The notes below the pieces were generated by a model. The model searched no databases, was not told where the DNA came from, and saw only the letters and a program-made list of their open reading frames with translations. A stretch of 64,000 bases of DNA, taken from NCBI GenBank assembly GCA_943736015.1, contig OX031068.1:24064296-24128295 (forward strand), written 5' to 3'. The position numbers were made by a program, and so were the translations under genes. This DNA comes from Tridacna crocea (taxonomy: Eukaryota > Mollusca > Bivalvia > Cardiida > Cardiidae). Below are positions 1-64,000 of the stretch, piece after piece. Every line of letters starts with the position of its first letter. Within the stretch, counting starts at the first letter, position 1.

Positions 1-275
1 AAGGAAATACCTTTGGAAGCGATTTAAAATCCAAATAAACCAGAATGGGAAGAAGTCAATAAACAATGGGAATTTTACGAAAAAAAAAAATAACCCGAAA
101 TACCCCTTATGGTTTATTCAACCAATGACGCAGTCGTTTCTTATCTTCATTACAGTGTGGTTTTTTTTTTGTTTCTCAGTAGATATGCCAAATAATATAT
201 GTGTTGAGATAAGTGCGATATATAAGCATGCCATGATTTATGTTATATACACAATGTTATATACATTTGAGTCAC
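1..275. other. no feature seen
   Basis: AT-rich, with short A and T runs. No open frame, repeat family or splice signal stands out. Confidence 0.5.
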
Positions 276-425
276 GGTCGGGCAAAAGGGGGGCTTAATT
301 CAATGCATCTGCAAAAAGTATCGACTCAGGTCAGCCTGCGCAGTCTGCGCAGGCTGGCCTGTGTCGAAATATTTTTTCTTTTAATTTCTGTTGATTTTTT
401 GCATATCTGAGGACCATTCTACCGC
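276..425 (+). repeat. GCAGGCTGGCC-type short repeat
   Basis: Contains the small palindrome GCCTGCGCAGTCTGCGCAGGC with flanks (AAGTATCGACTCAGGTCAGC, GACCATTCTACC) shared with 45880-46000, 47395-47550 and 51865-52045. Unclassified interspersed repeat. Confidence 0.55.
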
Positions 426-513
426 ACGAATCAGCAGTTTGTTAGACAAAATGCATTAGATAAATCCATACTTATGTGATGACTTGCTTGGTGGAATGTG
501 TCACGGAGATTTA

Positions 514-715
514 TAAACTCATTACCAAACGACAAATTTATAGACTGGTCCAAATTGAAAGCAGTTGCAGAAGACACAATAAATGTGACTGAACAACCGA
601 AATTTTATTTGGTAAGGATGGAAAACATTGTGGAAAAAGGAGAAAATGCTGGTAACCAAACTATAAGCATTTGCAGACGACAAATTCAATGTGGGGCTGA
701 ATCAAAGGACTTAAC
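514..715 (-). mobile_element. HP-A copy, mosaic
   Basis: Left half and left hairpin arm are present. Instead of the right arm a second copy of the GCATTTGCAGACGACAA segment follows, so the hairpin cannot form. Confidence 0.65.
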
Positions 716-732
716 TTTATAAGGACAGAACA

Positions 733-930
733 GGGTCCGTATTCACAAACCGTTCTTAAGAATATTCTTAGACTTATTCTTCAGAATTTTGTCAATGTGA
801 AAGTAACAAGAATTCTGATTGGCTAAACCAATTGGTTTAGCCAATCAGAAGTCCTGTTACTTTCACAGTCAGAAAATCTTGAAGATTTAGACAAAGAGCG
901 TTCTTAAGAATGGTTGGTGAGTACGGACCC
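733..930 (+). mobile_element. HP-B MITE
   Basis: GGGTCCGTATTCAC... to ...GTACGGACCC. The two halves are inverse along their whole length around GGCTAAACCAATTGGTTTAGCC. Confidence 0.85.
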
Positions 931-1042
931 AAATTGAGGGAACATGAGAAAAATGCTGGCTATCAGAGTTTTTTTTCCCTGTTCTCAAAATGGTTTTAAA
1001 GGTCCCTGCAGTTTACATGTATACCGCATTCGGCTTATTAAT

Positions 1043-1271
1043 TTAACCCATTAACACACAATCCCTACTTTTGATGCCCCTGAGAAAGAAGCCTTTAGAA
1101 AACATTGTGGGAAAAGGAGAAAATGCTGGTAAGCAGCATTTTGTCCTTTTCCCACAATGTTTTCTACCCTGCTTAAAACAAATTTCCATTTTTGGGTTAC
1201 GTTTATTTAGTCGACGGCAAGTGCTTTCAATTCGGACAAGTCTAAAATTTTGTCGTTTGGTAAAGAATTAA
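1043..1271 (+). mobile_element. HP-A copy, A1
   Basis: TTAACCCATTAACACACAAT to AAGAATTAA. The hairpin apex changed to GGTAAGC, weakening the loop-closing pairs. Confidence 0.85.
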
Positions 1272-1452
1272 AAAGTGTTTTACGCGGTTTTGAATATTAT
1301 GGAAACCATGCCACGGCAAAGACATATTTTCTTATCTCTACCCTTAATTAATACAGTCTTTTACTAAGGTTCTAAAATGCTTTCCCCATGGACAATCCCA
1401 TAAAGATGACATCACCGCAGCTTAGGATCGAATCAAGGACCTCTAAAATCTT

Positions 1453-1682
1453 TTAACCCTTTACCACATGGTAAAATTTTAGGCCTATCCAAACTGAAAG
1501 CATTTGTAGACGACAATTTCAAAGTGGCTCAAATGGCGCATTTTTACTTTGATAGGGTAGAAAAAACTTTGTGGGAAAAGGAGAAAATGCTGGTTACCAG
1601 CATTTTTTCCTTTTCCCACAATGTTTTCAAAAGGCATCTTCCTAAGGGTCGTTAAAAGGCGTCATTGTCTGGTGAAGGTTTA
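1453..1682 (-). mobile_element. HP-A copy, A1
   Basis: TTAACCCTTTACCACATGG start, full hairpin with GGTTACC apex, ends AAGGTTTAA. Confidence 0.85.
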
Positions 1683-1779
1683 ATCTTTTTCCTGCTTGTT
1701 AAGTAAAATAAAAACTTCCTAGTCGATAGTAAAAATCAAAATGTTGTCATTTTTATAGTATATCTTGGAGGAAAAATAT

Positions 1780-1893
1780 CTTCATATCGGATAGAGTGTA
1801 TCTAAGATCAGACTGCACGTTCTGTGCAGTCTGATCTTGATCTACACTATCCGCAAAATGGTTCTTGAGTCGCGCTTCGCAGCCTAATGGTAA
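1780..1893 (+). mobile_element. HP-C copy, partial
   Basis: Palindrome AAGATCAGACTGCACGTTC/inverse followed by the ATCCGCAAAATGGTTCTTGA tail. The 5' part of the element is absent. Confidence 0.65.
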
Positions 1894-2176
1894 TCCTGGG
1901 TGTATAAATTTGCACTTGTGATCGAGTATATTGGTCCATTGTATATTCGAACTTAAAACCTATTCACTCAGGGTATATAGGGTTGCCTAGGTGTCTATTG
2001 GTCTAATATATCTTAAAATAGAGGTCTTTATGTGAAAATATTTGCTTTTCTGTTCAAAATTCAATAACAACTGCTATAAAAACTCTATTTAAATAATCGA
2101 AATGGAATATCAATAGACTAAGTGGGGTCGTGTGAATTTTTATCCTTTTTAAGTCGCTATGCAAAATGTTAGCTGA

Positions 2177-2400
2177 AAAGGTGGAGACAAACAGTAGAAC
2201 GAACAGAGAGGCGGAGGGACAGAGAGGCAGCCAGAGAGACAGCCAGAGAGACATACAAATAGACAGACATACAGACAGACAGGCAGGTAGGCCGGCCGGT
2301 AGGCAGGCAGGCAGGCAGACGGACAGCGATCGGTGAGTGAGTAAGTGAGGGAGGGAGGGAAGGAGAGAGGAGTAGAAACAAAGTGAGAGACGAGTGCATA
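2177..2400. repeat. AGAC/AGGC low-complexity tract
   Basis: Imperfect ACAG, AGGC and GGGA tetramer runs. Long minus-strand open frames here are made of Cys/Leu/Ser from the repeat and are not genes. Confidence 0.8.
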
Positions 2401-2598
2401 GCCGGACAGCCAGTAAAAATGAAACCAAGACACAGTCTTTAAAGAATAACAAAGTAAAAAGTGAAACTGGGCAGTTTGGTGGGAGGGCACAGAGAGGGAG
2501 GACAAGAATTTACATACTTGTTAATCTGCAGTTCAAACCTTCCATCATTTGAATTGTAAATGAATTTCATCTCAACGACGAACTCACAAATTGAACAC

Positions 2599-2896
2599 TT
2601 AACTCTAACCTGGTCCAAATTGAATCACTTGCAGACGACAAAATAAATGTAACTGAAAAAATGAATTTTGTTTACAGCAGGGTAGAAATCATCGTGGGAA
2701 AGGAGAAAATGCTGGTGACCACATTATCGTGAACTACTGATTGGTATATGATTATATATGGAAACAAAAAGTAAAGTTATTGCTCGTTACCATATGAGAC
2801 GAAATTTGCGAAACCTAGATTACGTCCTTGCAAACTTTCCAGTCAAAGCAATAGTTACTCATAACGAGCAATTTTTCTCCTTTTCCACAACGTTTT
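2599..2896 (-). mobile_element. HP-A copy, apex replaced (chimeric A1/A2)
   Basis: The left arm is A1 (GGAGAAAATGCTGGTGACC). About 140 bp of other sequence follows, then a right arm of A2 type (AACGAGCAATTTTTCTCC). Confidence 0.65.
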
Positions 2897-2937
2897 CATA
2901 TGTGCATGTGTACTCATATATTAGAACTTAACTCTTT

Positions 2938-3119
2938 ACCAAACGACAAAATTATGGACTTGTCCAACTTTGAAAGCATTTGCAGACGACAAAATAAAGG
3001 TGAATCAAAAATTATTATTTTTTTTCGGAAAGGGTAGGAAACGTTGTGTGAAAAGGAGAAAATGATGTTTTCAAAGGCTTTCTTTCGTCAAAAGTCGGGA
3101 TTATGAGGTAAAGAGTTAA
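2938..3119 (-). mobile_element. HP-A copy lacking right hairpin arm
   Basis: Intact TTAA ends. The left arm AAAAGGAGAAAATGATG runs straight into the outer GTTTTCAAAGGC, an internal deletion of the distal arm. Confidence 0.8.
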
Positions 3120-3202
3120 AGCTTGGTGCTAATCAACGTTTTCCTATAGTGTTCACAATGTCTTCTCTTCGCAGGAAAATTGAAAAAAAAAGCACTTCGA
3201 AT

Positions 3203-3314
3203 CGTCCTTATAGATCAAAGATCAGACTAACAGTTCTCTGCACTCTGATCTTGATCTACATCACCCACAATATATTTAGGTACAATGAATTGTATTTAGC
3301 ATTCTAAGGGTTAA
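3203..3314 (+). mobile_element. HP-C copy, partial
   Basis: AAGATCAGACTAACAGTTCTC / GATCTTGATCTACAT palindrome, diverged, ending ATTCTAAGGGTTAA. Confidence 0.6.
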
Positions 3315-3567
3315 GGTTCAATGTAAATTTGCTGTACGGGATAAAGTCAACACGCGCTTCTAACGACAACAAGATTTTTCAATACGTACGATACATATCG
3401 GGGTCGCCAAAATAAAAATCAATATCAAGAATTGATTTTAGACAAGTAAAGCCCCCATCGATGTTTGATTTTCCTCACCCATACAAAGAATGGACGGATT
3501 ATAACTTTCTTTTCAGTTCGTACAATTCTAACTTAACACGGTTTTTTTTAAATTCTCTACCGCATAT

Positions 3568-3770
3568 TTAACAACACCTTGTGCAGAAATGCTTTAGAAA
3601 CCATAGTGGGAAAAGGAGAACATGCTGGTAACCAGCATTTTCTCCTTTTCCTGCTATGTTGTCTTTCCTATTAATGAAATTTTACACTAATTTTCACCAG
3701 TCTTGAAGATGTCGTCCACATGCGTTTGGAATTTGGGAGAGTTTAAAACTTGTCGTCTGCGAACGGATTG
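3568..3770 (+). mobile_element. HP-A copy, diverged
   Basis: Full hairpin (GGTAACC apex) with degraded flanks; the terminal TTAA at the right is not recognisable. Confidence 0.65.
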
Positions 3771-3916
3771 TGCCTATCATGAATTGCATACGACATTTTC
3801 TCTCTGGTGAAAGATCCCGATTGAAAGGCTGGAGGAAAAAGTAGAAAGTTGCTCGTTGCTAGCGGTTTGGTACTTTTCTTGTAATGTTTTCAGCGTATCC
3901 CCGAGTTTCAATTTCC

Positions 3917-4344
3917 TTAACCCTTTACAAAACAACAAAATTTTAGATCGCTCTAAATTAAAAGCACTTGCAGATGACCAGGGTCCGTATTCACCAACCA
4001 TTCTCAAGAACGTTCATAGTCTTATTCTTCAAGATTTTCTGACAGTAAAAGTAACAAAACATCTGATTGGCTAAACCATTCGGTTTAGCCAATCAGATGT
4101 TCTGTTACTTTCACAATCACAAAATTCTGAAGAATAAGACTAAGAATATTCTTGAGAATGGTTGGTGAATACGGACCCACATCAATGTAACTCAAAGACT
4201 GAAATTTGTTTCCAGTAGGGTAGAAAACATTGTGCGAAAAGGAGAAAATGCTGGTTATCAGCATTTTCTCCTTTTCGCACAATGTTTTCAAAAGGCTTCT
4301 ATCTCAGGATCGTAAAAACCAGGGATTGTTTGGTAAAGGGTTGA
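3917..4344 (-). mobile_element. HP-A copy interrupted by HP-B
   Basis: Left 64 bp (TTAACCCTTTACAAAACAAC... GCAGATGACCA), then HP-B, then the rest of the element with intact hairpin and end GGTAAAGGGTTGA. The element is older than the HP-B insertion. Confidence 0.85.
3981..4178 (+). mobile_element. HP-B MITE nested in HP-A
   Basis: GGGTCCGTATTCACCAACCA to GAATACGGACCC, near-perfect 198-bp palindrome. Confidence 0.9.
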
Positions 4345-4475
4345 AATATGTCGTTTTGAGGGGCCCGAGAAAATGGTTATGTCTAAAATGTTATCAGCAT
4401 AGGGTAAAAAACTTCATTGGTTTTGAGTACATGTATTCATATATGTACGTCACCATTTGCCACACAAAACCACCA

Positions 4476-4660
4476 CAGAGCTCCAGATAAGAGGGGGTGC
4501 TGGGTATCCTAAATTCATTATTTCTCTTTAAAACCCCATGGTATGGGTACTCAAACCCCATGGTATGGGTACTCATTAGAATCGTCTCGATGAGACGATT
4601 CTAATGCGTACCCACACCATAGGGTTTAGTGCAAAATCACTCCCTCTTTCTTTAGCTCTG
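4476..4660 (+). mobile_element. HP-D MITE
   Basis: CAGAGCTCCAGATAAGAGGG at left, TTTAGCTCTG at right, central GAATCGTCTCGATGAGACGATTC palindrome flanked by inverted TATGGTGTGGGTAC-like arms. Confidence 0.75.
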
Positions 4661-4667
4661 TTCACCC

Positions 4668-4770
4668 TAGGGATGAAGGCCTTTTAAACGTTGTGGTGAA
4701 AGGATAAAATGCTGGAACCAATAATGTTTTCTACCTTCTTGCTATCGGTGAACTTTCTACATGCCAAAGG
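4668..4770 (+). mobile_element. HP-A fragment, decayed
   Basis: GGCCTTTTAAACGTTGTGG to AATGTTTTCTACC with a collapsed hairpin. Confidence 0.45.
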
Positions 4771-4899
4771 ACATGATCTAACAGGTATAACAGACAACAT
4801 AGATTTTAGAGATGCTTAATTATTATGATGACCGGCTTGGTATACGGGATCACGAAGATGCTCTAAAATGTCAAAGTTTTCCTGCGACGACGCCGTTGT

Positions 4900-5615
4900 C
4901 TGCGCATGTCATTTTCTTCGAAGATTCGACTGTCTTATATGACACATCACTAGCCTCGAATGCGGACAGATTGTAATATTACGCTCCATAAGTAGCAATG
5001 TAGAAAATAGCTTTTATCGATACGTTTGAGGAGAAATGAGACCTGCTTTAGCTCCAGATTTCTCTAAACTGGTGATCATAGCTGAGTGAATTGCACGAGG
5101 CAGCGTTTTACTGAGTAAACGTTTATTTCAGTTTGATATTCAAAGTAACGGTTGTCGCATAGAAATGTAGTCCGGCTCTGTACCCAGGATGCCCAAATTA
5201 GATAGATGAGTATCTATAGAATGCCATCTAGCGGAAGATAATGGCGACGACGCAGACTTGCATTATCTCCCGCTAGATGGCATTCTAAATACACATCTAT
5301 CTAATTTGGGCATCCTGGGTACAGAACCGAACCACTTTCCTACGCGACAACCGTTACCTTGAATTTCAAACTAAAATAAACGTTTACTCAATAAAACGCT
5401 ACCTCGTGCGATTCACTCAGCTATCAGCAGTTTAGAGAAATCTGGGGCTAAAACAGACCTGATTTTTCCTCAAACGTACTAAATTGATAAAAACTATTTT
5501 CTCCATTGCTACTTTATAGCGCGTATTCCTAAAGTCTGTCCGATATCGCTGATAGTGATGCGTCATATAAGACAGGTCGAATCTTCGAAGAATATGACAT
5601 GCGCAGACAACGCGC
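4900..5615. mobile_element. 0.7-kb foldback element
   Basis: Two arms of about 340 bp, inverse to each other (GTTGTCTGCGCATGTC at left, GACATGCGCAGACAAC at right), meet at a 17-bp loop near 5244-5260. A partial relative without the partner arm is at 26490-26755. No transposase; non-autonomous foldback DNA element. Confidence 0.75.
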
Positions 5616-5629
5616 AGACTTGGGCAATT

Positions 5630-5800
5630 TGTTGATTATCAAAACAGGAACTCGTACAAAAGGGGCGAGTAACCATCATAATATACCGCTATTTGACACA
5701 GTTATGCCCCTTTTTTGACTAAAAATTTTCATTGAAAATCAAGCTCTTGCAGCCAAGCGTTGGCACCAATGCACGTGGTGCTCTTGTTTTATATGCTTGC
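5630..5800. repeat. ACAGTTATGCCCCTTTTTTGAC-type dispersed repeat
   Basis: Sequence with ATGCCCC/TTTTGACT and CTCTTGCAGCCAAGC, of the type dispersed in bivalve genomes; related text occurs at 40230-40300. Class uncertain. Confidence 0.4.
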
Positions 5801-6215
5801 ATAGACATGCACAATGGTACAATCTAGCTGGAAAGGAAGAATCATTGTAAAATTATGGTAACTTCGTGTCATGATTAACGATAAACTAGTATAAATCCCT
5901 GGGTTATGCAGACCAGATTATCTTATTACGGTCAGTAGACTAATCTCTTAACATAATGACCATGGATTACCGCAGATAGTTGTATGTGCAAGAAGGAGTG
6001 TCTAGAATTCTAAATATAATCAGAACATAAATACCAGTGAAATGTTTATAAATGGTAGCCATTGCTCTTGTACATTCACGTGTATTTTGGGACAGAACAA
6101 AACAGAACTTTATTATATGGAAAGAGTTTTCCTTACCAAAAGGGGGGGGGGGATTCAAAATGAACGACATAACACTACCAAAGAAAGACCACCTTGAAAC
6201 ACCACCTTAATCACT

Positions 6216-6440
6216 TTAACCCATAGCCATACAATCCCTACTTTCGACGACACTGAGAAAGAAGCCTTTGGAAAACACTGTGGGAAAAGGAGGAAATGCT
6301 GGTAACCAGCATTTTCTCCTTTTCCCACAATTTTTTCTACCCTTTACAAAACAAAATTCAAATTTTCAGGCAATTTTATCTTGTCGTCTACAAATGCTTT
6401 CTATCTGGACAAGCCTAGAATTTTGTCTTTTGATGATGAG
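6216..6440 (+). mobile_element. HP-A copy, A1
   Basis: TTAACCCATAGCCATACAAT start, complete hairpin, right end decayed (TTTGATGATGAG). Confidence 0.75.
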
Positions 6441-6478
6441 CCAATTTCTTATATACATGTACATGTATATCAGCAAAT

Positions 6479-6512
6479 CCCCCCGTGCCCCCCCCCCCCC
6501 CCCCCCTCCCCT
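6479..6512. repeat. C-rich homopolymer tract
   Basis: A run of about 20 C followed by CCCTCCCC, next to ATGTACATGTATAT. Confidence 0.8.
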
Positions 6513-6664
6513 TCAAAAAAAGACACTAAGATATCAATAAAAACAGATATGAAGCTTTATGATTTCATTCCTCATCCTGCGAAGTTAGTAAAATGAAACT
6601 TTTCAGTTGATAAACCCGAAAAATGTTATTTCAAAGTTTTTTTTTTCTGGAAAATATGTCAAAG

Positions 6665-6965
6665 TGGGACAATGTAGACCCAAGATCAGACTACGCGTTC
6701 TCTGCTGTCTGATCTTAACCCTTTCCCAAACAACAAACTTTTGGACTAGACCAAATTGAAAGCATTTGCAGACGAAAATTCAACTCTTACTGAAAAGATG
6801 ATTTCTGTCTATGACAGGGTAGAAAACATTGTGGAAAAAGGAGAAAATGCTGGTTACCCACAATGTTTTCAAAAGGCTACTATTCCAGATTCGTTAAAAC
6901 CTGGAATTGTTTGGGAAAGGGTTAATCTACACTGTCCACACAAAGTCAGCGAGTCTCACTTACAT
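6665..6965 (+). mobile_element. HP-C copy split by HP-A at TTAA
   Basis: GATCAGACTACGCGTTC...TCTGATC is followed by the HP-A element, then TCTACACTGTCCACACAAAG. Removing HP-A and one TTAA restores the family text GATCTTAATCTACACTGTCC. Confidence 0.8.
6715..6925 (-). mobile_element. HP-A copy nested in HP-C, hairpin shortened
   Basis: TTAACCCTTTCCCAAACAAC to GTTTGGGAAAGGGTTAA; 15-bp perfect terminal inverted repeat after TTAA. The right hairpin arm has lost its inner half. Confidence 0.88.
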
Positions 6966-7240
6966 GTAGCAACCTGAAGGTTACGGCCATTCTATACTCT
7001 TTGTCACATCTTTTCCTCTAAAACGGACACCTCCCTGGGATAGTTTAAGCTCGGAATGTTTGGTTAAAGGGTTTAAACCGGGAAACAAGTGCGTTCATAT
7101 CAGGTTTCAATATTAAAGTTTATCACGTTAAATGAGAAACAAACAACGGGGTCACAAGTCCTGACACGGGAAAATGGGATACTCTATGTGACGTATTGGA
7201 TTCTTTTGTTTTCCTTACGTCACTCCATACCCAGCCCACT

Positions 7241-7468
7241 TTCAACCCATTACTACTCAATCCCTTCTTTTGATGACCCTGAGAAAGAGGCCTTTAGAAA
7301 ACATTGTGGGAAAAAGGAGAAAATGCTGGTTACCAGCATTTTCTCCTTTTCCAACAATGCTTTCTACTCTTCACAGAAGAAATTTCAAATTTTCTGTCAC
7401 TTTTTCTTTTCGTCTGCAAATACTTTCAGTTTGGACCAGTATAAAATTTTGTAGTTTAGTAAAGAAAC
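7241..7468 (+). mobile_element. HP-A copy, A1
   Basis: TTCAACCCATTACTACTCAA start, complete hairpin, end TAGTTTAGTAAAGAAAC. The apex is GGTTACC although the flanks are '+' type. Confidence 0.78.
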
Positions 7469-7609
7469 TCCAACTCGACTACTTCAAGGATTAAACTTGT
7501 ATTCAAGGGCTTTGAGCTGTGATGCAATGCAGAGCAAAAGTGTTTTTGCATTAATGGTTGGAGTCATTGGGAATAATTCACTGATATGCCTTTCACTGAA
7601 GAATTCAGA

Positions 7610-7968
7610 CCACAATCGGGGGGAGGGGAAGAGACAAACAGAGACACGCACACAGAAAGAGGGCGATAGAGGAAGATACCTAGACAAGAAAGAGAGAAGA
7701 AAAGGAGGAAAAAGAGAGACAGAAAGACAGAGAGAGACAGACAGACAGAGAGGGAGAGAGAGAGGGGGAAGACAGACTGACAGGGAGAGACAGACAGACA
7801 GACAGAGCGACAGAGACACGCACACAGAAAGAGGGCGATAGAGAAAGATACCTAGACAAGAAAGAGAGAAAAAAAGAGGGAAAAGAGAGACAGAAAGACA
7901 GAGACAGAGAGACAGACAGAGACGGAGAGGGAGAGAGAGAAGACAGACAGACAGACAGGGAAGCGAGG
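7610..7968. repeat. GA/ACAG minisatellite, two 170-bp units
   Basis: The unit beginning GAGACACGCACACAGAAAGA occurs at about 7640 and 7812, each followed by GATACCTAGACAAGAAAGAG and purine tetramers. Open frames here are repeat artefacts. Confidence 0.8.
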
Positions 7969-8110
7969 GCCTACTGAGCAATCTGATAATTAGAATTTAT
8001 ATCATCCGCAAAATCACCACAAGTTGTCATCGAGATCTGAAGGTTAAATTGTGCATGGCCATTTTAACATTATACTCCATTACGTGTTAGTATGGAGCAA
8101 ATCTAATGCT

Positions 8111-8322
8111 TTAATCCTTTACCACACAATTTCGACCTTTAATGACCCTGAGATAGATGGCAACCAGCTGGCAACCAGCTGGCAACCAGCACTTTCTCCT
8201 TTTCGCACAATGTTTTCCTTCTTTCCTAAAACAAATTTCAATTCTTTAGTCACGTGTAATTTGTCGTCTGCAAATGCTTTCAATTTGGATCGGACTAAAA
8301 TTGTGTCGTTTGGCTAAGAGTC
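8111..8322 (+). mobile_element. HP-A copy, left arm replaced by a triplet repeat
   Basis: The left arm is missing; GGCAACCAGCT is repeated three times in its place, followed by an intact right arm and 3' half. Confidence 0.7.
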
Positions 8323-8421
8323 AACCTCGATCTATCCTCCAAAGATTAGGCTAACAAAACTACAGAGGTAAAGTTATAAAGCGGATTGTAATCGTGATTT
8401 TTTCATTGGATTACTGAAGGC

Positions 8422-8646
8422 TTAACTCATTACCAAACGACAATATCTTAGGTTTGTCCAAATCCAGAGCATTTACAGACGACAAAATAAAAGTGACTTA
8501 AAATTTTGAATTTGTTTTGTGAAGGGTAGAAAACATCGTGGGAAAATGAGAAAATGCTGGTTACCAGCATTTTCTCATTTTTCCACAATGTTTTCTAAAG
8601 GTTTCTTTCTCAGGGTCGTCAAAAGTAAGGATTACTGAAGGCTTAA
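8422..8646 (-). mobile_element. HP-A copy with duplicated end flank
   Basis: TTAACTCATTACCAAACGAC start and full hairpin. The right terminus is replaced by GGATTACTGAAGGCTTAA, which also lies immediately left of the element. Confidence 0.75.
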
Positions 8647-8694
8647 CACAAGTATGCCAACTTATTTTTATTATCTCGACCAATGTATATCTAC

Positions 8695-8805
8695 TAACCC
8701 TAACTAAGTGCGACTAAAAGAACATTTTGTGGACAGCGTAGATCAAGACCAGACTGCACAGACATGATGTGCAGTCTGGTACTGGATCTAAACAGTCCGA
8801 TTAGA
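8695..8805 (-). mobile_element. HP-C copy
   Basis: AAGACCAGACTGCACAGACAT and its inverse, preceded by ACATTTTGTGGACAGCGTAGA. Confidence 0.6.
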
Positions 8806-8854
8806 AGATACGAGAAGATTAATTATTATACGTGTAACGTTTCTTGGACATTGA

Positions 8855-9105
8855 ACACAAGATTTTTCTTCCATCACTTGGTGAAATCTTAGAAAAACCT
8901 TTTGTACGCTGTAGAGGCCACATTTTCAGTCCAATAATCATGAAACTTGGTCAGAATGTTTGTCTTACTGATATCTCAAAAGTGTTTGATGATGGGTAAT
9001 GTCTGATAAAAAACTAGGTCACTGGGAAACTAGATGGTTCATGTTTGGTCAATAGACTCAGGTGAGCGATTTCAGGGCCATTATGGCCCTCTTGATGTCG
9101 CTATT
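8855..9105 (+). repeat. dispersed repeat ending GGCCATTATGGCCCTC
   Basis: GTGAAATCTTAGAAAAACC through AACTTGGTCAGAATGTTTGT to GGTGAGCGATTTCAGGGCC. It shares its terminal motif with the long tandem elements at 18.5 and 53.5 kb, so is probably a related non-autonomous element. Confidence 0.55.
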
Positions 9106-9246
9106 TATTTTGTATGATATTTTCATATTTCATTCAGTCTTTATGTTTTTGCCATATTTTTCATAACAAATTGTTATGGCCAAAAGCATGTTTTGTGCTG
9201 ATTTGCCGAATAAATGAATGAATGACTGATGGACGTGCTTTATTTG

Positions 9247-9365
9247 CTGAAGAGAGAGAGAGACAGACAGACAGACAGAGACAGAGAGAGACAGAGACAG
9301 AGAGACAGACAGGGAGACAGACAGAGAGACAGAGACAGACAGACAGACAGACAGAGAGAAACAGA
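9247..9365. repeat. (ACAG)/(GA) microsatellite
   Basis: Nearly pure AGAC/AGAG tetramers; Arg/Asp or Ser/Leu frames on the two strands are artefacts. Confidence 0.9.
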
Positions 9366-9565
9366 AAGCGAGTGTGATTTCAGCAAAGATGAGCCACCCC
9401 ATTTTCCCTCTCGCTGACTATCTGTCATGAAATCGCAACCGTATTTGGCGACTTTCTTCCCGTTTCATTTTGTTTCGTTGGCGCCCCATGGCTTAAAACA
9501 TTTATTGTGATACATTCTTTATCAAAAATCAAAGCTTTTGCACACAACAACATTATCATTGTTCA

Positions 9566-9838
9566 AGTTGGTTGGTTGGTTGTATTGGAGTTTAACGCCA
9601 CTTTAACAGCTATGGTCATATCATGGCGGTCGGTGACGCACATGTGTTTCCTGGCTTTCTCATACCAGTACTAACACTACTTTCTTTCCAAAGCCACCGA
9701 CTACTTTTCTCACTTGCTTCAGCAGAGGTGAGAGGCGAAAATACGCCGGAAAGAAAGTTTGCCTCAACCGGGTATCGAACTCACAACCACCAGGTTATGA
9801 ATCCGACACGCTCACCACTGAGCCACCCGGGCGGGCAT
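9566..9838 (-). mobile_element. tRNA-derived SINE, family 1
   Basis: On the minus strand the head reads GCCCGGGTGGCTCAGTGGTG (A box) and GTTCGATACCC (B box), then a body that also appears at 42476-42752. The tail is GTTAAACTCCAATACAACC. Confidence 0.8.
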
Positions 9839-9849
9839 CATTGTTCAAA

Positions 9850-9980
9850 TTAAGAGATTTAGCTTTGAAATAGTAGAGAACATTTTGGATATACCAGCAT
9901 TTTCCCTATTTTCCATTATGCTTTCAAAAGCCTTGTTCCTATGAAGCATTTTAACTCGGGACTGTGCGTTAGAAGGTTAA
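9850..9980 (-). mobile_element. HP-A copy, decayed
   Basis: Short form: hairpin arms partly unpaired (GAACATTTTGGATATACCAG), terminal TTAA on both sides. Confidence 0.5.
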
Positions 9981-10026
9981 AAAAATCTTAATACGGCTGC
10001 TAAGCAAACAAAGTCAAACCATGGCT

Positions 10027-10243
10027 TTACCCTTTACCACACAATGACGACTTTTAAGAAGGAAGCCGATTGAAAACATTGTGGGAAAAGGAGAAAATGC
10101 TGGTAACCAGCATTTTCTCCTTTTCCCACAATGTTTTCGACCTTTCCAAATCAAAATTCAAGTTTTGATTCACATTTATTTGTCATCTGCAAGTGGTTTC
10201 AATTTGGACCAGTCTAAAATTTTGTCGTATGGTAAATAGTTAA
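10027..10243 (+). mobile_element. HP-A copy, A1
   Basis: TTACCCTTTACCACACAATG to GTATGGTAAATAGTTAA with a perfect central hairpin. Confidence 0.85.
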
Positions 10244-10249
10244 ACCAAT

Positions 10250-10740
10250 TGAATGATCATGACAAGCCAAGGACAAAACTACTTACTTTCTCACTGCTGA
10301 ATCAGCACTAAAAAGCAAATTTTGACAGAAGAAAAAAGTAGTTTTAGACATAATATTCAACATACTTACTGTTTATCATGTCAGTTGTGATTCAGTATAT
10401 TCCATAGTCTTTTTTTTTTTAATTATTTTATACATTTATATAAAAAGATTCACAAGGAAGTTCTGTTCAAAAATTTGCGTTAAAACTAATTCCGTCCGAT
10501 TGGATGGATATGTGCTGCGCATTTAAATAATTTCAAAGCATATTTTCTTTTGTAAGAAATAAGCTATTATCCTAATGAACTATGTCCCTATTACATGTGT
10601 TATTCAAATGATATGACATTAAACTACTTAATCCTTTTTTCAATATATTAAATCTATCGTACTACACGCAACGTCTTTTGTCCAACTGCCAGGAGTCGAA
10701 ATCGCGTTAAAACTATTGAACTTTTTGCAAAAGTCGTCTG
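10250..10740. other. no feature seen
   Basis: AT-rich DNA with a T run at about 10410; no repeat family or exon recognised. Confidence 0.4.
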
Positions 10741-10756
10741 CTGGGACATGGATTAG

Positions 10757-10777
10757 GCCGCCATCTTAAATCACGTG
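10757..10777. promoter_or_regulatory. YY1-like and E-box motifs
   Basis: GCCGCCATCTT (10757-10767) followed by CACGTG (10772-10777), 34 bp before ATG 10811. This pair is typical of housekeeping animal promoters. The stretch from about 10640 to 10990 is free of the local repeats. Confidence 0.35.
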
Positions 10778-10810
10778 ACCAAAGTGTGACTCGGTTTGTT
10801 TGCGGGTGTC

Positions 10811-10894
10811 ATGACAGCGACAAGAGATAATTTAGAACCCGTCAATCTGACAGATACAGAACCTTTTGACTTGTACCGTGATATTTGTATTTAG
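10811..10894 (+). CDS. candidate short first exon, unknown gene
   Basis: MTATRDNLEPVNLTDTEPFD then LYRDICI and a stop; a possible donor C|GTGATA at 10878 would end the exon in phase 1. Position behind promoter-like motifs is the main support. No following exon was found, so a chance frame is possible. Confidence 0.25.
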   Translation: MTATRDNLEPVNLTDTEPFDLYRDICI

Positions 10895-11004
10895 AAACGA
10901 CAGATAACACTATTCTGTTCGATCATCTACACTTAGCTATCAAAGCATCGAAAGTACTGAGTACCAGATACCTATCTGTAAATTATTTTTAAGATTTTTT
11001 CACT

Positions 11005-11228
11005 TTAACCAATTACCACACAATTCCTACTGTTGACGACCCTGATAATGAAGTCTTTAGAAAACATTGTGGGAAAAGGAGAAAAATGCTGGTAACCAGC
11101 ATTTTCTCCTTTTCTCACAATGTTTTCTATTCTTCACAAAACAAATTTCACATTTTCTGTCACTTTTATTTTGTCGTCTGCTTTCGATTTGGACAAACCT
11201 AGAATATCATCGTTTGGTAATGAGTTAA
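11005..11228 (+). mobile_element. HP-A copy, A1
   Basis: TTAACCAATTACCACACAAT to GTTTGGTAATGAGTTAA; one extra A in the left arm. Confidence 0.87.
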
Positions 11229-11533
11229 ATACATAGACTTACAGAGATTTTTTGTCAACGAGACAGCAAGTCTTCGTGTCTAGAGTAATAATGGTGTTCT
11301 TTTTTTTTTGATAATATGCCTTAACTGCTTTCGTTTTTTCCATGTCTTTTTGTTTGTTTGCATGTTGGAAAATGCAAGACCAGGAATGAAGCATGAAAAA
11401 TGTCAGAAATATCGAATTCTAGTTACAAAAAAAAAGTAACAGCTTTGAAACCCATGCCTCCACAGAATTCGACAAGATCTGAGCAGGTTTCTACAGATGC
11501 TATAAATACATGTACTATCCTCCTTGCAGTAAA

Positions 11534-11762
11534 TTAAGCCTTTCCCAAACAATCCCTGGTTTTTACGGGTCTGGAATAGTAGCCTTTTGAAAACATTGTG
11601 GGAAACGGAGAAAATGCTGGTAACCAGCATTTTCTCCTTTTCCCACAATGTTTTCTACCCTACTCAAAACAAATTTTAATTTTTGAGTTACCTTTATTTT
11701 GTTGTCTGCAAGTGCTTTCAATTTGGACAAGTCTAAAATTTTGTCGTTTGGTAAAGGGCTAA
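11534..11762 (+). mobile_element. HP-A copy, A1
   Basis: TTAAGCCTTTCCCAAACAAT to TTTGGTAAAGGGCTAA, complete hairpin. Confidence 0.85.
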
Positions 11763-12277
11763 CCTGCTTTTATTCCAGTGTTCAACCAAATAATCTACAC
11801 GGTAAAGTTAACCTTTTAAATTTTGCACAAACATCATGAATTTGCACAGTTTAGATCTTATATAATGCTTTTTTCGTTATAATTTTGCTTGTTTTTTCTT
11901 TTTGACACAATGCTTAACCAAATAATCTACATAAACTTGGAACAGTTAAATTTCGTACAAAACATTACAAATTAAATCCTTTTTATTTCATGCTTTCCGG
12001 TAGGATATCGAGAAATAGCAGTGAAAATATTTTTCGATCTTAATCTGGTACCACCCGTGGAAATACCGATTTTCACGTTATTGTTGCCTAGGTAAATTGC
12101 GCGTGCCTAACGACCAGATGGGAAATATGACGTCATATACCTTACATTTCTCCGGCTTGACGTAACGTTGCTATGCGGGAAGGGTACGCCACGGGGAATA
12201 AGGGAAAAGAACTGTACTGAATTTTGATAAAGCTCCTCCCAGAAATGGTTAAAAGCATAAAATAAATAGAATATTTG

Positions 12278-12422
12278 TTTATTTCGGTGAAAGATCGAAA
12301 TTTATTTCATCTCGTGAACACCATCGGTAATATTTTCACTCGTGGCTGCGCCTCTCGTGAAAATATTTCCGATGATGTCCACTCGATGAAATAAATTTCG
12401 ATCTTTCACCGAAATAAACAAA
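12278..12422. repeat. 145-bp inverted repeat
   Basis: ATTTCGGTGAAAGATCGAAA and its inverse flank a short loop around GTGGCTGCGCCTC. Flanking DNA (12000-12550) may be part of the same unclassified element. Confidence 0.7.
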
Positions 12423-12745
12423 TATCCTCTATATATCAAAGCAAACTCGAACGAAATTCGTCGATTCTTTCTCGCACAAAATTCGGAATTGTAGTCGGAA
12501 GGAAGATACATGTACGCTCATGTATCCTTATTTTAGTCTGGTCGTTTCGGTGCACATTTGTTTCAAGTTCCACAATATCTATCTAAAATCTAACTAGAAC
12601 TGTTACTGGCCTACAAATATACCGACTGGTTACGTTATGACTGGATCAAGAAAAAAATCAAAGGGCCTTAACTTCTACAGTACTTAGATATCCAATCAAA
12701 GTCAAAGTGAAAGTGCACAAGTTTATTATGATAGGAAGATTTCCA

Positions 12746-12973
12746 TTAACTCTTTACAAAACAATCCAATGTTTTCACGACCTTGGGGAAGAAGTATTTG
12801 AAAAGTATTGTTTAAAAAGGAGAAAATGCTGGTTATCACATTTTCTCCTTTTCCCACAATGTTTTCTACTCTGTCAAAGAACATAAGTAAATTGGCATCT
12901 TTTTCAAATTCGATGTGAGCACATGGTCTCAATATTCGGAACGGTCTAAAATTTGTGGTTGGGGAAGGGTTAA
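12746..12973 (+). mobile_element. HP-A copy, A1
   Basis: TTAACTCTTTACAAAACAAT to GTTGGGGAAGGGTTAA; apex eroded (GCTGGTTATCACATT). Confidence 0.8.
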
Positions 12974-13017
12974 GCTAAGCCAGGTTGTTCTGTAGTTTCC
13001 GTAAAGAACTTGATACC

Positions 13018-13046
13018 AGGGCCCGTATCCACCAACCATTCTTAAA
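13018..13046 (+). mobile_element. HP-B left end, separated from its partner
   Basis: GGGCCCGTATCCACCAACCA then TTCTTA, at which an insertion begins. The matching right part is at 13890-13996. Confidence 0.6.
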
Positions 13047-13725
13047 GGCCCTGTCACACCGCCAGAACTTTGCTGGAGCGTTCCTTGAACGGTAAGGAGG
13101 GGGGCCGAATTTCAACAACGCTCGTCACCGCCCACAAAATGGAAAGAAAATCGAAAACACGGGCGTTGGCTTAGCGGTGCACCGCTGAAGCCGGTGTTGC
13201 TTTAGCGCTAGCAAGCGTTGGTTTAGCGATGACGCGAGCGTTGGTATAGCGGCGTTCTGCGCCTGCGGGCTTTGGCTCGGCGGGGTATAAAGTTGGTTTA
13301 GCGGCATACCGCTTGACCGATTGTGACTACGGAGCTGAACGGATCGTTTTCAGTATCCACTGCCTGACCCACACAACTCTGTCTCTCCTTCTTCTCTCTC
13401 TTCTCCTTCTGTCAACAACTAGTTGCAATCTGAGGAGGTTCTGATTCTGCTGCTGGACTAGTGCACCGATCATAGCAAGTCTCTCAGCATCCATAGTGAT
13501 ACAGCTTTACTGTAACTTTGAGCAATTTCGATATAGATGAGATCTGAACTCAACGATAGCTCGATTCCAAATGAGCTCCTGGTCCATTTTTCCCCGTATT
13601 TATAGCCAAATTCTGGTCCCGCTCCGACGCTTCTATACCAACGCCAAACCAAAGTTCATCGCCGCCATGGTTCGCTGCTTCAACGACCGACACGATTCCA
13701 GCAACCCCGTGTCCGCTCGTAAAAC
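13047..13725. mobile_element. GC-richer insert with GTTGGTTTAGCG repeats
   Basis: Starts GGCCCTGTCACACCGCCAGA and contains several AGCGTTGGYWTAGCGG motifs, far richer in GC than the surroundings. No transposase frame seen. Interpreted as a non-autonomous DNA transposon inserted into HP-B; class not determined. Confidence 0.45.
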
Positions 13726-13759
13726 GCTTACAAAATTTGTTGTTTGGGAAAGGGTTAAG
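13726..13759 (+). mobile_element. HP-A 3'-end fragment
   Basis: ACAAAATTTGTTGTTTGGGA then AAGGGTTAA only. Confidence 0.55.
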
Positions 13760-13889
13760 ACTGAAGTGAATTTATAATTTTACGAAAGAGACACAGACAG
13801 ACAGACAAGAACAAAACCGTTATAGACATAGTGAGAGAGGAAAACATGTTGGTGACTACCTGTCAAACTTACTAGTGATCGTTTTCACT

Positions 13890-13996
13890 AAACAATCTTA
13901 AAACGCACATTCTGATTGGCTGAACCATTTGATTTAGCCAATCACTCTTGGGAATAAATCTACGAATGTTCTTAGCAATGGTGGGTAAGCACAGAA
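13890..13996 (+). mobile_element. HP-B right part
   Basis: GATTGGCTGAACCATTTGAT palindrome centre to AATGGTGGGTAAGCACAGA; completes the copy that begins at 13018. Confidence 0.55.
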
Positions 13997-14212
13997 ACTG
14001 AGTTGGCAGTTCTAAAACCCAATTATTTCATACGTATTTTCTTTGTACGTCTAAAAATGCTTTTAATATGGACGAGTTTAAAAACTTGTCAAGTTGAGAT
14101 AAGTAACGTTCGTAAATCAAACTGTCACACGAATATTTTTTTTAACATCAACCCATTATCCATTCATTACCTTGTCAACTAGTCTTACAATAAAAATAAA
14201 TCAGATACTTTA

Positions 14213-14426
14213 CTTTACTAGGGCTACAGATGAAAGGACGTGATGGTATTCTAAATCCATCATATCTCTTCAAAACCCTATGTCGTGGGTACTCATTAGA
14301 ATCGTCTCAATGAGACGATCATCTAACGAGTACCCATAACATAGGGTTTAATGGGGAATTTAAGATTTTTTTTTTATTTTTTGAAATAAAAAATACTCCC
14401 TCTCTATGTGGAGCTCTGCTTTACCA
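14213..14426 (+). mobile_element. HP-D MITE with 8-bp target duplication
   Basis: Flanked by CTTTACTA (14213-14220) and CTTTACCA (14419-14426). Ends GGGCTACAGATGAAAGG and TATGTGGAGCTCTG, central GAATCGTCTCAATGAGACGAT. TSD length and CAG-type ends suggest a hAT-derived MITE. Confidence 0.75.
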
Positions 14427-14515
14427 TCCACAGGGTTTGTTCAAATCCCAAATCCAGTTACAACAGAATTATAACTCTATCTAACAAAGGCACTTAACCC
14501 ATTACTTAACCAGCC

Positions 14516-15150
14516 TTAACCCTTTACCGAACAATTCCTGGCTTTTACGACCCTGAGACAGAAGCCTTTTGAAAACATTGTGGGAAAAGCAGAAAATGCT
14601 GGTAACCAGCATTTTCTCCTTTTCCCACAACGTTTTCTACCGTGCTTAACCCTTTACCCCACAAAGCATTTCTATGGTATCTCTAATTGACCCTAAATAA
14701 CAGCAAGGATGAAGTCTTTTCTTATGTGTGTATATGACATCTTTTGATAGCATAGAAAACATTGCAACAAAAGGTGAAATTGCTCGTCACGAGCAATTTC
14801 ACCTTTTGTCACAATGTTTTCCAAAGGCTTCTACAAGCAATACGTCGAAATGAGTATCTGTGGAGTAAAGGGTTAAGACAAGCTTTCAATTCTGGCTCTG
14901 AGTCTGGTTCAGTCCATACTCAAGAAAGATTGAGTTTCATGTTCAGTTGAGTACGATCTCAAACTCAAGATTTTTTATAGGCACAAAATGCTGAGTCAGA
15001 CTCAGGGTTGAGCAAGAAAACGCTCCTTGAGCATGAGAATGTACTAAAGGAAGTTTTAAAAGCACGGGCCCTGGAGTTAGGTTCATTTTGTCGTCCGCAA
15101 GTGCTTTCAGTTTGGACTAGTCTAGAATTTGTTGTTTGGAAAAGGGTAAA
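14516..15150 (+). mobile_element. HP-A copy interrupted by A3 copy and other DNA
   Basis: The left half with perfect hairpin stops at CTACCGTGC; the A3 element follows; the 3' end (TTTTGTCGTCCGCAAGTGCT to GGAAAAGGGTAAA) reappears only at 15088. About 200 bp of unrelated sequence also separates them. Confidence 0.65.
14646..14876 (-). mobile_element. HP-A copy, A3, nested
   Basis: TTAACCCTTTACCCCACAAA to GTGGAGTAAAGGGTTAA with stem GGTGAAATTGCTCG / inverse. Inserted at the TTAA of the host element's TGCTTAA. Confidence 0.87.
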
Positions 15151-15633
15151 TTTCAGATTCAGTTGAAAAAAAAAATGTACATGTTTATGTATCTCAAATG
15201 AAAAACGTTCGAAAATAAAAATATGTGAAACAGCATGGGATTAAAAAAAAATAGATCACAAAAAATAACTGCTCCTTTTTCTTAACATGAATGCTTTTAA
15301 ATCCTGTCAGGTTCAAGTACGAATCGTGTATTTACACAGTAAAGGATCAAAATATAATTCCATACATCGCCTTTTGTCTTCATATTCTATATCCAATAGA
15401 ATTCCCGCACGGCCAATTTTCCAGGTACATACAAATTGTGAATCAATCAATTTCCCTGGTACAATAGCGCGTGATTATCGCTGCCATCGTAAAGTCAATA
15501 ATTTCCAATGAACGTTTCCAACCGAAATGTTAATAATTTACTATCATATCTCGAGTGCTGCCATTTTCTTTAGATTACATGGTTACTCCTGATCGGTTAT
15601 TTCGACCTTGCTAGGCGTATTGCAAATTTTTAA

Positions 15634-15736
15634 CCTAATACCACACAATGACGACTTTTAATTTTTACCAAACGACACAATTTTAGACTTACAAGTCCAA
15701 ATTGAAAGCACTTGCAGGCGACAATGAGGACTTTTA
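15634..15736. mobile_element. HP-A end fragments, head to tail
   Basis: A '+' left end (CCTAATACCACACAATGACG) is joined to a '-' left end (TTTACCAAACGACACAATTT ... GCAGGCGACAATGAGGAC). No hairpin. Confidence 0.55.
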
Positions 15737-15963
15737 ACTCTTTACCAAATGACAAAAATTTAGACTTCTCCAAATTGAAAGCACTTACAAACGACAAAGT
15801 TAACGTTACTTAAAAAGATTGAAATCCGTTTCCAGCAGGGTAGAAAACATTGAGGGAAAAGGAGAAAATTTTGTTACCAGCATTTTCTACTTTTCCCATA
15901 ATGTTTTCAAAATGTTCTATCTCAGGGGCGTAAAACCCAGCGATTGTTTGGTAAAGAGGTAAA
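15734..15963 (-). mobile_element. HP-A copy, A1
   Basis: TTAACTCTTTACCAAATGAC to TTGTTTGGTAAAGAGGTAA; hairpin with mismatches. Confidence 0.8.
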
Positions 15964-16158
15964 AACCCTGGGAAAGAAGCTGTTGAAAACATTATGGGAA
16001 AAGGAGAAAATGCTGGTAACCAGTATTTTATTTTTTTCCAACATTGTTTTCTACCCCATCAAAAAAAGATTGCGCTATTTGAGCCAGTATGAAATTGTCG
16101 TCTGCAAATGCTTGCAATTCGAAAATGGCTAAATTTTTGTCGTCTGGTAAAGGATTAT
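15962..16158 (+). mobile_element. HP-A copy, 5'-truncated
   Basis: Begins at CCCTGGGAAAGAAGCTG, so lacks the left terminus; ends GTCTGGTAAAGGATTA. Abuts the preceding copy. Confidence 0.72.
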
Positions 16159-16227
16159 CCGGCCTTATCCTGCTACATGAAAGAAATGAAACTTTCAAGC
16201 CAACAGTTAAAATAAACAAACTGATGT

Positions 16228-16456
16228 TTAACCCTTTACCTCATAATGCATTTCTATGTTATCTCTAATTGACCCTAAGTAACAGCAAGGATGAAGCCGT
16301 TTCTTATGTGTATATGACACCTTTCGATAGTGTAGAAAACATTGTGGCAAAAGGTGAAATTGCTCGTAACGAGCAATTTCACCTTTTGCCAAAATGTTTT
16401 CCAAAGGCTCCTAAAAGCAATGCGTAGAAATGAGTATCTATGGAGTAAAGGGTTAA
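16228..16456 (-). mobile_element. HP-A copy, A3
   Basis: TTAACCCTTTACCTCATAAT to ATGGAGTAAAGGGTTAA, stem GGTGAAATTGCTCGTAACG. Confidence 0.9.
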
Positions 16457-16489
16457 AATAATATTTTAGTGAAAATGCATGAATGTCTC

Positions 16490-16603
16490 CTTATCAACCA
16501 GTGTAGATCCAAGATCAGACTGCACATTCTGTGCAGTCTGATCTTTGACCTACGCTGTCCGCAAAAGGTCAGTGAGTCGCGCTTGGCAGACTAATGGTTA
16601 AAT
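16490..16603 (+). mobile_element. HP-C copy, partial
   Basis: TGTAGATCCAAGATCAGACT, centre ATTCTGTG, then GTCCGCAAAAGGTCAGTGAG and end CTAATGGTTAA. Confidence 0.7.
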
Positions 16604-16618
16604 ACTTGCAAAAGAACA

Positions 16619-16849
16619 TTTAAACCTTTATCAAACAATCCGTAGTCTTAAGTCTTATAAGAAAAAGCTTTTTGAAAACGTAGTGGAATAGGAGGGAGAA
16701 AATGCTGCTTTCGAGCATTTTTGCCTTTTCCCCATAATGCTTTCTACTCTTCCAGAAATAAAATCCAAATCTGGAGTGACTTTATTTTGTTGTATGCAAA
16801 TGCTTTCAATTTGGAGAAGTCTAAAAAGTTTGTCGTTGGACAAAGATCA
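16619..16849 (+). mobile_element. HP-A copy, A1 diverged
   Basis: TTTAAACCTTTATCAAACAA start; the apex became GCTTTCGAGC, still self-complementary. Confidence 0.72.
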
Positions 16850-16928
16850 AATCTTCCTCTCCTACCTTCATTAATTTTAGGAAACTAACAACCCAACTTC
16901 CCTTTGCTTATTAAGATAAGTTAATATG

Positions 16929-17113
16929 TGTCCATGTTCAGCAACCATCCTTAAAAATCATTCTTGGTCTAATTATAGATATAGAAAGTAACACCACTTT
17001 TAAACGACTAAACCATCTTGTTTAGCTAATCTGAAGTTGTGATACTTTCAAATTTGAAAATGTTCTTCGGAAAAGACCACGAATATTCTTAGGAATGGTT
17101 GTTGAATACGGAC
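16929..17113 (-). mobile_element. HP-B MITE, diverged
   Basis: GTCCATGTTCAGCAACCAT to GTTGAATACGGAC with imperfect arms; abuts the candidate exon at 17116. Confidence 0.7.
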
Positions 17114-17115
17114 AT

Positions 17116-17242
17116 AGATTTCCGCCTGGATATGCTCCTGAAAAGGTTTGGAAGATACTGACAACAGTGTTAATAATAAGTCATTTCGTAACGATTTTCC
17201 GTATTCGCCCCTGAGTTCTGCAAACATAAGTTCCAAGTTTTC
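17116..17242 (-). CDS. candidate second exon of the same unknown gene
   Basis: After acceptor aattacAG the frame reads ENLELMFAELRGEYGKSLR then LLLTLLSVSSKPFQEHIQ before running into an HP-B element (16929-17113). The peptide looks protein-like, but no convincing donor lies before the element; TCA|GTATCT and TAT|GTCCGT are the options. It may be a real exon with the element in the following intron, or a broken gene. Family unknown. Confidence 0.4.
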
Positions 17243-17664
17243 CTGTAATTTGATCGGAATTCATTACCGATTCATGTACCGATTACATTAACATACAATG
17301 AGATCATCGGCCTGTGAAGTATTCGTCATACAGTAAAAAAAATGTCCTAGCCATCAGTGCTTTCAGGGCTTTGATCCTAGGACTAGTTGCCTGATCGGCT
17401 GAGACAAAAAAAAAAATCTTGTGGCCGACTTAAGAATAACTGATGAATCCTTATCGGCATAAGAATCTTCGACAAAAATACAGAATATGACTATCATATG
17501 GCTTGCCCTGAAATTCAAAATTATACGGACCTGTTAAAGCTCAGTCTGATAGCGATTTCCTTGGATGTTAAACACTTTGACGCAAAAATCTTTTCCTAGA
17601 AGACTCCTACGCGTAGCTGACCAATAAATCATCAAAACATAAAAATAACATAATAATGCCTCAC

Positions 17665-17691
17665 CTTTTTTTCTTTCCCGTTACAAACCAT
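17665..17691 (-). CDS. candidate first exon of an unknown minus-strand gene
   Basis: ATG in a favourable context (catcATGG) opens nine codons MVCNGKEKK ending at donor AAG|GTGAGG. The next candidate exon (17116-17242) joins in phase 0. The sequence upstream is repeat-free with a TGACGTCA site. I do not recognise the product; MVC-EKK vaguely recalls CRIPT, but the cysteine pair is absent. Confidence 0.4.
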
Positions 17692-17757
17692 GATGACTTC
17701 CAAACACACAGATCATTAGTTCCGGTGTCACCAAGTCACGCCGTTACTAATAGCTTA

Positions 17758-17765
17758 TGACGTCA
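17758..17765. promoter_or_regulatory. TGACGTCA (CRE-like) site
   Basis: Perfect 8-bp CRE palindrome about 67 bp upstream of the candidate minus-strand ATG at 17691, within repeat-free DNA. Consistent with a promoter; not proof. Confidence 0.35.
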
Positions 17766-18227
17766 TTTCGGAAGCATTGCGCGCAGGAGAGGCAACTTAA
17801 TTAACTTAAGTTGACCGGACCAATGGTAAGCCTTTGACTTCTTCAGGTCCATCTTTTTTTTCTGTAATACTATTGTTGTTCGCTTTGTGGGGTATAGCAT
17901 GCCGGGTCTAACTAGTATGGGCGACTTTTCAGTAAATGTTAAGTTTACTTTTGAAAGTTTTACACTGTCAGAATTTACATAGATCTGCAGTCACTTACAA
18001 CCCGTGTCCTTGTTTCAACTAGCGATATTCAATCTTTAATTTATGAAACAAATAACGAGGTTTTATTGGAAATCTTCGGCCTTTCAAGCAAAATTACTTT
18101 GGTTTGAGTCCCGTGTAGATGGTTGTTGAATTGACATTATGAATGCGAGCATTGGTCATCTCTGACCTGAATCGCCGGATCATTGACGAGCATTTGACTA
18201 GATCCAGATCTATGTCAAATGAAACCA

Positions 18228-18421
18228 GGGTTCTTATTCACCAACCATTCTTTAGAACACTCTTGGATTTATTCTTCAGAATTTTGTCAATGTATAAGTA
18301 ACAGAACTTCTGATTGGCTAAACCATTTGGCTTAACTAATCAGAAGTTCTGTTACTTTCACAGATAATCTTGAAGAATAAGACAAAGAATGTTCATAAGA
18401 ATGCTTGGTGAATACGGACCC
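18228..18421 (+). mobile_element. HP-B MITE
   Basis: GGGTTCTTATTCACCAACCA to GGTGAATACGGACCC, arms about 95 bp each. Confidence 0.85.
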
Positions 18422-18547
18422 TGGGCCGAAACGGTTTGCTTTTGGTTAATTTTCTGAATGACCAGGAACCATTCTACTTCAGGATTAACTTGATTATTAA
18501 ACAAAATGGACTTAAAGGTGGCCCTTCAGATTTAGGTAGGAAAATTT

Positions 18548-18609
18548 TACAACAAGAGGGCCAATATGGCCCTGGATCGCTCACCTGAATTTTTGAGATG
18601 ACCATAGTC

Positions 18610-18640
<31 letters not shown>

Positions 18641-19990
18641 GAGGTATTGAAACATTGGAATCAAATTTATAATTTTGCCGAGCAATTTTCAAAAGGTCAC
18701 CTGTAAAAGTCATTTCGAAATCTGACCATCAGTTTCAAAAAGAAGAATTTTTAAGAATTCTTCATTTCTGTATAAGAGCAAGTAGCCCCCATCCACGAGA
18801 GCCATGTTTCTTGATGGATCAAAATTTACGAACAAGTTTTGAAAAGGGTCACCCAAGGAACATCTCTCTGAAATTATTTCAAAATCTGACCTGGGGTTTC
18901 AGAGAAAGAGAATTTTAAAGAATTTCATCATGTCCGTTTAGTGCAAGTAGCCCCCATTCACAAGAGCCATGTTTCTTGAGGGACCAAAATTATGTGTACA
19001 GCTTTTGGAAAGGGTCACCCAAGGAACATCTCTGTCACATTATTTTAAAATCTGACCACAGGTTTCAAAGAAGAAGAATTTTCAAGAATTTCTTCATTTC
19101 CATATAATGCAAGTAGCCCCCATTCACTAGAGCCATGTTTCTTGGCCAATCAAAATTTCACGAACAATTTTAGAAAAGGGTCACCCAAGGAACATCTCTG
19201 TGAAATTATTTCAAAATCTGTCCAGCCATTTCAGAGAAGAAGAATTTTCAAGAATTTCTTCATTTCTGTATAGTCCAAGAAGCCCCTATTCACCAGAGCC
19301 ATATTTCTTGACCAATCAAAATTTCGCGAACAACTTTTTAAAAGGGTAACCCATGGAACAAGTCTGTGAAATTATTTCAAAATCTAACCAGCTGTTTCAG
19401 AGAAGAAGATTTTTTAAGAATTTCTTCATTTCTGTATAGTGCAAGAAGCCCCCATTCACCAGAGCCATATTTCTTGACCAATCAAAATTTCGCGAACAAT
19501 TTTTTAAAAGGGTCACCCAAGGAACAAATCTGTGAAATTATTTCAAAATCTGACCAGCGGTTTCAGAGAAGAAGATTTTTTAAGAATTCCTTCATTTCTG
19601 TATAGTGCAAGAAGCCCCCATTCACCAGAGCCACATTTTTTGACGGATCAAAATTTCACGAACAATTTTTGAAAAGGGTCACCCAAGGAACAAATCTGTG
19701 AAATTATTCCAAAATCCGACCAGCGGTTTCAGAGCAGAAGATTTTTAAAGAATTTGCTAAAAAATTCCATTTGGTTGCCATGGCAACCAGAGTTTTTGAT
19801 GGAATCAAATTCTGTGAACAATTTTTAAAGAGGACCTCCCAAGGGACATTCCTGCCAAGTTTGGTCCAAATCTGCCCAGCAGTTTAGGAGGAGTTGATGT
19901 TTAAAGGATTGTTGACGACGGACGACGCACGACGGACACCGGGTGATCCTAAAAGCTCCCCTTGAGCACGTTGTGCTCAGGTGAGCTGAA
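18548..19990 (+). mobile_element. long element with six ~166-bp tandem units
   Basis: Left motif GAGGGCCAATATGGCCCT, right motif GAGCACGTTGTGCTC then GGTGAGCTGAAA. The internal marker AGTAGCCCCCATTCAC recurs near 18781, 18947, 19112, 19278, 19444 and 19610. No transposase. A reverse-orientation relative lies at 53535-55376. Confidence 0.75.
18610..18641. repeat. poly-T tract
   Basis: About 30 T in a row within the left end of the tandem element. Confidence 0.9.
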
Positions 19991-20214
19991 AATACAGAAC
20001 AAATCAGCCTTATACTCCCAAAGCCTTTTAATTTTTATTCATAAATCCCCAGGAGTCCAAAACCATCTGACAACAATATTCGAATACGGGCCCAGGTTGG
20101 TCGAATTGTTTTGGGCCAGGTCAGCCAACTGAGATTGACCTCAATCAATATTCTATGCCTATGCATTAAGCCCCATTTTCACAGAGCATGGCCCAAAAGT
20201 AAATGAAAACACTG

Positions 20215-21655
20215 AAACAAAAGGAAAACATGAGGGCCATGATGGCCCTGTATCGCTCCACTGGCTAATAACTAAAAACACTACAAGCCAAACATTACAA
20301 TATTTGGCCAATTGGTTCAAACTTGAGGACATACAAATTTTATTTATTTTATAATTATAAGATCCTACGAGAGAGTTATGACTCCCGGGCAAAGCCTATT
20401 TCTACTGCAAACTGCGCAAAGCCATAATTACTTGAATCCTGGTGGAGGTTCACAAGATAAAGCCCCATACCAAATAACACATGTCTAGAATGTTTGGTTA
20501 TAAACAACAAGATTTTCAAAGTTTTCTCAATAAAAGGCCCTGTAAAATATGAGACCCATGAGAAAGGGCTAAATTTAGTAGCCCTAGTCTTTATAATAGT
20601 TAGTAACAAGACGATTTATAAAGTTTTCACCATAAAAGCCCATGTAAAACTTGTGACCCTTGGTATTGGGACAAACTTGACCTCAAGGTTATGATTTGGA
20701 CCCTCCTGGCAGAGGCCCACTAGATAAAGCTACATGCAAAATTTGGTAGTCCTAGGCCTTATGGATATTTACAAGTAGATTTTTAAAACATTCCCAATAT
20801 GAGCCCACATAAAACTTGTGACCCACGGGGCCAGGCCAAATTTGACCCCAGGGCTATAATTTGGGCACTCTTGGTAGACAACTACTTGATAAAAATGCAT
20901 GTCAAATTTTGGTAGCCCTAGTTCCTATGGCTTAGTACGAGAAGATTTTTAAAGTTTTCCCAATATAAGCCCATATAAAACTTGTGACCCCCGGGGCCAG
21001 GCTGAATTTGACCCCAGGGCTATAATTTGGGCACCTTTGGTAGACAAACACTTAATAAAGATGCATGCCAAATTTGGCAGCCCTAGGCCCTATAGAGCCC
21101 ATATAAAACTTGTGACCCCCGCGGCCTGGCCAAATTTGACCCCAGGGCTATAATTTGGGCACTCTTGGTAGACAACCACTTGATAAAGATACATGCCAAA
21201 TTTGGTAGCCCTTGGCCCTATGGCTAGGTACCAGAAGGATTTTCAAGTTTTCCCTATATAAGCCCATATAAAAGTTTTGACCTCGGGGCTGGGCCAATTT
21301 TGACCCCATAGCTATTACTTGAAGGAACTTGGTAGAGGTCCAATACATAAAGCTACATACCAAATTTTGTAGCCCTAGGCCTTATGGTTTCAGAGAAGAT
21401 TTTTAAAAAATTTCAATATATTTTTGTTGCCATGGCAACCACAGTTTTTGAAGGAATAAAATTCTTTCAAGGAATTCTGAAGAGGACCATGGCAGAATCA
21501 TTTCTGTGAAGTTCCATCAAAATTGGAAGGGTACTTTCAGAGAAGAAGATGTTTGAAATTAAAGTTAATGCATGGACACACAACAGACACCGGGCCATGA
21601 CATAAGCGTGCTGGCCTTCGGCCTGTGGAGCTAAAAATTGCTCATCAAGAGAAGT
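20215..21655 (+). mobile_element. long element with tandem CCCATATAAAACTTGTGACC units
   Basis: Starts ATGAGGGCCATGATGGCCCT. Repeats of CCCATATAAAACTTGTGACC with GGCTATAATTTGGGCA recur at 20.6-21.3 kb with 130-165 bp spacing. Ends AACAGACACCGGGCCATGAC and a GGCCTTCGGCC hairpin. Same class as 18.5 kb, with a different unit. Confidence 0.7.
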
Positions 21656-21710
21656 TTTTCCACACTGTTTTGAAATACCGGTAGTATGCAAGAAGAAGAA
21701 AAAGAATCTG

Positions 21711-21898
21711 CAGAGCTCCAGATAAGTGATGGGAGTGATGGTATTCTAAATCCATTATTGCTATTTGATACCGTATGATGTGGACACTCATTAGATTCGT
21801 CTAGTTGAGACGATTCTAATGAGTACCTACAACATAGGGTTTAGTGGAGAGTAAGCAACATTTTCAATTTTAAAGCAAAATATCTATCTGGAGCTCTG
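21711..21898 (+). mobile_element. HP-D MITE
   Basis: CAGAGCTCCAGATAAGTGAT to CTATCTGGAGCTCTG, centre TTCGTCTAGTTGAGACGA. Confidence 0.85.
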
Positions 21899-22071
21899 GC
21901 TCAAGCTGCAAACAGCAACATGGTCTTCTAGTGATTCGTCTAGTTGAGACGATTCTAATGAGTACCTACAACATAGGGTTTAGTGGAGAATAAGCAACAT
22001 TTTCAATTTTAAAGCAAAATATCTATCTGGAGCTCTGGCTCAAGCTGCAAACAGCAGGATGGTAACAAACC
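21794..22071. repeat. 139-bp tandem duplication of HP-D right half and flank
   Basis: GATTCGTCTAGTTGAGACGA starts at 21794 and again at 21933. The two 139-bp units differ at only a few positions, so the duplication is recent. Confidence 0.88.
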
Positions 22072-22137
22072 ATAAGCAAGAACAGGAAACCATAAACAAG
22101 ACTAGGCCAGTGAATATATGACTTCAGTTGTGAATCA

Positions 22138-22143
22138 TTTTAT
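22138..22143 (-). terminator. candidate poly(A) signal for COMMD2
   Basis: TTTATT on the plus strand reads AATAAA on the minus strand, about 1.4 kb beyond the COMMD2 stop. I noticed no canonical signal closer to the stop. If used, the 3' UTR would contain several hairpin elements. Inference only. Confidence 0.25.
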
Positions 22144-22345
22144 TAAACAGTTATCAAAAATAATACAAATACAGTAATTGATTGCACATATCAAATTATA
22201 CACAATGAAATAATATTCCAACAACTAAGATGCATGCTTCAGTTTGATAAAAAAAAAGCCAAAGCCTGTTTTCAATGAAAGAAGTCTCCTATTTCACCTG
22301 AAATCTGCTGATAGACTAGGCTTTCAAATGAATTTGAGTTTGTTA

Positions 22346-22576
22346 TTTAAATCTTTACCAAAATATAAAATTTAGGCCTACACAAAATTGAAAGCATTTG
22401 GAAATGAAATATCAATTGCAATGCACATGATGATTTTTCTGTTTAATAAGGTAGAAAACATTGTGGGGGAAAAAGAGAAAATGCTGGTTACCAGCATTTT
22501 CTCCATTTCCCTCAATGTTTTCAAAAGCTGTTTTCTTGAAGGTTGTTAAAAGCCAGGACTGTGTGGTAAAAAGTTA
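22346..22576 (-). mobile_element. HP-A copy, A1
   Basis: TTAAATCTTTACCAAAATAT to GTGTGGTAAAAAGTTAA, hairpin with GGTTACC. Confidence 0.82.
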
Positions 22577-22638
22577 AGACTCCTACCACTTACAGTCATA
22601 CTTTCATGACATTGTCAAATGCGGAGTTAAAACAATGT

Positions 22639-22866
22639 TTAACTCTTTACCACACAATCCTGACTTTTAACGACCCTGTGAAAGAAGCCTTTTGAAAACA
22701 TTGTGGGAAAAGGAGAAAATGCTGGTAACCAGCATTTTCTCCTTTTCCCACAATGTTTTCTACCCTTCCCAAAACAAATTTCAGTTCTTCAGTCACTTTT
22801 ATCTTGTCGTCTGCAAATGCTTTCAATTTAGACCAGTCTAAAATTTTGTCGTTCAGTAAAGAGTTA
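22639..22866 (+). mobile_element. HP-A copy, A1, near consensus
   Basis: TTAACTCTTTACCACACAAT to GTTCAGTAAAGAGTTAA with a perfect 33-bp-arm hairpin. Confidence 0.92.
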
Positions 22867-22951
22867 AGACACAACTGAGCTAACAAACAGACTTATCTCA
22901 ATTAACAGACTTACGAGTATTATTTCGCAGAGTTGAATCCCATATATTGTG

Positions 22952-23180
22952 TTAACTCCTTACTCCATAGATATTCATTTCTACGCATTGCTTGTAGGAG
23001 CCTTTGGAAAACATTGTGGCAAAAGGTGAAATTGCTCGTGATGACCAATTTCACTTTTGGCCACAATGTTTTCTACACTATCAAAAGCTGTCATATACAC
23101 AAAAGAAACGGCTTCATCCTTGCTGTTGTTTAGGAACAATTAGAGATACCATAGAAATGCCTTATGGGGTAACGGGTTAA
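22952..23180 (+). mobile_element. HP-A copy, A3
   Basis: TTAACTCCTTACTCCATAGA to ATGGGGTAACGGGTTAA; stem GGTGAAATTGCTCG with one arm altered (GATGACCAATTTC). Confidence 0.88.
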
Positions 23181-23201
23181 CCCAGGACTTGAGAAGTAAT
23201 G

Positions 23202-23431
23202 TTAATTCTTTACGATACAATAGAATTTTGGACTCTGCCAAATTGAAAGCATTTGCAGACAAAAAATTATTGTAGCTCAAATAATGATTTCCATGTTTGA
23301 TAGGGCAGAAAATGTTGATGGAAAAGGAGAAAATGCTGGCTGCTGGTATTTTCTCTTTTTCCTACGATATTTTTAAAAGGGTTCTCTCTTCAGGTTGTTA
23401 AATGTCGTGACTGCATCGTTATGAGTTATAA
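23202..23431 (-). mobile_element. HP-A copy, diverged
   Basis: TTAATTCTTTACGATACAAT start, apex GCTGGCTGCTGG, right end ATGAGTTATAA. Confidence 0.65.
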
Positions 23432-23564
23432 CACCTTGTTGCTTGGTAAAGGGTTTTAAGTTGCAGAGAAATGGCTAACAAAGTAAGAATGGCTCCTAAA
23501 ATCATTTAACAATATACATGTATTCGAAATACATGTCAATGGAATATAAACAGAGCTGTCTCTT

Positions 23565-23762
23565 TCATTTGATATTTCTGACAATTCTCCGACAATATGG
23601 TGACTTCATTTCTTGTAAAGCCTCATCTAGAACCTTAGTTAGATGTAGAAGATTGACAGGGTCTGTCTGTAACAGCTGTGTGTGTACCTGCCCGCCCTCT
23701 TGTGTGTGCAGTTTGAAGGTAATGTTTGGCGACACTTGGTGGCGCAGTGAACGGCTTGCCAG
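23565..23762 (-). CDS. COMMD2: COMMD2 exon 5 (C-terminal COMM domain, stop codon)
   Basis: Last coding exon, residues 135-199 of 199, ending in TGA. It opens after acceptor tatttatAG with LASRSLRHQV and ends YCRRIVRNIK, both strongly reminiscent of vertebrate COMMD2 (LASRSLRQQ..., CRRVVRNIK). It carries most of the COMM domain, the roughly 70-residue leucine-rich C-terminal module through which COMMD proteins form the ring of the COMMD/CCDC22/CCDC93 (Commander) complex in endosomal recycling. Function is from family knowledge; frame, splice site and stop are seen directly. The phase-0 join to exon 4 is exact. Confidence 0.93.
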   Translation of the reverse strand: MASRSLRHQVSPNITFKLHTQEGGQVHTQLLQTDPVNLLHLTKVLDEALQEMKSPYCRRIVRNIK

Positions 23763-23850
23763 CTATAAATAGAAAAGATACCCAGCCAAAAATCTTCAGG
23801 CATAAACGATAGAAATAAGTAAATAAGGGATAATTCATTATTTGTTTATT

Positions 23851-24054
23851 TTAACCCTCAGCTGCCAAGTGACCTTTTGTGAACAGTGTAGATCAAGATC
23901 AGACTGCACAAAATATGCAGTCTGATCTTGGATCTACACTGTCAGATAAGGAGATATTATTCCCTAAAACATAACTTTGAACTAGCAACATTTGGGGGTT
24001 TACTATCGAAATGAGAATTTCATTTCAGTTACAATACAGCAGGCTGAGAGTTAA
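23851..24054 (-). mobile_element. HP-C copy, full length
   Basis: TTAACCCTCAGCTGCCAAGT to CAGGCTGAGAGTTAA. The palindrome is AGATCAAGATCAGACTGCAC with its inverse. With 41588-41794 it shows that HP-C too is a TTAA-ended element of about 205 bp. Confidence 0.85.
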
Positions 24055-24177
24055 AATTGAGTCACGTTTTAAAAATTTGTTTCACATTCAAGACCTGAAG
24101 CTCCAATAGCAGTCAAAAATAGACAACCAAGGTGTCAAAATACATTTGAGTTTAAATCATACATCTTAAGATTATTC

Positions 24178-24407
24178 TTAACCCATTACCACACAATCCC
24201 TACTTTTGACTACCCTGAGAAAGAAGCCTTTAGAAAACATTGTGGGCAAAGGAGAAAATGCTGGTAACCAGCTTTTTCTCCTTTTCCTATGAGGTTTTCT
24301 ACCCTTCACAAAACAAATTTTGCATTTTCAGTCAACTTTAATTTGTCATCTGCAATGCTTTCCATTTGGGCAAGCCTAAAATATTGCTGTTTAGTATTGA
24401 TTTAATA
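24178..24407 (+). mobile_element. HP-A copy, A1
   Basis: TTAACCCATTACCACACAAT start; right arm eroded (CCTTTTCCTATGAGG); end GTTTAGTATTGATTTAA. Confidence 0.8.
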
Positions 24408-24409
24408 GT

Positions 24410-25020
24410 ATGGACATTATTGTGAAGATGAAAATCTGTTATTGTGCACTCAGTCTGTGTGTTAGCTGCTGGCACAAAAATGAGTTTTAAGACCATGTAA
24501 AAAGTAGAAATACATCATGGTGACCTTTCAACTTTTGAGCTACATTTAAAATTAATTTTTCTGCCAGCGACTCACACTTAGACTGACCCTACAGCAACAA
24601 CATATTGTCATCTCCACAGTAATTTCCACAATTTCAAAAGGTATAATTTATTTCTAAATGTGTTTTACATCTGTATTGTTTCATATGGCCACTATTTGGG
24701 CTTCAAAGCATAATGCAATTCCTATCTGAGGAGGTAGTTGCAGATGATCATATTTTCTACTTTTCCACAATGTTTTCTACCATTTTAAGTAATTTTGACC
24801 CTTGGATATTTCTCTTTGACTCATGGTAATTACATTTTGACCCTAGGAAATTTGGGTCCAAGAGTCAATGACTCATGGGATTCTGGGCCTACTGAGAACC
24901 CTGGTTTATGAGAAGAATCCACTCATTTGAACAACATCTAACTTTTCTTCAACAAATGCTGGGAAACAATCATGCAGACTTTATAAATGAAGAAGTAATG
25001 CATTCTGTAATTAAAACTCT
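24410..25020. other. COMMD2 intron 4, no repeat recognised
   Basis: AT-rich; a lone ACTTTTCCACAATGTTTTCT at about 24760 resembles an HP-A right arm, nothing more. Confidence 0.4.
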
Positions 25021-25025
25021 TTTAC

Positions 25026-25199
25026 CTCAACATCGAACCTCCATTCTAAATTATGATAATGAGGTAGATCCATGGACATTTCACTGAGTATATTTCTTAT
25101 CTCTTTTCTATGTGTAAGATAGAGCTGCAGCAGTTCCTGCCGTCTCTCTTCAGAAAACCCCAGCGTCATAATGGAGTCTTGAAAGTCAATCTCACTAAT
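25026..25199 (-). CDS. COMMD2: COMMD2 exon 4
   Basis: 58 codons, residues 77-134, phase 0 at both ends, acceptor tttcAG and donor GAG|GTAAAA. Translation begins ISEIDFQDSIMTLGFSEE and contains LLQLYLTHRKEIRNILSE and LPHYHNLEWRFDVE. The LEWR-D motif at the end marks the start of the COMM domain. The match to vertebrate COMMD2 (ELDFQDSVFVLGFSEE, YHNLEWRLDV) is close enough to separate it from the other nine COMMD paralogues. No frame damage. Confidence 0.95.
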
Positions 25200-25281
25200 C
25201 TGAAATACAAAATACATGTATTATATATTTGTTTCTATATTGCAGCAATTTATAAAGGCCATGCTCTGGCAAAAGGGAGGT

Positions 25282-25425
25282 TTAACTTTCACTAAACAAT
25301 CCCAAGTTTTAAATCCCCTAAAGTAGACAGCTTTCGAAATTATTGCAGGAAAAGAGAAAATGCCGGTAACCAGCATTTTCTCCTTTTTACCTTAGTGTGT
25401 TATCTATCTTATCCAAAAACGCACT
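25282..25425 (+). mobile_element. HP-A fragment, decayed
   Basis: TTAACTTTCACTAAACAATC start and hairpin (ATGCCGGTAACCAGCAT); the 3' half is lost. Confidence 0.6.
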
Positions 25426-25690
25426 AGTCTTATTATATGATACTTTGATTTCCAGATTTCAGTGGATGTAAGCCTTTTACAAGAAAAGTCAACGTTTCCA
25501 GTTCTAAACATGAGGAGGTCTCCACATTTAGAACCCTTTTTTTTTTTTTAAATTTATGACTGTATTTTACATAAATGTTGTGCAATATCAAACAAGTACC
25601 ATTTCACAAATCCGATAACCATATTTTTGCCAAAATACCAGGGGGTCCGGACCCCCGGTTCCCCCTCTGGATCCGCCCATGCTGTAATGG

Positions 25691-25918
25691 TTAACCCTTT
25701 ACTCCATAGATACTAATTTCTACGCATTACTTGTAGGAGCCTTCGGAAAACACTGTGGCAAAAGGTGAAATGGCTCATGACAAGCAGTTTCACATTTTGT
25801 CACAATGTTTTCTATACTATCAACAGGTGTCATATAGATACAAGAAACAGCTTTATCCTTGCTGTTATTTAGGGTCATTTAGAGATACCATAGAAATGCA
25901 TTGTGGGGTAAAGGGTTA
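25691..25918 (+). mobile_element. HP-A copy, A3, in COMMD2 intron
   Basis: TTAACCCTTTACTCCATAGA to TGGGGTAAAGGGTTAA; stem arms have drifted (GGTGAAATGGCTCATGACAA). Confidence 0.88.
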
Positions 25919-25939
25919 AGGATTCAGATTTAGACCTAC

Positions 25940-26022
25940 CATGAGTTTTGAACTCTCTGACAGCAGGAACATCAATCCTTCCACACCATGTTGCACTGTT
26001 TCAGGCGTTACACCAAGCTTTT
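25940..26022 (-). CDS. COMMD2: COMMD2 exon 3
   Basis: 83 nt: two bases complete Gln49, then 27 codons KLGVTPETVQHGVEGLMFLL...SSKLM, donor ATG|GTAGGT, acceptor ttacccccAG. This is the conserved VQHGVEGL segment of the helical N-terminal domain of COMMD2. An A3-type hairpin element ends 21 bp downstream of this exon in the intron (25691-25918). Confidence 0.93.
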
Positions 26023-26489
26023 CTGGGGGTAAAATAACTGATAGTTTAGCAAACTCTAGATAAATATCACCAACAACAGATTACTTTTGTATCAACAATT
26101 AGAACTTAACAAACCCATTTTCACCTGTATGCATGTGTAACATCTTTTCACAAATTATTGATAGATAAATATGTGTAAAAATATTTTCAAACATGTTTTG
26201 CAGATAAGTTTTTCATTCACATAGATATACTAAACCTTTACTCTTCTGTATCTTTATTACGCTATTTTCAGTCTTCTGCTGTAAATTTATCTCAGGAGGT
26301 CATAGGATGATATATGTAGTTCTTGTTTTGCCTACTTCAAAGTTTTGTCAAGTAAACTAATCATGCAACTGAATAAAAGCTGTATCAAAATGTTACCTGT
26401 CAGTACACATGTATATGGAATACATGTATATAGTATTTGCACACTAAAAGCAAAATTACCAGATCTGTCTTTGAAAGGGGAGGCAACAT

Positions 26490-26755
26490 TATCTCCTACT
26501 AGATGGCATCCTATTAATACCTATTTGTCTAATTTGGGCATCCTGGGTACAGAATTGAACCACTTACCTACACGACAAACGTTACTTTAAATTTCAAACT
26601 GAAGTAAACCATCACTCATTAAAATGCTACCTGGTGACATTCACTCAGCTATGATCAGAAGTTTAGAGAAATCTGGGGCTTTAACAGGCCTGATTTTTCC
26701 TCAAATGTACTGATAAAAAACATTTTCTCCATTGCTACTTTTGGTGAAGGATTGA
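26490..26755 (-). mobile_element. single arm of the foldback element
   Basis: CTAGATGGCATCCTATTAAT through GGGCATCCTGGGTACAGAAT to CCATTGCTACTTTT, matching one arm of 4900-5615. Confidence 0.7.
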
Positions 26756-26771
26756 GTTGTTTATGACAACC

Positions 26772-27006
26772 TTAAGCCTTTACCAAACAAGCCTCAGTTT
26801 TTATTACCCTGGGATAGAAGCCTTTTAAAAACATTGTTGGAAAAGGAGAAAATGCTGGTGCTGGTAACCAGCATTTTCTCCTTTCCCCACAATGTTTTCT
26901 GCCCTGCTATAAACATATTTCAATTTTTGAGTTACATCTATTTTGTCGTCTGCAAGTGCTATCAATTTGGACCAGTCTAAAATTTTATTGTTTGGTAAAG
27001 AGGTAA
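26772..27006 (+). mobile_element. HP-A copy, A1
   Basis: TTAAGCCTTTACCAAACAAG to TTTGGTAAAGAGGTAA; the apex contains an extra GCTGGT (GCTGGTGCTGGTAACCAGC). Confidence 0.83.
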
Positions 27007-27043
27007 AATGATAATGGAACTAAGAACATATACATGTACTTAC

Positions 27044-27121
27044 GAGCAGCAGACTGGTACACTTTTGCATTGGACCCTTTTCTGATGAATTCTAGACTGA
27101 TCCGACAGAATTCCTGTAAAA
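27044..27121 (-). CDS. COMMD2: COMMD2 exon 2
   Basis: 78 nt: two bases complete Val23, then 25 codons LQEFCRISLEFIRKGSNAKV..., ending with the first base of codon 49. Acceptor cttctttcAG, donor C|GTAAGT. It corresponds to the EF-RI--EF-R-G-N-K-Y stretch of vertebrate COMMD2. Phases with exons 1 and 3 agree. Confidence 0.92.
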
Positions 27122-27699
27122 CTGAAAGAAGATAGAGAGCATGCATACTAGTATGAAGATAAAATGACTATTCGCCATGTGACAAGTCTCAGATGAACCA
27201 TTTGTAAAGAGGATTTGAGACTGGATAACAACTAGTTATAATTCAATGATAAAAGAAAAATAAGAATAATAATATGTGTTAGAAAATCCTTGACTCACTT
27301 TATGAGAGCTCTTACAACTGATCTCTATATTCATCACATATTAACAATTGCTAGGAACATGTTCTAAGACCTAAAAAAATTGTGTTTAGAGTTTCCCAAT
27401 CTTACCTAGAAAATGCTGCCGACTCTAGACTTTTTTTGGCCATGACTGAAAAAAACTATCTGTTGAGAATGATTTCACCATATGTTCCATGTAAAAGTTC
27501 TCGGAAAAAAAATCCCTACCTAGTACCTACCCTAGCTAGAGTATCTCGAACTGAAACCCTTATTACAGATTTTTTTTTAGGCCTTAGCCTCAACCATGCA
27601 TTTGTCATTGTTGATTATGTATAATGGGTGCCGAATATAACCTGAGGAAATGAATATGGTGCCAAACTGTAAGTCAATCATGTCTAGTCTGGTTACCAG

Positions 27700-27929
27700 T
27701 TAACCCATTACCACACAATCCCTACTTCTGACGGCTCTGAGGAAGAAGCCTTTTGAAAACACTGTAGAAAAAGGAGAAAATGCTGGTAACCAGCATTTTC
27801 TCCGTTTTCCCACTGTGTTTTCTACCCTTCCCAGAACAAATTTCAATTTTTCAGTCACCTTTATTTTGTCCTCTGCAAATACTTTCAATTTGAACCAGTC
27901 TAAAATTTTGTCACGTGGTAATGAGTTAA
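27700..27929 (+). mobile_element. HP-A copy, A1
   Basis: TTAACCCATTACCACACAAT to CGTGGTAATGAGTTAA; shares its terminal TTAA with the next copy. Confidence 0.9.
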
Positions 27930-28149
27930 ACTCTCTACCACAAGATTAAAATCTCAGACTTTTCCAAATTGAAAGCATCTGAAGATGACAATTTAAATGT
28001 TGCTCAAATGGTGTAATGAATCTTTGAATAGGTAGAAAATATTGAGGGAAAGGAAAAAATGCTGTTTACCAGCATTTTCTCTTTTTCCTTAATTTTTTTA
28101 ACGAGTTCTCAAAGGTTGTTAAAACCAGGTATTGTATAGTAAAGTGTTG
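27926..28149 (-). mobile_element. HP-A copy, diverged
   Basis: Starts at the TTAA that ends the previous copy, and ends ATAGTAAAGTGTTGA. Confidence 0.75.
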
Positions 28150-28155
28150 AATCTT

Positions 28156-28452
28156 TTTATGGTTGATTGATTGTATGGTGTTTAACGCTATTTTCAACAT
28201 TATCACAACTATATCACGGTGGTCAGTGCACCTATCCATACTTTCCTGGAGTACCGGTACTCCACACAATTTTCCTTCCAAGTTCCAAGCCACTGGCTGC
28301 TTTCCCCATAACCATCATCGAAACAATGGTCAGCGGTGGGAGAGGAATAAATCCTGTCGCAATGACTATCTTCAATTCTCAGAAAGGAATTGGCCGAGCC
28401 GGAGATCAAACTCACGACTCTCAAGTCCTACATGCTACTAACTGAGATAGCA
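28156..28452 (-). mobile_element. tRNA-derived SINE, family 2
   Basis: The minus strand starts near the A/B-box-like head (GAGAGTCGTGAGTTTGATCT) and ends GTTAAACACCATACAATC. Same body as 36776 and 47557 (ATTGTTTCGATGATGGTTAT). Confidence 0.7.
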
Positions 28453-29002
28453 GGGTTAGGCTTAAATCTTTTTTTGAAAATAGATTACCCCGCTACATAC
28501 ATATACGTACACAAAGGAGGAAAAGCTGGTAAAAATCAAGACTCATAATCCTGTAAATACAAAAAGGTCCGACCATTACCAAATGTCATTCTTTAATCCA
28601 ATTTTGGTTCATGTTTCTACCAAAGATCATACTTTGCAAAAGGTCGTACTGTTACGTTGAATGATTCATCCAAACATCTCAATTCTTATCAATTAAATGC
28701 TGTGCAGTGCATTAGCAAGTAATCCCACCATTATTGAGGTGGAGTTTTAATATATGAATAAGCCTCAAGGAAGAAGAATGTATGACACCGGACCGTAAAT
28801 ATTACACATGTTCCAGGTTCAAGTAGTACTCAGGTTCAATAAATAATCTTTTAAAAAGGAACTCGAATTGGTCATGCGCGATAGAGTTAAGGGGGTCTAG
28901 ATTCTTTGCTACATCTTAAGTTAAGTTGAGTAAAGCGACTTTCAGTGATATCACGAAAACTGAATACTATGCGTTAAAACTCGATTTTTTGTGTCAAGTT
29001 AC
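28453..29002. other. COMMD2 intron 1, no repeat recognised
   Basis: Mixed-composition DNA beside the first exon; no open frame or family recognised. Confidence 0.4.
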
Positions 29003-29069
29003 CTGCTAAATCGATTTCTGTTAAAAACGAAAGATGTTGTTTGTGTTTATCATCAAACATGAGCAACAT
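29003..29069 (-). CDS. COMMD2: COMMD2 exon 1 (start codon)
   Basis: 67 nt from ATG to donor G|GTAACT. It encodes MLLMFDDKHKQHLSFLTEID-LA plus one base of Val23, matching vertebrate COMMD2 which starts MLLELSEEHKEHLAFL. A second in-frame ATG (codon 4) follows, but the first fits the family start. With this exon the protein is 199 residues, the vertebrate length. Too short to be found as an open frame; located by phase and homology. The opposite-strand gene begins within about 100 bp. Confidence 0.9.
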
Positions 29070-29168
29070 CTTTGGACTTCAATAGGAATACACGCATGTA
29101 ATAAGTAAATTGTTTTCTACATCAACGCCCCGGAAATTGAATACTGAATCGGCTTGCACCCGGCTCTC
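29070..29168. promoter_or_regulatory. short head-to-head interval between COMMD2 and the CEP63-like gene
   Basis: About 100 bp separate the COMMD2 ATG (minus) from the first ATG of the probable 5' exon of the plus-strand gene. No repeat family is recognisable between them, although almost everything around is repeat. Such spacing usually means one bidirectional promoter. No TATA box was identified. Confidence 0.5.
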
Positions 29169-29216
29169 ATGGAATTTACCCTGAAGCTGGGCAACAGTTC
29201 AAACAGCGGAAACGCG
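29140..29216 (+). other. probable 5' untranslated exon of the CEP63-like gene, with a uORF
   Basis: A consensus donor (AACGCG|GTAAGT) follows a short stretch starting near 29140; the true left end is unknown. It contains ATG at 29169 giving 16 codons (MEFTLKLGNSSNSGNA). Spliced to the 32213 acceptor that frame stops after nine more codons, so the ATG would be an upstream ORF. The CEP63 frame is open here but has no Met. Role inferred from position and donor quality. Confidence 0.45.
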
Positions 29217-29633
29217 GTAAGTTAAACGGTGAAAGTAAACAAACAAGAACATGATAAAACATCATTGTGAAAACGATCCCGCTAAGCAAATAGTCATTTG
29301 ATGTAAGGCTGAGCCAATTATTTACTTTAATCATGTTACTATTTGGTGTAACATTGTTGCAGACTAACCGACAGGCTTCCACATATTTTCACAGAACCTG
29401 TAGGAACTTGCCCCAAAATTAACAATGCGAAACATCTCGTTTTAACAAGATTCCCTGAAGCAAAACTTATCTTTATTGTCCGACTTTAGAAGATAAGATC
29501 AGCGTGTTTTCACACGTATGTGCAGTTTAATGCCAAAAATCTCTTATTTGTGACACATTAAAAATGGAGTGGATGGATTCTAATGGTTTGTTATGCACAC
29601 TTGACATTTAACTGTCATCGACCCTGAAAGCAC

Positions 29634-29861
29634 TTAACTCTTTACCAAACAAGCCCGTGTTTTTACATGTCTGCAGCAAAAGTCTTTTGAAAACACTGTG
29701 GGAAAAGGAGAAATTGCTCGTAACGAGCAATTTCTCCTTTTCCCACAGTGTTTCCTACCCTTTTCAAGAGATTTGTACCATTATCTCCAAATCTAGAATT
29801 GTCCTCTGCAAACTCTTTCCATTTGGAAGAGTCCAAAATTTGTTGTTAAGGAAAGGGTTAA
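29634..29861 (+). mobile_element. HP-A copy, A2
   Basis: TTAACTCTTTACCAAACAAG to GTTAAGGAAAGGGTTAA, perfect hairpin with GGAGAAATTGCTCGTAACGA. Its TTAA is shared with the next copy. Confidence 0.9.
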
Positions 29862-30061
29862 CTCTTTACCAAACAACAAAGTTTTGGACTTTTTCAAATT
29901 CAAAGCATTTGCAGATAACAAAATGAAGAGGAGTCAAAAACTAAAATAAATTTCGGAAGAATAGAAATTGTGGGCAAATGCTGCTGACCAGCATTTTCTC
30001 AATTTCCATAATGTTTACAGACGGCGTCTTTCAAAGGGTTGTTAAAAGTTGGGAGTGGTTA
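29858..30061 (-). mobile_element. HP-A copy, A1, hairpin shortened
   Basis: TTAACTCTTTACCAAACAAC to GTGGTTAATGGTTA; left arm reduced to GTGGGCAAATGCTGCTGACC. Confidence 0.78.
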
Positions 30062-30084
30062 ATGGTTAGACTTTATTATGTTGC

Positions 30085-30145
30085 TTCAACAGACATTGCA
30101 GATCAAAATGGATGGAAAATGCAGTCTGATCGCAGATCATAGATA
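30085..30145 (+). mobile_element. HP-C fragment
   Basis: CATTGCAGATCAAAATGGAT ... TGCAGTCTGATCGCAGATCA, decayed palindrome. Confidence 0.4.
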
Positions 30146-30195
30146 GCTGCATTGTGATACATGTATATTCTCCTAAAACAACAATTGAAATGTTG

Positions 30196-30392
30196 AAAAT
30201 TCATATTGAAATACTTCAGCCTTTGAAAACATCATGGCTAAAAGAGAAACTGCTGGTAACCAGCATTTTTTCTTGTTTCCAAAATTGTTTTATACTCTAT
30301 CAAAGGCAAATCTTACAACTCACATTTGTCATCTGCAAGTGCTTTTAATGCAGACAAATCTAGAACTCTTCATGTAGTAAAGAGTGCATTAA
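30196..30392 (+). mobile_element. HP-A copy, decayed
   Basis: CCTTTGAAAACATCATGGCT with GGTAACC apex to TAGTAAAGAGTGCATTAA. Confidence 0.6.
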
Positions 30393-30625
30393 TTCTTTAC
30401 CAACTGACCAAATTTGAGACTCGTGGAAATTGAAAGAATTGGTAATAATAAATGTTGCTCAAATTATGGGGTTTGTCAATGAAAAGATAGAAAACAAGTT
30501 TGGAAAGGGAGAATGTACTGGTTATGAGGATTTTCCCATATTTATACATTTTTTTTTTCAATGCACTTAATATAATCCTTTTTTCTATAGGATTGTTAAA
30601 AGGTAGGATTAATAGGTAAATGCTG
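30389..30625 (-). mobile_element. HP-A copy, decayed
   Basis: TTAATTCTTTACCAACTGAC start; arms no longer pair. Starts on the previous copy's TTAA. Confidence 0.5.
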
Positions 30626-30747
30626 AACTCAGTGCTCTGAGGGTTTAAGTATCATATGAAATGATAATTTGTCTATTACTGCTTGTTGAGATTTAAAAGC
30701 TTATTTCCATAGCATGAAATGATAATCTACATGTAGTTCAATTCTTT

Positions 30748-30948
30748 CAGTAAACAGAATTCTAGACTGGTCCAATATGAAAGCACTTTACTGACAATGA
30801 ATTAAGTATGGCTCAAATGATGAGGTTAGAAAACATTGTAGAAAAAGAGGAAAATGATGGTTACCAGCATTTTCTTCTTTTCCTTCAATATTTTTCAAAG
30901 GCATTTTCCTCAGCGATGTTAAAACTCAATTGTATGGTAAAGGGTTAA
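30748..30948 (-). mobile_element. HP-A copy, diverged
   Basis: TTCAGTAAACAGAATTCTAG to ATGGTAAAGGGTTAA, GGTTACC hairpin with mismatches. Confidence 0.65.
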
Positions 30949-30980
30949 TCCTAGCTGAATGAATTTGCAATTGAGGCAGT

Positions 30981-31209
30981 TTAACCCATTACCACACGAT
31001 CCCTACTTTAGACGCCTCTGAGAAAGAAGGCTTTAGAAAACATTGTGGGAAAAGGAGAAAATGCTGGTAACCAGCATTTTCTCCTTTTCCCACAATGTTT
31101 TCTACCCTTCACCAAACAAATTTCAAATTTTCAGTCACTTTTGTTTTGTCATCTGCAATTCCTTTCAATTTTGACAAACCTAAAATTTTGTCGTTTGGTA
31201 ATGGGTTAA
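30981..31209 (+). mobile_element. HP-A copy, A1, near consensus
   Basis: TTAACCCATTACCACACGAT to GTTTGGTAATGGGTTAA, perfect hairpin. Confidence 0.92.
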
Positions 31210-31400
31210 TTCTTTAGTAAGTAATCTCCTGTTTTTTACCAAGTATCTCCAGAAAAAAATGATAGACACTTTATATGATTTAATCTTTTTTGAGGCATTG
31301 TGGCAAAGAAAAAGATGTTGATCACAAATCAGCCGAATTTTCTCCTTTTCCCACAGTGTTTTCTACCCCACTAAAGGCATTCCCAGTTTTTGTTGTGTAC
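31206..31400 (+). mobile_element. HP-A fragment, decayed
   Basis: TTAATTCTTTAGTAAGTAAT start; right arm TTTCTCCTTTTCCCACAGTG kept, left arm lost. Confidence 0.5.
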
Positions 31401-31579
31401 CAGTCCTTAATGATTGCAGAAGTTCATAAGTTTGCTATAGCCAAGATATAAATCAAAATGGCAGAGGATGTGTTATGAAATAATTCAGTTGACTGTTAAA
31501 ACCTTACATCATAAGTTAAATATGCAGCAAATGGAATGATGTTGTTGATATAGTGTGAAAATATTGGCATAAAACCCTT

Positions 31580-31808
31580 TTAACCCATTACCACTCAATC
31601 CCTACTTTTGACGCCCCTGAGAAAGAACCCTTTTGAAAACACTGTTGGAAAAGGAGAAAATGCTGGTAACCAGCATTTTCTCCTTTTCCAACAGTGTTTT
31701 CCACCCTTCCCAGAAAAAGATTCTATTTTTCAGTCACCTTTATTTTGTCGTCTGCAAATGCTTTCAATTTGGACCAGTCCAAAATTTTCTCGTGTGGTAA
31801 TGAGTTAA
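31580..31808 (+). mobile_element. HP-A copy, A1
   Basis: TTAACCCATTACCACTCAAT to GTGTGGTAATGAGTTAA. Both arms carry the same change (TGTTGGAAAAGG / CCTTTTCCAACA). Confidence 0.92.
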
Positions 31809-31809
31809 T

Positions 31810-32205
31810 CATATAAATCATTAAGCAGCGTATGACATTGAAAAGCATCCTTGTAAGAGGTTCATGTAAGTGAATGTTAAAAGGTTAACTTATGTGTGTG
31901 AATATCACTGAATACACATGAAATCATCATGGCAAAGGGAGGATTGTAAGATGAAAAAATGAATCTAAAACTGTATTTGTATTACACAAGGAAAAGGAAC
32001 TGTTTCATATTAAAACCAGCTACTTTAAGAATTTTAGAAAAGCTACATGTACCCCTTTCCTGATAGTATGCAAAGTTACTTTTTTAGTCACTCATTCCAT
32101 TCAATTTATTTTATCAACATTTACTTACAATCACATCATTTACTTTTGTTGCTTGCTTCTGATCCAGCATCTTGTAGTGAGTCAATGTAAAGATGATTAT
32201 TTTTT
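31810..32205. other. no feature seen
   Basis: Probable part of the first CEP63 intron; no repeat or exon recognised. Confidence 0.4.
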
Positions 32206-32212
32206 TCTCCAG

Positions 32213-32298
32213 AATGCAGAGAAATATACAGAACAATTGTGAGTGTCTTGTCCAAGTCAGGGAAACCACAAGTGTCTGGTGAGGGTCAGGTACGAAGA
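32213..32298 (+). other. CEP63: 5' UTR part of exon 2, CEP63-like gene
   Basis: A strong acceptor (ttttttctccAG) opens an exon whose frame is open but lacks ATG until 32299. It is read as UTR because the predicted N-terminus at 32299 aligns with the vertebrate start. If an upstream exon supplied an in-frame ATG, these bases would code instead. Confidence 0.5.
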
Positions 32299-32348
32299 AT
32301 GGACACCCCTGTTATGGGGCTTTGGTCTGAGCTACAGCGGGATAATAG
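32299..32348 (+). CDS. CEP63: CEP63/DEUP1-like, coding exon 1 (start)
   Basis: 50 nt, residues 1-16 plus two bases of Arg17: MDTPVMGLWSELQRDN, donor AG|GTATAT. The phase-2 end joins the next exon exactly (AG+G = Arg). The short stretch before the first coiled coil resembles vertebrate CEP63 (MEALLEGIQ...). Met6 is an alternative start. Confidence 0.75.
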
Positions 32349-32470
32349 GTATATCAACGTCTCTAGCATGGATTTACCGTACTTTTGGATTTTTTTTTTT
32401 TTAAATTTCAATTTACAATTAAGATAGTGGCACATTATCCACATTGTAATGACCATTGGAGCAAAGGCCT

Positions 32471-32699
32471 TTAACCCTTTCCCAAACAATCCCTGGTTTT
32501 TACTGGTCTGGAATAGTAGCCTTTTGAAAACATTGTGGGAAAAGGAGAAAATGCTGGTAACCAGCATTTTCTCCTTTTCCCACAATGTTTTCTACCATAT
32601 CATAGACAGAAATCATCTTTTCAGCCAGAGATGAATTGTTGTCTGCAAATGCTTTCAATTTGGTCTAGTCCAAACATTTGTCATTTGGGGAAGGGTTAA
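32471..32699 (+). mobile_element. HP-A copy, A1
   Basis: TTAACCCTTTCCCAAACAAT to TTTGGGGAAGGGTTAA, perfect hairpin; lies 120 bp after CEP63 coding exon 1. Confidence 0.9.
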
Positions 32700-32876
32700 A
32701 AACATTGTGGGAAAAAGAGAAAATACTAGCAACAAGCATTTCCTCCCTTTTCCCAAATATTGTCTATCCTTCTAAAGTCAGATGATATAATAAATTCCAG
32801 CAATGTTGAATTTGTCATCTGCAAAATGTTTTCAATCTGGACAACCCAAAATATTTGTCGTTTGGTGAAGAATTAA
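32696..32876 (+). mobile_element. HP-A copy, 5'-truncated
   Basis: Starts directly at the hairpin (AAAACATTGTGGGAAAAAGA) after the preceding TTAA; ends TTTGGTGAAGAATTAA. Confidence 0.7.
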
Positions 32877-33010
32877 CCCTTTACAACATAATACAAAATT
32901 TTTACATCTATGATAAGGAATGCTGTTAACAATATTGGGGGAAAAGTTTGTTACCATATTGTTCCTTTTCCACCATGTTTTCTACCTTTTCGAAGACTGT
33001 CACTTCATTG
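32873..33010 (+). mobile_element. HP-A fragment, decayed
   Basis: TTAACCCTTTACAACATAAT start; hairpin rebuilt as AATATTG...CATATTG with little pairing. Confidence 0.5.
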
Positions 33011-33047
33011 TGAACCTCCATAAAATGAAGCTGATAATGAAGGTTCT

Positions 33048-33254
33048 TTAACCCTTTACCATATGACAAATTTTAGACCATTCCAAATTGAAAGCATTGG
33101 CAGATATCATATTTTGAAAGTGGAACAAATGAAGTTGAGTTTTTTGACAGGGTAGAAAATATTGTAGGAAAAGGAGAAAATGCCAATAACCAGAATTTTC
33201 TCCTTTTCCCAAAAAAAACCTTCCTTCCCAATTGATTGTTTGGTAAAGGGTTAA
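33048..33254 (-). mobile_element. HP-A copy, A1
   Basis: TTAACCCTTTACCATATGAC to TTGTTTGGTAAAGGGTTAA; the distal arm is replaced by AAAAAAAACCTTCC. Confidence 0.75.
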
Positions 33255-33447
33255 ATACCAAGTGGTCGTGTACGAGGTTTAGCCTGATATCCACATGGAA
33301 ATTACGTCATTTTTTAGCAATGATGCAATGATGGCGTTTCTTTAGCGAATCAGCCAACTCCATATATGGGTGAAAGGGTGTTTCTTTGTGAATAGTGGAT
33401 TCCGTATATGGTACATTGTTTTAGCAATGATGTAATGTAGGCGGAAA

Positions 33448-33575
33448 AAGACTAAGTCAGTTAAACGCTAAGAAGTTCAAAATTAAATGATTTAAACAGC
33501 CACAGTTGCTACGCTCCCTCCTTTTGGCTATTTAAATCGTTTAATTTTGACTTCTTAGCGTTTAACTATGACCTA
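33448..33575. repeat. 128-bp inverted repeat
   Basis: GACTAAGTCAGTTAAACGCT ... and its near-inverse AGCGTTTAACTATGACCTAG around CTACGCTCCCTCC. Unclassified. Confidence 0.65.
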
Positions 33576-33649
33576 GTAAATTAATTTTACTGCAGCAAAG
33601 TCTACTAGCTAAGTTGGTAAGAAAGCAGGGTAGGTACATGTCTAAGTCA

Positions 33650-33781
33650 TGTTTCGGGAAATAATATCTCCTTGTCGGACAGTGTAGATCCAAGATCAGA
33701 CTGCACAGTCTGTGCAGTCTGATCTTGATCTACACTGTCCGCAAAAGGTCAGCGAGTCGTGCTTAACGGCCTAGGGGTTAA
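33650..33781 (+). mobile_element. HP-C copy
   Basis: ATATCTCCTTGTCGGACAGT, perfect palindrome around GCACAGTCTGTGC, GTCCGCAAAAGGTCAGCGAG, end CCTAGGGGTTAA. It ends 66 bp before coding exon 2. Confidence 0.8.
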
Positions 33782-33846
33782 TACAAAAATAATGTTGAAA
33801 GGGGTGTGTAACACTTAACTAACAAACTTTTCGAAAACACTTATAG

Positions 33847-34036
33847 GATTCCCAAGGGAACTCTTGCTGCCAATTGTGAACTAGAACTCCAAGACCTAAT
33901 GAAGCAGATTGATAAACTCCAGGCAGAGAAGAAGAAGGAATGGGAACGAGAAAAGGAAGGACTTCAGTCTCGACTCGGGATTAGGGAAAAGGAATGTCAG
34001 ATGCAAAAATCAACTCTAGAACAGAAACATAAAGAG
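33847..34036 (+). CDS. CEP63: CEP63/DEUP1-like, coding exon 2
   Basis: 190 nt, residues 17-80, acceptor cttatAG, donor GAG|GTATGT. Key stretch CELELQDLMKQIDKLQAEKK then EW and IREKE-Q; vertebrate CEP63 has CEAELQELMKQID and IREQEL at the same spacing. This motif identifies the family. CEP63 and its paralogue DEUP1 recruit CEP152 and so PLK4 to the parent centriole or deuterosome; a mollusc is expected to have one pro-orthologue. The whole product is predicted coiled coil rich in E, K and Q, without membrane segments. Confidence 0.92.
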
Positions 34037-34055
34037 GTATGTTCATCAGTGACCT

Positions 34056-34258
34056 TTAACCTATACCAAACAATTCTTGGTTTTTAGGACTTTCTGGAAG
34101 AAAGCTGTTTAAAATATTTTAGAAGAATGTGGGAAAATAAGTTTTAATTTTTTTTTTAATATTTTCTATTTTTTGAAAGGTCAAATGCCAACTATGTGAG
34201 CCACATTTTGAATTGTACTCTGCAGATGTTTACAGTTTTTGTAAGGTTTAACATTTTT
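34056..34258 (+). mobile_element. HP-A copy, decayed
   Basis: TTAACCTATACCAAACAATT start, 19 bp after the exon 2 donor; hairpin lost. Confidence 0.55.
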
Positions 34259-34537
34259 GTTTTTTTATGCATATATCATAAACTTCTGTTTTAGCTTTTG
34301 AAAACACAGTGAGGGAAAGAAAAAATGCAAAAAAAATACTATGGGAAACATGATTAAAAATAAAACTTTGTTGCATTTGCTTATGGCTAGTTCTTTCAAC
34401 ATGGACAAGCCTAAAATAGAATTTGGAAAAAGTTTAAATATGTGAGTGGATTTGAATATTTTTTTTTCAGTTATTACGTTCGTTGAATATTCAGCTGAGT
34501 ATACTACTAATATTTGAACCATAGAGTGCTAAATACC

Positions 34538-34690
34538 TTAAACTCATTACCAAACAACAAAATTTTAGGTTTGTCCGCAAGCATTTGTGGTCAACAAAAT
34601 AAAAGGGACTGAAAATTTGAAATTTGTTTTGTGAAGGGTACAATGTTTTCTAAAGGCTTCTTTCTCAGGGATTGTGTGGTAGGTGGTTAA
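34538..34690 (-). mobile_element. HP-A copy with the whole hairpin deleted
   Basis: TTAAACTCATTACCAAACAA to GTGTGGTAGGTGGTTAA. GAAGGGTA is followed directly by CAATGTTTTCTAAAGG. Confidence 0.82.
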
Positions 34691-34761
34691 ATCAAACAAA
34701 TTAAATTTACATGACAGGAATTAGGCCAATATATCAGATTTTCTCTTAGACTTTTACAAAA

Positions 34762-34877
34762 GCTATCTCCTTGCAAAATCTGGGCAGATTTAGATCTATC
34801 TAAGATCAGACTGTATTTTCTGGCTAGTGTGATCTTGATATGAACTAGTAGCCAAAACTCTAGCCACTAGCTGGTTA
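34762..34877 (+). mobile_element. HP-C copy, diverged
   Basis: CTATCTAAGATCAGACTGTA / GTGTGATCTTGATATGAACT, end CTAGCTGGTTAA; 25 bp before coding exon 3. Confidence 0.55.
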
Positions 34878-34902
34878 AAGAATATACTGATTTCAATTTC
34901 AG

Positions 34903-34998
34903 ATTGGCCTATTGAGACACCAGTTAGACACCTCTGAGAAAAAACAGAGAGACCTAGTGACTCAGTATGAATCTCAATTGTCACAGCTGAGAGGGGAG
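34903..34998 (+). CDS. CEP63: CEP63/DEUP1-like, coding exon 3
   Basis: 96 nt, residues 81-112, phase 0/0, acceptor caatttcAG, donor GAG|GTAACT. IGLLRHQLDTSEKKQRDLV continues the heptads and matches VGMLHQQVEEHEK of CEP63. Exon size is a multiple of three, so skipping would keep frame. Confidence 0.9.
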
Positions 34999-35093
34999 GT
35001 AACTGGGTTTTTGCTATGACTGTGTATATTTGACATTCAAAAATTGCAATATCAAATACACCCTATCAGAAAAGAGTACAGTATTACACTTTT

Positions 35094-35322
35094 TTAACCC
35101 ATTACCACACAATCCCTACTTTTGACGCCCCTGAGAAAGAAGCCTTTTGAAAACACTATGGGAAAAGGAGAAAATGCTGGTAACCAGTATTTTCTCCTTT
35201 TCCCACAGTGTTTTCTACCCTTCCCAGAACAAATTTCGATTTTTGAGTTACGTTCATTTTGTCGTCTGCACATGCTTTCAATTTGGACTAGTCTAAAATT
35301 TTGTCGTGTGGTAAAGGGTTAA
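35094..35322 (+). mobile_element. HP-A copy, A1
   Basis: TTAACCCATTACCACACAAT to GTGTGGTAAAGGGTTAA; hairpin intact except CAGTATTT. Confidence 0.9.
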
Positions 35323-35633
35323 CTTAGATGGGTAATATATTAAAGGCTTTTGAAATATTTTTTTTTTTTGCATAACTTTCTTCATTTGTATCATGCCATT
35401 TTTCAGCGGTTTGTTTATATCCCATAGTAAATGTACCATGTTTTGTGGTCTTTTCAAGCCCTAAGCTTCTTTGCCATGAAAACAAAAATTTAAAAAAAAA
35501 ATGAATTTTAAAGGCAGATTTCTTAAAATTTGCCATAACAAATGACAGGTGTAACAATGCACTTGTTGTCATTCATTATTTGTTATCATCTTAGTACAGT
35601 GTAATTACTTTGGACTTTATATATCCTACCCAG

Positions 35634-35777
35634 GTCCAGAAGTTACAGAGAGAGTATGAAAGACTACACAAAAGACATGTAAAGCAGAAAAAAGAATCTG
35701 AGAAAGAAAGAGAAAAGTCGGCAATAGATACCCATGATTCTAAACAGGAAAATCTCAGACTATCAAAGAAGTTGGAG
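35634..35777 (+). CDS. CEP63: CEP63/DEUP1-like, coding exon 4
   Basis: 144 nt, residues 113-160, phase 0/0, acceptor tacccAG, donor GAG|GTAAAA. VQKLQREYERLHKRHVKQKK parallels LCILKRSYEKLQKKQ of vertebrate CEP63. Very charged coiled coil with no cysteines. Confidence 0.9.
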
Positions 35778-35899
35778 GTAAAATGGCAGGTCTCATATGT
35801 TTTGTATGGAGCTGTTCAGTAGTGGGATAATGTCTTTATAATTACAGAAGATATTTACTTTAAGAAACAATAAAGGCCAAATGTAAACAAAGTGGATGT

Positions 35900-36128
35900 T
35901 TAACCCATTACCACTCAATCCCTACTTTTGACGCCCCTGAAAAAGAAGCCTTTTGAAAATACTGTAGGAAAAGGAGAAAATGCTGGTCACCAGCATTTTC
36001 TCTTTTTCCCACAGTGTTTTCTACCCTTCCAAGAACAAATTTCAATTTTTCAGTCACCTTTACTTTGTCGTCTGCAAATGCTTTCAATTTGAACCAGTCT
36101 AAAATTTTGTTGTTTGGTAATGAATTAA
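35900..36128 (+). mobile_element. HP-A copy, A1
   Basis: TTAACCCATTACCACTCAAT to GTTTGGTAATGAATTAA. Confidence 0.9.
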
Positions 36129-36310
36129 ATGCATTTGAATTTTAATCATGATACCATTTAAAAGTATGGAAATTAATGAGAAGATGACAATCTGTCATTG
36201 TATAGATGCCCAAATTATCAAAGAAGTTATAAGTAAAATGGCAAGACTGATGTTTTGTATGGAGCTGTTCAATAGTGGGATAGTGCCTGTTATTACAGAA
36301 GATATTTACT

Positions 36311-36539
36311 TTAACTCATTACCACACGAGAAAATTTTGGACTGGTCCAAATTGAAAGCATTTGCAGACAACAAAATAAAGGTGACTGAAAAATAGAAAT
36401 TTGCTCTGGGAAGGGTAGAAAACACTGTGGGAAAAGGAGAAAATGCTGGTTACCAGCATTTTCTCCTTTTCCCACAGTGTTTTCAAAAGGCTTCTTTCTC
36501 AGGGGCGTCAAAAGTAGGGATTGATTGGTAATGGTTTAA
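36311..36539 (-). mobile_element. HP-A copy, A1
   Basis: TTAACTCATTACCACACGAG to TTGGTAATGGTTTAA, perfect hairpin; opposite in orientation to 35900-36128 in the same intron. Confidence 0.9.
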
Positions 36540-36741
36540 ACTTTAGACTAGTCCAAATTCGAAGCATTTTTAAATGCCAATATTAAAGTGCCTCAAAAAT
36601 TGAAATTTGTTTTTGGAAGGGTGGAAAAACGTGGGAAAAGGAGAAATTGCTGTTTACCAGCATTTTCTCCTTTTCTTACAATATTTTCAGAAGGCCTCCC
36701 TCGGGGATGTGAAAACCCGGGATTGTTTGGTAAAGAATTAG
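36536..36741 (-). mobile_element. HP-A copy, left-end truncated
   Basis: Begins ACTTTAGACTAGTCCAAATT next to the preceding TTAA; ends TTTGGTAAAGAATTA. Confidence 0.72.
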
Positions 36742-36775
36742 TATAATTATTGTTAATTCTAACATTGTTTGCTGA

Positions 36776-37062
36776 GCCCTGGTGGCGCAGTCGGTAGGGT
36801 ACAGGAGTCAAGAAGAGGGAGGTCACTGGCTAGATCCCTGGCTCGGCCAATTTCTTTCCAAGGATTGATGATAGTCATGACAATAGGATTCATTTCTCTC
36901 TAACCACTGATCATTGTTTTGACCATGGTCATGTGGAAAAGTAGCCAGTGGTTTGTTAAGAATATTATGCGGAGAACTAGTAAAAGAAACTTACGGAAAG
37001 CATGGATAGGTGAACTGAAAATGTTGAAAAAGGCATGAAAAACCATACGGTCATTCAATTAA
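36776..37062 (+). mobile_element. tRNA-derived SINE, family 2
   Basis: Head GCCCTGGTGGCGCAGTCGGT and CTAGATCCCTGGCTCGGCC, body ATTGTTTTGACCATGGTCAT shared with 47557 and 28156. It ends 37 bp before coding exon 5. Confidence 0.7.
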
Positions 37063-37099
37063 ATAATATTGTTCATTGTAACTGACACTGATTTTACAG

Positions 37100-37213
37100 G
37101 ATTACAGGCAGAGATCTAAAGATTGGGAAATAGAAAGACAAGGACTTCAGAAACAGGTTGAAAACTTGGAAGCACAAAGACGAGCTCTAGCAGACAAGTG
37201 TGAATTTGTACAG
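37100..37213 (+). CDS. CEP63: CEP63/DEUP1-like, coding exon 5
   Basis: 114 nt, residues 161-198, phase 0/0, acceptor attttacAG, donor CAG|GTATTA. DYRQRSKDWEIERQGL and QVENLEAQRRALADK match EFRQKSLDWEKQR and QVSSLEAQRKALAEQ, the best-conserved block of CEP63. The last 21 residues resemble the whole of the next exon. Confidence 0.94.
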
Positions 37214-37345
37214 GTATTAAACACGTCTTTTTTAATGTCTCCGTATAGGAAATATCTATGTACAAGCATATAGCATAGCAACACTGTTGATTTAGGGAAA
37301 GTCATAACTTGATAGATGAAAAAACCAGGACATTTGATGAAGAGT

Positions 37346-37575
37346 TTACCCGTTACCACACAATCCCTACTTTTGACGCCCTTGAGAAAGAAGAATGTAG
37401 AAAACCTTGTGGGAAAAGGAGAAAATGCTGGTAACCAGCATTTTCTCCTTTTCCCACAATGTTTTCTACCCTTCACAAAACAAATTTCAAATTTTCAGTC
37501 ACTTTTATTTTGTCATATGCAAATGCTGTCAATTTGGATAAACCTAAAATTGTGTTGTTTGGTTAGTTGAGTTAA
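37346..37575 (+). mobile_element. HP-A copy, A1
   Basis: GTTTACCCGTTACCACACAA to GTTTGGTTAGTTGAGTTAA, perfect hairpin. Confidence 0.87.
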
Positions 37576-37710
37576 TGCAGTTTTTAGGTATTGTATTTAG
37601 ATCAGGACGTAGCTTTGTATGAAGGAGTGGTCTCCTGTAACAAATGCATAACTGAAATATAAACATCTGGTGGTATTCTTTCTCAGGACAAATATCCTTG
37701 TTTTACAGCT

Positions 37711-37941
37711 TTAACCCTTTACTCCATAGATACTCATTTTGACGCATCAACAACAGACAGCTTTTGAAAACATTGTGGGAAAAGGAGAAATTGCTCGTAA
37801 CGAGCAATTTCTCCTTTTCCCACAATGTTTTTCACTCAATCAGATAATTGTTTCCCCATTTGTCCATGTTTTTGACATCATATTTTTATTTGCTGCTGAA
37901 TCGGAAGAGCCTAAAATTAGCATAATGAGGTAAAGGGTTAA
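37711..37941 (+). mobile_element. HP-A copy, A2 stem with A3-type left end
   Basis: Left end TTAACCCTTTACTCCATAGA (A3 type) but stem GGAGAAATTGCTCGTAACGA (A2). A natural hybrid of subtypes. Confidence 0.88.
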
Positions 37942-38165
37942 AAGACCAATACCATGACCACTGAGCTATATAGATATCTCCTTAACGCAGTTGTTAGGTA
38001 TTGTATTTAAATCAGGAAGAAGCTATGCATGGAGTGGTCTCCCATAATATGAGTACAAGCCTATAAACTATCAAAACCCCAGCAAAGATAAAGGGATTAT
38101 CTTTTCCCTCAGCCAAATTACTGTTGAAATAGGGATAAAACATTTTTTAAACAAACAAAGATTTC

Positions 38166-38394
38166 TTAACTCATTACCAAACGACAAAATTTTAGACTGG
38201 TCCAAAATGAAAGCACTTGCAGACAACAAAATAAACGTAACTCAAAAATTGAAATTTGTTTTGTGAAGGGTAGAATACATTGTGGAAAAAGGAGAAAACG
38301 CTGGTCACCAGCATTTTCCCCTTTTCCCACTATGTTTTCAGAAGGCTTATATCTCGGGGTCGTAAAAACCAGGGATTGTTTGGGAAAGAGTTAA
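38166..38394 (-). mobile_element. HP-A copy, A1
   Basis: TTAACTCATTACCAAACGAC to TTTGGGAAAGAGTTAA. Confidence 0.88.
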
Positions 38395-38768
38395 AATAAC
38401 CTGTTTTGTAACTGGTCTGTTTATGGTGATTTTTCTGATCTGTAAAAATGCCTGAACAAGTGTCGTTAGTTTCTGATGACATTGTAACAGATCTCTCCCT
38501 TCTTTTTTTCTCCTTTCCACTTAACTATATAAATTAGTCCACTACAGCAGGTTGCAGTGTATACTGATAACAGCATGTGCTTTCATTTCATTGTGCACCT
38601 TTTCTGTTCACCATATCATGGGTGGGGTATCACTGAATTATTATACCATTTTAACATGCACATTGTTAAAAGTTGCTGTAATACATGAATAAGCATGTTT
38701 TTATATACGGTAACATAAAGGTCACACTATGAAATGACCTGGACAAACATCTGAATGTCTGTCATTTG

Positions 38769-38960
38769 CAGAACTCCAGCTAAGAGGGAGTGATGGTATT
38801 CTGAATCCATTACTACTCTTCCAAATCCTATGTTGTGGGCAGTCATTGGATTCGTCCCAATGAGACTATTCTAATGAATACCAATAGCATAGGGTTTTAG
38901 CGGAGAATAATTAATATTTTCAATTTTGAAATTAAAATCACTCCCTCTGCCTGCAGATCT
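38769..38960 (+). mobile_element. HP-D MITE, diverged
   Basis: CAGAACTCCAGCTAAGAGGG to CTCCCTCTGCCTGCAGATCT. Confidence 0.75.
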
Positions 38961-39178
38961 AATTTCGTTTTTGATCCTTTCTCACACAATCCAGAGTTTG
39001 TATGCTTGGTCCAAGTGTTAGTCCCTGGCAAAGAAATTAATTCAGGTCACTTTATATTATGTTTACTTTTTTGCTGCGTATTGTAATTACTTTTTCTGCC
39101 AGTAACTACTACCTGGACTGGCCACGCAATAACAGATTATAATCTTTACAAAATTTTCCATATTTTTAATTGTATTGT

Positions 39179-39416
39179 TTAACTCTTTACCAAACACAAT
39201 TACTACACAAGAAAATTTTAGACTGGTCCAAATTGAAAGCATTTGCAGACAACAAAATAAAGGTGACTGCAAAATTAGAATTTGGTTTGGGAAGGCTAAG
39301 AAACACTGTGGGAAAAGAAGAAAATGGTTACCAGCATATTCTCCTTTTCCCATCGTGTTTTCAAAAGGCTGCTTTCACAGGGTCGTTAATAGTTGGGATT
39401 GTGTGGTAAAGAGTTA
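39179..39416 (-). mobile_element. HP-A copy, A1
   Basis: TTAACTCTTTACCAAACACA then a second ACTACACAAGAAAATTTTAG start; end GTGTGGTAAAGAGTTAA. Confidence 0.83.
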
Positions 39417-39419
39417 AAC

Positions 39420-40080
39420 TGAAATGCCTTCTAACACTTGCATTCTTTTTCTGGCTATTATTGGGCCTTTATGAAGTGTTTAAGCTTTGCAACAGAATTC
39501 ATAAACATTAAAGCAATGATTGGAAATGCTGCACTATGATATGTATATTGAGTGGTGAATGTGAAACTATTCCTACGCGTTTTGGACAATTTTACAGGTT
39601 AAGGAAAAAAATTCTCATTTTTTCAAAAAGAATTGTTTGATCATCTTTTTTAGATGTATTGCGTTTAATTCATTCACACAATTCAACAAATTATATCTAG
39701 AAAAAGTTATCTAATAATTCATTTCAGAGAATTGAGATTTTTTTCCCCTCATTGTAATATTTTCCAAACAAATTACATATATGTAATTAGCAACAACTTT
39801 CATTTGATCATCACTCTCTCTTACTTTCATTTCACAACCAGACATTCACTCTTGCATATGGAGTAAATTCTCATCTTTGGTAGACTGGAACCCTTTTCTT
39901 CATTATGTTGTTTTTAGCTTGACTTTTTTCAAAGATGTATTGTCATGGTCTTGGCATCATCATCATTTGCGTTTTCATCTGTATATTGCAAAAACTTTTA
40001 CAGCCATAATATCTCTGTCATTTCTGAAGATATTAACTTCACTTCTGGACTAGTTGATATTTATCAAATGGGAAACCTGT
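39420..40080. other. AT-rich intron DNA, no feature seen
   Basis: Part of the 5.9-kb intron between coding exons 5 and 6. Confidence 0.4.
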
Positions 40081-40084
40081 ACGA

Positions 40085-40360
40085 AAAGAGAAGGTAACCT
40101 TCAATATTTTGTAGCTGTGCTGGCTTATGTCATGGTGTGGTTTCCGTCGTCCGTCTGTCTTCTGTCCGTCCGTCCGTCTGTTAGTTTTTTCTTGTTTTTG
40201 GTCAGATGTTCATGAAACTTACACAGTTTGTTTATCTCATCAGTAGCTTTATTTTGCACTTATAGTTATGCCCCTATTTAAAATTGCCATTTTCAAAAAC
40301 TTTGACATTTGATAATGTCTCTGTAATTATTGAAGATATTTATGTCAAATATGGACTAGT
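40085..40360. repeat. dispersed repeat with CCGTC run
   Basis: GTCCGTCCGTCCGTCTG tract followed by ATGTTCATGAAACTTACACA and TATAGTTATGCCCCTATTT, of the bivalve dispersed type seen at 5630. Confidence 0.5.
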
Positions 40361-40362
40361 TG

Positions 40363-40580
40363 TTAACTCTTTACCACACAATCCTGACTTTTAACAACTC
40401 TGGGGAAGAATCCTTTTGAAAACATTGTGGGAAAAGGAGAAAATGCTCGTAAGCAGCATTTTCTCCTTTTTTCATCCTTTCAAAACCAAATTTCAAATCT
40501 TCAGTCCGATTTATTTTGTTGTCTGCAAATGCTTTCAAATTTGGTCCAGTCTAAAATTTTCTTGCATGGTAAAGAGTTAA
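40363..40580 (+). mobile_element. HP-A copy, right arm truncated
   Basis: TTAACTCTTTACCACACAAT to GCATGGTAAAGAGTTAA; after TTTTCTCCTTTT it jumps to TTCATCC. Confidence 0.8.
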
Positions 40581-40616
40581 CTATCAAAAGGGTAATCCAT
40601 GTATGCTCATAGTTTA

Positions 40617-40752
40617 TAACCAGCATTTTCTCCCTTTTTCACACTGTTTTCTACCCTGTCAAAGACAAAAATCATCATCTGAGCCTCCTTTGATTAGTTT
40701 TTGCGAAATATATTCTCTATCATCCCAGTTTTAATGTATAGTAAAGGGTTAA
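40617..40752 (+). mobile_element. HP-A copy, left half missing
   Basis: AACCAGCATTTTCTCCCTTT to GTATAGTAAAGGGTTAA. Confidence 0.65.
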
Positions 40753-40945
40753 ATTTAGTGTCATAAGTGCAGTATTCCAAATTTATCCTACAAAACATTT
40801 CTTATTTCATTCTAAGGCAAGCAGTTTGATCAGTTGAGAGACAGTGTCTCTGGTAATCAAAATCATATCATTCTGATTGGCTTTGACAAGACTTCAACCA
40901 ATCATAAAGTTAAGAATGGAATTGAATTGAGAATAGTCTTATACC

Positions 40946-41150
40946 TTAACCCATTACCACACAATCCCAGCCTTTTGAAAACATTGTGGGAAAAGGAGAA
41001 AATGCTGGTAACCAGCATTTTCTCCTTTTCCCACTATGTTTTCTACCCTTTCCAAATCAATTTTAAATTTTTGATTCACATTTATTTTGTCATCTGCCAA
41101 TGCTTTCAATTTGGACAAGTCCAAAATTTTGTTGTGTGGTAAAGAGTTAA
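40946..41150 (+). mobile_element. HP-A copy, A1
   Basis: TTAACCCATTACCACACAAT joined early to CCCAGCCTTTTGAAAAC (about 25 bp lost); shares its last TTAA with the next copy. Confidence 0.87.
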
Positions 41151-41368
41151 CCACACAATCCGGACTTTTAACACCCCTGTTAAAAAAGCCCTTTGAAAAT
41201 ATTGTGGGAAAAGGAGAAAATGCAGGTAACCAGCATTTTCACCTTTTCCCACAATGTTTTATACCCTGTTGGAAAATCATTTCAATTTTAACTTAAGTTT
41301 ATTTTGTCGTCTGCAAGTGCTTTCAATTTGAACAAGGCTAAGATTTTGTTGTTTGGGAAAGAGTTCAA
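41147..41368 (+). mobile_element. HP-A copy, A1
   Basis: TTAACCACACAATCCGGACT (first bases after TTAA lost) to TTTGGGAAAGAGTTCAA. Confidence 0.83.
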
Positions 41369-41587
41369 TGTTTTTGGACCACGAGAGAGTAAGGACTGGT
41401 TTTGAAATATTTATTGGGTTTTAATGGTTCATAATTTTTTTCTGTAACAGTAATGGCAAAAAGCATTTGATGAAGAAAGGGGTTATAAAATTTATCATTC
41501 ATACATGTAGCATCATTTTTAATAGGGTATCAGAGTTGTATCATTTTGTAAAGTTGGCTCATTGATTTACGTGTAGCATCATTTTTA

Positions 41588-41796
41588 ACCCTTATCCTGC
41601 TAAATAACTGAATTTAGATTTTCAATTAGACATTAACAACCCAAATATTGCTGTTTCAAAGTTATGATTTGGGGATTAATATATCTCCTTACCAGACAGT
41701 GTAGATCAAGATCAGACTGCAGAGAACGTGCAGTCTGACCTTAATCTTCACCATCTGCAAAAGGTCAATTAGTCATGCTTAACAGTCTAAGGGTTA
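41588..41796 (+). mobile_element. HP-C copy, full length
   Basis: TTAACCCTTATCCTGCTAAA to CAGTCTAAGGGTTAA with palindrome AGATCAAGATCAGACTGCAG. Confidence 0.85.
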
Positions 41797-41850
41797 ATAC
41801 TTAATAGGATAACAGAGTTTTATCATTTTATACAGTTGGCTCATTGAATA

Positions 41851-42085
41851 TTAACCCTTTACTCCATAGATACTCATTTCTATGCATTGATTGTAGGAGT
41901 TTTTGGAAAACATTGTGACAAAAGGTGAAATTGCTCGTGACGAGCAATTTCACCTTTTGTCACAAAGTTTTCTATGCTTTCAAGATGTGTCAACAGTCAT
42001 ATACACATAAGAAACAGCTTCATCCTTGCTGTTATTTATGGTCAATTAGAGATACCATAGAAATACCTTATGGGGTAAAGGGTTA
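41851..42085 (+). mobile_element. HP-A copy, A3, near consensus
   Basis: TTAACCCTTTACTCCATAGA to ATGGGGTAAAGGGTTAA, perfect stem GGTGAAATTGCTCGTGACGA. Confidence 0.92.
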
Positions 42086-42127
42086 ATGTAGTAATGTTCA
42101 AGTTGCTAGAGGGTAAGAGCTTACGGA

Positions 42128-42350
42128 TTAACCCATTACCACACAATGCCTACTTTTGAAGACCCTGAGAAAGAAACCTTAAGAAAACAATGTGGGAAAA
42201 GGAGAAAATGCTGATAACCAGCATTTTCTCCTTTTTCCCCACAATGTTTTGTATCAATCACGAAACAAATTCCAAATTTTCAGTCACTTTATTTTGCAAA
42301 TGCTTTCAATTTGGACCTGTCTAAAATATTGTCATTTGGTAATGAGTTAA
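42128..42350 (+). mobile_element. HP-A copy, A1
   Basis: TTAACCCATTACCACACAAT to CATTTGGTAATGAGTTAA; the GTCGTC segment before GCAAATGC is lost. Confidence 0.87.
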
Positions 42351-42475
42351 GTTAATGTTTTTTTTTTATGTCAGTCTGGTATATCAAATTACTTGTCACA
42401 GTTTGGTTAGTTAAAATGTACATCTGGGCCATGCTCTACAAGTATCAATCCATATCAGCCTACAATCACTTACAT

Positions 42476-42752
42476 GACCCGCCCGGGTGGCTCAGTGGTG
42501 AGCATATCAGACTCATGACCTGGTGGTTGTGAGTTCGATACCCCCTTGAGGAGAACTTTCTTCCTGGCGTATTTTCGCTCCTCACCTCTGCTGAAGCATG
42601 TGAGAAAAGTAGTCAGTGGCTTTGGAAGGAAAGTTGTGTTAGTACTGGTGTGAGAAAGCCAGGAAACAATTATGTGCGTCACCGACGGCCGTTATATTAC
42701 TTTCGCTGTTAAAATGGCGTTAAACCCCAATACAAAACAAAAAAAAAAAGAG
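42476..42752 (+). mobile_element. tRNA-derived SINE, family 1, with A-rich tail
   Basis: A box GGTGGCTCAGTGGTGAGC, B box GAGTTCGATACCC, then a 200-bp body and tail ATACAAAACAAAAAAAAAAG. It will not be a working tRNA. Confidence 0.85.
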
Positions 42753-42896
42753 CATGATTTCTGCTACACTACAATTTTTCTCTACAAGCCCTTTGCTATA
42801 ATTATTTCCCCTCAACAACGGATGGTGGGACAGGGGTATCTTGTGATGACTTGATGCTCTTCTTTACCTCTGTCAACATAGGAAGCATGAATTATG

Positions 42897-43016
42897 CCTC
42901 TCAAAGAATAGAAAACATTGTGGGAAAAGGAGAAAATGCTGGTTACCAGCATTTTCTCCCTTTCCCACAATATTTTCAAAAGCCCTCTCTCTCAGGGCTT
43001 GTTTGGTGAAAGGTTT
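42897..43016 (-). mobile_element. HP-A copy, left half missing
   Basis: Begins at GAATAGAAAACATTGTGGGA, full hairpin, right part shortened to CAGGGCTTGTTTGGTG. Ends 66 bp before coding exon 6. Confidence 0.7.
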
Positions 43017-43081
43017 ATGGGGGAAAATGTTCCATTTAAGTGACTGATTAAGCTCACCAAGTGTTTTGTATTACTGTTTAG

Positions 43082-43144
43082 AAACAGTTTGTGGAATTAG
43101 AAGCCCAGAAAGAGTCAATTTTGGAAAAATGTTCACTTGTACAG
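43082..43144 (+). CDS. CEP63: CEP63/DEUP1-like, coding exon 6 (21-codon insert)
   Basis: 63 nt, residues 199-219, phase 0/0, acceptor actgtttAG, donor CAG|GTTTGT. It encodes KQFVELEAQKESILEKCSLV-Q. Vertebrate CEP63 runs straight from the exon 5 region to the exon 7 region, so this is an extra segment. It aligns with the last 21 residues of exon 5 (10 of 21 identical). It sits alone after a 5.9 kb intron and could be constitutive or alternative. Confidence 0.72.
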
Positions 43145-43338
43145 GTTTGTTCTTTAACCCAATGTAACCATACATATCTGTGTATCTGCCTTTGACCTTG
43201 CCCTTCATGATATGTGTTATAATGCAACATGTGGTGTTATGAAACAAGCACATAGGATAATTTTGTTCTGCTACTAATGCTAGGAACCTTTGTACATAAA
43301 TCCTATTTCAAGTTTCTGTAGCACTGAAAACAGTATCT

Positions 43339-43530
43339 CAAAGCTCCAGATAAGAGGAAGTGATGGTATTCTAAAGTCACCGTTTCTTCTTGAAACCCAA
43401 TGTTGTGGGTACTCATTAGAATCGTCTCAATGAGACGATTCTAATGAGTACCTACAAAATAGGGTTTAGTGGAGAATATTTTATATTTTTGATTTTGAAA
43501 TCAAAATCACTCCCTCTATCTGGAGCTCTG
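43339..43530 (+). mobile_element. HP-D MITE
   Basis: CAAAGCTCCAGATAAGAGGA to CTATCTGGAGCTCTG, centre GAATCGTCTCAATGAGACGA. Confidence 0.87.
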
Positions 43531-43822
43531 TATAGTCTTCTAGCTTTTGCATGTGTATTTTATTTCATATACAAGTACATAGGATCGTGTTGTTCCTCTA
43601 TTAGGGAGAGTTTGGACATGATTTAGATTACTAATTTCTTTTCTATGGAAAACAGCATCTTTCAGCTTCTGCTTGTGTATTTCTTTTTTTCTAATTTTGT
43701 TATTTGTTTTATCTTGAAAAGCAGCTAATTGCTTAGAATAAGTGTTGTGAAAAGTACTGGTCAAAGGAACTTAAGGAAGACGTAAATAGATTAACTCACT
43801 GGAATGGTGAAAACTGAAAGTC

Positions 43823-44060
43823 CGCCTAGGTAGCTTAGCGGTTTGTGTATCGGACTTGTGTCCTGGAGGTTGTGAGTCAGATACTTGGTTAAAGCAAACT
43901 TTCTTGCTGGCGATTCTTCGCCTCTCACCTCTGATGCATAGTAAGAATGTAGTCAGTGACTTGGACAGAAAATTGTGTCAGTACTGGTGTGAGAAAGTCA
44001 GGAAACACATGTGTAGGTGCTCTGACCACGGTGATATGACCTAAGCTGTTAAAACAGCAT
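43823..44060 (+). mobile_element. tRNA-derived SINE, family 1 relative
   Basis: CGCCTAGGTAGCTTAGCGGT and GGTTGTGAGTCAGATACTTG (A and B boxes), body TCAGTACTGGTGTGAGAAAG shared with 42476. It runs directly into an HP-A copy. Confidence 0.72.
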
Positions 44061-44275
44061 TAACCCATTACCAAACGACAAAATTTTAGACTGGTCCAAG
44101 ACTGGACAAAATAAAAGTGACTGAAAAATTGAAATTTGTTCTGTGAAGGGTAGAAAACATTGTGGGAAAAGGAGAAAATGCTAGTTACCAGCATTTTCTC
44201 CTTTTCCCACAATGTTTTCTAAAGGCTTCTTTCTCAGGGGTGTCAAAAGAAGGGATTGTGTGGTAATGGGTCAAA
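44060..44275 (-). mobile_element. HP-A copy, A1
   Basis: TTAACCCATTACCAAACGAC with a shortened left half, perfect hairpin, end TGGTAATGGGTCAA. Confidence 0.85.
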
Positions 44276-44279
44276 CTCC

Positions 44280-44820
44280 AATTCACTCAATCAGCCAATC
44301 AGTAGAAACTGAATCTCTTTGGAGAATGGTGTAAAAGACAAAATAAAGATTTAGTTGGCTTATACTTGCTATCAGGGACACATTTAGGGTCTGTTCGTGC
44401 AGAGGTAAAAAACAATATGGAAAAAGTGAGAAAGTTAAGGTTGTCAAAATACAGGATTGTTTGGTACAAGGTTAAAAACATTACTGATTATGGGCAAAGT
44501 TTATGCTATAGTTAAGGCCTTGAGCTGATTGCTTTGGTGATGAAAATATAACTACACAGTTAATGTCTGACTCTCAGTGACACAGTATTCTATATACTAG
44601 TATTGTGCATGTATACCATGAGAATGAATTGTTCTAAATGATGCATTTTTCTTATTTTCATGAAGGACAGGGTAAAATTTAGCCTATATAATGTAATAGC
44701 ATGCATGTAGACATATAACTTAGCTATTAGAACATATTTATCTTACTTGTTACCATAGCTTCAGATATCCATTATGTAAATTACTTTAAATATGTTATAC
44801 TTGTTTTCAAACTACTATTT
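44280..44820. other. AT-rich intron DNA
   Basis: A faint HP-A right end (AATACAGGATTGTTTGGTAC) at about 44448; otherwise nothing recognised. Confidence 0.4.
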
Positions 44821-44832
44821 TATATGGAGTAC

Positions 44833-45080
44833 AACACGCGAAAAGGTGCATTCGGACATTGGTGTAAGGTGTCGTCCCGGATTAGCCTGCGCAGTCCGCG
44901 CAGGCTAATCCGAGACGATACTTTACTACTACATTAGATTTTGTGCTACAGTAGACTTGCGTAAAACAGAAAATCACATAAAATTGGAAAGTGTCATTTC
45001 GGATTAGCCTGTGCGGACTGCACACGCTGATCCGAGACAACACTTTACGCAAATGTCCGAAGGACCCTTTTCGCATGTTG
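44833..45080. mobile_element. TIR element with two GATTAGCCTGCGCAG palindromes
   Basis: Ends CACGCGAAAAGGTGCATTCG and CGAAGGACCCTTTTCGCATG are inverse. Inside are CGGATTAGCCTGCGCAGTCC/inverse and a second diverged pair. Non-autonomous MITE. Confidence 0.72.
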
Positions 45081-45192
45081 CAAGCCATATAATATCTTTA
45101 ATGAAAAGATAGTATCATTACTATCTTTAACGAAAAGTGTTTCATTACATCAATATGGTATCTGGATGCTTTTTTCTGTGTCTATAACTATG

Positions 45193-45425
45193 GTTTAATT
45201 GTAAACCACTCTATCCCGACTTTTGATGACCCTGAGAAGAAAGCCTTTTGAAAACATTGTGGGAAAAGGAGAAAATGCTGGTAACCAGCATTTTCTCCTT
45301 TTACCACAATGTTTTATACCCTTCCCAAACCAAGTTTAATTTTTTTCAGTCAGATTAATTTTGGTATCTGCAAATGCTTTCAGTTTTTGGCTAGTCTACT
45401 ATTTTGTCGTCTTGTAAAAAGTTAA
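45193..45425 (+). mobile_element. HP-A copy, A1
   Basis: TTTAATTGTAAACCACTCTA start, good hairpin, end CTTGTAAAAAGTTAA. Confidence 0.78.
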
Positions 45426-45568
45426 TAATAAAACACTGGAGGCTTAGAGTTGAGTATCATATAGCCATAACTATTTGTTGATTTCAGGGATTTTAGCTAG
45501 AATAGGCTTGTACATAGGGCTGGTTAGGCTGCTTAAAGATATCTTCATATTAACATTATCTATTCTGC

Positions 45569-45796
45569 TTAACCCTTTCCCAAACAACAAGTTTTAGACT
45601 CTTCCAAACTGAAAGGGTTTGCAGACGACAATTTCAAACTTGATGAAAATGGTAGAAAGTTCTCCAAATGGGAGGAAAACACTGTGGGAAAGGGAGAAAT
45701 TGCTTGTTACAAGCAATTTCTCCTTTTCCCACAGTGTTTTCAAAAGACATGTACTGCAGACACATAAAAACCAGGGTTTGTTTGGGAAAAGGTTAA
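45569..45796 (-). mobile_element. HP-A copy, A2
   Basis: TTAACCCTTTCCCAAACAAC to TTTGGGAAAAGGTTAA. Stem GGAGAAATTGCTTGTTACAA; both arms carry the same C-to-T/G-to-A change. Confidence 0.9.
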
Positions 45797-45879
45797 CCTC
45801 CACCCACCCATATAACTCAATAACTCTACCCATATATGTATCAACCATGCTCTGTGAAAATGGGGACTAATGAATCTAC

Positions 45880-46000
45880 GAAAAAGTATCAACTTAGGTC
45901 AGCCTGCATAGATTGTGCAGGCTGAAGTGAATTGAAACTTTCTATTGTATGTAAAGTTTCCGCATGTCTGAAAAACCATCAAACATCACAATTCAGTCGG
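45880..46000 (+). repeat. GTCAGCCTGCA-type short repeat
   Basis: AAGTATCAACTTAGGTCAGC, small palindrome GCCTGCATAGATTGTGCAGGC, as at 276-425. Confidence 0.5.
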
Positions 46001-46087
46001 TTATTAGAAAAACAAAAAATAGACTTTCTCGATCCATATTGACATGTATATGATGACTTGCCGGATATAATTAATCACAAAGATGCA

Positions 46088-46538
46088 TTAATGCTTTACC
46101 ACACAACAAAATTGTAGACTTTTCCAGACTGAGAAAGTTTGCAGACAACAATTAACTCTTTACCAGGTGACAAAATTTTACCCCTGTCCAAATTGAAAGC
46201 GTTTGCAGAGGACAATTTCAATATGGCTGAAATCGTGCATGTTTATTGATGGGGTTGAAATCACCTAGGGAAAAGGAGAAAATGCTGTTTATCAGCAATT
46301 TCTCCTTTTCCCACAATGTTTTTAAAATTGTTCTTTCCAAGGTTTGTCAAAAGTCGACATTGTGTGTTAACGGATTAAGTGTGGCTCAAGCAATGAAATT
46401 CGTCTTTAATTGGATAGAAAACATCATGGGAAAAGGAGAAAATGCTGGGTACCAGCTTTTTCTCCTTTTTCCTCAATGTTTTCAGGAAGCTTCTTTTTCA
46501 AGGTCCTTAAAACTCGGGATTGTGTGGTATAGGGTTAA
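46088..46538 (-). mobile_element. HP-A copy split by another HP-A copy
   Basis: Left 64 bp up to GCAGACAACAATTAA and right part from GTGTGGCTCAAGCAATG to ATAGGGTTAA flank the inner copy. Deleting it with one TTAA restores a continuous element. Confidence 0.85.
46152..46378 (-). mobile_element. HP-A copy, A1, nested at TTAA
   Basis: TTAACTCTTTACCAGGTGAC to GTGTTAACGGATTAA; apex GCTGTTTATCAGC. Confidence 0.85.
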
Positions 46539-46651
46539 TGGCCCACTTTTGTCAGAGCACGGTCCTTATACCTGTATGTATATGAATACATGTATCTAGT
46601 TATTTCTGTTTATCCTCTCTGTAACCGTAGCAACAAGCACACACCTACCAG

Positions 46652-46765
46652 GTGCAGTTAGATAAGAGGCGGGAGATTTTGGACAGCACTGAGTTTAGCC
46701 TTAATGCACAAATTGCACAGTTAGAAGCTAAACTGAGTTCTACGACAGACACTCTCAAAGCACAG
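46652..46765 (+). CDS. CEP63: CEP63/DEUP1-like, coding exon 7
   Basis: 114 nt, residues 220-257, phase 0/0, acceptor acctaccAG, donor CAG|GTAATC. VQLDKRREILDSTEFSLNAQ then IAQLEAKLSS; vertebrate CEP63 has AQLVNRKQKLESVELSSQSE then IQHLSSKLER in the same place. Confidence 0.88.
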
Positions 46766-46912
46766 GTAATCAGGGTAGATTTCCAACCTGACTGTAGTTT
46801 TGCTGTGTGAAGAAGGGGGCTTAACGTAGTGGGCCCGTAATAGAAAACAGCTGTTTCCACTATAATTTTATCCCACAAAATTTGCTGATATTGAAAATGG
46901 GTATTACTGTAC

Positions 46913-47134
46913 AACTCATTACCAGAGAACATAATCTTGTCCAAAATTGAAAACATTTGCAGACGACAAAATAAAAGTGACTGAAAATTTGAAATTTGTT
47001 TTGTGAAGGGTAGAAAACATTGTGGGAAAAGGAGAAAATGCTGGTAACTAGCATTTTCTCCTTTTCCCACAATGTTTTCTAAAGGCTTCTTTATCAGGTG
47101 CGTCAAAAGTAGGGATTGTGTGGTAATGGGTTAA
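46913..47134 (-). mobile_element. HP-A copy, A1
   Basis: CAACTCATTACCAGAGAACA to GTGTGGTAATGGGTTAA, nearly perfect hairpin. Confidence 0.87.
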
Positions 47135-47394
47135 CCGAGCCATTTTTTTCCTTTTTGTCTTTCCTAGAATTATCATTTATAAATATAAAACTACTATATT
47201 TTCATTACAAAAGGACACGATAATTACCTCCCTTTTCTGGAAACTAACAAAAGTATCAAGAAATAATTTCAAGATAGACATCAAAGGAATTTCTGATCGT
47301 TGAAAAATCTGCAAAAATTTTATATCTGTATAAAACTGTCCGTATCAACTGTCAAGAAATTTTACGCCTTGCTGCATTAGAAGTATTACAGGTC

Positions 47395-47550
47395 CACTAC
47401 CTTAATGCACTTCGAGAAAGTATTGACCTATGTCAACTTGCACTGTCTGCGCAGGCTGACATTCGTCAATATTTTTTTCGCTGTTTGTGAATTTTCTTCA
47501 TGTCGAAAGACAGTTCTCCTCACAGGATTCAGTCGCTAGTTAGACTGAGT
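47395..47550 (+). repeat. GTCTGCGCAGGCTGAC-type short repeat
   Basis: AAGTATTGACCTATGTCAAC then CTGCGCAGGCTGAC, tail ATTCAGTCGCTAGTTAGACT shared with 276-425 and 51865-52045. Confidence 0.5.
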
Positions 47551-47556
47551 TGGCTG

Positions 47557-47818
47557 AGCCCCAATAGATCAGTCGGTAGCATGCAGGACTTGAGATTACG
47601 GGGTCCAGGGTTCTATTTATGGCTATGACCACTGGCTCGGCCAATTTCTTTTGAGGATTAATGATAGTCAGTGCACCAGGATTCATTCCTCCCCCACTGT
47701 TTACCATTGTTTTGAGGATGATCATGTGGGAAAGCAGCCATTGGCTTAGAAAGACAAAAGTGTGAAGTACTGGTAAAAGAAACTCCGGGAATGCATGGAT
47801 AGATACACTGGCGGCTGC
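47557..47818 (+). mobile_element. tRNA-derived SINE, family 2
   Basis: GCCCCAATAGATCAGTCGGT head, GACCACTGGCTCGGCCAATT, body ATTGTTTTGAGGATGATCAT. Confidence 0.7.
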
Positions 47819-47824
47819 AATATA

Positions 47825-48397
47825 TGAGAGGAGGTCAATAAGTTCATAGAATTCCGTATTTTTCTTTACTATTCAATTTTTTTGTAGTTCTCTGTGCGGT
47901 ATAAACCTTTGCCAGTTGAATGATAAAAGCCATTCAGTCAACACTTTACAGTTTTTGCCCTTACTTTTTGTTGGAAAACCTATACCCATAGAAGGAAATG
48001 AAAAGTCAGAATATTGAGTTCGGAGCACAAGTCCAGAGTTGCACAAGCGGCTATTCGTGAGTGCAAGTTCGAGCATTTAAATTTCCCACCATACAGTCCA
48101 GACCTGGCCCCAAGTGATTATTGTTTGATCCCAAATTTGACATCCCACTTGCTTGGAGCGAGGTTTCCTGACGATAATGAGCTCAAGGCTGCTACAGAGT
48201 GGCTTCTGACTTTCTATTTTTGCCAATGGGTGTAGGTTTTCCAACATAAAGTAAGAGCAAAAAAAGTTAGAGCTGACTAAATGGCTGTAATCATTCAACT
48301 GACATAGGTTTATACATGTACTGCAAAAAAATGAAGGAAGAAATTTTGAATTGTATAGAAAAATACCGAGTTCTACAAACTTATTAACCTCCCCTCA
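47825..48397 (+). mobile_element. mariner-family element, internally deleted
   Basis: Terminal inverted repeats TGAGAGGAGGTCAATAAG and CTTATTAACCTCCCCTCA, flanked by TA on both sides (47823-47824 and 48398-48399). The remaining 573 bp hold only the end of a transposase gene. Inserted in the CEP63 intron after exon 7. Confidence 0.88.
48022..48235 (+). pseudogene. mariner transposase fragment
   Basis: Reads HKSRVAQAAIRECKFEHLNF then PPYSPDLAPSDY, the signature of the mariner DDE catalytic domain around its third Asp; then DDNELKAATEWLL-like residues and a stop. The N-terminal DNA-binding half and first two catalytic Asp residues are gone, so no active enzyme. Confidence 0.87.
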
Positions 48398-48500
48398 TAA
48401 CTGAAATAATGTCGTTTGGTAAGAAAGCTTTTTCTTAGATGTGTTCTTTTTTTTTTGGTATCTTCTCCTTTTGATATGTTGTTCTTTCCCTTTTATTGTC

Positions 48501-48725
48501 TTAACCCTTTCCCAAACGGCAAATTTAAGACTTCCAAACTGATAGCATCTGCAGATGACAATTTCGGAATTGATACAAATTAGCTTTAGGTTTCTGATAG
48601 GGTAGAAAACATTTTGGGAAAAGGAGAAAATGCTGGTTACCAGCATTTTCTACTTTTCCCACAATGTTTTCAAAAGTCTTCTTTCCCAGGGTTGTGAAGC
48701 CAGGGATTGTTTGGGAAAGGGTTAA
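48501..48725 (-). mobile_element. HP-A copy, A1
   Basis: TTAACCCTTTCCCAAACGGC to TTTGGGAAAGGGTTAA. Confidence 0.88.
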
Positions 48726-48729
48726 GGGT

Positions 48730-49090
48730 GGAGTATTCAGAGCCTTTGCCTTAAATATAGCATGTCAGTCATACTAAAGGCTTATAAACATGGTATTAGG
48801 GGCCTTCTGCTTTGAGATAATTCGCATTTTAGTTGCCCCGCCAGTGACAGAATTTTGACTAGTAAATCTCAATAATAGGTAAAATTTGTGCTCGTAAGTT
48901 TTTCACTATATAAGCTTGAAAGTCATTCAGTATGTGTAAGTTGTGCTTTTAAGTTTTTCACTATATAAGCTTGAAAGTCATTCAATATGTGTAAGTCATA
49001 CAGTAGGGGTATTCTAAATCTCCCAATTAATGAATTATTATGATGAAAAAAGTGCATATTTTGACAAGCATTTAACTCCTTTCTTTTTAC
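48730..49090. repeat. intron DNA with a 64-bp tandem pair
   Basis: CTATATAAGCTTGAAAGTCA with TTCA-TATGTGTAAGT occurs twice (about 48907 and 48960). Otherwise nothing recognised before coding exon 8. Confidence 0.6.
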
Positions 49091-49099
49091 ACTTTACAG

Positions 49100-49219
49100 A
49101 ATACAAAGGTAGACAAATTAAAAGCGTCTCTGGAGGAAACCCTAGATGCTCACAAGAAGGCCATGGATGACAACGAGAAACTGTTGAACGATGTGAAGAA
49201 GGCAAATAATCAAATCAGG
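49100..49219 (+). CDS. CEP63: CEP63/DEUP1-like, coding exon 8
   Basis: 120 nt, residues 258-297, phase 0/0, acceptor cactttacAG, donor AGG|GTGAGT. NTKVDKLKASLEETLDAHKK then KLLNDVKKANNQIR. Charged coiled coil; assignment rests on frame, splice sites and position rather than strong residue identity. Confidence 0.83.
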
Positions 49220-49257
49220 GTGAGTGCATTTCTTTTAAAATTCTACTACTAACATTT

Positions 49258-49483
49258 TTACATACAATCCTAGTTTTAATGACCCAAAGAAAGAAAACTT
49301 TTGAAAATATTGTGGGAAAAGGAGAAAATGCTGGTATCCAGCATTTTCTCCATTTCCCACTTTATTTTTAATCCTATCAAAAACAAATACATGTATCTCT
49401 TTTTTTTAACCTCTTATATTGTATTGTCTGAATTGATTTGGACTTGTGTGCAGTTTTGTTGTTTGGTACTGAAAAGAGTTATT
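49258..49483 (+). mobile_element. HP-A copy, decayed
   Basis: ACATACAATCCTAGTTTTAA to TGAAAAGAGTTATTC; hairpin with GGTATCC apex. Confidence 0.65.
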
Positions 49484-49795
49484 CATTTATCAAACAATCA
49501 CAGCAAACAAAAATTAATGTGGTCTAAAGACCCAACAACATTTGACTTTTGCTGACTTTTGAAAATGTTACGTGGGAAAATGCTGGTCACAAAAAATCCA
49601 GTTTACCCCAAATGGTAGATATTAAGAATTTTTGTAATGCCTGAATTTTTCCACGTCATTTATTGCTTTACAAGTTAATACTGTGTGTTTATATGACTGT
49701 GAGGGAGTGTGGTTGAAAATGTTGTGGGGAAAGAAAAGAGTGCTGATATGAAGCATTTTTTCCTTTCAGAAAAAAAAATTATGTTTGAGCCATAT

Positions 49796-50023
49796 TTAAA
49801 CCTTACCCAAACGGCAAAGTTTGGACCAGACCAAATTGAAAGCATTTTGCAGATGACAAATTAACAGTTGCTAAAAAGATGATTTTTCTCTATGATAGGG
49901 TAGAAAACTTTGTGGCAAAAGGAGAAAATGCTGGTTACCAGCATTTTCTTCTTTTCCCACAATGTTTTCAAAAAGCTTCTATTCCTGACCTGTAAAAACC
50001 AGAAATTTTTGGAATAGGGTTAA
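49796..50023 (-). mobile_element. HP-A copy, A1
   Basis: TTAAACCTTACCCAAACGGC to TTTGGAATAGGGTTAA. Confidence 0.82.
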
Positions 50024-50101
50024 GTTGTCATCTGTAAATTTAACCTGTCAGCTGCACATGCTTTCAATTTGAATGATGTTGAATTTTTGTCATTGGCTGA
50101 A

Positions 50102-50332
50102 GGGTCATTACCAAATGATAAAATTTCAGGTTTGTCCAAATCGAAAGCATTTGCAGACGACAAAATAAAAGTGACTGAAAATTTGAAATTCGTATTGTAA
50201 AGGGTAGAAAACATTGTAGGAAAAGGAAAAAAAAATGCTGGTTACCAGCGTTTTCTCCTTTTTGCACTATGGTTTCAAAAGGCTTCTTTTCCAGGGATGT
50301 TAAGAGTCGGGATTGTGTGGTTAAGAGTTTAG
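50102..50332 (-). mobile_element. HP-A copy abutting coding exon 9
   Basis: GTCATTACCAAATGATAAAA to GTGTGGTTAAGAGTTTA; only about 17 bp remain before the exon at 50350. Confidence 0.85.
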
Positions 50333-50349
50333 GATTACTTTGATTTCAG

Positions 50350-50495
50350 AAATTGGAAGAAACTAACACAGAATTGCAAACAGAATTGAGAGCGAGAGAT
50401 GATTTTCTGAGAATTTCAGAGGAAGATTCGAAGCAACATGAAAAAGATATCACCATTTTTGAGAAACAGATTGCTGAAAAAGATGATATTATAAG
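50350..50495 (+). CDS. CEP63: CEP63/DEUP1-like, coding exon 9
   Basis: 146 nt, residues 298-345 plus two bases of 346, acceptor tgatttcAG, donor AG|GTAAGA. KLEETNTELQTELRARDDFL then FEKQIAEKDDII. Hairpin elements end about 18 bp before it and start about 15 bp after it, leaving almost no ordinary intron next to this exon. Confidence 0.83.
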
Positions 50496-50510
50496 GTAAG
50501 ATTCCATCTC

Positions 50511-50633
50511 TTAACCCTTTACCACACGGCAAAATTTTAGACGTATCCAAATTAACCCTTTACCTCACGGCAAAATTTTAGACGTATCCAAATTAACCCT
50601 TTACCACACGGCAAAATTTTAGACATATCCAAA
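50511..50633 (-). repeat. three 41-bp tandem copies of the HP-A terminus
   Basis: TTAACCCTTTACCNCACGGC at 50511, 50552 and 50593, each running to ACRTATCCAAA; almost identical. No hairpin. Starts 16 bp after the end of coding exon 9. Confidence 0.92.
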
Positions 50634-50862
50634 TTAACCCTTTACCACACAATGACAACTTTTAAATCCCCTGGGAAAGAAGCCATTTAAAAACTTTGTG
50701 GGAAAAGGAGAAAATGCTGGTAACTAGCATTTTCTCATTTTCCCACAAAGTTTTTTGCACTATCAAAGCAAAATTGCACCATTTGAGCCACTTTAAAATT
50801 GTCGTCTGCAGATGCTTTCAATTTGGACCAGTCTATAATTTTGTAGTTTGGTAAAGAGTTAA
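50634..50862 (+). mobile_element. HP-A copy, A1
   Basis: TTAACCCTTTACCACACAAT to TAGTTTGGTAAAGAGTTAA; directly follows the tandem termini. Confidence 0.87.
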
Positions 50863-50954
50863 CCCTTTACCACACAGCAAAATTTTATACATATCCAAAT
50901 TAAAATCATTTGAGGAAGACAATTTCATAGTGGCTAAAATGACGCAATTTTTCT

Positions 50955-51181
50955 TTAACTCTTGACCAAACAATCCCTGGTTTTTACGACACAGATAGAA
51001 GCCTTTTGAAAACATTGTGGGAAAAGGAGAAAATGCTGGTAACCAGCATTTTATCCTTTTCCCACAATGTTTTCTACCCTGCTGGAAACAAATTTCCATT
51101 TTTGAGTTTCGTTTAATTTGTAGTCTACAAGTGCTTGCAATTTGGAAAAGTTTAAAAAAACTTCATTTGGGAAAGGGTCAA
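50955..51181 (+). mobile_element. HP-A copy, A1, inner 1
   Basis: TTAACTCTTGACCAAACAAT to ATTTGGGAAAGGGTCAA. Confidence 0.82.
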
Positions 51182-51406
51182 CTCTTCACCAAACATCAAA
51201 ATTTTAGACAAGTCCAATATGAAAGCACTTGCTGATGACAAACATAACTTAAAAATTGAAATTTGTTTCCAGCAGGGTTGAAAACCTTATGTTATGGGTA
51301 AAGGAGAAAATGTTGGTTACCAGCATTTTGTTCTTTTCCCACACTGTTTTCAAAAGGCTTCTTTCTCAGGGTCATAAAAACCAGGGATTGTTTGGTAAAG
51401 GGTTAA
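51178..51406 (-). mobile_element. HP-A copy, A1, inner 2
   Basis: TCAACTCTTCACCAAACATC to TTTGGTAAAGGGTTAA; joined to inner 1 at a shared T(C/T)AA. Confidence 0.82.
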
Positions 51407-51569
51407 TAGGGTTGAAATGTTGTGGGAAAAGGAGAAAATGCTGGCTCCTTTTTCCACAAAGTTTTCTACCCTTCCCGAATCAAATTTCAATATGTGAGTC
51501 ACATTTATTTTGTCGTCTGCAAATGGTTTCAATTTGGACTAGTCCAAAATTTTGTCGATTGATAAAGAC

Positions 51570-51787
51570 TTAACCCATTACCACACAATCCCTACTTTTG
51601 ACGACCCTGAGAAAGAAGCCTTTAGAAAATATTGTGGGAAAAGGAGAAAATGCTGGTGACCAGCATTTTCTCCTTTTCCCACAATGTTTTCTATCCTTCA
51701 TAAAACAAATTTCAAATTTTTTAGTCACTTTTATTTTATCGTCTGCATATGCTTTCGATTTGGACAAGCCTAAAACTGTTTGGTAAC
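51570..51787 (+). mobile_element. HP-A copy, A1
   Basis: TTAACCCATTACCACACAAT; right end shortened (CTAAAACTGTTTGGTAA). Confidence 0.85.
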
Positions 51788-51864
51788 TACTAAATGTGTT
51801 TCAAATGGTGGGATGTGTGTTTGAAAAGGTAGAAAACTCCTTGGAAAAGGAGAAAATGCTGCAT

Positions 51865-52045
51865 CCATAATTATGTGAATGGCTTGCTTTGTTGAATGTT
51901 TCACAAAGACAACTGAATCATGAGTTAGACTGGTCCTTTTACTTGCAAAAAAATTACCACTATGGCAGAAAGATTTGACCCAGGTCAGCCTATGCAGACT
52001 GCCAGACTGACCTTGGTTGATAGTGTTTGCGGAGGCATTAAACCC
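51865..52045 (-). repeat. GTCAGCCTATGCAGACTG-type short repeat
   Basis: TTGACCCAGGTCAGCCTATG palindrome with TCATGAGTTAGACTGGTCC flank, related to 276-425. Confidence 0.45.
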
Positions 52046-52100
52046 CTTTTTCTTGGAGCATAGCTCACATTTTTCTATTTATTCTTGTTTCTTCTTTCAG

Positions 52101-52187
52101 GAGATTGAGTGATTCAAGAGAGCTATATGAAAGTGAGCAATTAAAATCTCTCAAAGCACAAGTCAGAGAATTAGAGGACCATGTGAG
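52101..52187 (+). CDS. CEP63: CEP63/DEUP1-like, coding exon 10
   Basis: 87 nt, completes Arg346, residues 347-374, ends with two bases of Ser375; acceptor cttctttcAG, donor AG|GTATAA. LSDSRELYESEQLKSLKAQV then RELEDHV. The AG split at both ends (phase 2) agrees with its neighbours. Confidence 0.82.
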
Positions 52188-52701
52188 GTATAAAGCAGTA
52201 TATTTATTTAAGAAATAATCTTCTTTCTATCATGGTTTATTGTTCAATGAGGGCAGGGTTTATTCATTGCACATCATAACTCACAATGTGATTTATTGAA
52301 CGATAAACCACAACAGAAAGATTATTTCGATTCTAACATGACCAATTTTTTACGAAGAAAAACAAGTTCATCCTTAGAGTAACAACACGGATGAAGATTA
52401 TGTTTCATTGAATAACTGACTAACCTGCTTTATACAGAATGACGTCACTCTGAACGAAATGTTGCAGATTGTATCACGCTTTCCTTGTACTGTGTTTTTA
52501 GACACGTATTTGTGTGTCATGTTAGAATGTAAAATACTTTTTGTATATTGGGGGAATTTTTAGCTCAGCTGTTTTCAAAGAATTGGTCAAGTTGTTGTCA
52601 TGTTTGTTTTAATGTCATGCAAAAAGTCTGACATTTTGCAATACCTTTGTCATTACTGAAGATATATACACATAGTTCAAACCACAACTAATTGTTCACC
52701 A

Positions 52702-52929
52702 TTAACCCTTTTCCACACAACAAAATTTAAGACTTGTCCAAATTGAAAGCATTTTCAGACTACAAATTACATTTGGATCAACTTTATCTAGTTGTATCAA
52801 GAAGGGTTGAAAACATTGTGGGAAAAAGAGAAAATGCTTGTAACCAGCATTTTCTCCTTTTCCCACAATGTTTTCAAAACTCATGTCCTTTAGGGGTCAT
52901 TAAAACTTGGAACTTTGTGGTAAAGAGTG
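52702..52929 (-). mobile_element. HP-A copy, A1
   Basis: TTAACCCTTTTCCACACAAC to TTTGTGGTAAAGAGTGA; apex GCTTGTAACCAGC. Confidence 0.83.
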
Positions 52930-53126
52930 AAAAGAGGAACTTGTATCAGTATAGCAGGTAACCATTATAGTATTTTTGACACGGCTTTTACCCTTTTGCG
53001 ACTTAAAGTTATCAATCAGTGTGTTTTTAAAAGCAATATGAGCAGAGCCTGTGCACCAACATGCCATGCTCTTGTGTACTAATTTTTTGCACAACTTATT
53101 TTACAGGCCACTGGAATATTTTGCCC

Positions 53127-53344
53127 TTAACTCTGTACCAAAGGACAAAATTTTAGACTAGTCCAAGTTGAAAGCAGTTACAAAAGACAATTAAGCTTAG
53201 CTCAAGTGATAATGTATGCCTTCAATAGGCCAGAAAACATGGAGAAAATGCTGGTTACTAACATTTTGTCCTTTTCCCACAAAGTTTTCAAAAAGCTTTC
53301 TTTCTCTGGGTCGTTAAAACTCGGGTTTGTGTTGTAAAGGGTTA
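53127..53344 (-). mobile_element. HP-A copy touching the coding exon 11 acceptor
   Basis: TTAACTCTGTACCAAAGGAC to GTTGTAAAGGGTTA, followed by a short T-rich run, CAC and AG. Confidence 0.83.
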
Positions 53345-53357
53345 TTTTTTTTCACAG

Positions 53358-53469
53358 TCGAACAAAGAGAAATGAACAGTTGCTTTCTGCAGAAAATACA
53401 CAACTTGAAACAGAACTTGGGTCAAAAAGGGAGGAATGTCACAGTTTAAACAGGAAAGTTGAACAGAAG
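53358..53469 (+). CDS. CEP63: CEP63/DEUP1-like, coding exon 11
   Basis: 112 nt, residues 375-412, acceptor ttttttttcacAG, donor AAG|GTAAGA. SRTKRNEQLLSAENTQLETE then REECHSLNRKVEQK. Its polypyrimidine tract starts at the end of an HP-A element. Confidence 0.82.
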
Positions 53470-53534
53470 GTAAGAATTTCATCCATGCACAAACTATGTA
53501 TCTATTACCCTCGATAGAAATTTGTTTTGTTTTT

Positions 53535-55376
53535 AGCTCTGCTGAGCACAACGTGCTCAAGGGGAGCTATTAGAATCACCCGGTGTCTGTCGTGCATTGT
53601 CAGTAATTCTTTAAACATCAACTCCTCCTAAACCGCTGGGCCAATTTGGACCAAACTTGGCTGGAATGTTTCTTGGGAGGTCCGTCCTCTTGAAAGATTA
53701 TTCACAGAATTTGATTTCGTCAAAAATTCTGGTTGCCATGCAGGCCTCCTAGTGAAACTTTTAAAACCTTTAAAAACCTTTAATTTCAGAGCAAACCTTT
53801 AAAACCTTTACATTTCCCCAGAAAACCTTTAAAACGCCAAAATAGCCTGTAATTCTCACTCAAAACTTTATATTTGCTCTGACTGGTTGCCGTGCTAGCT
53901 TAAAGCAAGCAATGGATTTTGTTCTGCAGGAGCTATGTATGATATAGATATGCAGAGAAAATAGGTATACACATTAAATAAGATATGTATTATATTGCAT
54001 AATTCAAACAGTATATAACATCAAAAAATGACTTTGGTATGACTGTGGGTTTAATAAAGAAATGAGAACTTCGACGAAAATAGCCTTTATTTACTCTTTA
54101 TTTTTTCATATTTTACACTAAAGGGCCTTTATTTTCATACATTGGAGCCTTTATAAAAACCTTTATTTTTGTTTTGGCCTGCTAGGAGGCCTGGCCATGG
54201 CAACCAAATTGAATTTTCTAGGAAATTCGTTGGGTCAGATTTTGAAATAATTGCACAGAAATGTTCCTTGGGTGACCCTTTTCAAAAATTGTTCATGAAA
54301 TTTTGATCCGTCAAGAAACATGGCTCTAGTGAATGGTGGCTACTTGCACTATACAGAAATGAAGGAATTCTTAAAAATTATACTTCTCTAAAACCGCTGG
54401 TCAGATTTTGAAATAGTTTCACACAAATGTTACTTGGATGACCCTTTTCAAAAATGTTCACAAAATTTTGATCCGTCAAGAATTATGGCTCTGGTGAATG
54501 GGGGCTACTTGCACTATAGAGAAATGAAGAAATTCTTAAACATTCTTCTTCTCTGAAACTGCTGGTCAGAATTTGAAATAATTTCACAGAGATGTTCCTT
54601 GGATGACCCTTTTCAAAAAGTATACATGAAATTTTGATCTGTCAAAAACCATGGCTCTGGTGAATGGGGGCTGCTTGGACTATATAGAAATGAAGAAATT
54701 CTTAAAAACTCTTCTTCTGTGAAACTGCTGGTCAGATTTTGAATCATTTCACAGAAGTGTTCCTTGGATGACCCTTTTCAAAAGTGTTCGCAAAATTTTG
54801 ATCCGTCAAGAATCATGGCTCTGGTGAATGGGGGCTACTTGCACTATAGGGAAATAAAGAAATTCTTAAACATTTTTCTTCTCTGAAACCACTGGTCAGA
54901 ATTTGAAATAATTTCACAGAGGTGTTCCTTGGATGACCCTTTTCAAAAATTGTTTGCGAAATTTTGATCCGTCAAGAATTACGGCTCTGGTGAATGCGGG
55001 CTACTTTCACTACACGGAAATGAAGAAATTCTTAAAAACTCTTCTGCTCTGAAACTGCTGGTCAGATTTGAAATAATTTCACAGAAATGTTCCTTTGATG
55101 ACCCTTTTCAAAATTGTTCGCGAAATTTTGATAGGTCAAGAAACATGGCTCTGGTGAATGGTGGCTACTTGCACTATAGGGAAATGAAGAAATTCCTAAA
55201 AATTCTTCTTTTCTGAAACTGCTGATCAGATTTTGGAAGGACTTTTACAGGTGACCTTTTGAAAATTGCTTGGCAAAATAATGAATTTGTTTCCAGTGTT
55301 TCAATACCTCAAAAAAAATGGCTATGGTCTTCTCAAAAATTCAAGTGAGCGATTCAGGGCAATCTTGGCCCTCTTG
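53535..55376 (-). mobile_element. long element with six ~164-bp tandem units, reverse
   Basis: Reverse of the 18.5-kb type: starts at AGCTCTGCTGAGCACAACGTG and ends GATTCAGGGCAATCTTGGCC then CTCTTG. GTGAATGGGGGCTACTTGCA recurs near 54332, 54496, 54662, 54826, 54990 and 55156. In the CEP63 intron after exon 11; carries a nested element. Confidence 0.75.
53735..54199. mobile_element. 453-bp nested element, 12-bp TIRs, 6-bp duplication
   Basis: Element 53741-54193 starts CAGGCCTCCTAG and ends CTAGGAGGCCTG (perfect inverse), with GCCATG on each side (53735-53740 and 54194-54199). The interior has AAACCTTTAAAACCTTT-type runs at one end and CCTTTATTTT runs at the other. No coding sequence. Confidence 0.83.
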
Positions 55377-55464
55377 TGTAGAAGATTTATTACCAAATTG
55401 TGGAAAATTGTGTAACTGCTTAAGTTTAGCAGTTTACCTCAATGTCTGCCCTTGTAGTCTTGTA

Positions 55465-55678
55465 TTAACCTTTTACCAAACTGGTTCAAATTGAAAGCAT
55501 TTGCAGATGACACAATAAATGTTACTCAAAAATTGAAATTTGTTTCCAGCTGGGTAGAAAACATTGTTGGAAAAGGAGAAAATGCTGGTTACCAGCATTT
55601 TCTCCTTTTCCCACAATGTTTTCAAAAGCTTTCCTTCTCAGGGTCGTCAAAAGTCGGGATTATGTGGTAAAGAGTTAA
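55465..55678 (-). mobile_element. HP-A copy, A1
   Basis: TTAACCTTTTACCAAACTGG to ATGTGGTAAAGAGTTAA; shares its TTAA with the next copy. Confidence 0.87.
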
Positions 55679-55890
55679 CTCTTTACACACATAACTCTGA
55701 GTTTTAAAGACCCCGAGATGAAGCCTTTTGAAAATGTTATTGAAAAAACGAAAAAGCTGGTAACCAGCAATTTCATTTTGTCACAATATTTTCTACCCTA
55801 TAAAAAACATGTTATCATTAATTCAATGATGAATTAGTTGTCTGCCAAATGCTTTTAATTCAATTTAATTCAATGCCAAATTCTTTACCA
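55675..55890 (+). mobile_element. HP-A copy, decayed
   Basis: TTAACTCTTTACACACATAA start; stem GAAAAAGCTGGTAACCAGC; right end unclear. Confidence 0.6.
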
Positions 55891-55894
55891 AGAT

Positions 55895-56255
55895 TATGAC
55901 AATAGACAATGTTACTATTTTCATTCCACTTTCATTGCTGATTTTTTTTTGTGGTTTTTGTGCTCTTAGGAAGCTAGCCATGGGTGTTGATAAGTGTTGG
56001 GTGTTTTTTAGAGAAAACAAAAGGCTTTCACTTAAAAGTTGAACTGACTCCTGTGAAACATGGGTTCAAATGGCAATAAACAATTTCTATGCAACATATT
56101 TTCTGGCCTTACAGAAACTGATAAAAAGCCGATTTGAAAAATGTACACAAAAATAAACTTACAGTAATGTAGGAAATATGTAGCCAAAAGGAGGATTTGC
56201 TCTTCCTACTATGTTTGTGAAAGCACTCAAATGTTACGGTATAGAGTCATCTCTT
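55895..56255. other. intron DNA, no feature seen
   Basis: AT-rich; nothing recognised. Confidence 0.4.
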
Positions 56256-56256
56256 A

Positions 56257-56483
56257 TTAACTCTTTACCGAACAACAAAATTATAGGCTAGTCCAGATTG
56301 AAAGCACTTGCAGAGGACAACAGAAAGGTAACTGAAAAATTGAAATTTGTTTTGAGCAGGATAGAAAACACTGTGGGAAAAGGAGAAAATGCTGGTTACT
56401 AGCATTTTCTCCTTTCTCCATGATGTTTTCAAAAGACTTCTATCTCAGGGTCTAAAACCAGGGATTGTTTGATAAAGGGTTGA
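56257..56483 (-). mobile_element. HP-A copy, A1
   Basis: TTAACTCTTTACCGAACAAC to GTTTGATAAAGGGTTGA. Confidence 0.85.
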
Positions 56484-56558
56484 TATAGGATTGAATATGA
56501 ATAAAAACAATTATAGACAACTCTATCTTAATTTTCTTCATTGTCTTTCAACTATTAG

Positions 56559-56585
56559 AGACTTCAGGAGCAGCTCAAAACAATG
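56559..56585 (+). CDS. CEP63: CEP63/DEUP1-like, 27-nt microexon 12
   Basis: Nine codons RLQEQLKTM, phase 0/0, acceptor caactattAG preceded by a pyrimidine-rich run, donor ATG|GTAAAG. The peptide fits a coiled coil and the phase is compatible. So small an exon could be chance; leaving it out would also keep frame. Confidence 0.55.
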
Positions 56586-56692
56586 GTAAAGTTATGTTTG
56601 AAGCTAATTAGTTGACGGTATCCTGTTCCGTCATAATTTTATGTGGTTATGGACTCTTTGTTTAGCCTGTTTGTATTCAGTACAGACAACTT

Positions 56693-56895
56693 TTAACCCT
56701 TTATCACACAATCCTAACTTTTAACATTTTGAGAAACAAGGCTTTTGAAAATATTGTGGTCAAAGGAGAAAACGTTGGTAGTTGTCTTTTTTTCTTCACT
56801 TTCAAGATCCATTCATTTTAGTCAGATTGATTTGTTGCCTTAAAATGCTTTCAAATAAGATAAATCTAAAATTTTTATTGTCTGGTAAAGTGTTA
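56693..56895 (+). mobile_element. HP-A copy, decayed
   Basis: TTAACCCTTTATCACACAAT to GTCTGGTAAAGTGTTAA; left arm kept, right arm unrecognisable. Confidence 0.65.
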
Positions 56896-57105
56896 AAACT
56901 CTACCTTGACCGCTAGTAGATAATTTTGGAATTGACCTTGTGAAGTGTTGATAACAAAAATCATGGTTTTGATGCTAAACATTATGGTAACATGAAAAAC
57001 CTTCAGTAAAAAGAAGTTTCATCATTTTCCATCATGTTTTAAAAAAGGTATCTGCTGCCAGATCAGAAATAAGTTGTCTGCAAGAGGGAATGGAGCTTAT
57101 CTGTA

Positions 57106-57235
57106 ACAGTATAGAAAACATTGTGGGAAAAGGAGAAAATGCTGGTTACCAGCATTTTCTCCTTTTCCCACAATGTTTTCAAAAGCTGTCCTACTCAGGG
57201 TTGTTTAAACTTGGAATTGTGTGTTAAAGCATCAG
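57106..57235 (-). mobile_element. HP-A copy, left half missing
   Basis: Perfect hairpin AAACATTGTGGGAAAAGGAG / inverse, end TTGTGTGTTAAAGCAT. Confidence 0.75.
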
Positions 57236-57320
57236 TTGTCAACAGGATTTGAGTAAATATGTCAGATAATTCTACTGATAGTTACTGAAAATTTAGATGC
57301 CAAGAATAAAAAATGGACAA

Positions 57321-57524
57321 GGTTCCATATTCACCAACCATTCCTAAAAAGGTTCTCATTGATAGTCTCCTGAACTTTCTTGAAAATAACACTACTTCTG
57401 ATTGGCTAAACCATTTGATTTAGCCTATCAGAAGTTGTGTTGCTTTCAAATTCTGAAGAAAAAAAAATGCATTGGCAAAATAAGATAAAGAATGTTCCTG
57501 AGATTGGTTTGTGAATATGTACAC
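57321..57524 (+). mobile_element. HP-B MITE, diverged
   Basis: GGTTCCATATTCACCAACCA to GTTTGTGAATATGTAC; an A-rich insertion lies in the right arm. Confidence 0.7.
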
Positions 57525-58255
57525 AGTTTTCAGTTCTATTGTGGCGTCTTGATCCTGAAGGTTTTTGGAGACTTTCCAAAAGTATTGTACACATTACTAC
57601 TAGTATATGCTTGAGGTTAGCCTTACTTCCAGTCCGTTCATTTTTCCCATTTCTATCATTCGGACATTACTTTGTCAAAAAATGACACCAAGGGGACTTA
57701 AAGAACTGATCACAGCGACATGTACTTTACCCCATCTCACAATGGGTAAAGTAGCAATTCGTTTTCAAACATAAATAGCTGAAAATAGATTCTGAAATTC
57801 CAATAGCATCGGTTTGGTTACTTCATGTTTGTGCTCAATCTTTTAAAATATTAACCACAAAATTTCATACAGGTTATTTACAATGACTTTGGAGGATAGC
57901 TTAACAATATCTGCTACTTGTTTGGCTGTTTGACGCTGAAAGTTTTTCAAACAGATGCTCTAGCAGGTGTTGACATTGAAGGTAGATGATGAATTGGTTG
58001 CAAAATGTGCAAATCCATCATGATTAGCATTATGACGTCACGCTATAAGCAAGTCTATAATTGGATTATCGGCAGGATTTATACTTATGGGAGACCCTCG
58101 AATGTCCCCCTGGTGGTAAATATACGGAAAGCGATAAGTAGGAGGCAATTGTAAGAAGAGCATGGTACAGAGTAATTAAAATTATCACCGCCTAGACCCA
58201 GGCTAGTTAGAGGTCGTTTTTTGGCAAGAATGTTTCTCAAAAAAAGCAGGCAGTG
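57525..58255. other. intron DNA, no feature seen
   Basis: Includes TTATGACGTCACGCTATAAG at about 58030; no exon or repeat family recognised. Confidence 0.4.
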
Positions 58256-58257
58256 AA

Positions 58258-58395
58258 ACACTAAGATCTGACTTCACCTTCTTTTCAGCTGGTCTTGACC
58301 TACACTGTTCACAAATGGCAGTCTGATATTGATCTAAATTGTCTTCAGAAACAACTTTAGTTAGGCTGTAGAAAGGATCCATAGGTTGATGGTTA
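58258..58395 (+). mobile_element. HP-C fragment, decayed
   Basis: CTAAGATCTGACTTCACCTT and GGTCTTGACCTACACTGTTC; the palindrome is mostly lost. Confidence 0.4.
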
Positions 58396-58446
58396 TTTGC
58401 AGTAGTTACTATTTATAAAATACAATATATATGTTTTTAGTTTGTC

Positions 58447-58678
58447 TTAACTCTTTACCACACAAGAAAATTTTAGACTAGTCCAAATTGGAAGCATTTG
58501 CAGATGACAAATGTGACTGATAAGTTGAAATTTGGTTTTCACTGTTTTGAAAGGGTAGAAAACATTGTGGGAAAAGGAGAAAATGCTGGTTACCAGCATT
58601 TTCTTCTTTTCCAACAATGTTTTCAAAAGGCTTCTTTCTCAGAGTCGATAAAAGTCAGGATTGTGTGGAAGAGAGTTT
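58447..58678 (-). mobile_element. HP-A copy, A1
   Basis: TTAACTCTTTACCACACAAG to GATTGTGTGGAAGAGAGTT. Confidence 0.83.
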
Positions 58679-59093
58679 TTAATGTTTTTTTTTATTTTAT
58701 TTTTTCTGTATGTTGATTTTTCATTTTTGAAAATGATTCAATTTAAAGATAGCATCGGTAATTTCGGAACTGGGAAAGGGAATGCTAAAATAGTTTATTT
58801 TAAGAGAAATAGGAGTTGTTAAGTTTTACGTGTATGGTTGTATCGCTTCAAATAGTAGGATACTAAAAACTGTAGCTGACCTCGGAAAGAGCTGCATGTT
58901 GCATGTTGTGAAAAGTAAGAGAAATTTTGGTTTTGTAGTGTATGGGTCAGGTTTTGTATTATTTGTGGATGGAAACAAAAAAGACCAGAGATTGTGTATG
59001 GCTTTCTGTCATTGTTTTTAGGAAAATTTCTTTTGTTGTACTATTCATATTAATTGTGGACTTAATCCATTTTCGTAAAATCAAAGCTCACAG

Positions 59094-59215
59094 CCTTTAG
59101 GAAGATGACTTTTGAAAACATTGTGGGAAAAGTAGAAGATGGTGGTGACCAGCATTTTCCTCTTTTCGTAATGTTTTTCTTACTTTTTCGCAGACAAATC
59201 CCATAATTTGAGCTG
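59094..59215 (+). mobile_element. HP-A copy, decayed
   Basis: CCTTTAGGAAGATGACTTTT, apex GGTGGTGACCAGC, right end lost. Confidence 0.5.
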
Positions 59216-59242
59216 CAAAGTATATTTTTACATGCAAAGCTT

Positions 59243-59462
59243 ATTAACTCAGTTCTGACTTTTTACAACCTTGAGAAAGAAAGCCTTTGAAAACATTGTG
59301 GGGAAAAAGAGAAAATGCTGGTAACCAGCATTTTCTCTTTTTCCCACAATGTTTTCTACCCTTCCCAAATCAATTTTCAATTTTTGATTCACATTTATTT
59401 TGTTGTCTGCAAATGCCTTAAATTTGGACAGGTCCAAAATTTTGTCATTTGGTAAAGAGTTA
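59243..59462 (+). mobile_element. HP-A copy, A1
   Basis: TTAACTCAGTTCTGACTTTT to CATTTGGTAAAGAGTTAA, hairpin intact with one paired change (AAAAAGAG / CTCTTTTT). Confidence 0.85.
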
Positions 59463-59702
59463 ATAGAAACATGTCTAGAATTTGTGCATTGCATGTGTGT
59501 TCCAGTAGATTGCTTCTAAAAGTGCTAAAAACCACACAAGTTGCCTTCACAGACCTTTTGGACTCTTGCTCAAACAAAGCATGCTCAGTACTGTCTGATC
59601 TTGACCTGTACTTACAGCGATTTTATGAGATACTTTTACCAAAGGAGCATTGAAAATAAATACCAGTACACGTATTGATATGCTAATTTTTTCCCCCGCT
59701 GA

Positions 59703-59939
59703 TTAACTCTTCACCAAAGGACAAAATTTTTGACTCAAACAAATTGGAAGCAATTACTGTAATACAGTCATCAAAATAAAGAAAGCTTGAGTGATGATTT
59801 CTTTCTTTGGTAGGATAGAAAACATTGTAGGAAAAGGAGAAAATAATGATTACCGGCATTTTCTCCTTTTCCCACAATTTTTTCAGAGGCTTTCTTCTTC
59901 AGGGTCATTGAAACTCGGGAATGTGCAATAAAGAGTTAA
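59703..59939 (-). mobile_element. HP-A copy, diverged
   Basis: TTAACTCTTCACCAAAGGAC to GTGCAATAAAGAGTTAA. Confidence 0.75.
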
Positions 59940-60055
59940 GGTAGCCATATATACATGAAATTTGGCATTGTAATACTATTTTAAGCTTTTCAGAACTGAC
60001 AGAAATTTTTGATTTACTGTAAATGATTGAACCAATTAACCATACATATACATGC

Positions 60056-60140
60056 ATATTGTCGGTTTGCTTCCAAAACCTTGTAACTACAGCTTGTAAC
60101 AAGCTGTAGTTACGAGGTTTTGGAAGCAAACCGACAATAT
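60056..60140. repeat. 85-bp near-perfect inverted repeat
   Basis: ATATTGTCGGTTTGCTTCCA ... meets its inverse at AGCTTGTAACAAGCT. Unclassified palindrome in the intron before exon 13. Confidence 0.85.
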
Positions 60141-60387
60141 CATTTTTGTAGCTGCCAGCCCTGCTAGCAGAGTTCTTGCAATCATTGTGGGAAGAGGTTT
60201 TTTTACACGCAGCTAGCTTCTTTTGCCAGGCTTTACCCTTCTTTCAGTTAATTTTCCTTCATATGATTCATAATGGCTAATGGCATACCTAAAAATATCT
60301 TGTCTGGCAATCATTGTCCACATGACTTGTGAATTCGGCATAAATTTTCATAGTTATATGATACTGTACAAAAGTATTATTATTCAG

Positions 60388-60522
60388 AAAGCAGATGTAG
60401 ACAGACTGGAGGTAGAGTTATCTGAAGTGAAGAGCCAGTTACTTACAGCTCAGGGAAAACTGTTCTCCATGACAAGTGGTCATGAGTCTGAAGTAGAAGC
60501 TATGAAGCAACAGTTAGAAAAG
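60388..60522 (+). CDS. CEP63: CEP63/DEUP1-like, coding exon 13
   Basis: 135 nt, residues 422-466, phase 0/0, acceptor tattattcAG, donor AAG|GTTAGT. KADVDRLEVELSEVKSQLLT then MTSGHESEVEAMKQQLEK. Leucine-spaced coiled coil. Confidence 0.82.
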
Positions 60523-60901
60523 GTTAGTTCAAAGTCTTTTTTTTTTTTTTGTATGATTATACTGCAAAGAAATTTCTTGTGATCTGATTAGATAATATGC
60601 CTCAAACATATAATATATTACGTACACTGGCAAACCAATGTAAAAGCAGTTTCCCTTTTGGGAGTTCGACGCAACAACCAAAATGGCAGCATTGATCAAG
60701 ATTTACATCATGATTATGCGCCGAGCTGCATGTTTTAGCATGTATTACCAAGGTTTCAGTGACGTCAGTTCCCAGTGACTCATTAAATTGGGGCACGCGG
60801 AAGGGAAATCCTACTTCGTCCGCGTACTCATTTTTAAAAAGAAAAAGTTAAAATTCGCTTAACATAAATGGAATGGTGAAACTGTGCAGTAAAATAGATT
60901 T

Positions 60902-61047
60902 TTTGTACGTTTATGTGACAGGGGACTTGGAAACTTGTTCACGGCTGTAGAAAATAATGTTGCCACCTCGCCTTCAGCTCTGGCCGACATTATTCTCTGC
61001 AGCCATGAACAAGTTTCCAAGTCCCCTGCCACCTGACTGTACAAATG
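60902..61047. repeat. 146-bp inverted repeat
   Basis: TTTGTACGTTTATGTGACAG and GACTTGGAAACTTGTTCACG pair with GAACAAGTTTCCAAGTCCCC ... CTGTACAAAT across a GCCTTCAGCTCTGG loop. Confidence 0.8.
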
Positions 61048-61053
61048 ATTTTG

Positions 61054-61282
61054 TTAACCCATTACCACACAATCCCTACTTTTGACGCCCCTGAGAAGGA
61101 AGCCTTTAGAAAACATTGTGGGAAAAGGAGAAAATGCTGGTAACCAGCATTTTCTCCTTTTCCCACAGTGTTTTCTATCCTTCACAAAGCAAATTTCAAA
61201 TTTTCAGTCACTTTGATTTTGTCGTCTGCAAATGCTTTCAATTTGGACCAGTCTAAAATATTGTCGTTTGGTAATGGGTTAA
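61054..61282 (+). mobile_element. HP-A copy, A1, near consensus
   Basis: TTAACCCATTACCACACAAT to GTTTGGTAATGGGTTAA, perfect hairpin. Confidence 0.92.
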
Positions 61283-61521
61283 GCCCACTTGTAGTAAGTA
61301 TGGCATACTTTTGTTTACTGCAGCTTCTTGTCTGTATGTCTGTGTGCTGGATTTGTTTTAGTCTGATTTCTGTATTTATGGAGCAATTTTCCAATGATTG
61401 AGTAGAAGTATCACAGAGGACATTAAATTTTATTCACTGAGATTGGAAATACATGCCATATTTTGTTCTTGAACTTGCTTTTGAAGACAAGTTGGTTTAA
61501 AGGTACAACCATAACAAACAA

Positions 61522-61605
61522 AGCTGTGGTGTCTAAGGTTGTGAGGTAGAACATTGCCTGGTAATCATGAGGTCCTGAGTTTGATGGCCGGACGCCAGTG
61601 TCAGC
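61522..61605 (+). mobile_element. possible tRNA-like SINE head
   Basis: GTGTCTAAGGTTGTGAGGTA and GGTCCTGAGTTTGATGGCC resemble A and B boxes; no body follows. Confidence 0.35.
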
Positions 61606-61662
61606 ATAATGAGGACGGTTTCAATATTACTGATATGAATGTGCTTGCCTGTTATAGAAGAG

Positions 61663-61783
61663 TTAACATCGTTGGAAAAGGAGAAAATGCTGGATACCAG
61701 CCTTGTCTCATTTTCCCACAATGTTTTCAAAAGGCTGCTTCCTTGAGGTCGTTAAAAGTTGGGATTGTGTGGTAAAGGATTAA
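61663..61783 (-). mobile_element. HP-A copy, left half missing
   Basis: Hairpin GGAGAAAATGCTGGATACCA with a mismatched right arm; end GTGTGGTAAAGGATTAA. Confidence 0.75.
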
Positions 61784-62004
61784 CTCTTTACCAACAGTTC
61801 CTGGTTTTTATGACCCAGAGATAGAAGCCTTTTGAAAACATCATGGGCAAAGGAGAAAATGCTGGAAGCCAGCATTTTCTCCTTATCCAACAATGTTTCC
61901 TTCCCTGTTACAGATAATTTTCTTCATTTGATTACCATTTGAATTGATGTCTGCAAATGCTTTTAGTTTGGACTAGTGTTTTTTGTTGTTTGGTAAAAAG
62001 TTAA
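61780..62004 (+). mobile_element. HP-A copy, A1
   Basis: TTAACTCTTTACCAACAGTT to GTTTGGTAAAAAGTTAA; shares a TTAA with the previous copy and ends 43 bp before coding exon 14. Confidence 0.85.
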
Positions 62005-62047
62005 GAACTTCTGTTAAATAAAGCCTTTCACTTTTATCCTATTTTAG

Positions 62048-62170
62048 CTGACATCAGAACTACACAACAAAAGTAGCCACAGTCAAACATTGACAGATAA
62101 GGTAGACTCTTTAGATCAGCAGATGAGGCTGGAGAAGGAGGAGCTTGTGAAAAAAGAGGCGGAGCTAAAG
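62048..62170 (+). CDS. CEP63: CEP63/DEUP1-like, coding exon 14
   Basis: 123 nt, residues 467-507, phase 0/0, acceptor tcctattttAG, donor AAG|GTAGAT. LTSELHNKSSHSQTLTDKVD then MRLEKEELVKKEAELK. LTSELH resembles the LTQELH of vertebrate CEP63. Confidence 0.82.
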
Positions 62171-62615
62171 GTAGATTTACAGGATTGGCCAATAAGTTCA
62201 ATACATTCTAAGTTATAGAACATTTTACTTTCTTGTATTTGACAGCAAGGAAAACATTGCTGGAAAACTAGCTCTATGTTGCTTGCAGGTTTTTTTTGTC
62301 AAATTATGTTCCCAGACAAAATGGGGCATCAAAGGGGATTTTGATCCAAAATCATTGAGTGTGGACCGAGGGAATTGGAGGACTGGAAATTTAATGTTTT
62401 GTAATGAAATTTTGTAAGGATCTAATTTTGTTTGAATTTGCTCAATTAATTGTTTTGTCATTGAAAGGATTTAGGAGAAAATACTGTTTAGAAAGGAAAA
62501 TGTGGGGAGAAATATCAGTTTTATCTTTCATTTCCCATACACAGAGTTGCTAAAAATAGGGATTATGAATGAAAAGGTTCAAGAGAATTCTATGCTCATT
62601 TCTTTGATGTAACAG

Positions 62616-62771
62616 GTGGCCAATGCCCAGATTGATGCCTTGAGGCTAGAGAACAGACATTTACGTCAGACTATCATTCAACAAACACAAGTCAATCTTG
62701 ATTACAATGAAAAGGAATCAAAGATGAGTGAACTCCAAGAGTCTTATCAAAATACAATCAAAGCACTAGAG
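62616..62771 (+). CDS. CEP63: CEP63/DEUP1-like, coding exon 15
   Basis: 156 nt, residues 508-559, phase 0/0, acceptor tgtaacAG, donor GAG|GTAAAT. IDALRLENRHLRQTII followed by SELQESYQNTIKALE matches LESLKLENRHLSEMV and ADLQENYIEALNKL of CEP63. This second diagnostic block confirms that exons from 32.3 to 62.8 kb belong to one gene. Confidence 0.92.
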
Positions 62772-62800
62772 GTAAATCTCTGATATCCAGTATTTTTAGT

Positions 62801-63029
62801 TTAACTCTTTACTACACGATCCTGACTTTTAACGACCCTGAGAAAGATACCTATAGAAAACATTGAGGGAAAAGGAGAAAATGCTGGTAACTAGCATTCT
62901 CTCCTTTTCCCACAATATTTTCTACCCTATCAAAGTCAGAGATTATTCTTATTACAAAGATTTAATTTGTTGTCTGCAGATGATTTGAATTTGTTCCAGT
63001 CCAAAAATTTGTCATTCGGTACAGAGTTA
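62801..63029 (+). mobile_element. HP-A copy, A1
   Basis: TTAACTCTTTACTACACGAT to CATTCGGTACAGAGTTA; starts 29 bp after coding exon 15. Confidence 0.85.
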
Positions 63030-63180
63030 CCTCTTTACCAAATGACAAAGTTTTGGACTTGACCAATTTCATAGCACTCACAGACAACAAATTAAAACTT
63101 GTTAATATGACGATTTCTGACTTAAATATGGTTTCTTTCTCAGGGTTGTTAAAAGTTGGAACTGTGTGGCAAAGAGTTAA
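63026..63180 (-). mobile_element. HP-A copy with the hairpin deleted
   Basis: GTTACCTCTTTACCAAATGA to GTGTGGCAAAGAGTTAA; GACTTAAATATGG replaces the hairpin. Confidence 0.75.
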
Positions 63181-63187
63181 CTGTTTT

Positions 63188-63415
63188 TTAACCCTTTACT
63201 CCATAGATACTCATTTTAATGCATTGCTTGTAGGAGCCTTTGGAAAACATTGTGGTAAAAGGTGAAATTGCTCGTGACGAGCAATTTCACCTTTTGCCAC
63301 AATGTTATCTACACTGTCAAAAGGTGTCATATACACATGAGAAATGGCTTCATCCTTGCTCTTATTTAGGGTCAATTAGAGATACCATAGAAAAGCCTTA
63401 TGGGGTAAAGGGTTA
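63188..63415 (+). mobile_element. HP-A copy, A3, near consensus
   Basis: TTAACCCTTTACTCCATAGA to ATGGGGTAAAGGGTTAA; perfect stem GGTGAAATTGCTCGTGACGA. Confidence 0.92.
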
Positions 63416-63708
63416 AGATATCATTAAATTGTCTAAGGCCCTATAGTTGTCTTGTGTCATTGCAGTGTTCAAACTTTGACATTTTCTGATATGATTTCTG
63501 ATTACTGAAAATATTTACCACTAACTCGAGCTAATTGTTAAATACCTAAAAGGGAACCCATGCAAATAAGGTAAACTGGTCCTGCATGCAGCAATATATA
63601 AATCCACTTGAATTCAGTGTTGTACCCAACCATGCTAAATGACTTTGTTATTTCACTTTAATGTATTGACATAAAAGGTAGTTTAAACACAGAATGCAAA
63701 TTTTTTAT

Positions 63709-63937
63709 TTAACCCATTACCACACAATCCCTACTTTTGACGCCCCTGAGAAAGAGGCCTTTTGAAAACACTGTGGGAAAAGGAGAAAATGCTGGTAACC
63801 AGCATTTTCTCCTTTTCCTACAGTGTTTTCTACCCTTCCCAGAACAAATTTCAATTTTTCAGTCACCTTTATTTTGTCGTCTGCAAATGCTTTCAATTTG
63901 GACCAGTCTAAAATTTTCTTGTGTGGTAAAGAGTTAA
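63709..63937 (+). mobile_element. HP-A copy, A1, near consensus
   Basis: TTAACCCATTACCACACAAT to GTGTGGTAAAGAGTTAA. Confidence 0.92.
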
Positions 63938-63990
63938 ACAGACAGTTATGATTTGTAACAAATGATTTGTAAAACTTTTATTTTGGACAG

Positions 63991-64000
63991 CAGTTTGCTT
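63991..64000 (+). CDS. CEP63: probable start of CEP63/DEUP1-like exon 16 (cut by window edge)
   Basis: A good acceptor (ttttattttggacAG) leaves only CAGTTTGCTT before the edge, reading Gln-Phe-Ala in phase 0 as required after exon 15. The C-terminal part that binds CEP152 in vertebrates must lie beyond. Confidence 0.5.

Follow-up and report, generated by a model that had tools for sequence, protein, structure and literature searches.

The closest known counterparts of HP-A, the element described here, are the CMITEs of the coral Acropora, which are presumed to be mobilised by piggyBac-like transposases (PMC2872659). Like HP-A, CMITEs have TTAA duplications, adjoining copies, terminal inverted repeats (TIRs) starting with CCC (CCCTTT in 5 of the 6 CMITE families), and an interior that is more conserved between families than the TIRs. 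CMITEs are ~100 bp long and estimated at ~1600 copies in one species (PMC2872659), against an estimated million fragments for HP-A. At -4.7 kcal/mol (z -0.65), the fold of the 60-bp CMITE internal consensus is no stronger than that of shuffles, whereas HP-A has a palindrome with 32-bp arms. When this 60-mer was compared with the HP-A subfamilies A1, A2 and A3, 6, 134 and 102 of 200 shuffles scored as high, which shows no clear likeness, at best a weak one to A1. Xenopus T2-MITEs, assigned to Kolobok, are likewise an abundant and long-lived TTAA MITE family, but their termini are AGGRR (PMC6004289), whereas those of HP-A start with CCC. The Pokey MITEs of Daphnia, mPok1 and mPok2 (PMC4912750), belong to a family assigned to the piggyBac superfamily. 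Our literature search, which lay outside Repbase, Dfam and most subscription papers, found no description of HP-A; we do not claim that it is not in print. We propose, with a probability of about three in four, that HP-A is a MITE of piggyBac type and that its palindrome is a functional component of the mobile unit.

An iterated profile search of the window, the whole 64-kb stretch of Tridacna crocea DNA analysed here, located 111 non-overlapping HP-A fragments (58 on the plus and 53 on the minus strand) covering 20,684 bp, or 32.3%. Joining five split pairs by eye leaves ~106 insertions. The first-pass annotation had claimed ~90 copies in both orientations and close to 30% of the DNA; the high copy number and the orientations were borne out, the count was low, and the share is larger than claimed. 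Sixty copies span model position 1-3 to at least 227, with lengths of 193-240 bp (median 229), and 221 bp lie between the two TTAA. The systematic alignment of copy ends that it had called for placed TTAA at one fixed, predicted offset in 61/81 left and 62/80 right ends, and every other offset within 20 bases of the ends was seen at most 3 times. It overstated the case in giving all good copies a TTAA at both ends: TTAA lies within 4 bases of both ends in 42 of 61 full copies and of one end in the other 19. The TIR consensus, TTAACCCTTTACCACACAA against TTAACTCTTTACCAAACGA, is identical at 16 of 19 positions, in agreement with the 15-20 bp reported earlier. We found no coding capacity in HP-A, and Pfam matches in the window (10 ORFs scanned of 41 listed) included no transposase. 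HP-A is thus short, non-coding, TIR-bounded, homogeneous in length and high in copy number, as is characteristic of MITEs.

Nested insertions, together with empty sites in other copies or repeats, demonstrate that TTAA is duplicated when HP-A inserts (Table 1). Once joined, the flanks of the A2 copy at 14645..14876 match uninterrupted A1 copies; in the one at 1113-1195, TTAA occurs only once at this site. The host repeat of the A1 copy at 6714..6925 reads TCTGATCTTAATCTACACT when joined, compared with TCTGATCTTGATCTACACT in the repeat copy near 1804. The joined flanks of the copy at 44059..44273, which retains TTAA at one end only, align to 9568-9652 over 88 bases (77%) with one TTAA. Elsewhere, an HP-A copy is split by a 2766-bp piggyBac element (L007), which is flanked by TTAA left and right. 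Preferred insertion beside other HP-A copies was considered and rejected, since the number of abutting pairs (8) is below the 16-29 of a crude random-TTAA simulation.

Table 1. Positions of individual HP-A copies and nested insertions in the window.
Feature	Position	Strand	Evidence
HP-A1 best-scoring full copy, TTAA to TTAA	63709..63938	+	profile, 250.9 bits
Central hairpin of HP-A1 copy 63709..63938	63762..63832	+	
HP-A1 full copy	61054..61283	+	profile, 248.8 bits
HP-A1 full copy	35094..35323	+	profile
HP-A1 full copy, 0 mismatches in 32 stem pairs	22639..22868	+	profile
HP-A1 full copy	36310..36539	-	profile
HP-A1 full copy	11534..11763	+	profile
HP-A1 full copy	1043..1271	+	profile
HP-A1 copy, left part, broken by HP-A2 copy	14516..14644	+	
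HP-A2 copy inside HP-A1 copy, at internal TTAA of the latter	14645..14876	-	
HP-A1 copy (46088-46153 + 46371-46538) split at TTAA by HP-A1 copy 46152-46378	46088..46538	-	
HP-A1 copy within a different hairpin repeat	6714..6925	-	read from sequence + profile
HP-A1 copy within another repeat	44059..44273	-	
Two head-to-head HP-A copies, one TTAA in common; one of 8 abutting pairs	27700..28148	.	
HP-A2 copy: same ends and stem, unrelated shoulders	16227..16456	-	
HP-A2 copy	22952..23181	+	
HP-A2 copy	25691..25920	+	
HP-A2 copy	41851..42086	+	
HP-A2 copy	63188..63417	+	
HP-A3 copy	37711..37942	+	

The HP-A hairpin is preserved where other parts of the element are not. As DNA, the left 127 bases of the consensus fold into 32 pairs with a 3-base loop (-39.3 kcal/mol, z -13.4), close to the ~33-bp arms first described, and 57 of the 71 short-loop palindromes in the window scoring at least 15 lie inside HP-A; one mononucleotide shuffle gave 0. 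Among A1 copies in the window (62 of 70 near-full copies, leaving out 8 outside the A1 cluster), the stem diverges by 6.5%, the two shoulders by 19.2% and 19.8%, and the TIRs by 12.5%. A replicate from elsewhere in the genome (89 of 97 other copies, leaving out 8 with diverged shoulders) gave 6.0% for the stem versus 17.8% and 18.6% for the shoulders. The stem also covaries. In the 56 gap-free stems among 89 stem-spanning copies, 48 cells are changed on both sides, where shuffles give 9.5 +- 2.9 and slid controls 8-16; a replicate of 149 copies gave 72 cells versus 10-21 in controls. A1 and A2 have ends and stem in common despite unrelated shoulders: the hairpins are 86% identical, the left and right shoulders 53% and 47%, which is the shuffled level, and all 4 differing stem pairs are compensated. 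HP-A3 combines an A2-like left end, a stem between A1 and A2, and a right shoulder of a third kind.

How this constraint acts can be read in part from the age of the variants. Rare variant types per site, counted in conserved columns only, number 0.0085 in the stem versus 0.0067 and 0.0058 outside it, and shared variants are about six times rarer in the stem. As the stem is not depleted of rare, recent variants, the constraint seems to bear on spreading lineages and not on inserted copies; the stem, unlike the shoulders, appears fixed in the former. Tree counts agree only in part. Terminal-branch changes per site are significantly fewer in the stem (3.3 versus ~6.0-6.2; replicate 4.0 versus ~8.0), a deficit that pure post-insertion decay would not give; we provisionally attribute it to the poor resolution of the tree, on which shoulder variants common to several copies may have been misplaced. 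Of the stem changes placed on the tree, 3 of 17-18 internal and 5-7 of ~200 terminal ones are compensated, and private compensated changes in single copies (4/50 and 1/43) do not exceed slid controls (0 to 8). Compensation is thus observed chiefly between subfamilies, in few events. Arm-to-arm conversion in inserted copies, tried as a separate candidate, was rejected at the same slid-control level.

The strongest alternative, which we consider unlikely, is that the palindrome has no function and that hairpin-driven template switching in source copies rewrites one arm from the other, keeping the pairing without selection. A single such event would make a compensated change, and 13 of the 32 stem pairs are changed on both sides. 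This mechanism explains the pairing but not the much lower variation of the stem sequence relative to the shoulders, and the control-level private compensated changes in inserted copies also argue against it. It is quite improbable that stem conservation is an ascertainment effect produced by recruiting the subfamilies through their hairpins: the profile that found A2 and A3 does include the hairpin, but within A1, profiles of one shoulder only recruit mostly palindrome-bearing copies (51/71 and 56/71). In addition, a scan with termini only found 134 ends, of which 16 were unassigned to known copies, versus 10.9 per strand in shuffles. The strong fold, and a CEP63-like exon in the window, which suggests that HP-A copies lie in introns, would suit retention of the hairpin by the host, for instance as a small-RNA precursor or chromatin element. 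We regard such a host role as very unlikely, given that rare variants are as frequent in the stem as elsewhere in inserted copies and that Rfam at gathering thresholds gave 0 matches in the window. The exact stem 24-mer had 0 matches in viral contigs and 0 in genome contigs, as expected for a eukaryotic repeat.

If the palindrome is functional within the mobile unit and not a passenger, source lineages without pairing would have failed to spread, while inserted copies would decay freely, as the patterns of variation suggest. The mechanism we consider most likely is at the DNA level: the palindrome may extrude or bend so that a transposase dimer could bring the ends of a very short element together, or it may be a paired binding site for transposase dimers. 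This step from constraint to a DNA-level mechanism is a guess, to which we give somewhat less than even odds.

On this reading, HP-A is a cut-and-paste transposon of piggyBac type that is non-autonomous and depends on a piggyBac-superfamily transposase acting in trans, which joins it to TTAA and duplicates TTAA. This transposase family is inferred from the ends of HP-A together with the piggyBac elements that the genome carries. piggyBac TIRs are 12-19 bp long and begin with CC[CT]T (PMC2872659; PMC10175614). HP-A fits this length; at its intact ends, strict CC[CT]T occurs in 40/120 and the looser YYC[AT] in 99/120, and the autonomous coral element AmiPB4 itself starts with CCCA (PMC2872659). 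The genome contains 118 matches to the piggyBac transposase domain. Ten of 24 inspected loci are whole TTAA-bounded elements starting TTAACCC, and the ends of the other 14 were unresolved; seven of the ten have TTAACCC[AT]TT tips at both ends. Five of the ten (L006, L007, L008, L029, L030) are 98.8-99.9% identical to one another. Kolobok, a TTAA-duplicating superfamily also found in molluscs and the presumed origin of large TTAA MITE families in Xenopus (PMC6004289), is a highly improbable source, since its termini are described as RR...YY (PMC9587614; PMC6004289), an RR start occurs in 0/120 intact HP-A ends, and the genomic piggyBac tips are as above.

The earlier reading of TTAA plus CCC ends as the piggyBac pattern is thus supported by TTAA duplication, non-RR ends and the genomic piggyBac elements. 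Its proposed check for a transposase with the same ends turned up elements that have TTAACCC in common with HP-A; neither the TTACCA terminus nor the full TIR of HP-A was found among the 24 of 118 loci inspected, 10 with resolved ends. HP-A-like ends near L040, L042 and L043 are the ends of ordinary HP-A copies. The view that a conserved long hairpin is abnormal for piggyBac MITEs stands, with the qualification that conserved internal regions have a precedent in coral CMITEs (PMC2872659).

Six genomic piggyBac transposons (L003, L007, L031, L032, L036, L038) resemble HP-A in having TTAA on both sides and TTAACCC tips, but are 2.6-3.7 kb long with a transposase domain, and their tips depart from HP-A from about position 9-12. 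HP-A shoulders gave nothing better than E 0.01 against them in blastn. The one stem match is to L038 (E 2e-6 to 3e-10), where a diverged hairpin sits within a block of 310 bp that is present there a second time in opposite orientation; once the hairpin is masked, this block has no further occurrence in 362 kb. This hairpin is either part of the transposon or an old insertion. It is possible, though doubtful, that TTAA MITEs have in the palindrome a transferable core domain, which different elements bear between unrelated shoulders as a structural module and which gives a short element mobility enough for one family to fill about one fifth of a 1-Gb genome; L038 would hold its source or another carrier. 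CORE-SINE-like central domains are similarly conserved and common to families with different flanks, but SINEs are retroposons, whereas HP-A is a DNA element.

The genome-wide counting suggested by the first-pass annotation was approached by sampling the 1.05-Gb genome in 20 further stretches of 10 kb. HP-A covers 18.2% of them (bootstrap 95% CI 12-25%); the profile gave 0 matches on shuffled sequence, and TTAA stood at its offset in 102/128 left and 91/121 right ends. Extrapolated from this small sample, HP-A amounts to ~1.1 million fragments. At the sampled density, should it hold, ~190 Mb of the genome would come from one non-coding DNA element of 229 bp, a share expected of the most successful retroposons. 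The old question of why some MITEs explode would then become directly testable, by comparing the mobility of the element with and without the paired stem. A search for further shoulder types in 362 kb gave no clear fourth family in addition to A1, A2 and A3. Six hairpins in the same 362 kb have a right-type shoulder on both sides.

An iterated nucleotide profile, seeded with four copies, identified 111 non-overlapping HP-A fragments in the window (58 on the forward and 53 on the reverse strand), which occupy 20,684 bp or 32.3% of it. The consensus is 229 bp long from TTAA to TTAA. Between its two copies of a terminal inverted repeat (TIR) lies a palindrome with ~32-bp arms, flanked by a short shoulder on the left and a longer one on the right. 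The TIR is imperfect, with 16 of 19 positions alike. This structure agrees with the first-pass annotation, but TTAA at both ends of every good copy, as stated there, does not hold: 42 of the 61 full copies have both and 19 have one. The family may already be catalogued under some name.

The arms of the palindrome covary. In 56 gap-free stems, out of 89 copies spanning the stem, 13 of the 32 pairs are changed on both sides. The number of compensated cells, which weighs sequences and not events, is 48 versus 9.5 ± 2.9 in shuffles and 8-16 with slid partners; counts on 87 copies (58 versus 6-15 in controls) and 149 copies (72 versus 10-21) agree. The A2 subfamily, with 6 full copies in the window, is 86 and 92% like A1 at the ends and 86% in the hairpin, while the shoulders are 53% and 47% alike, the level of shuffles. 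The A1 and A2 stems differ at four pairs, all compensated, and a fifth change lies just beyond the paired arms. A3 is represented in the window by one copy (table) and in the other stretches by five best-matching fragments, none full length. In the 362 kb examined, 281 hairpins have both flanks readable: 170 are A1/A1, 15 A2/A2, 1 A3/A3 and 1 an A1/A3 mix, 6 carry a right-type shoulder on both sides, 58 have only one known shoulder and 30 have none.

Among 62 A1 copies in the window (of 70 near-full copies; 6 A2 copies and 2 singletons were excluded), divergence from the consensus is 6.5% in the stem, 12.5% in the TIRs, and 19.2% and 19.8% in the shoulders. The replicate consists of independent copies from the other stretches, 89 of 97 after exclusion of 8 whose shoulder divergence was at least 0.4; here the values are 6.0%, 10.8%, and 17.8% and 18.6%, respectively. 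Variants common to four or more copies occur at 0.024 per site in the stem versus 0.157 and 0.153 in the shoulders, and single-copy private variants at 0.0146 versus 0.0134 and 0.0088. In the conserved columns of 151 copies (the same base in at least 88%), rare variant types per site number 0.0085 in the stem versus 0.0067 and 0.0058. When the tree is built only from shoulder sequence, the internal-to-terminal ratio of changes in the window is 0.10 (21/211) in the stem versus 0.35 (262/747) in the shoulders (Fisher 4e-9), and in the replicate 0.16 (41/253) versus 0.30 (295/991) (p 5e-4).

Judged from these patterns, the palindrome behaves as a part that would need to be intact for the element to yield copies, because its variation is low and paired in the spreading lineages and rare changes in inserted copies are as frequent there as elsewhere. 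One result is at odds with a simple reading: per site, the stem has about half as many terminal changes as the shoulders, in window and replicate alike, and its window value is below all 10,000 column draws. According to a published study, the transposases of piggyBac and piggyBat use paired C-terminal domains to bind palindromic sites close to their ends, and they bend the DNA (PMC11707139), which makes a DNA-level role of the HP-A palindrome plausible. The coral CMITEs are described as TTAA elements that have CCC ends, like HP-A, and keep an internal region across families, for which their authors proposed a transposition role (PMC2872659). CMITEs and HP-A have no clear sequence in common. 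For that idea HP-A provides a much bigger body of data, with a defined structure.

TTAA lies at a single fixed offset at 61 of 81 left and 62 of 80 right HP-A ends in the window; any other offset within 20 bases occurs at most 3 times. The copies at 14646-14876 and 46152-46378 sit inside two different HP-A1 copies; in each case the joined flanks match the uninterrupted repeat, and one or more uninterrupted relatives carry just one TTAA at the site. The copy at 44060-44274 lies inside another repeat; its joined flanks match the version of that repeat at 9568-9652, which is uninterrupted and has one TTAA. The copy at 6714-6925, as read from the sequence, splits a different hairpin repeat. The copy at 40946-41150 likewise interrupts an HP-A1 copy; in the listed relatives TTAA is absent from the insertion point. 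Eight pairs of copies abut with one shared end site each, TTAA in six and decayed in two. Offsets, joined flanks and abutting pairs therefore show that HP-A inserts at TTAA with duplication.

The ends and target of HP-A appear to fit piggyBac, not Kolobok. PF13843, the piggyBac transposase domain, has at least 118 matches in the assembly, many near full length and in frames without stops. Inspection of 24 of these loci with about 1.5 kb on either side revealed 10 complete TTAA...TTAA elements with matching tips (criteria: 11/14 positions alike in one pass; 7/8 or 12/16 in another). The first-pass annotation had suggested looking for a full-length transposase with HP-A ends; the TTACCA continuation of HP-A occurs in none of these 10, the loci of the 24 with resolved ends. 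Five copies are nearly identical, suggesting recent movement, and one of them (locus L007) is inserted in an HP-A copy and bordered by TTAA at each end. HP-A is older: among 151 A1 copies the pairwise difference is 3.9% for the closest pair, with a median of 23%.

Features in the window and at piggyBac loci
Feature	Position	Tip	Length	Remarks
A3, one copy	window 37711-37942			A2-like left end, intermediate stem, third right shoulder
Whole piggyBac element		TTAACCCATTTATGCC	2883 bp
Whole piggyBac elements, five copies		TTAACCCTTTATATAC	2764-2766 bp	98.8-99.9% alike
Whole piggyBac element		TTAACCCTTTCAGYGC	2693 bp
Whole piggyBac elements		TTAACCCTAGTCATGC	2606 and 2610 bp	one tip changed
Whole piggyBac element		TTAACCCTCTAGA	3661 bp
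Inverted blocks	L038 843-1153, 3022-3274			flank piggyBac transposase domain; one contains diverged HP hairpin (992-1059)
Foldback repeat, GGGTCCGTATTCAC...	window 728-943, 3976-4191			82% alike
Small repeat with AAGATCAGACTGCA hairpin	window 1804, 3214, 6678, 16511, 23894, 33691			perfect in 4 of 6
Long non-HP-A palindromes	window 12271-12425, 60056-60140, 5073-5429
41-bp tandem repeat, 3.4 copies	window 50511-50650			built from one HP-A end
Two arrays, ~six units each	window 18712-19755, 54233-55235		units 165-166 bp	within HP-A-free gaps, 16.85-22.3 kb and 53.3-55.5 kb

The piggyBac locus L038 also carries four 20-bp TGTTGCA...TGCAACA palindromes. The second foldback copy, as read from the sequence, splits an HP-A copy at borders without TTAA.

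The window is C13:24064296-24128295 of an assembly of 1,048,827,098 bases in 31 contigs. Genome-wide abundance, raised in the first-pass annotation, was estimated from 20 stretches, each 10 kb long and placed at round coordinates, that are spread over 16 contigs, a small (200 kb), author-picked and non-random sample in which 209 HP-A fragments make up 18.2% of the DNA (bootstrap 95% CI 12-25%). The share is still 16.1% at E <= 1e-15 and ranges from 0 to 51% per stretch; the profile found 0 fragments in one dinucleotide-shuffled copy of the sample. Extrapolation gives about 1.1 million fragments and about 190 Mb (127-263 Mb) genome-wide. L010, another locus of this genome, holds a tandem array of ~1670-bp units with an HP-like hairpin in each (at about 1312, 2980, 4651, 6323, 7989 and 9657), possibly a large satellite that has taken in an HP-A copy.

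An exon-like frame at window 33812-34084 (+) matches Pfam CEP63 (E 1.4e-15), so many HP-A copies may be intronic. A second coiled-coil-looking frame at 60274-60579 has no Pfam match above the cut-off. In the HP-A termini (model positions 8 and 222), the T/A choice at position 8 agrees at the left and right end in 52 of the 58 copies that are informative (Fisher 8e-8); the C/T choice at position 6 shows no comparably clear agreement.
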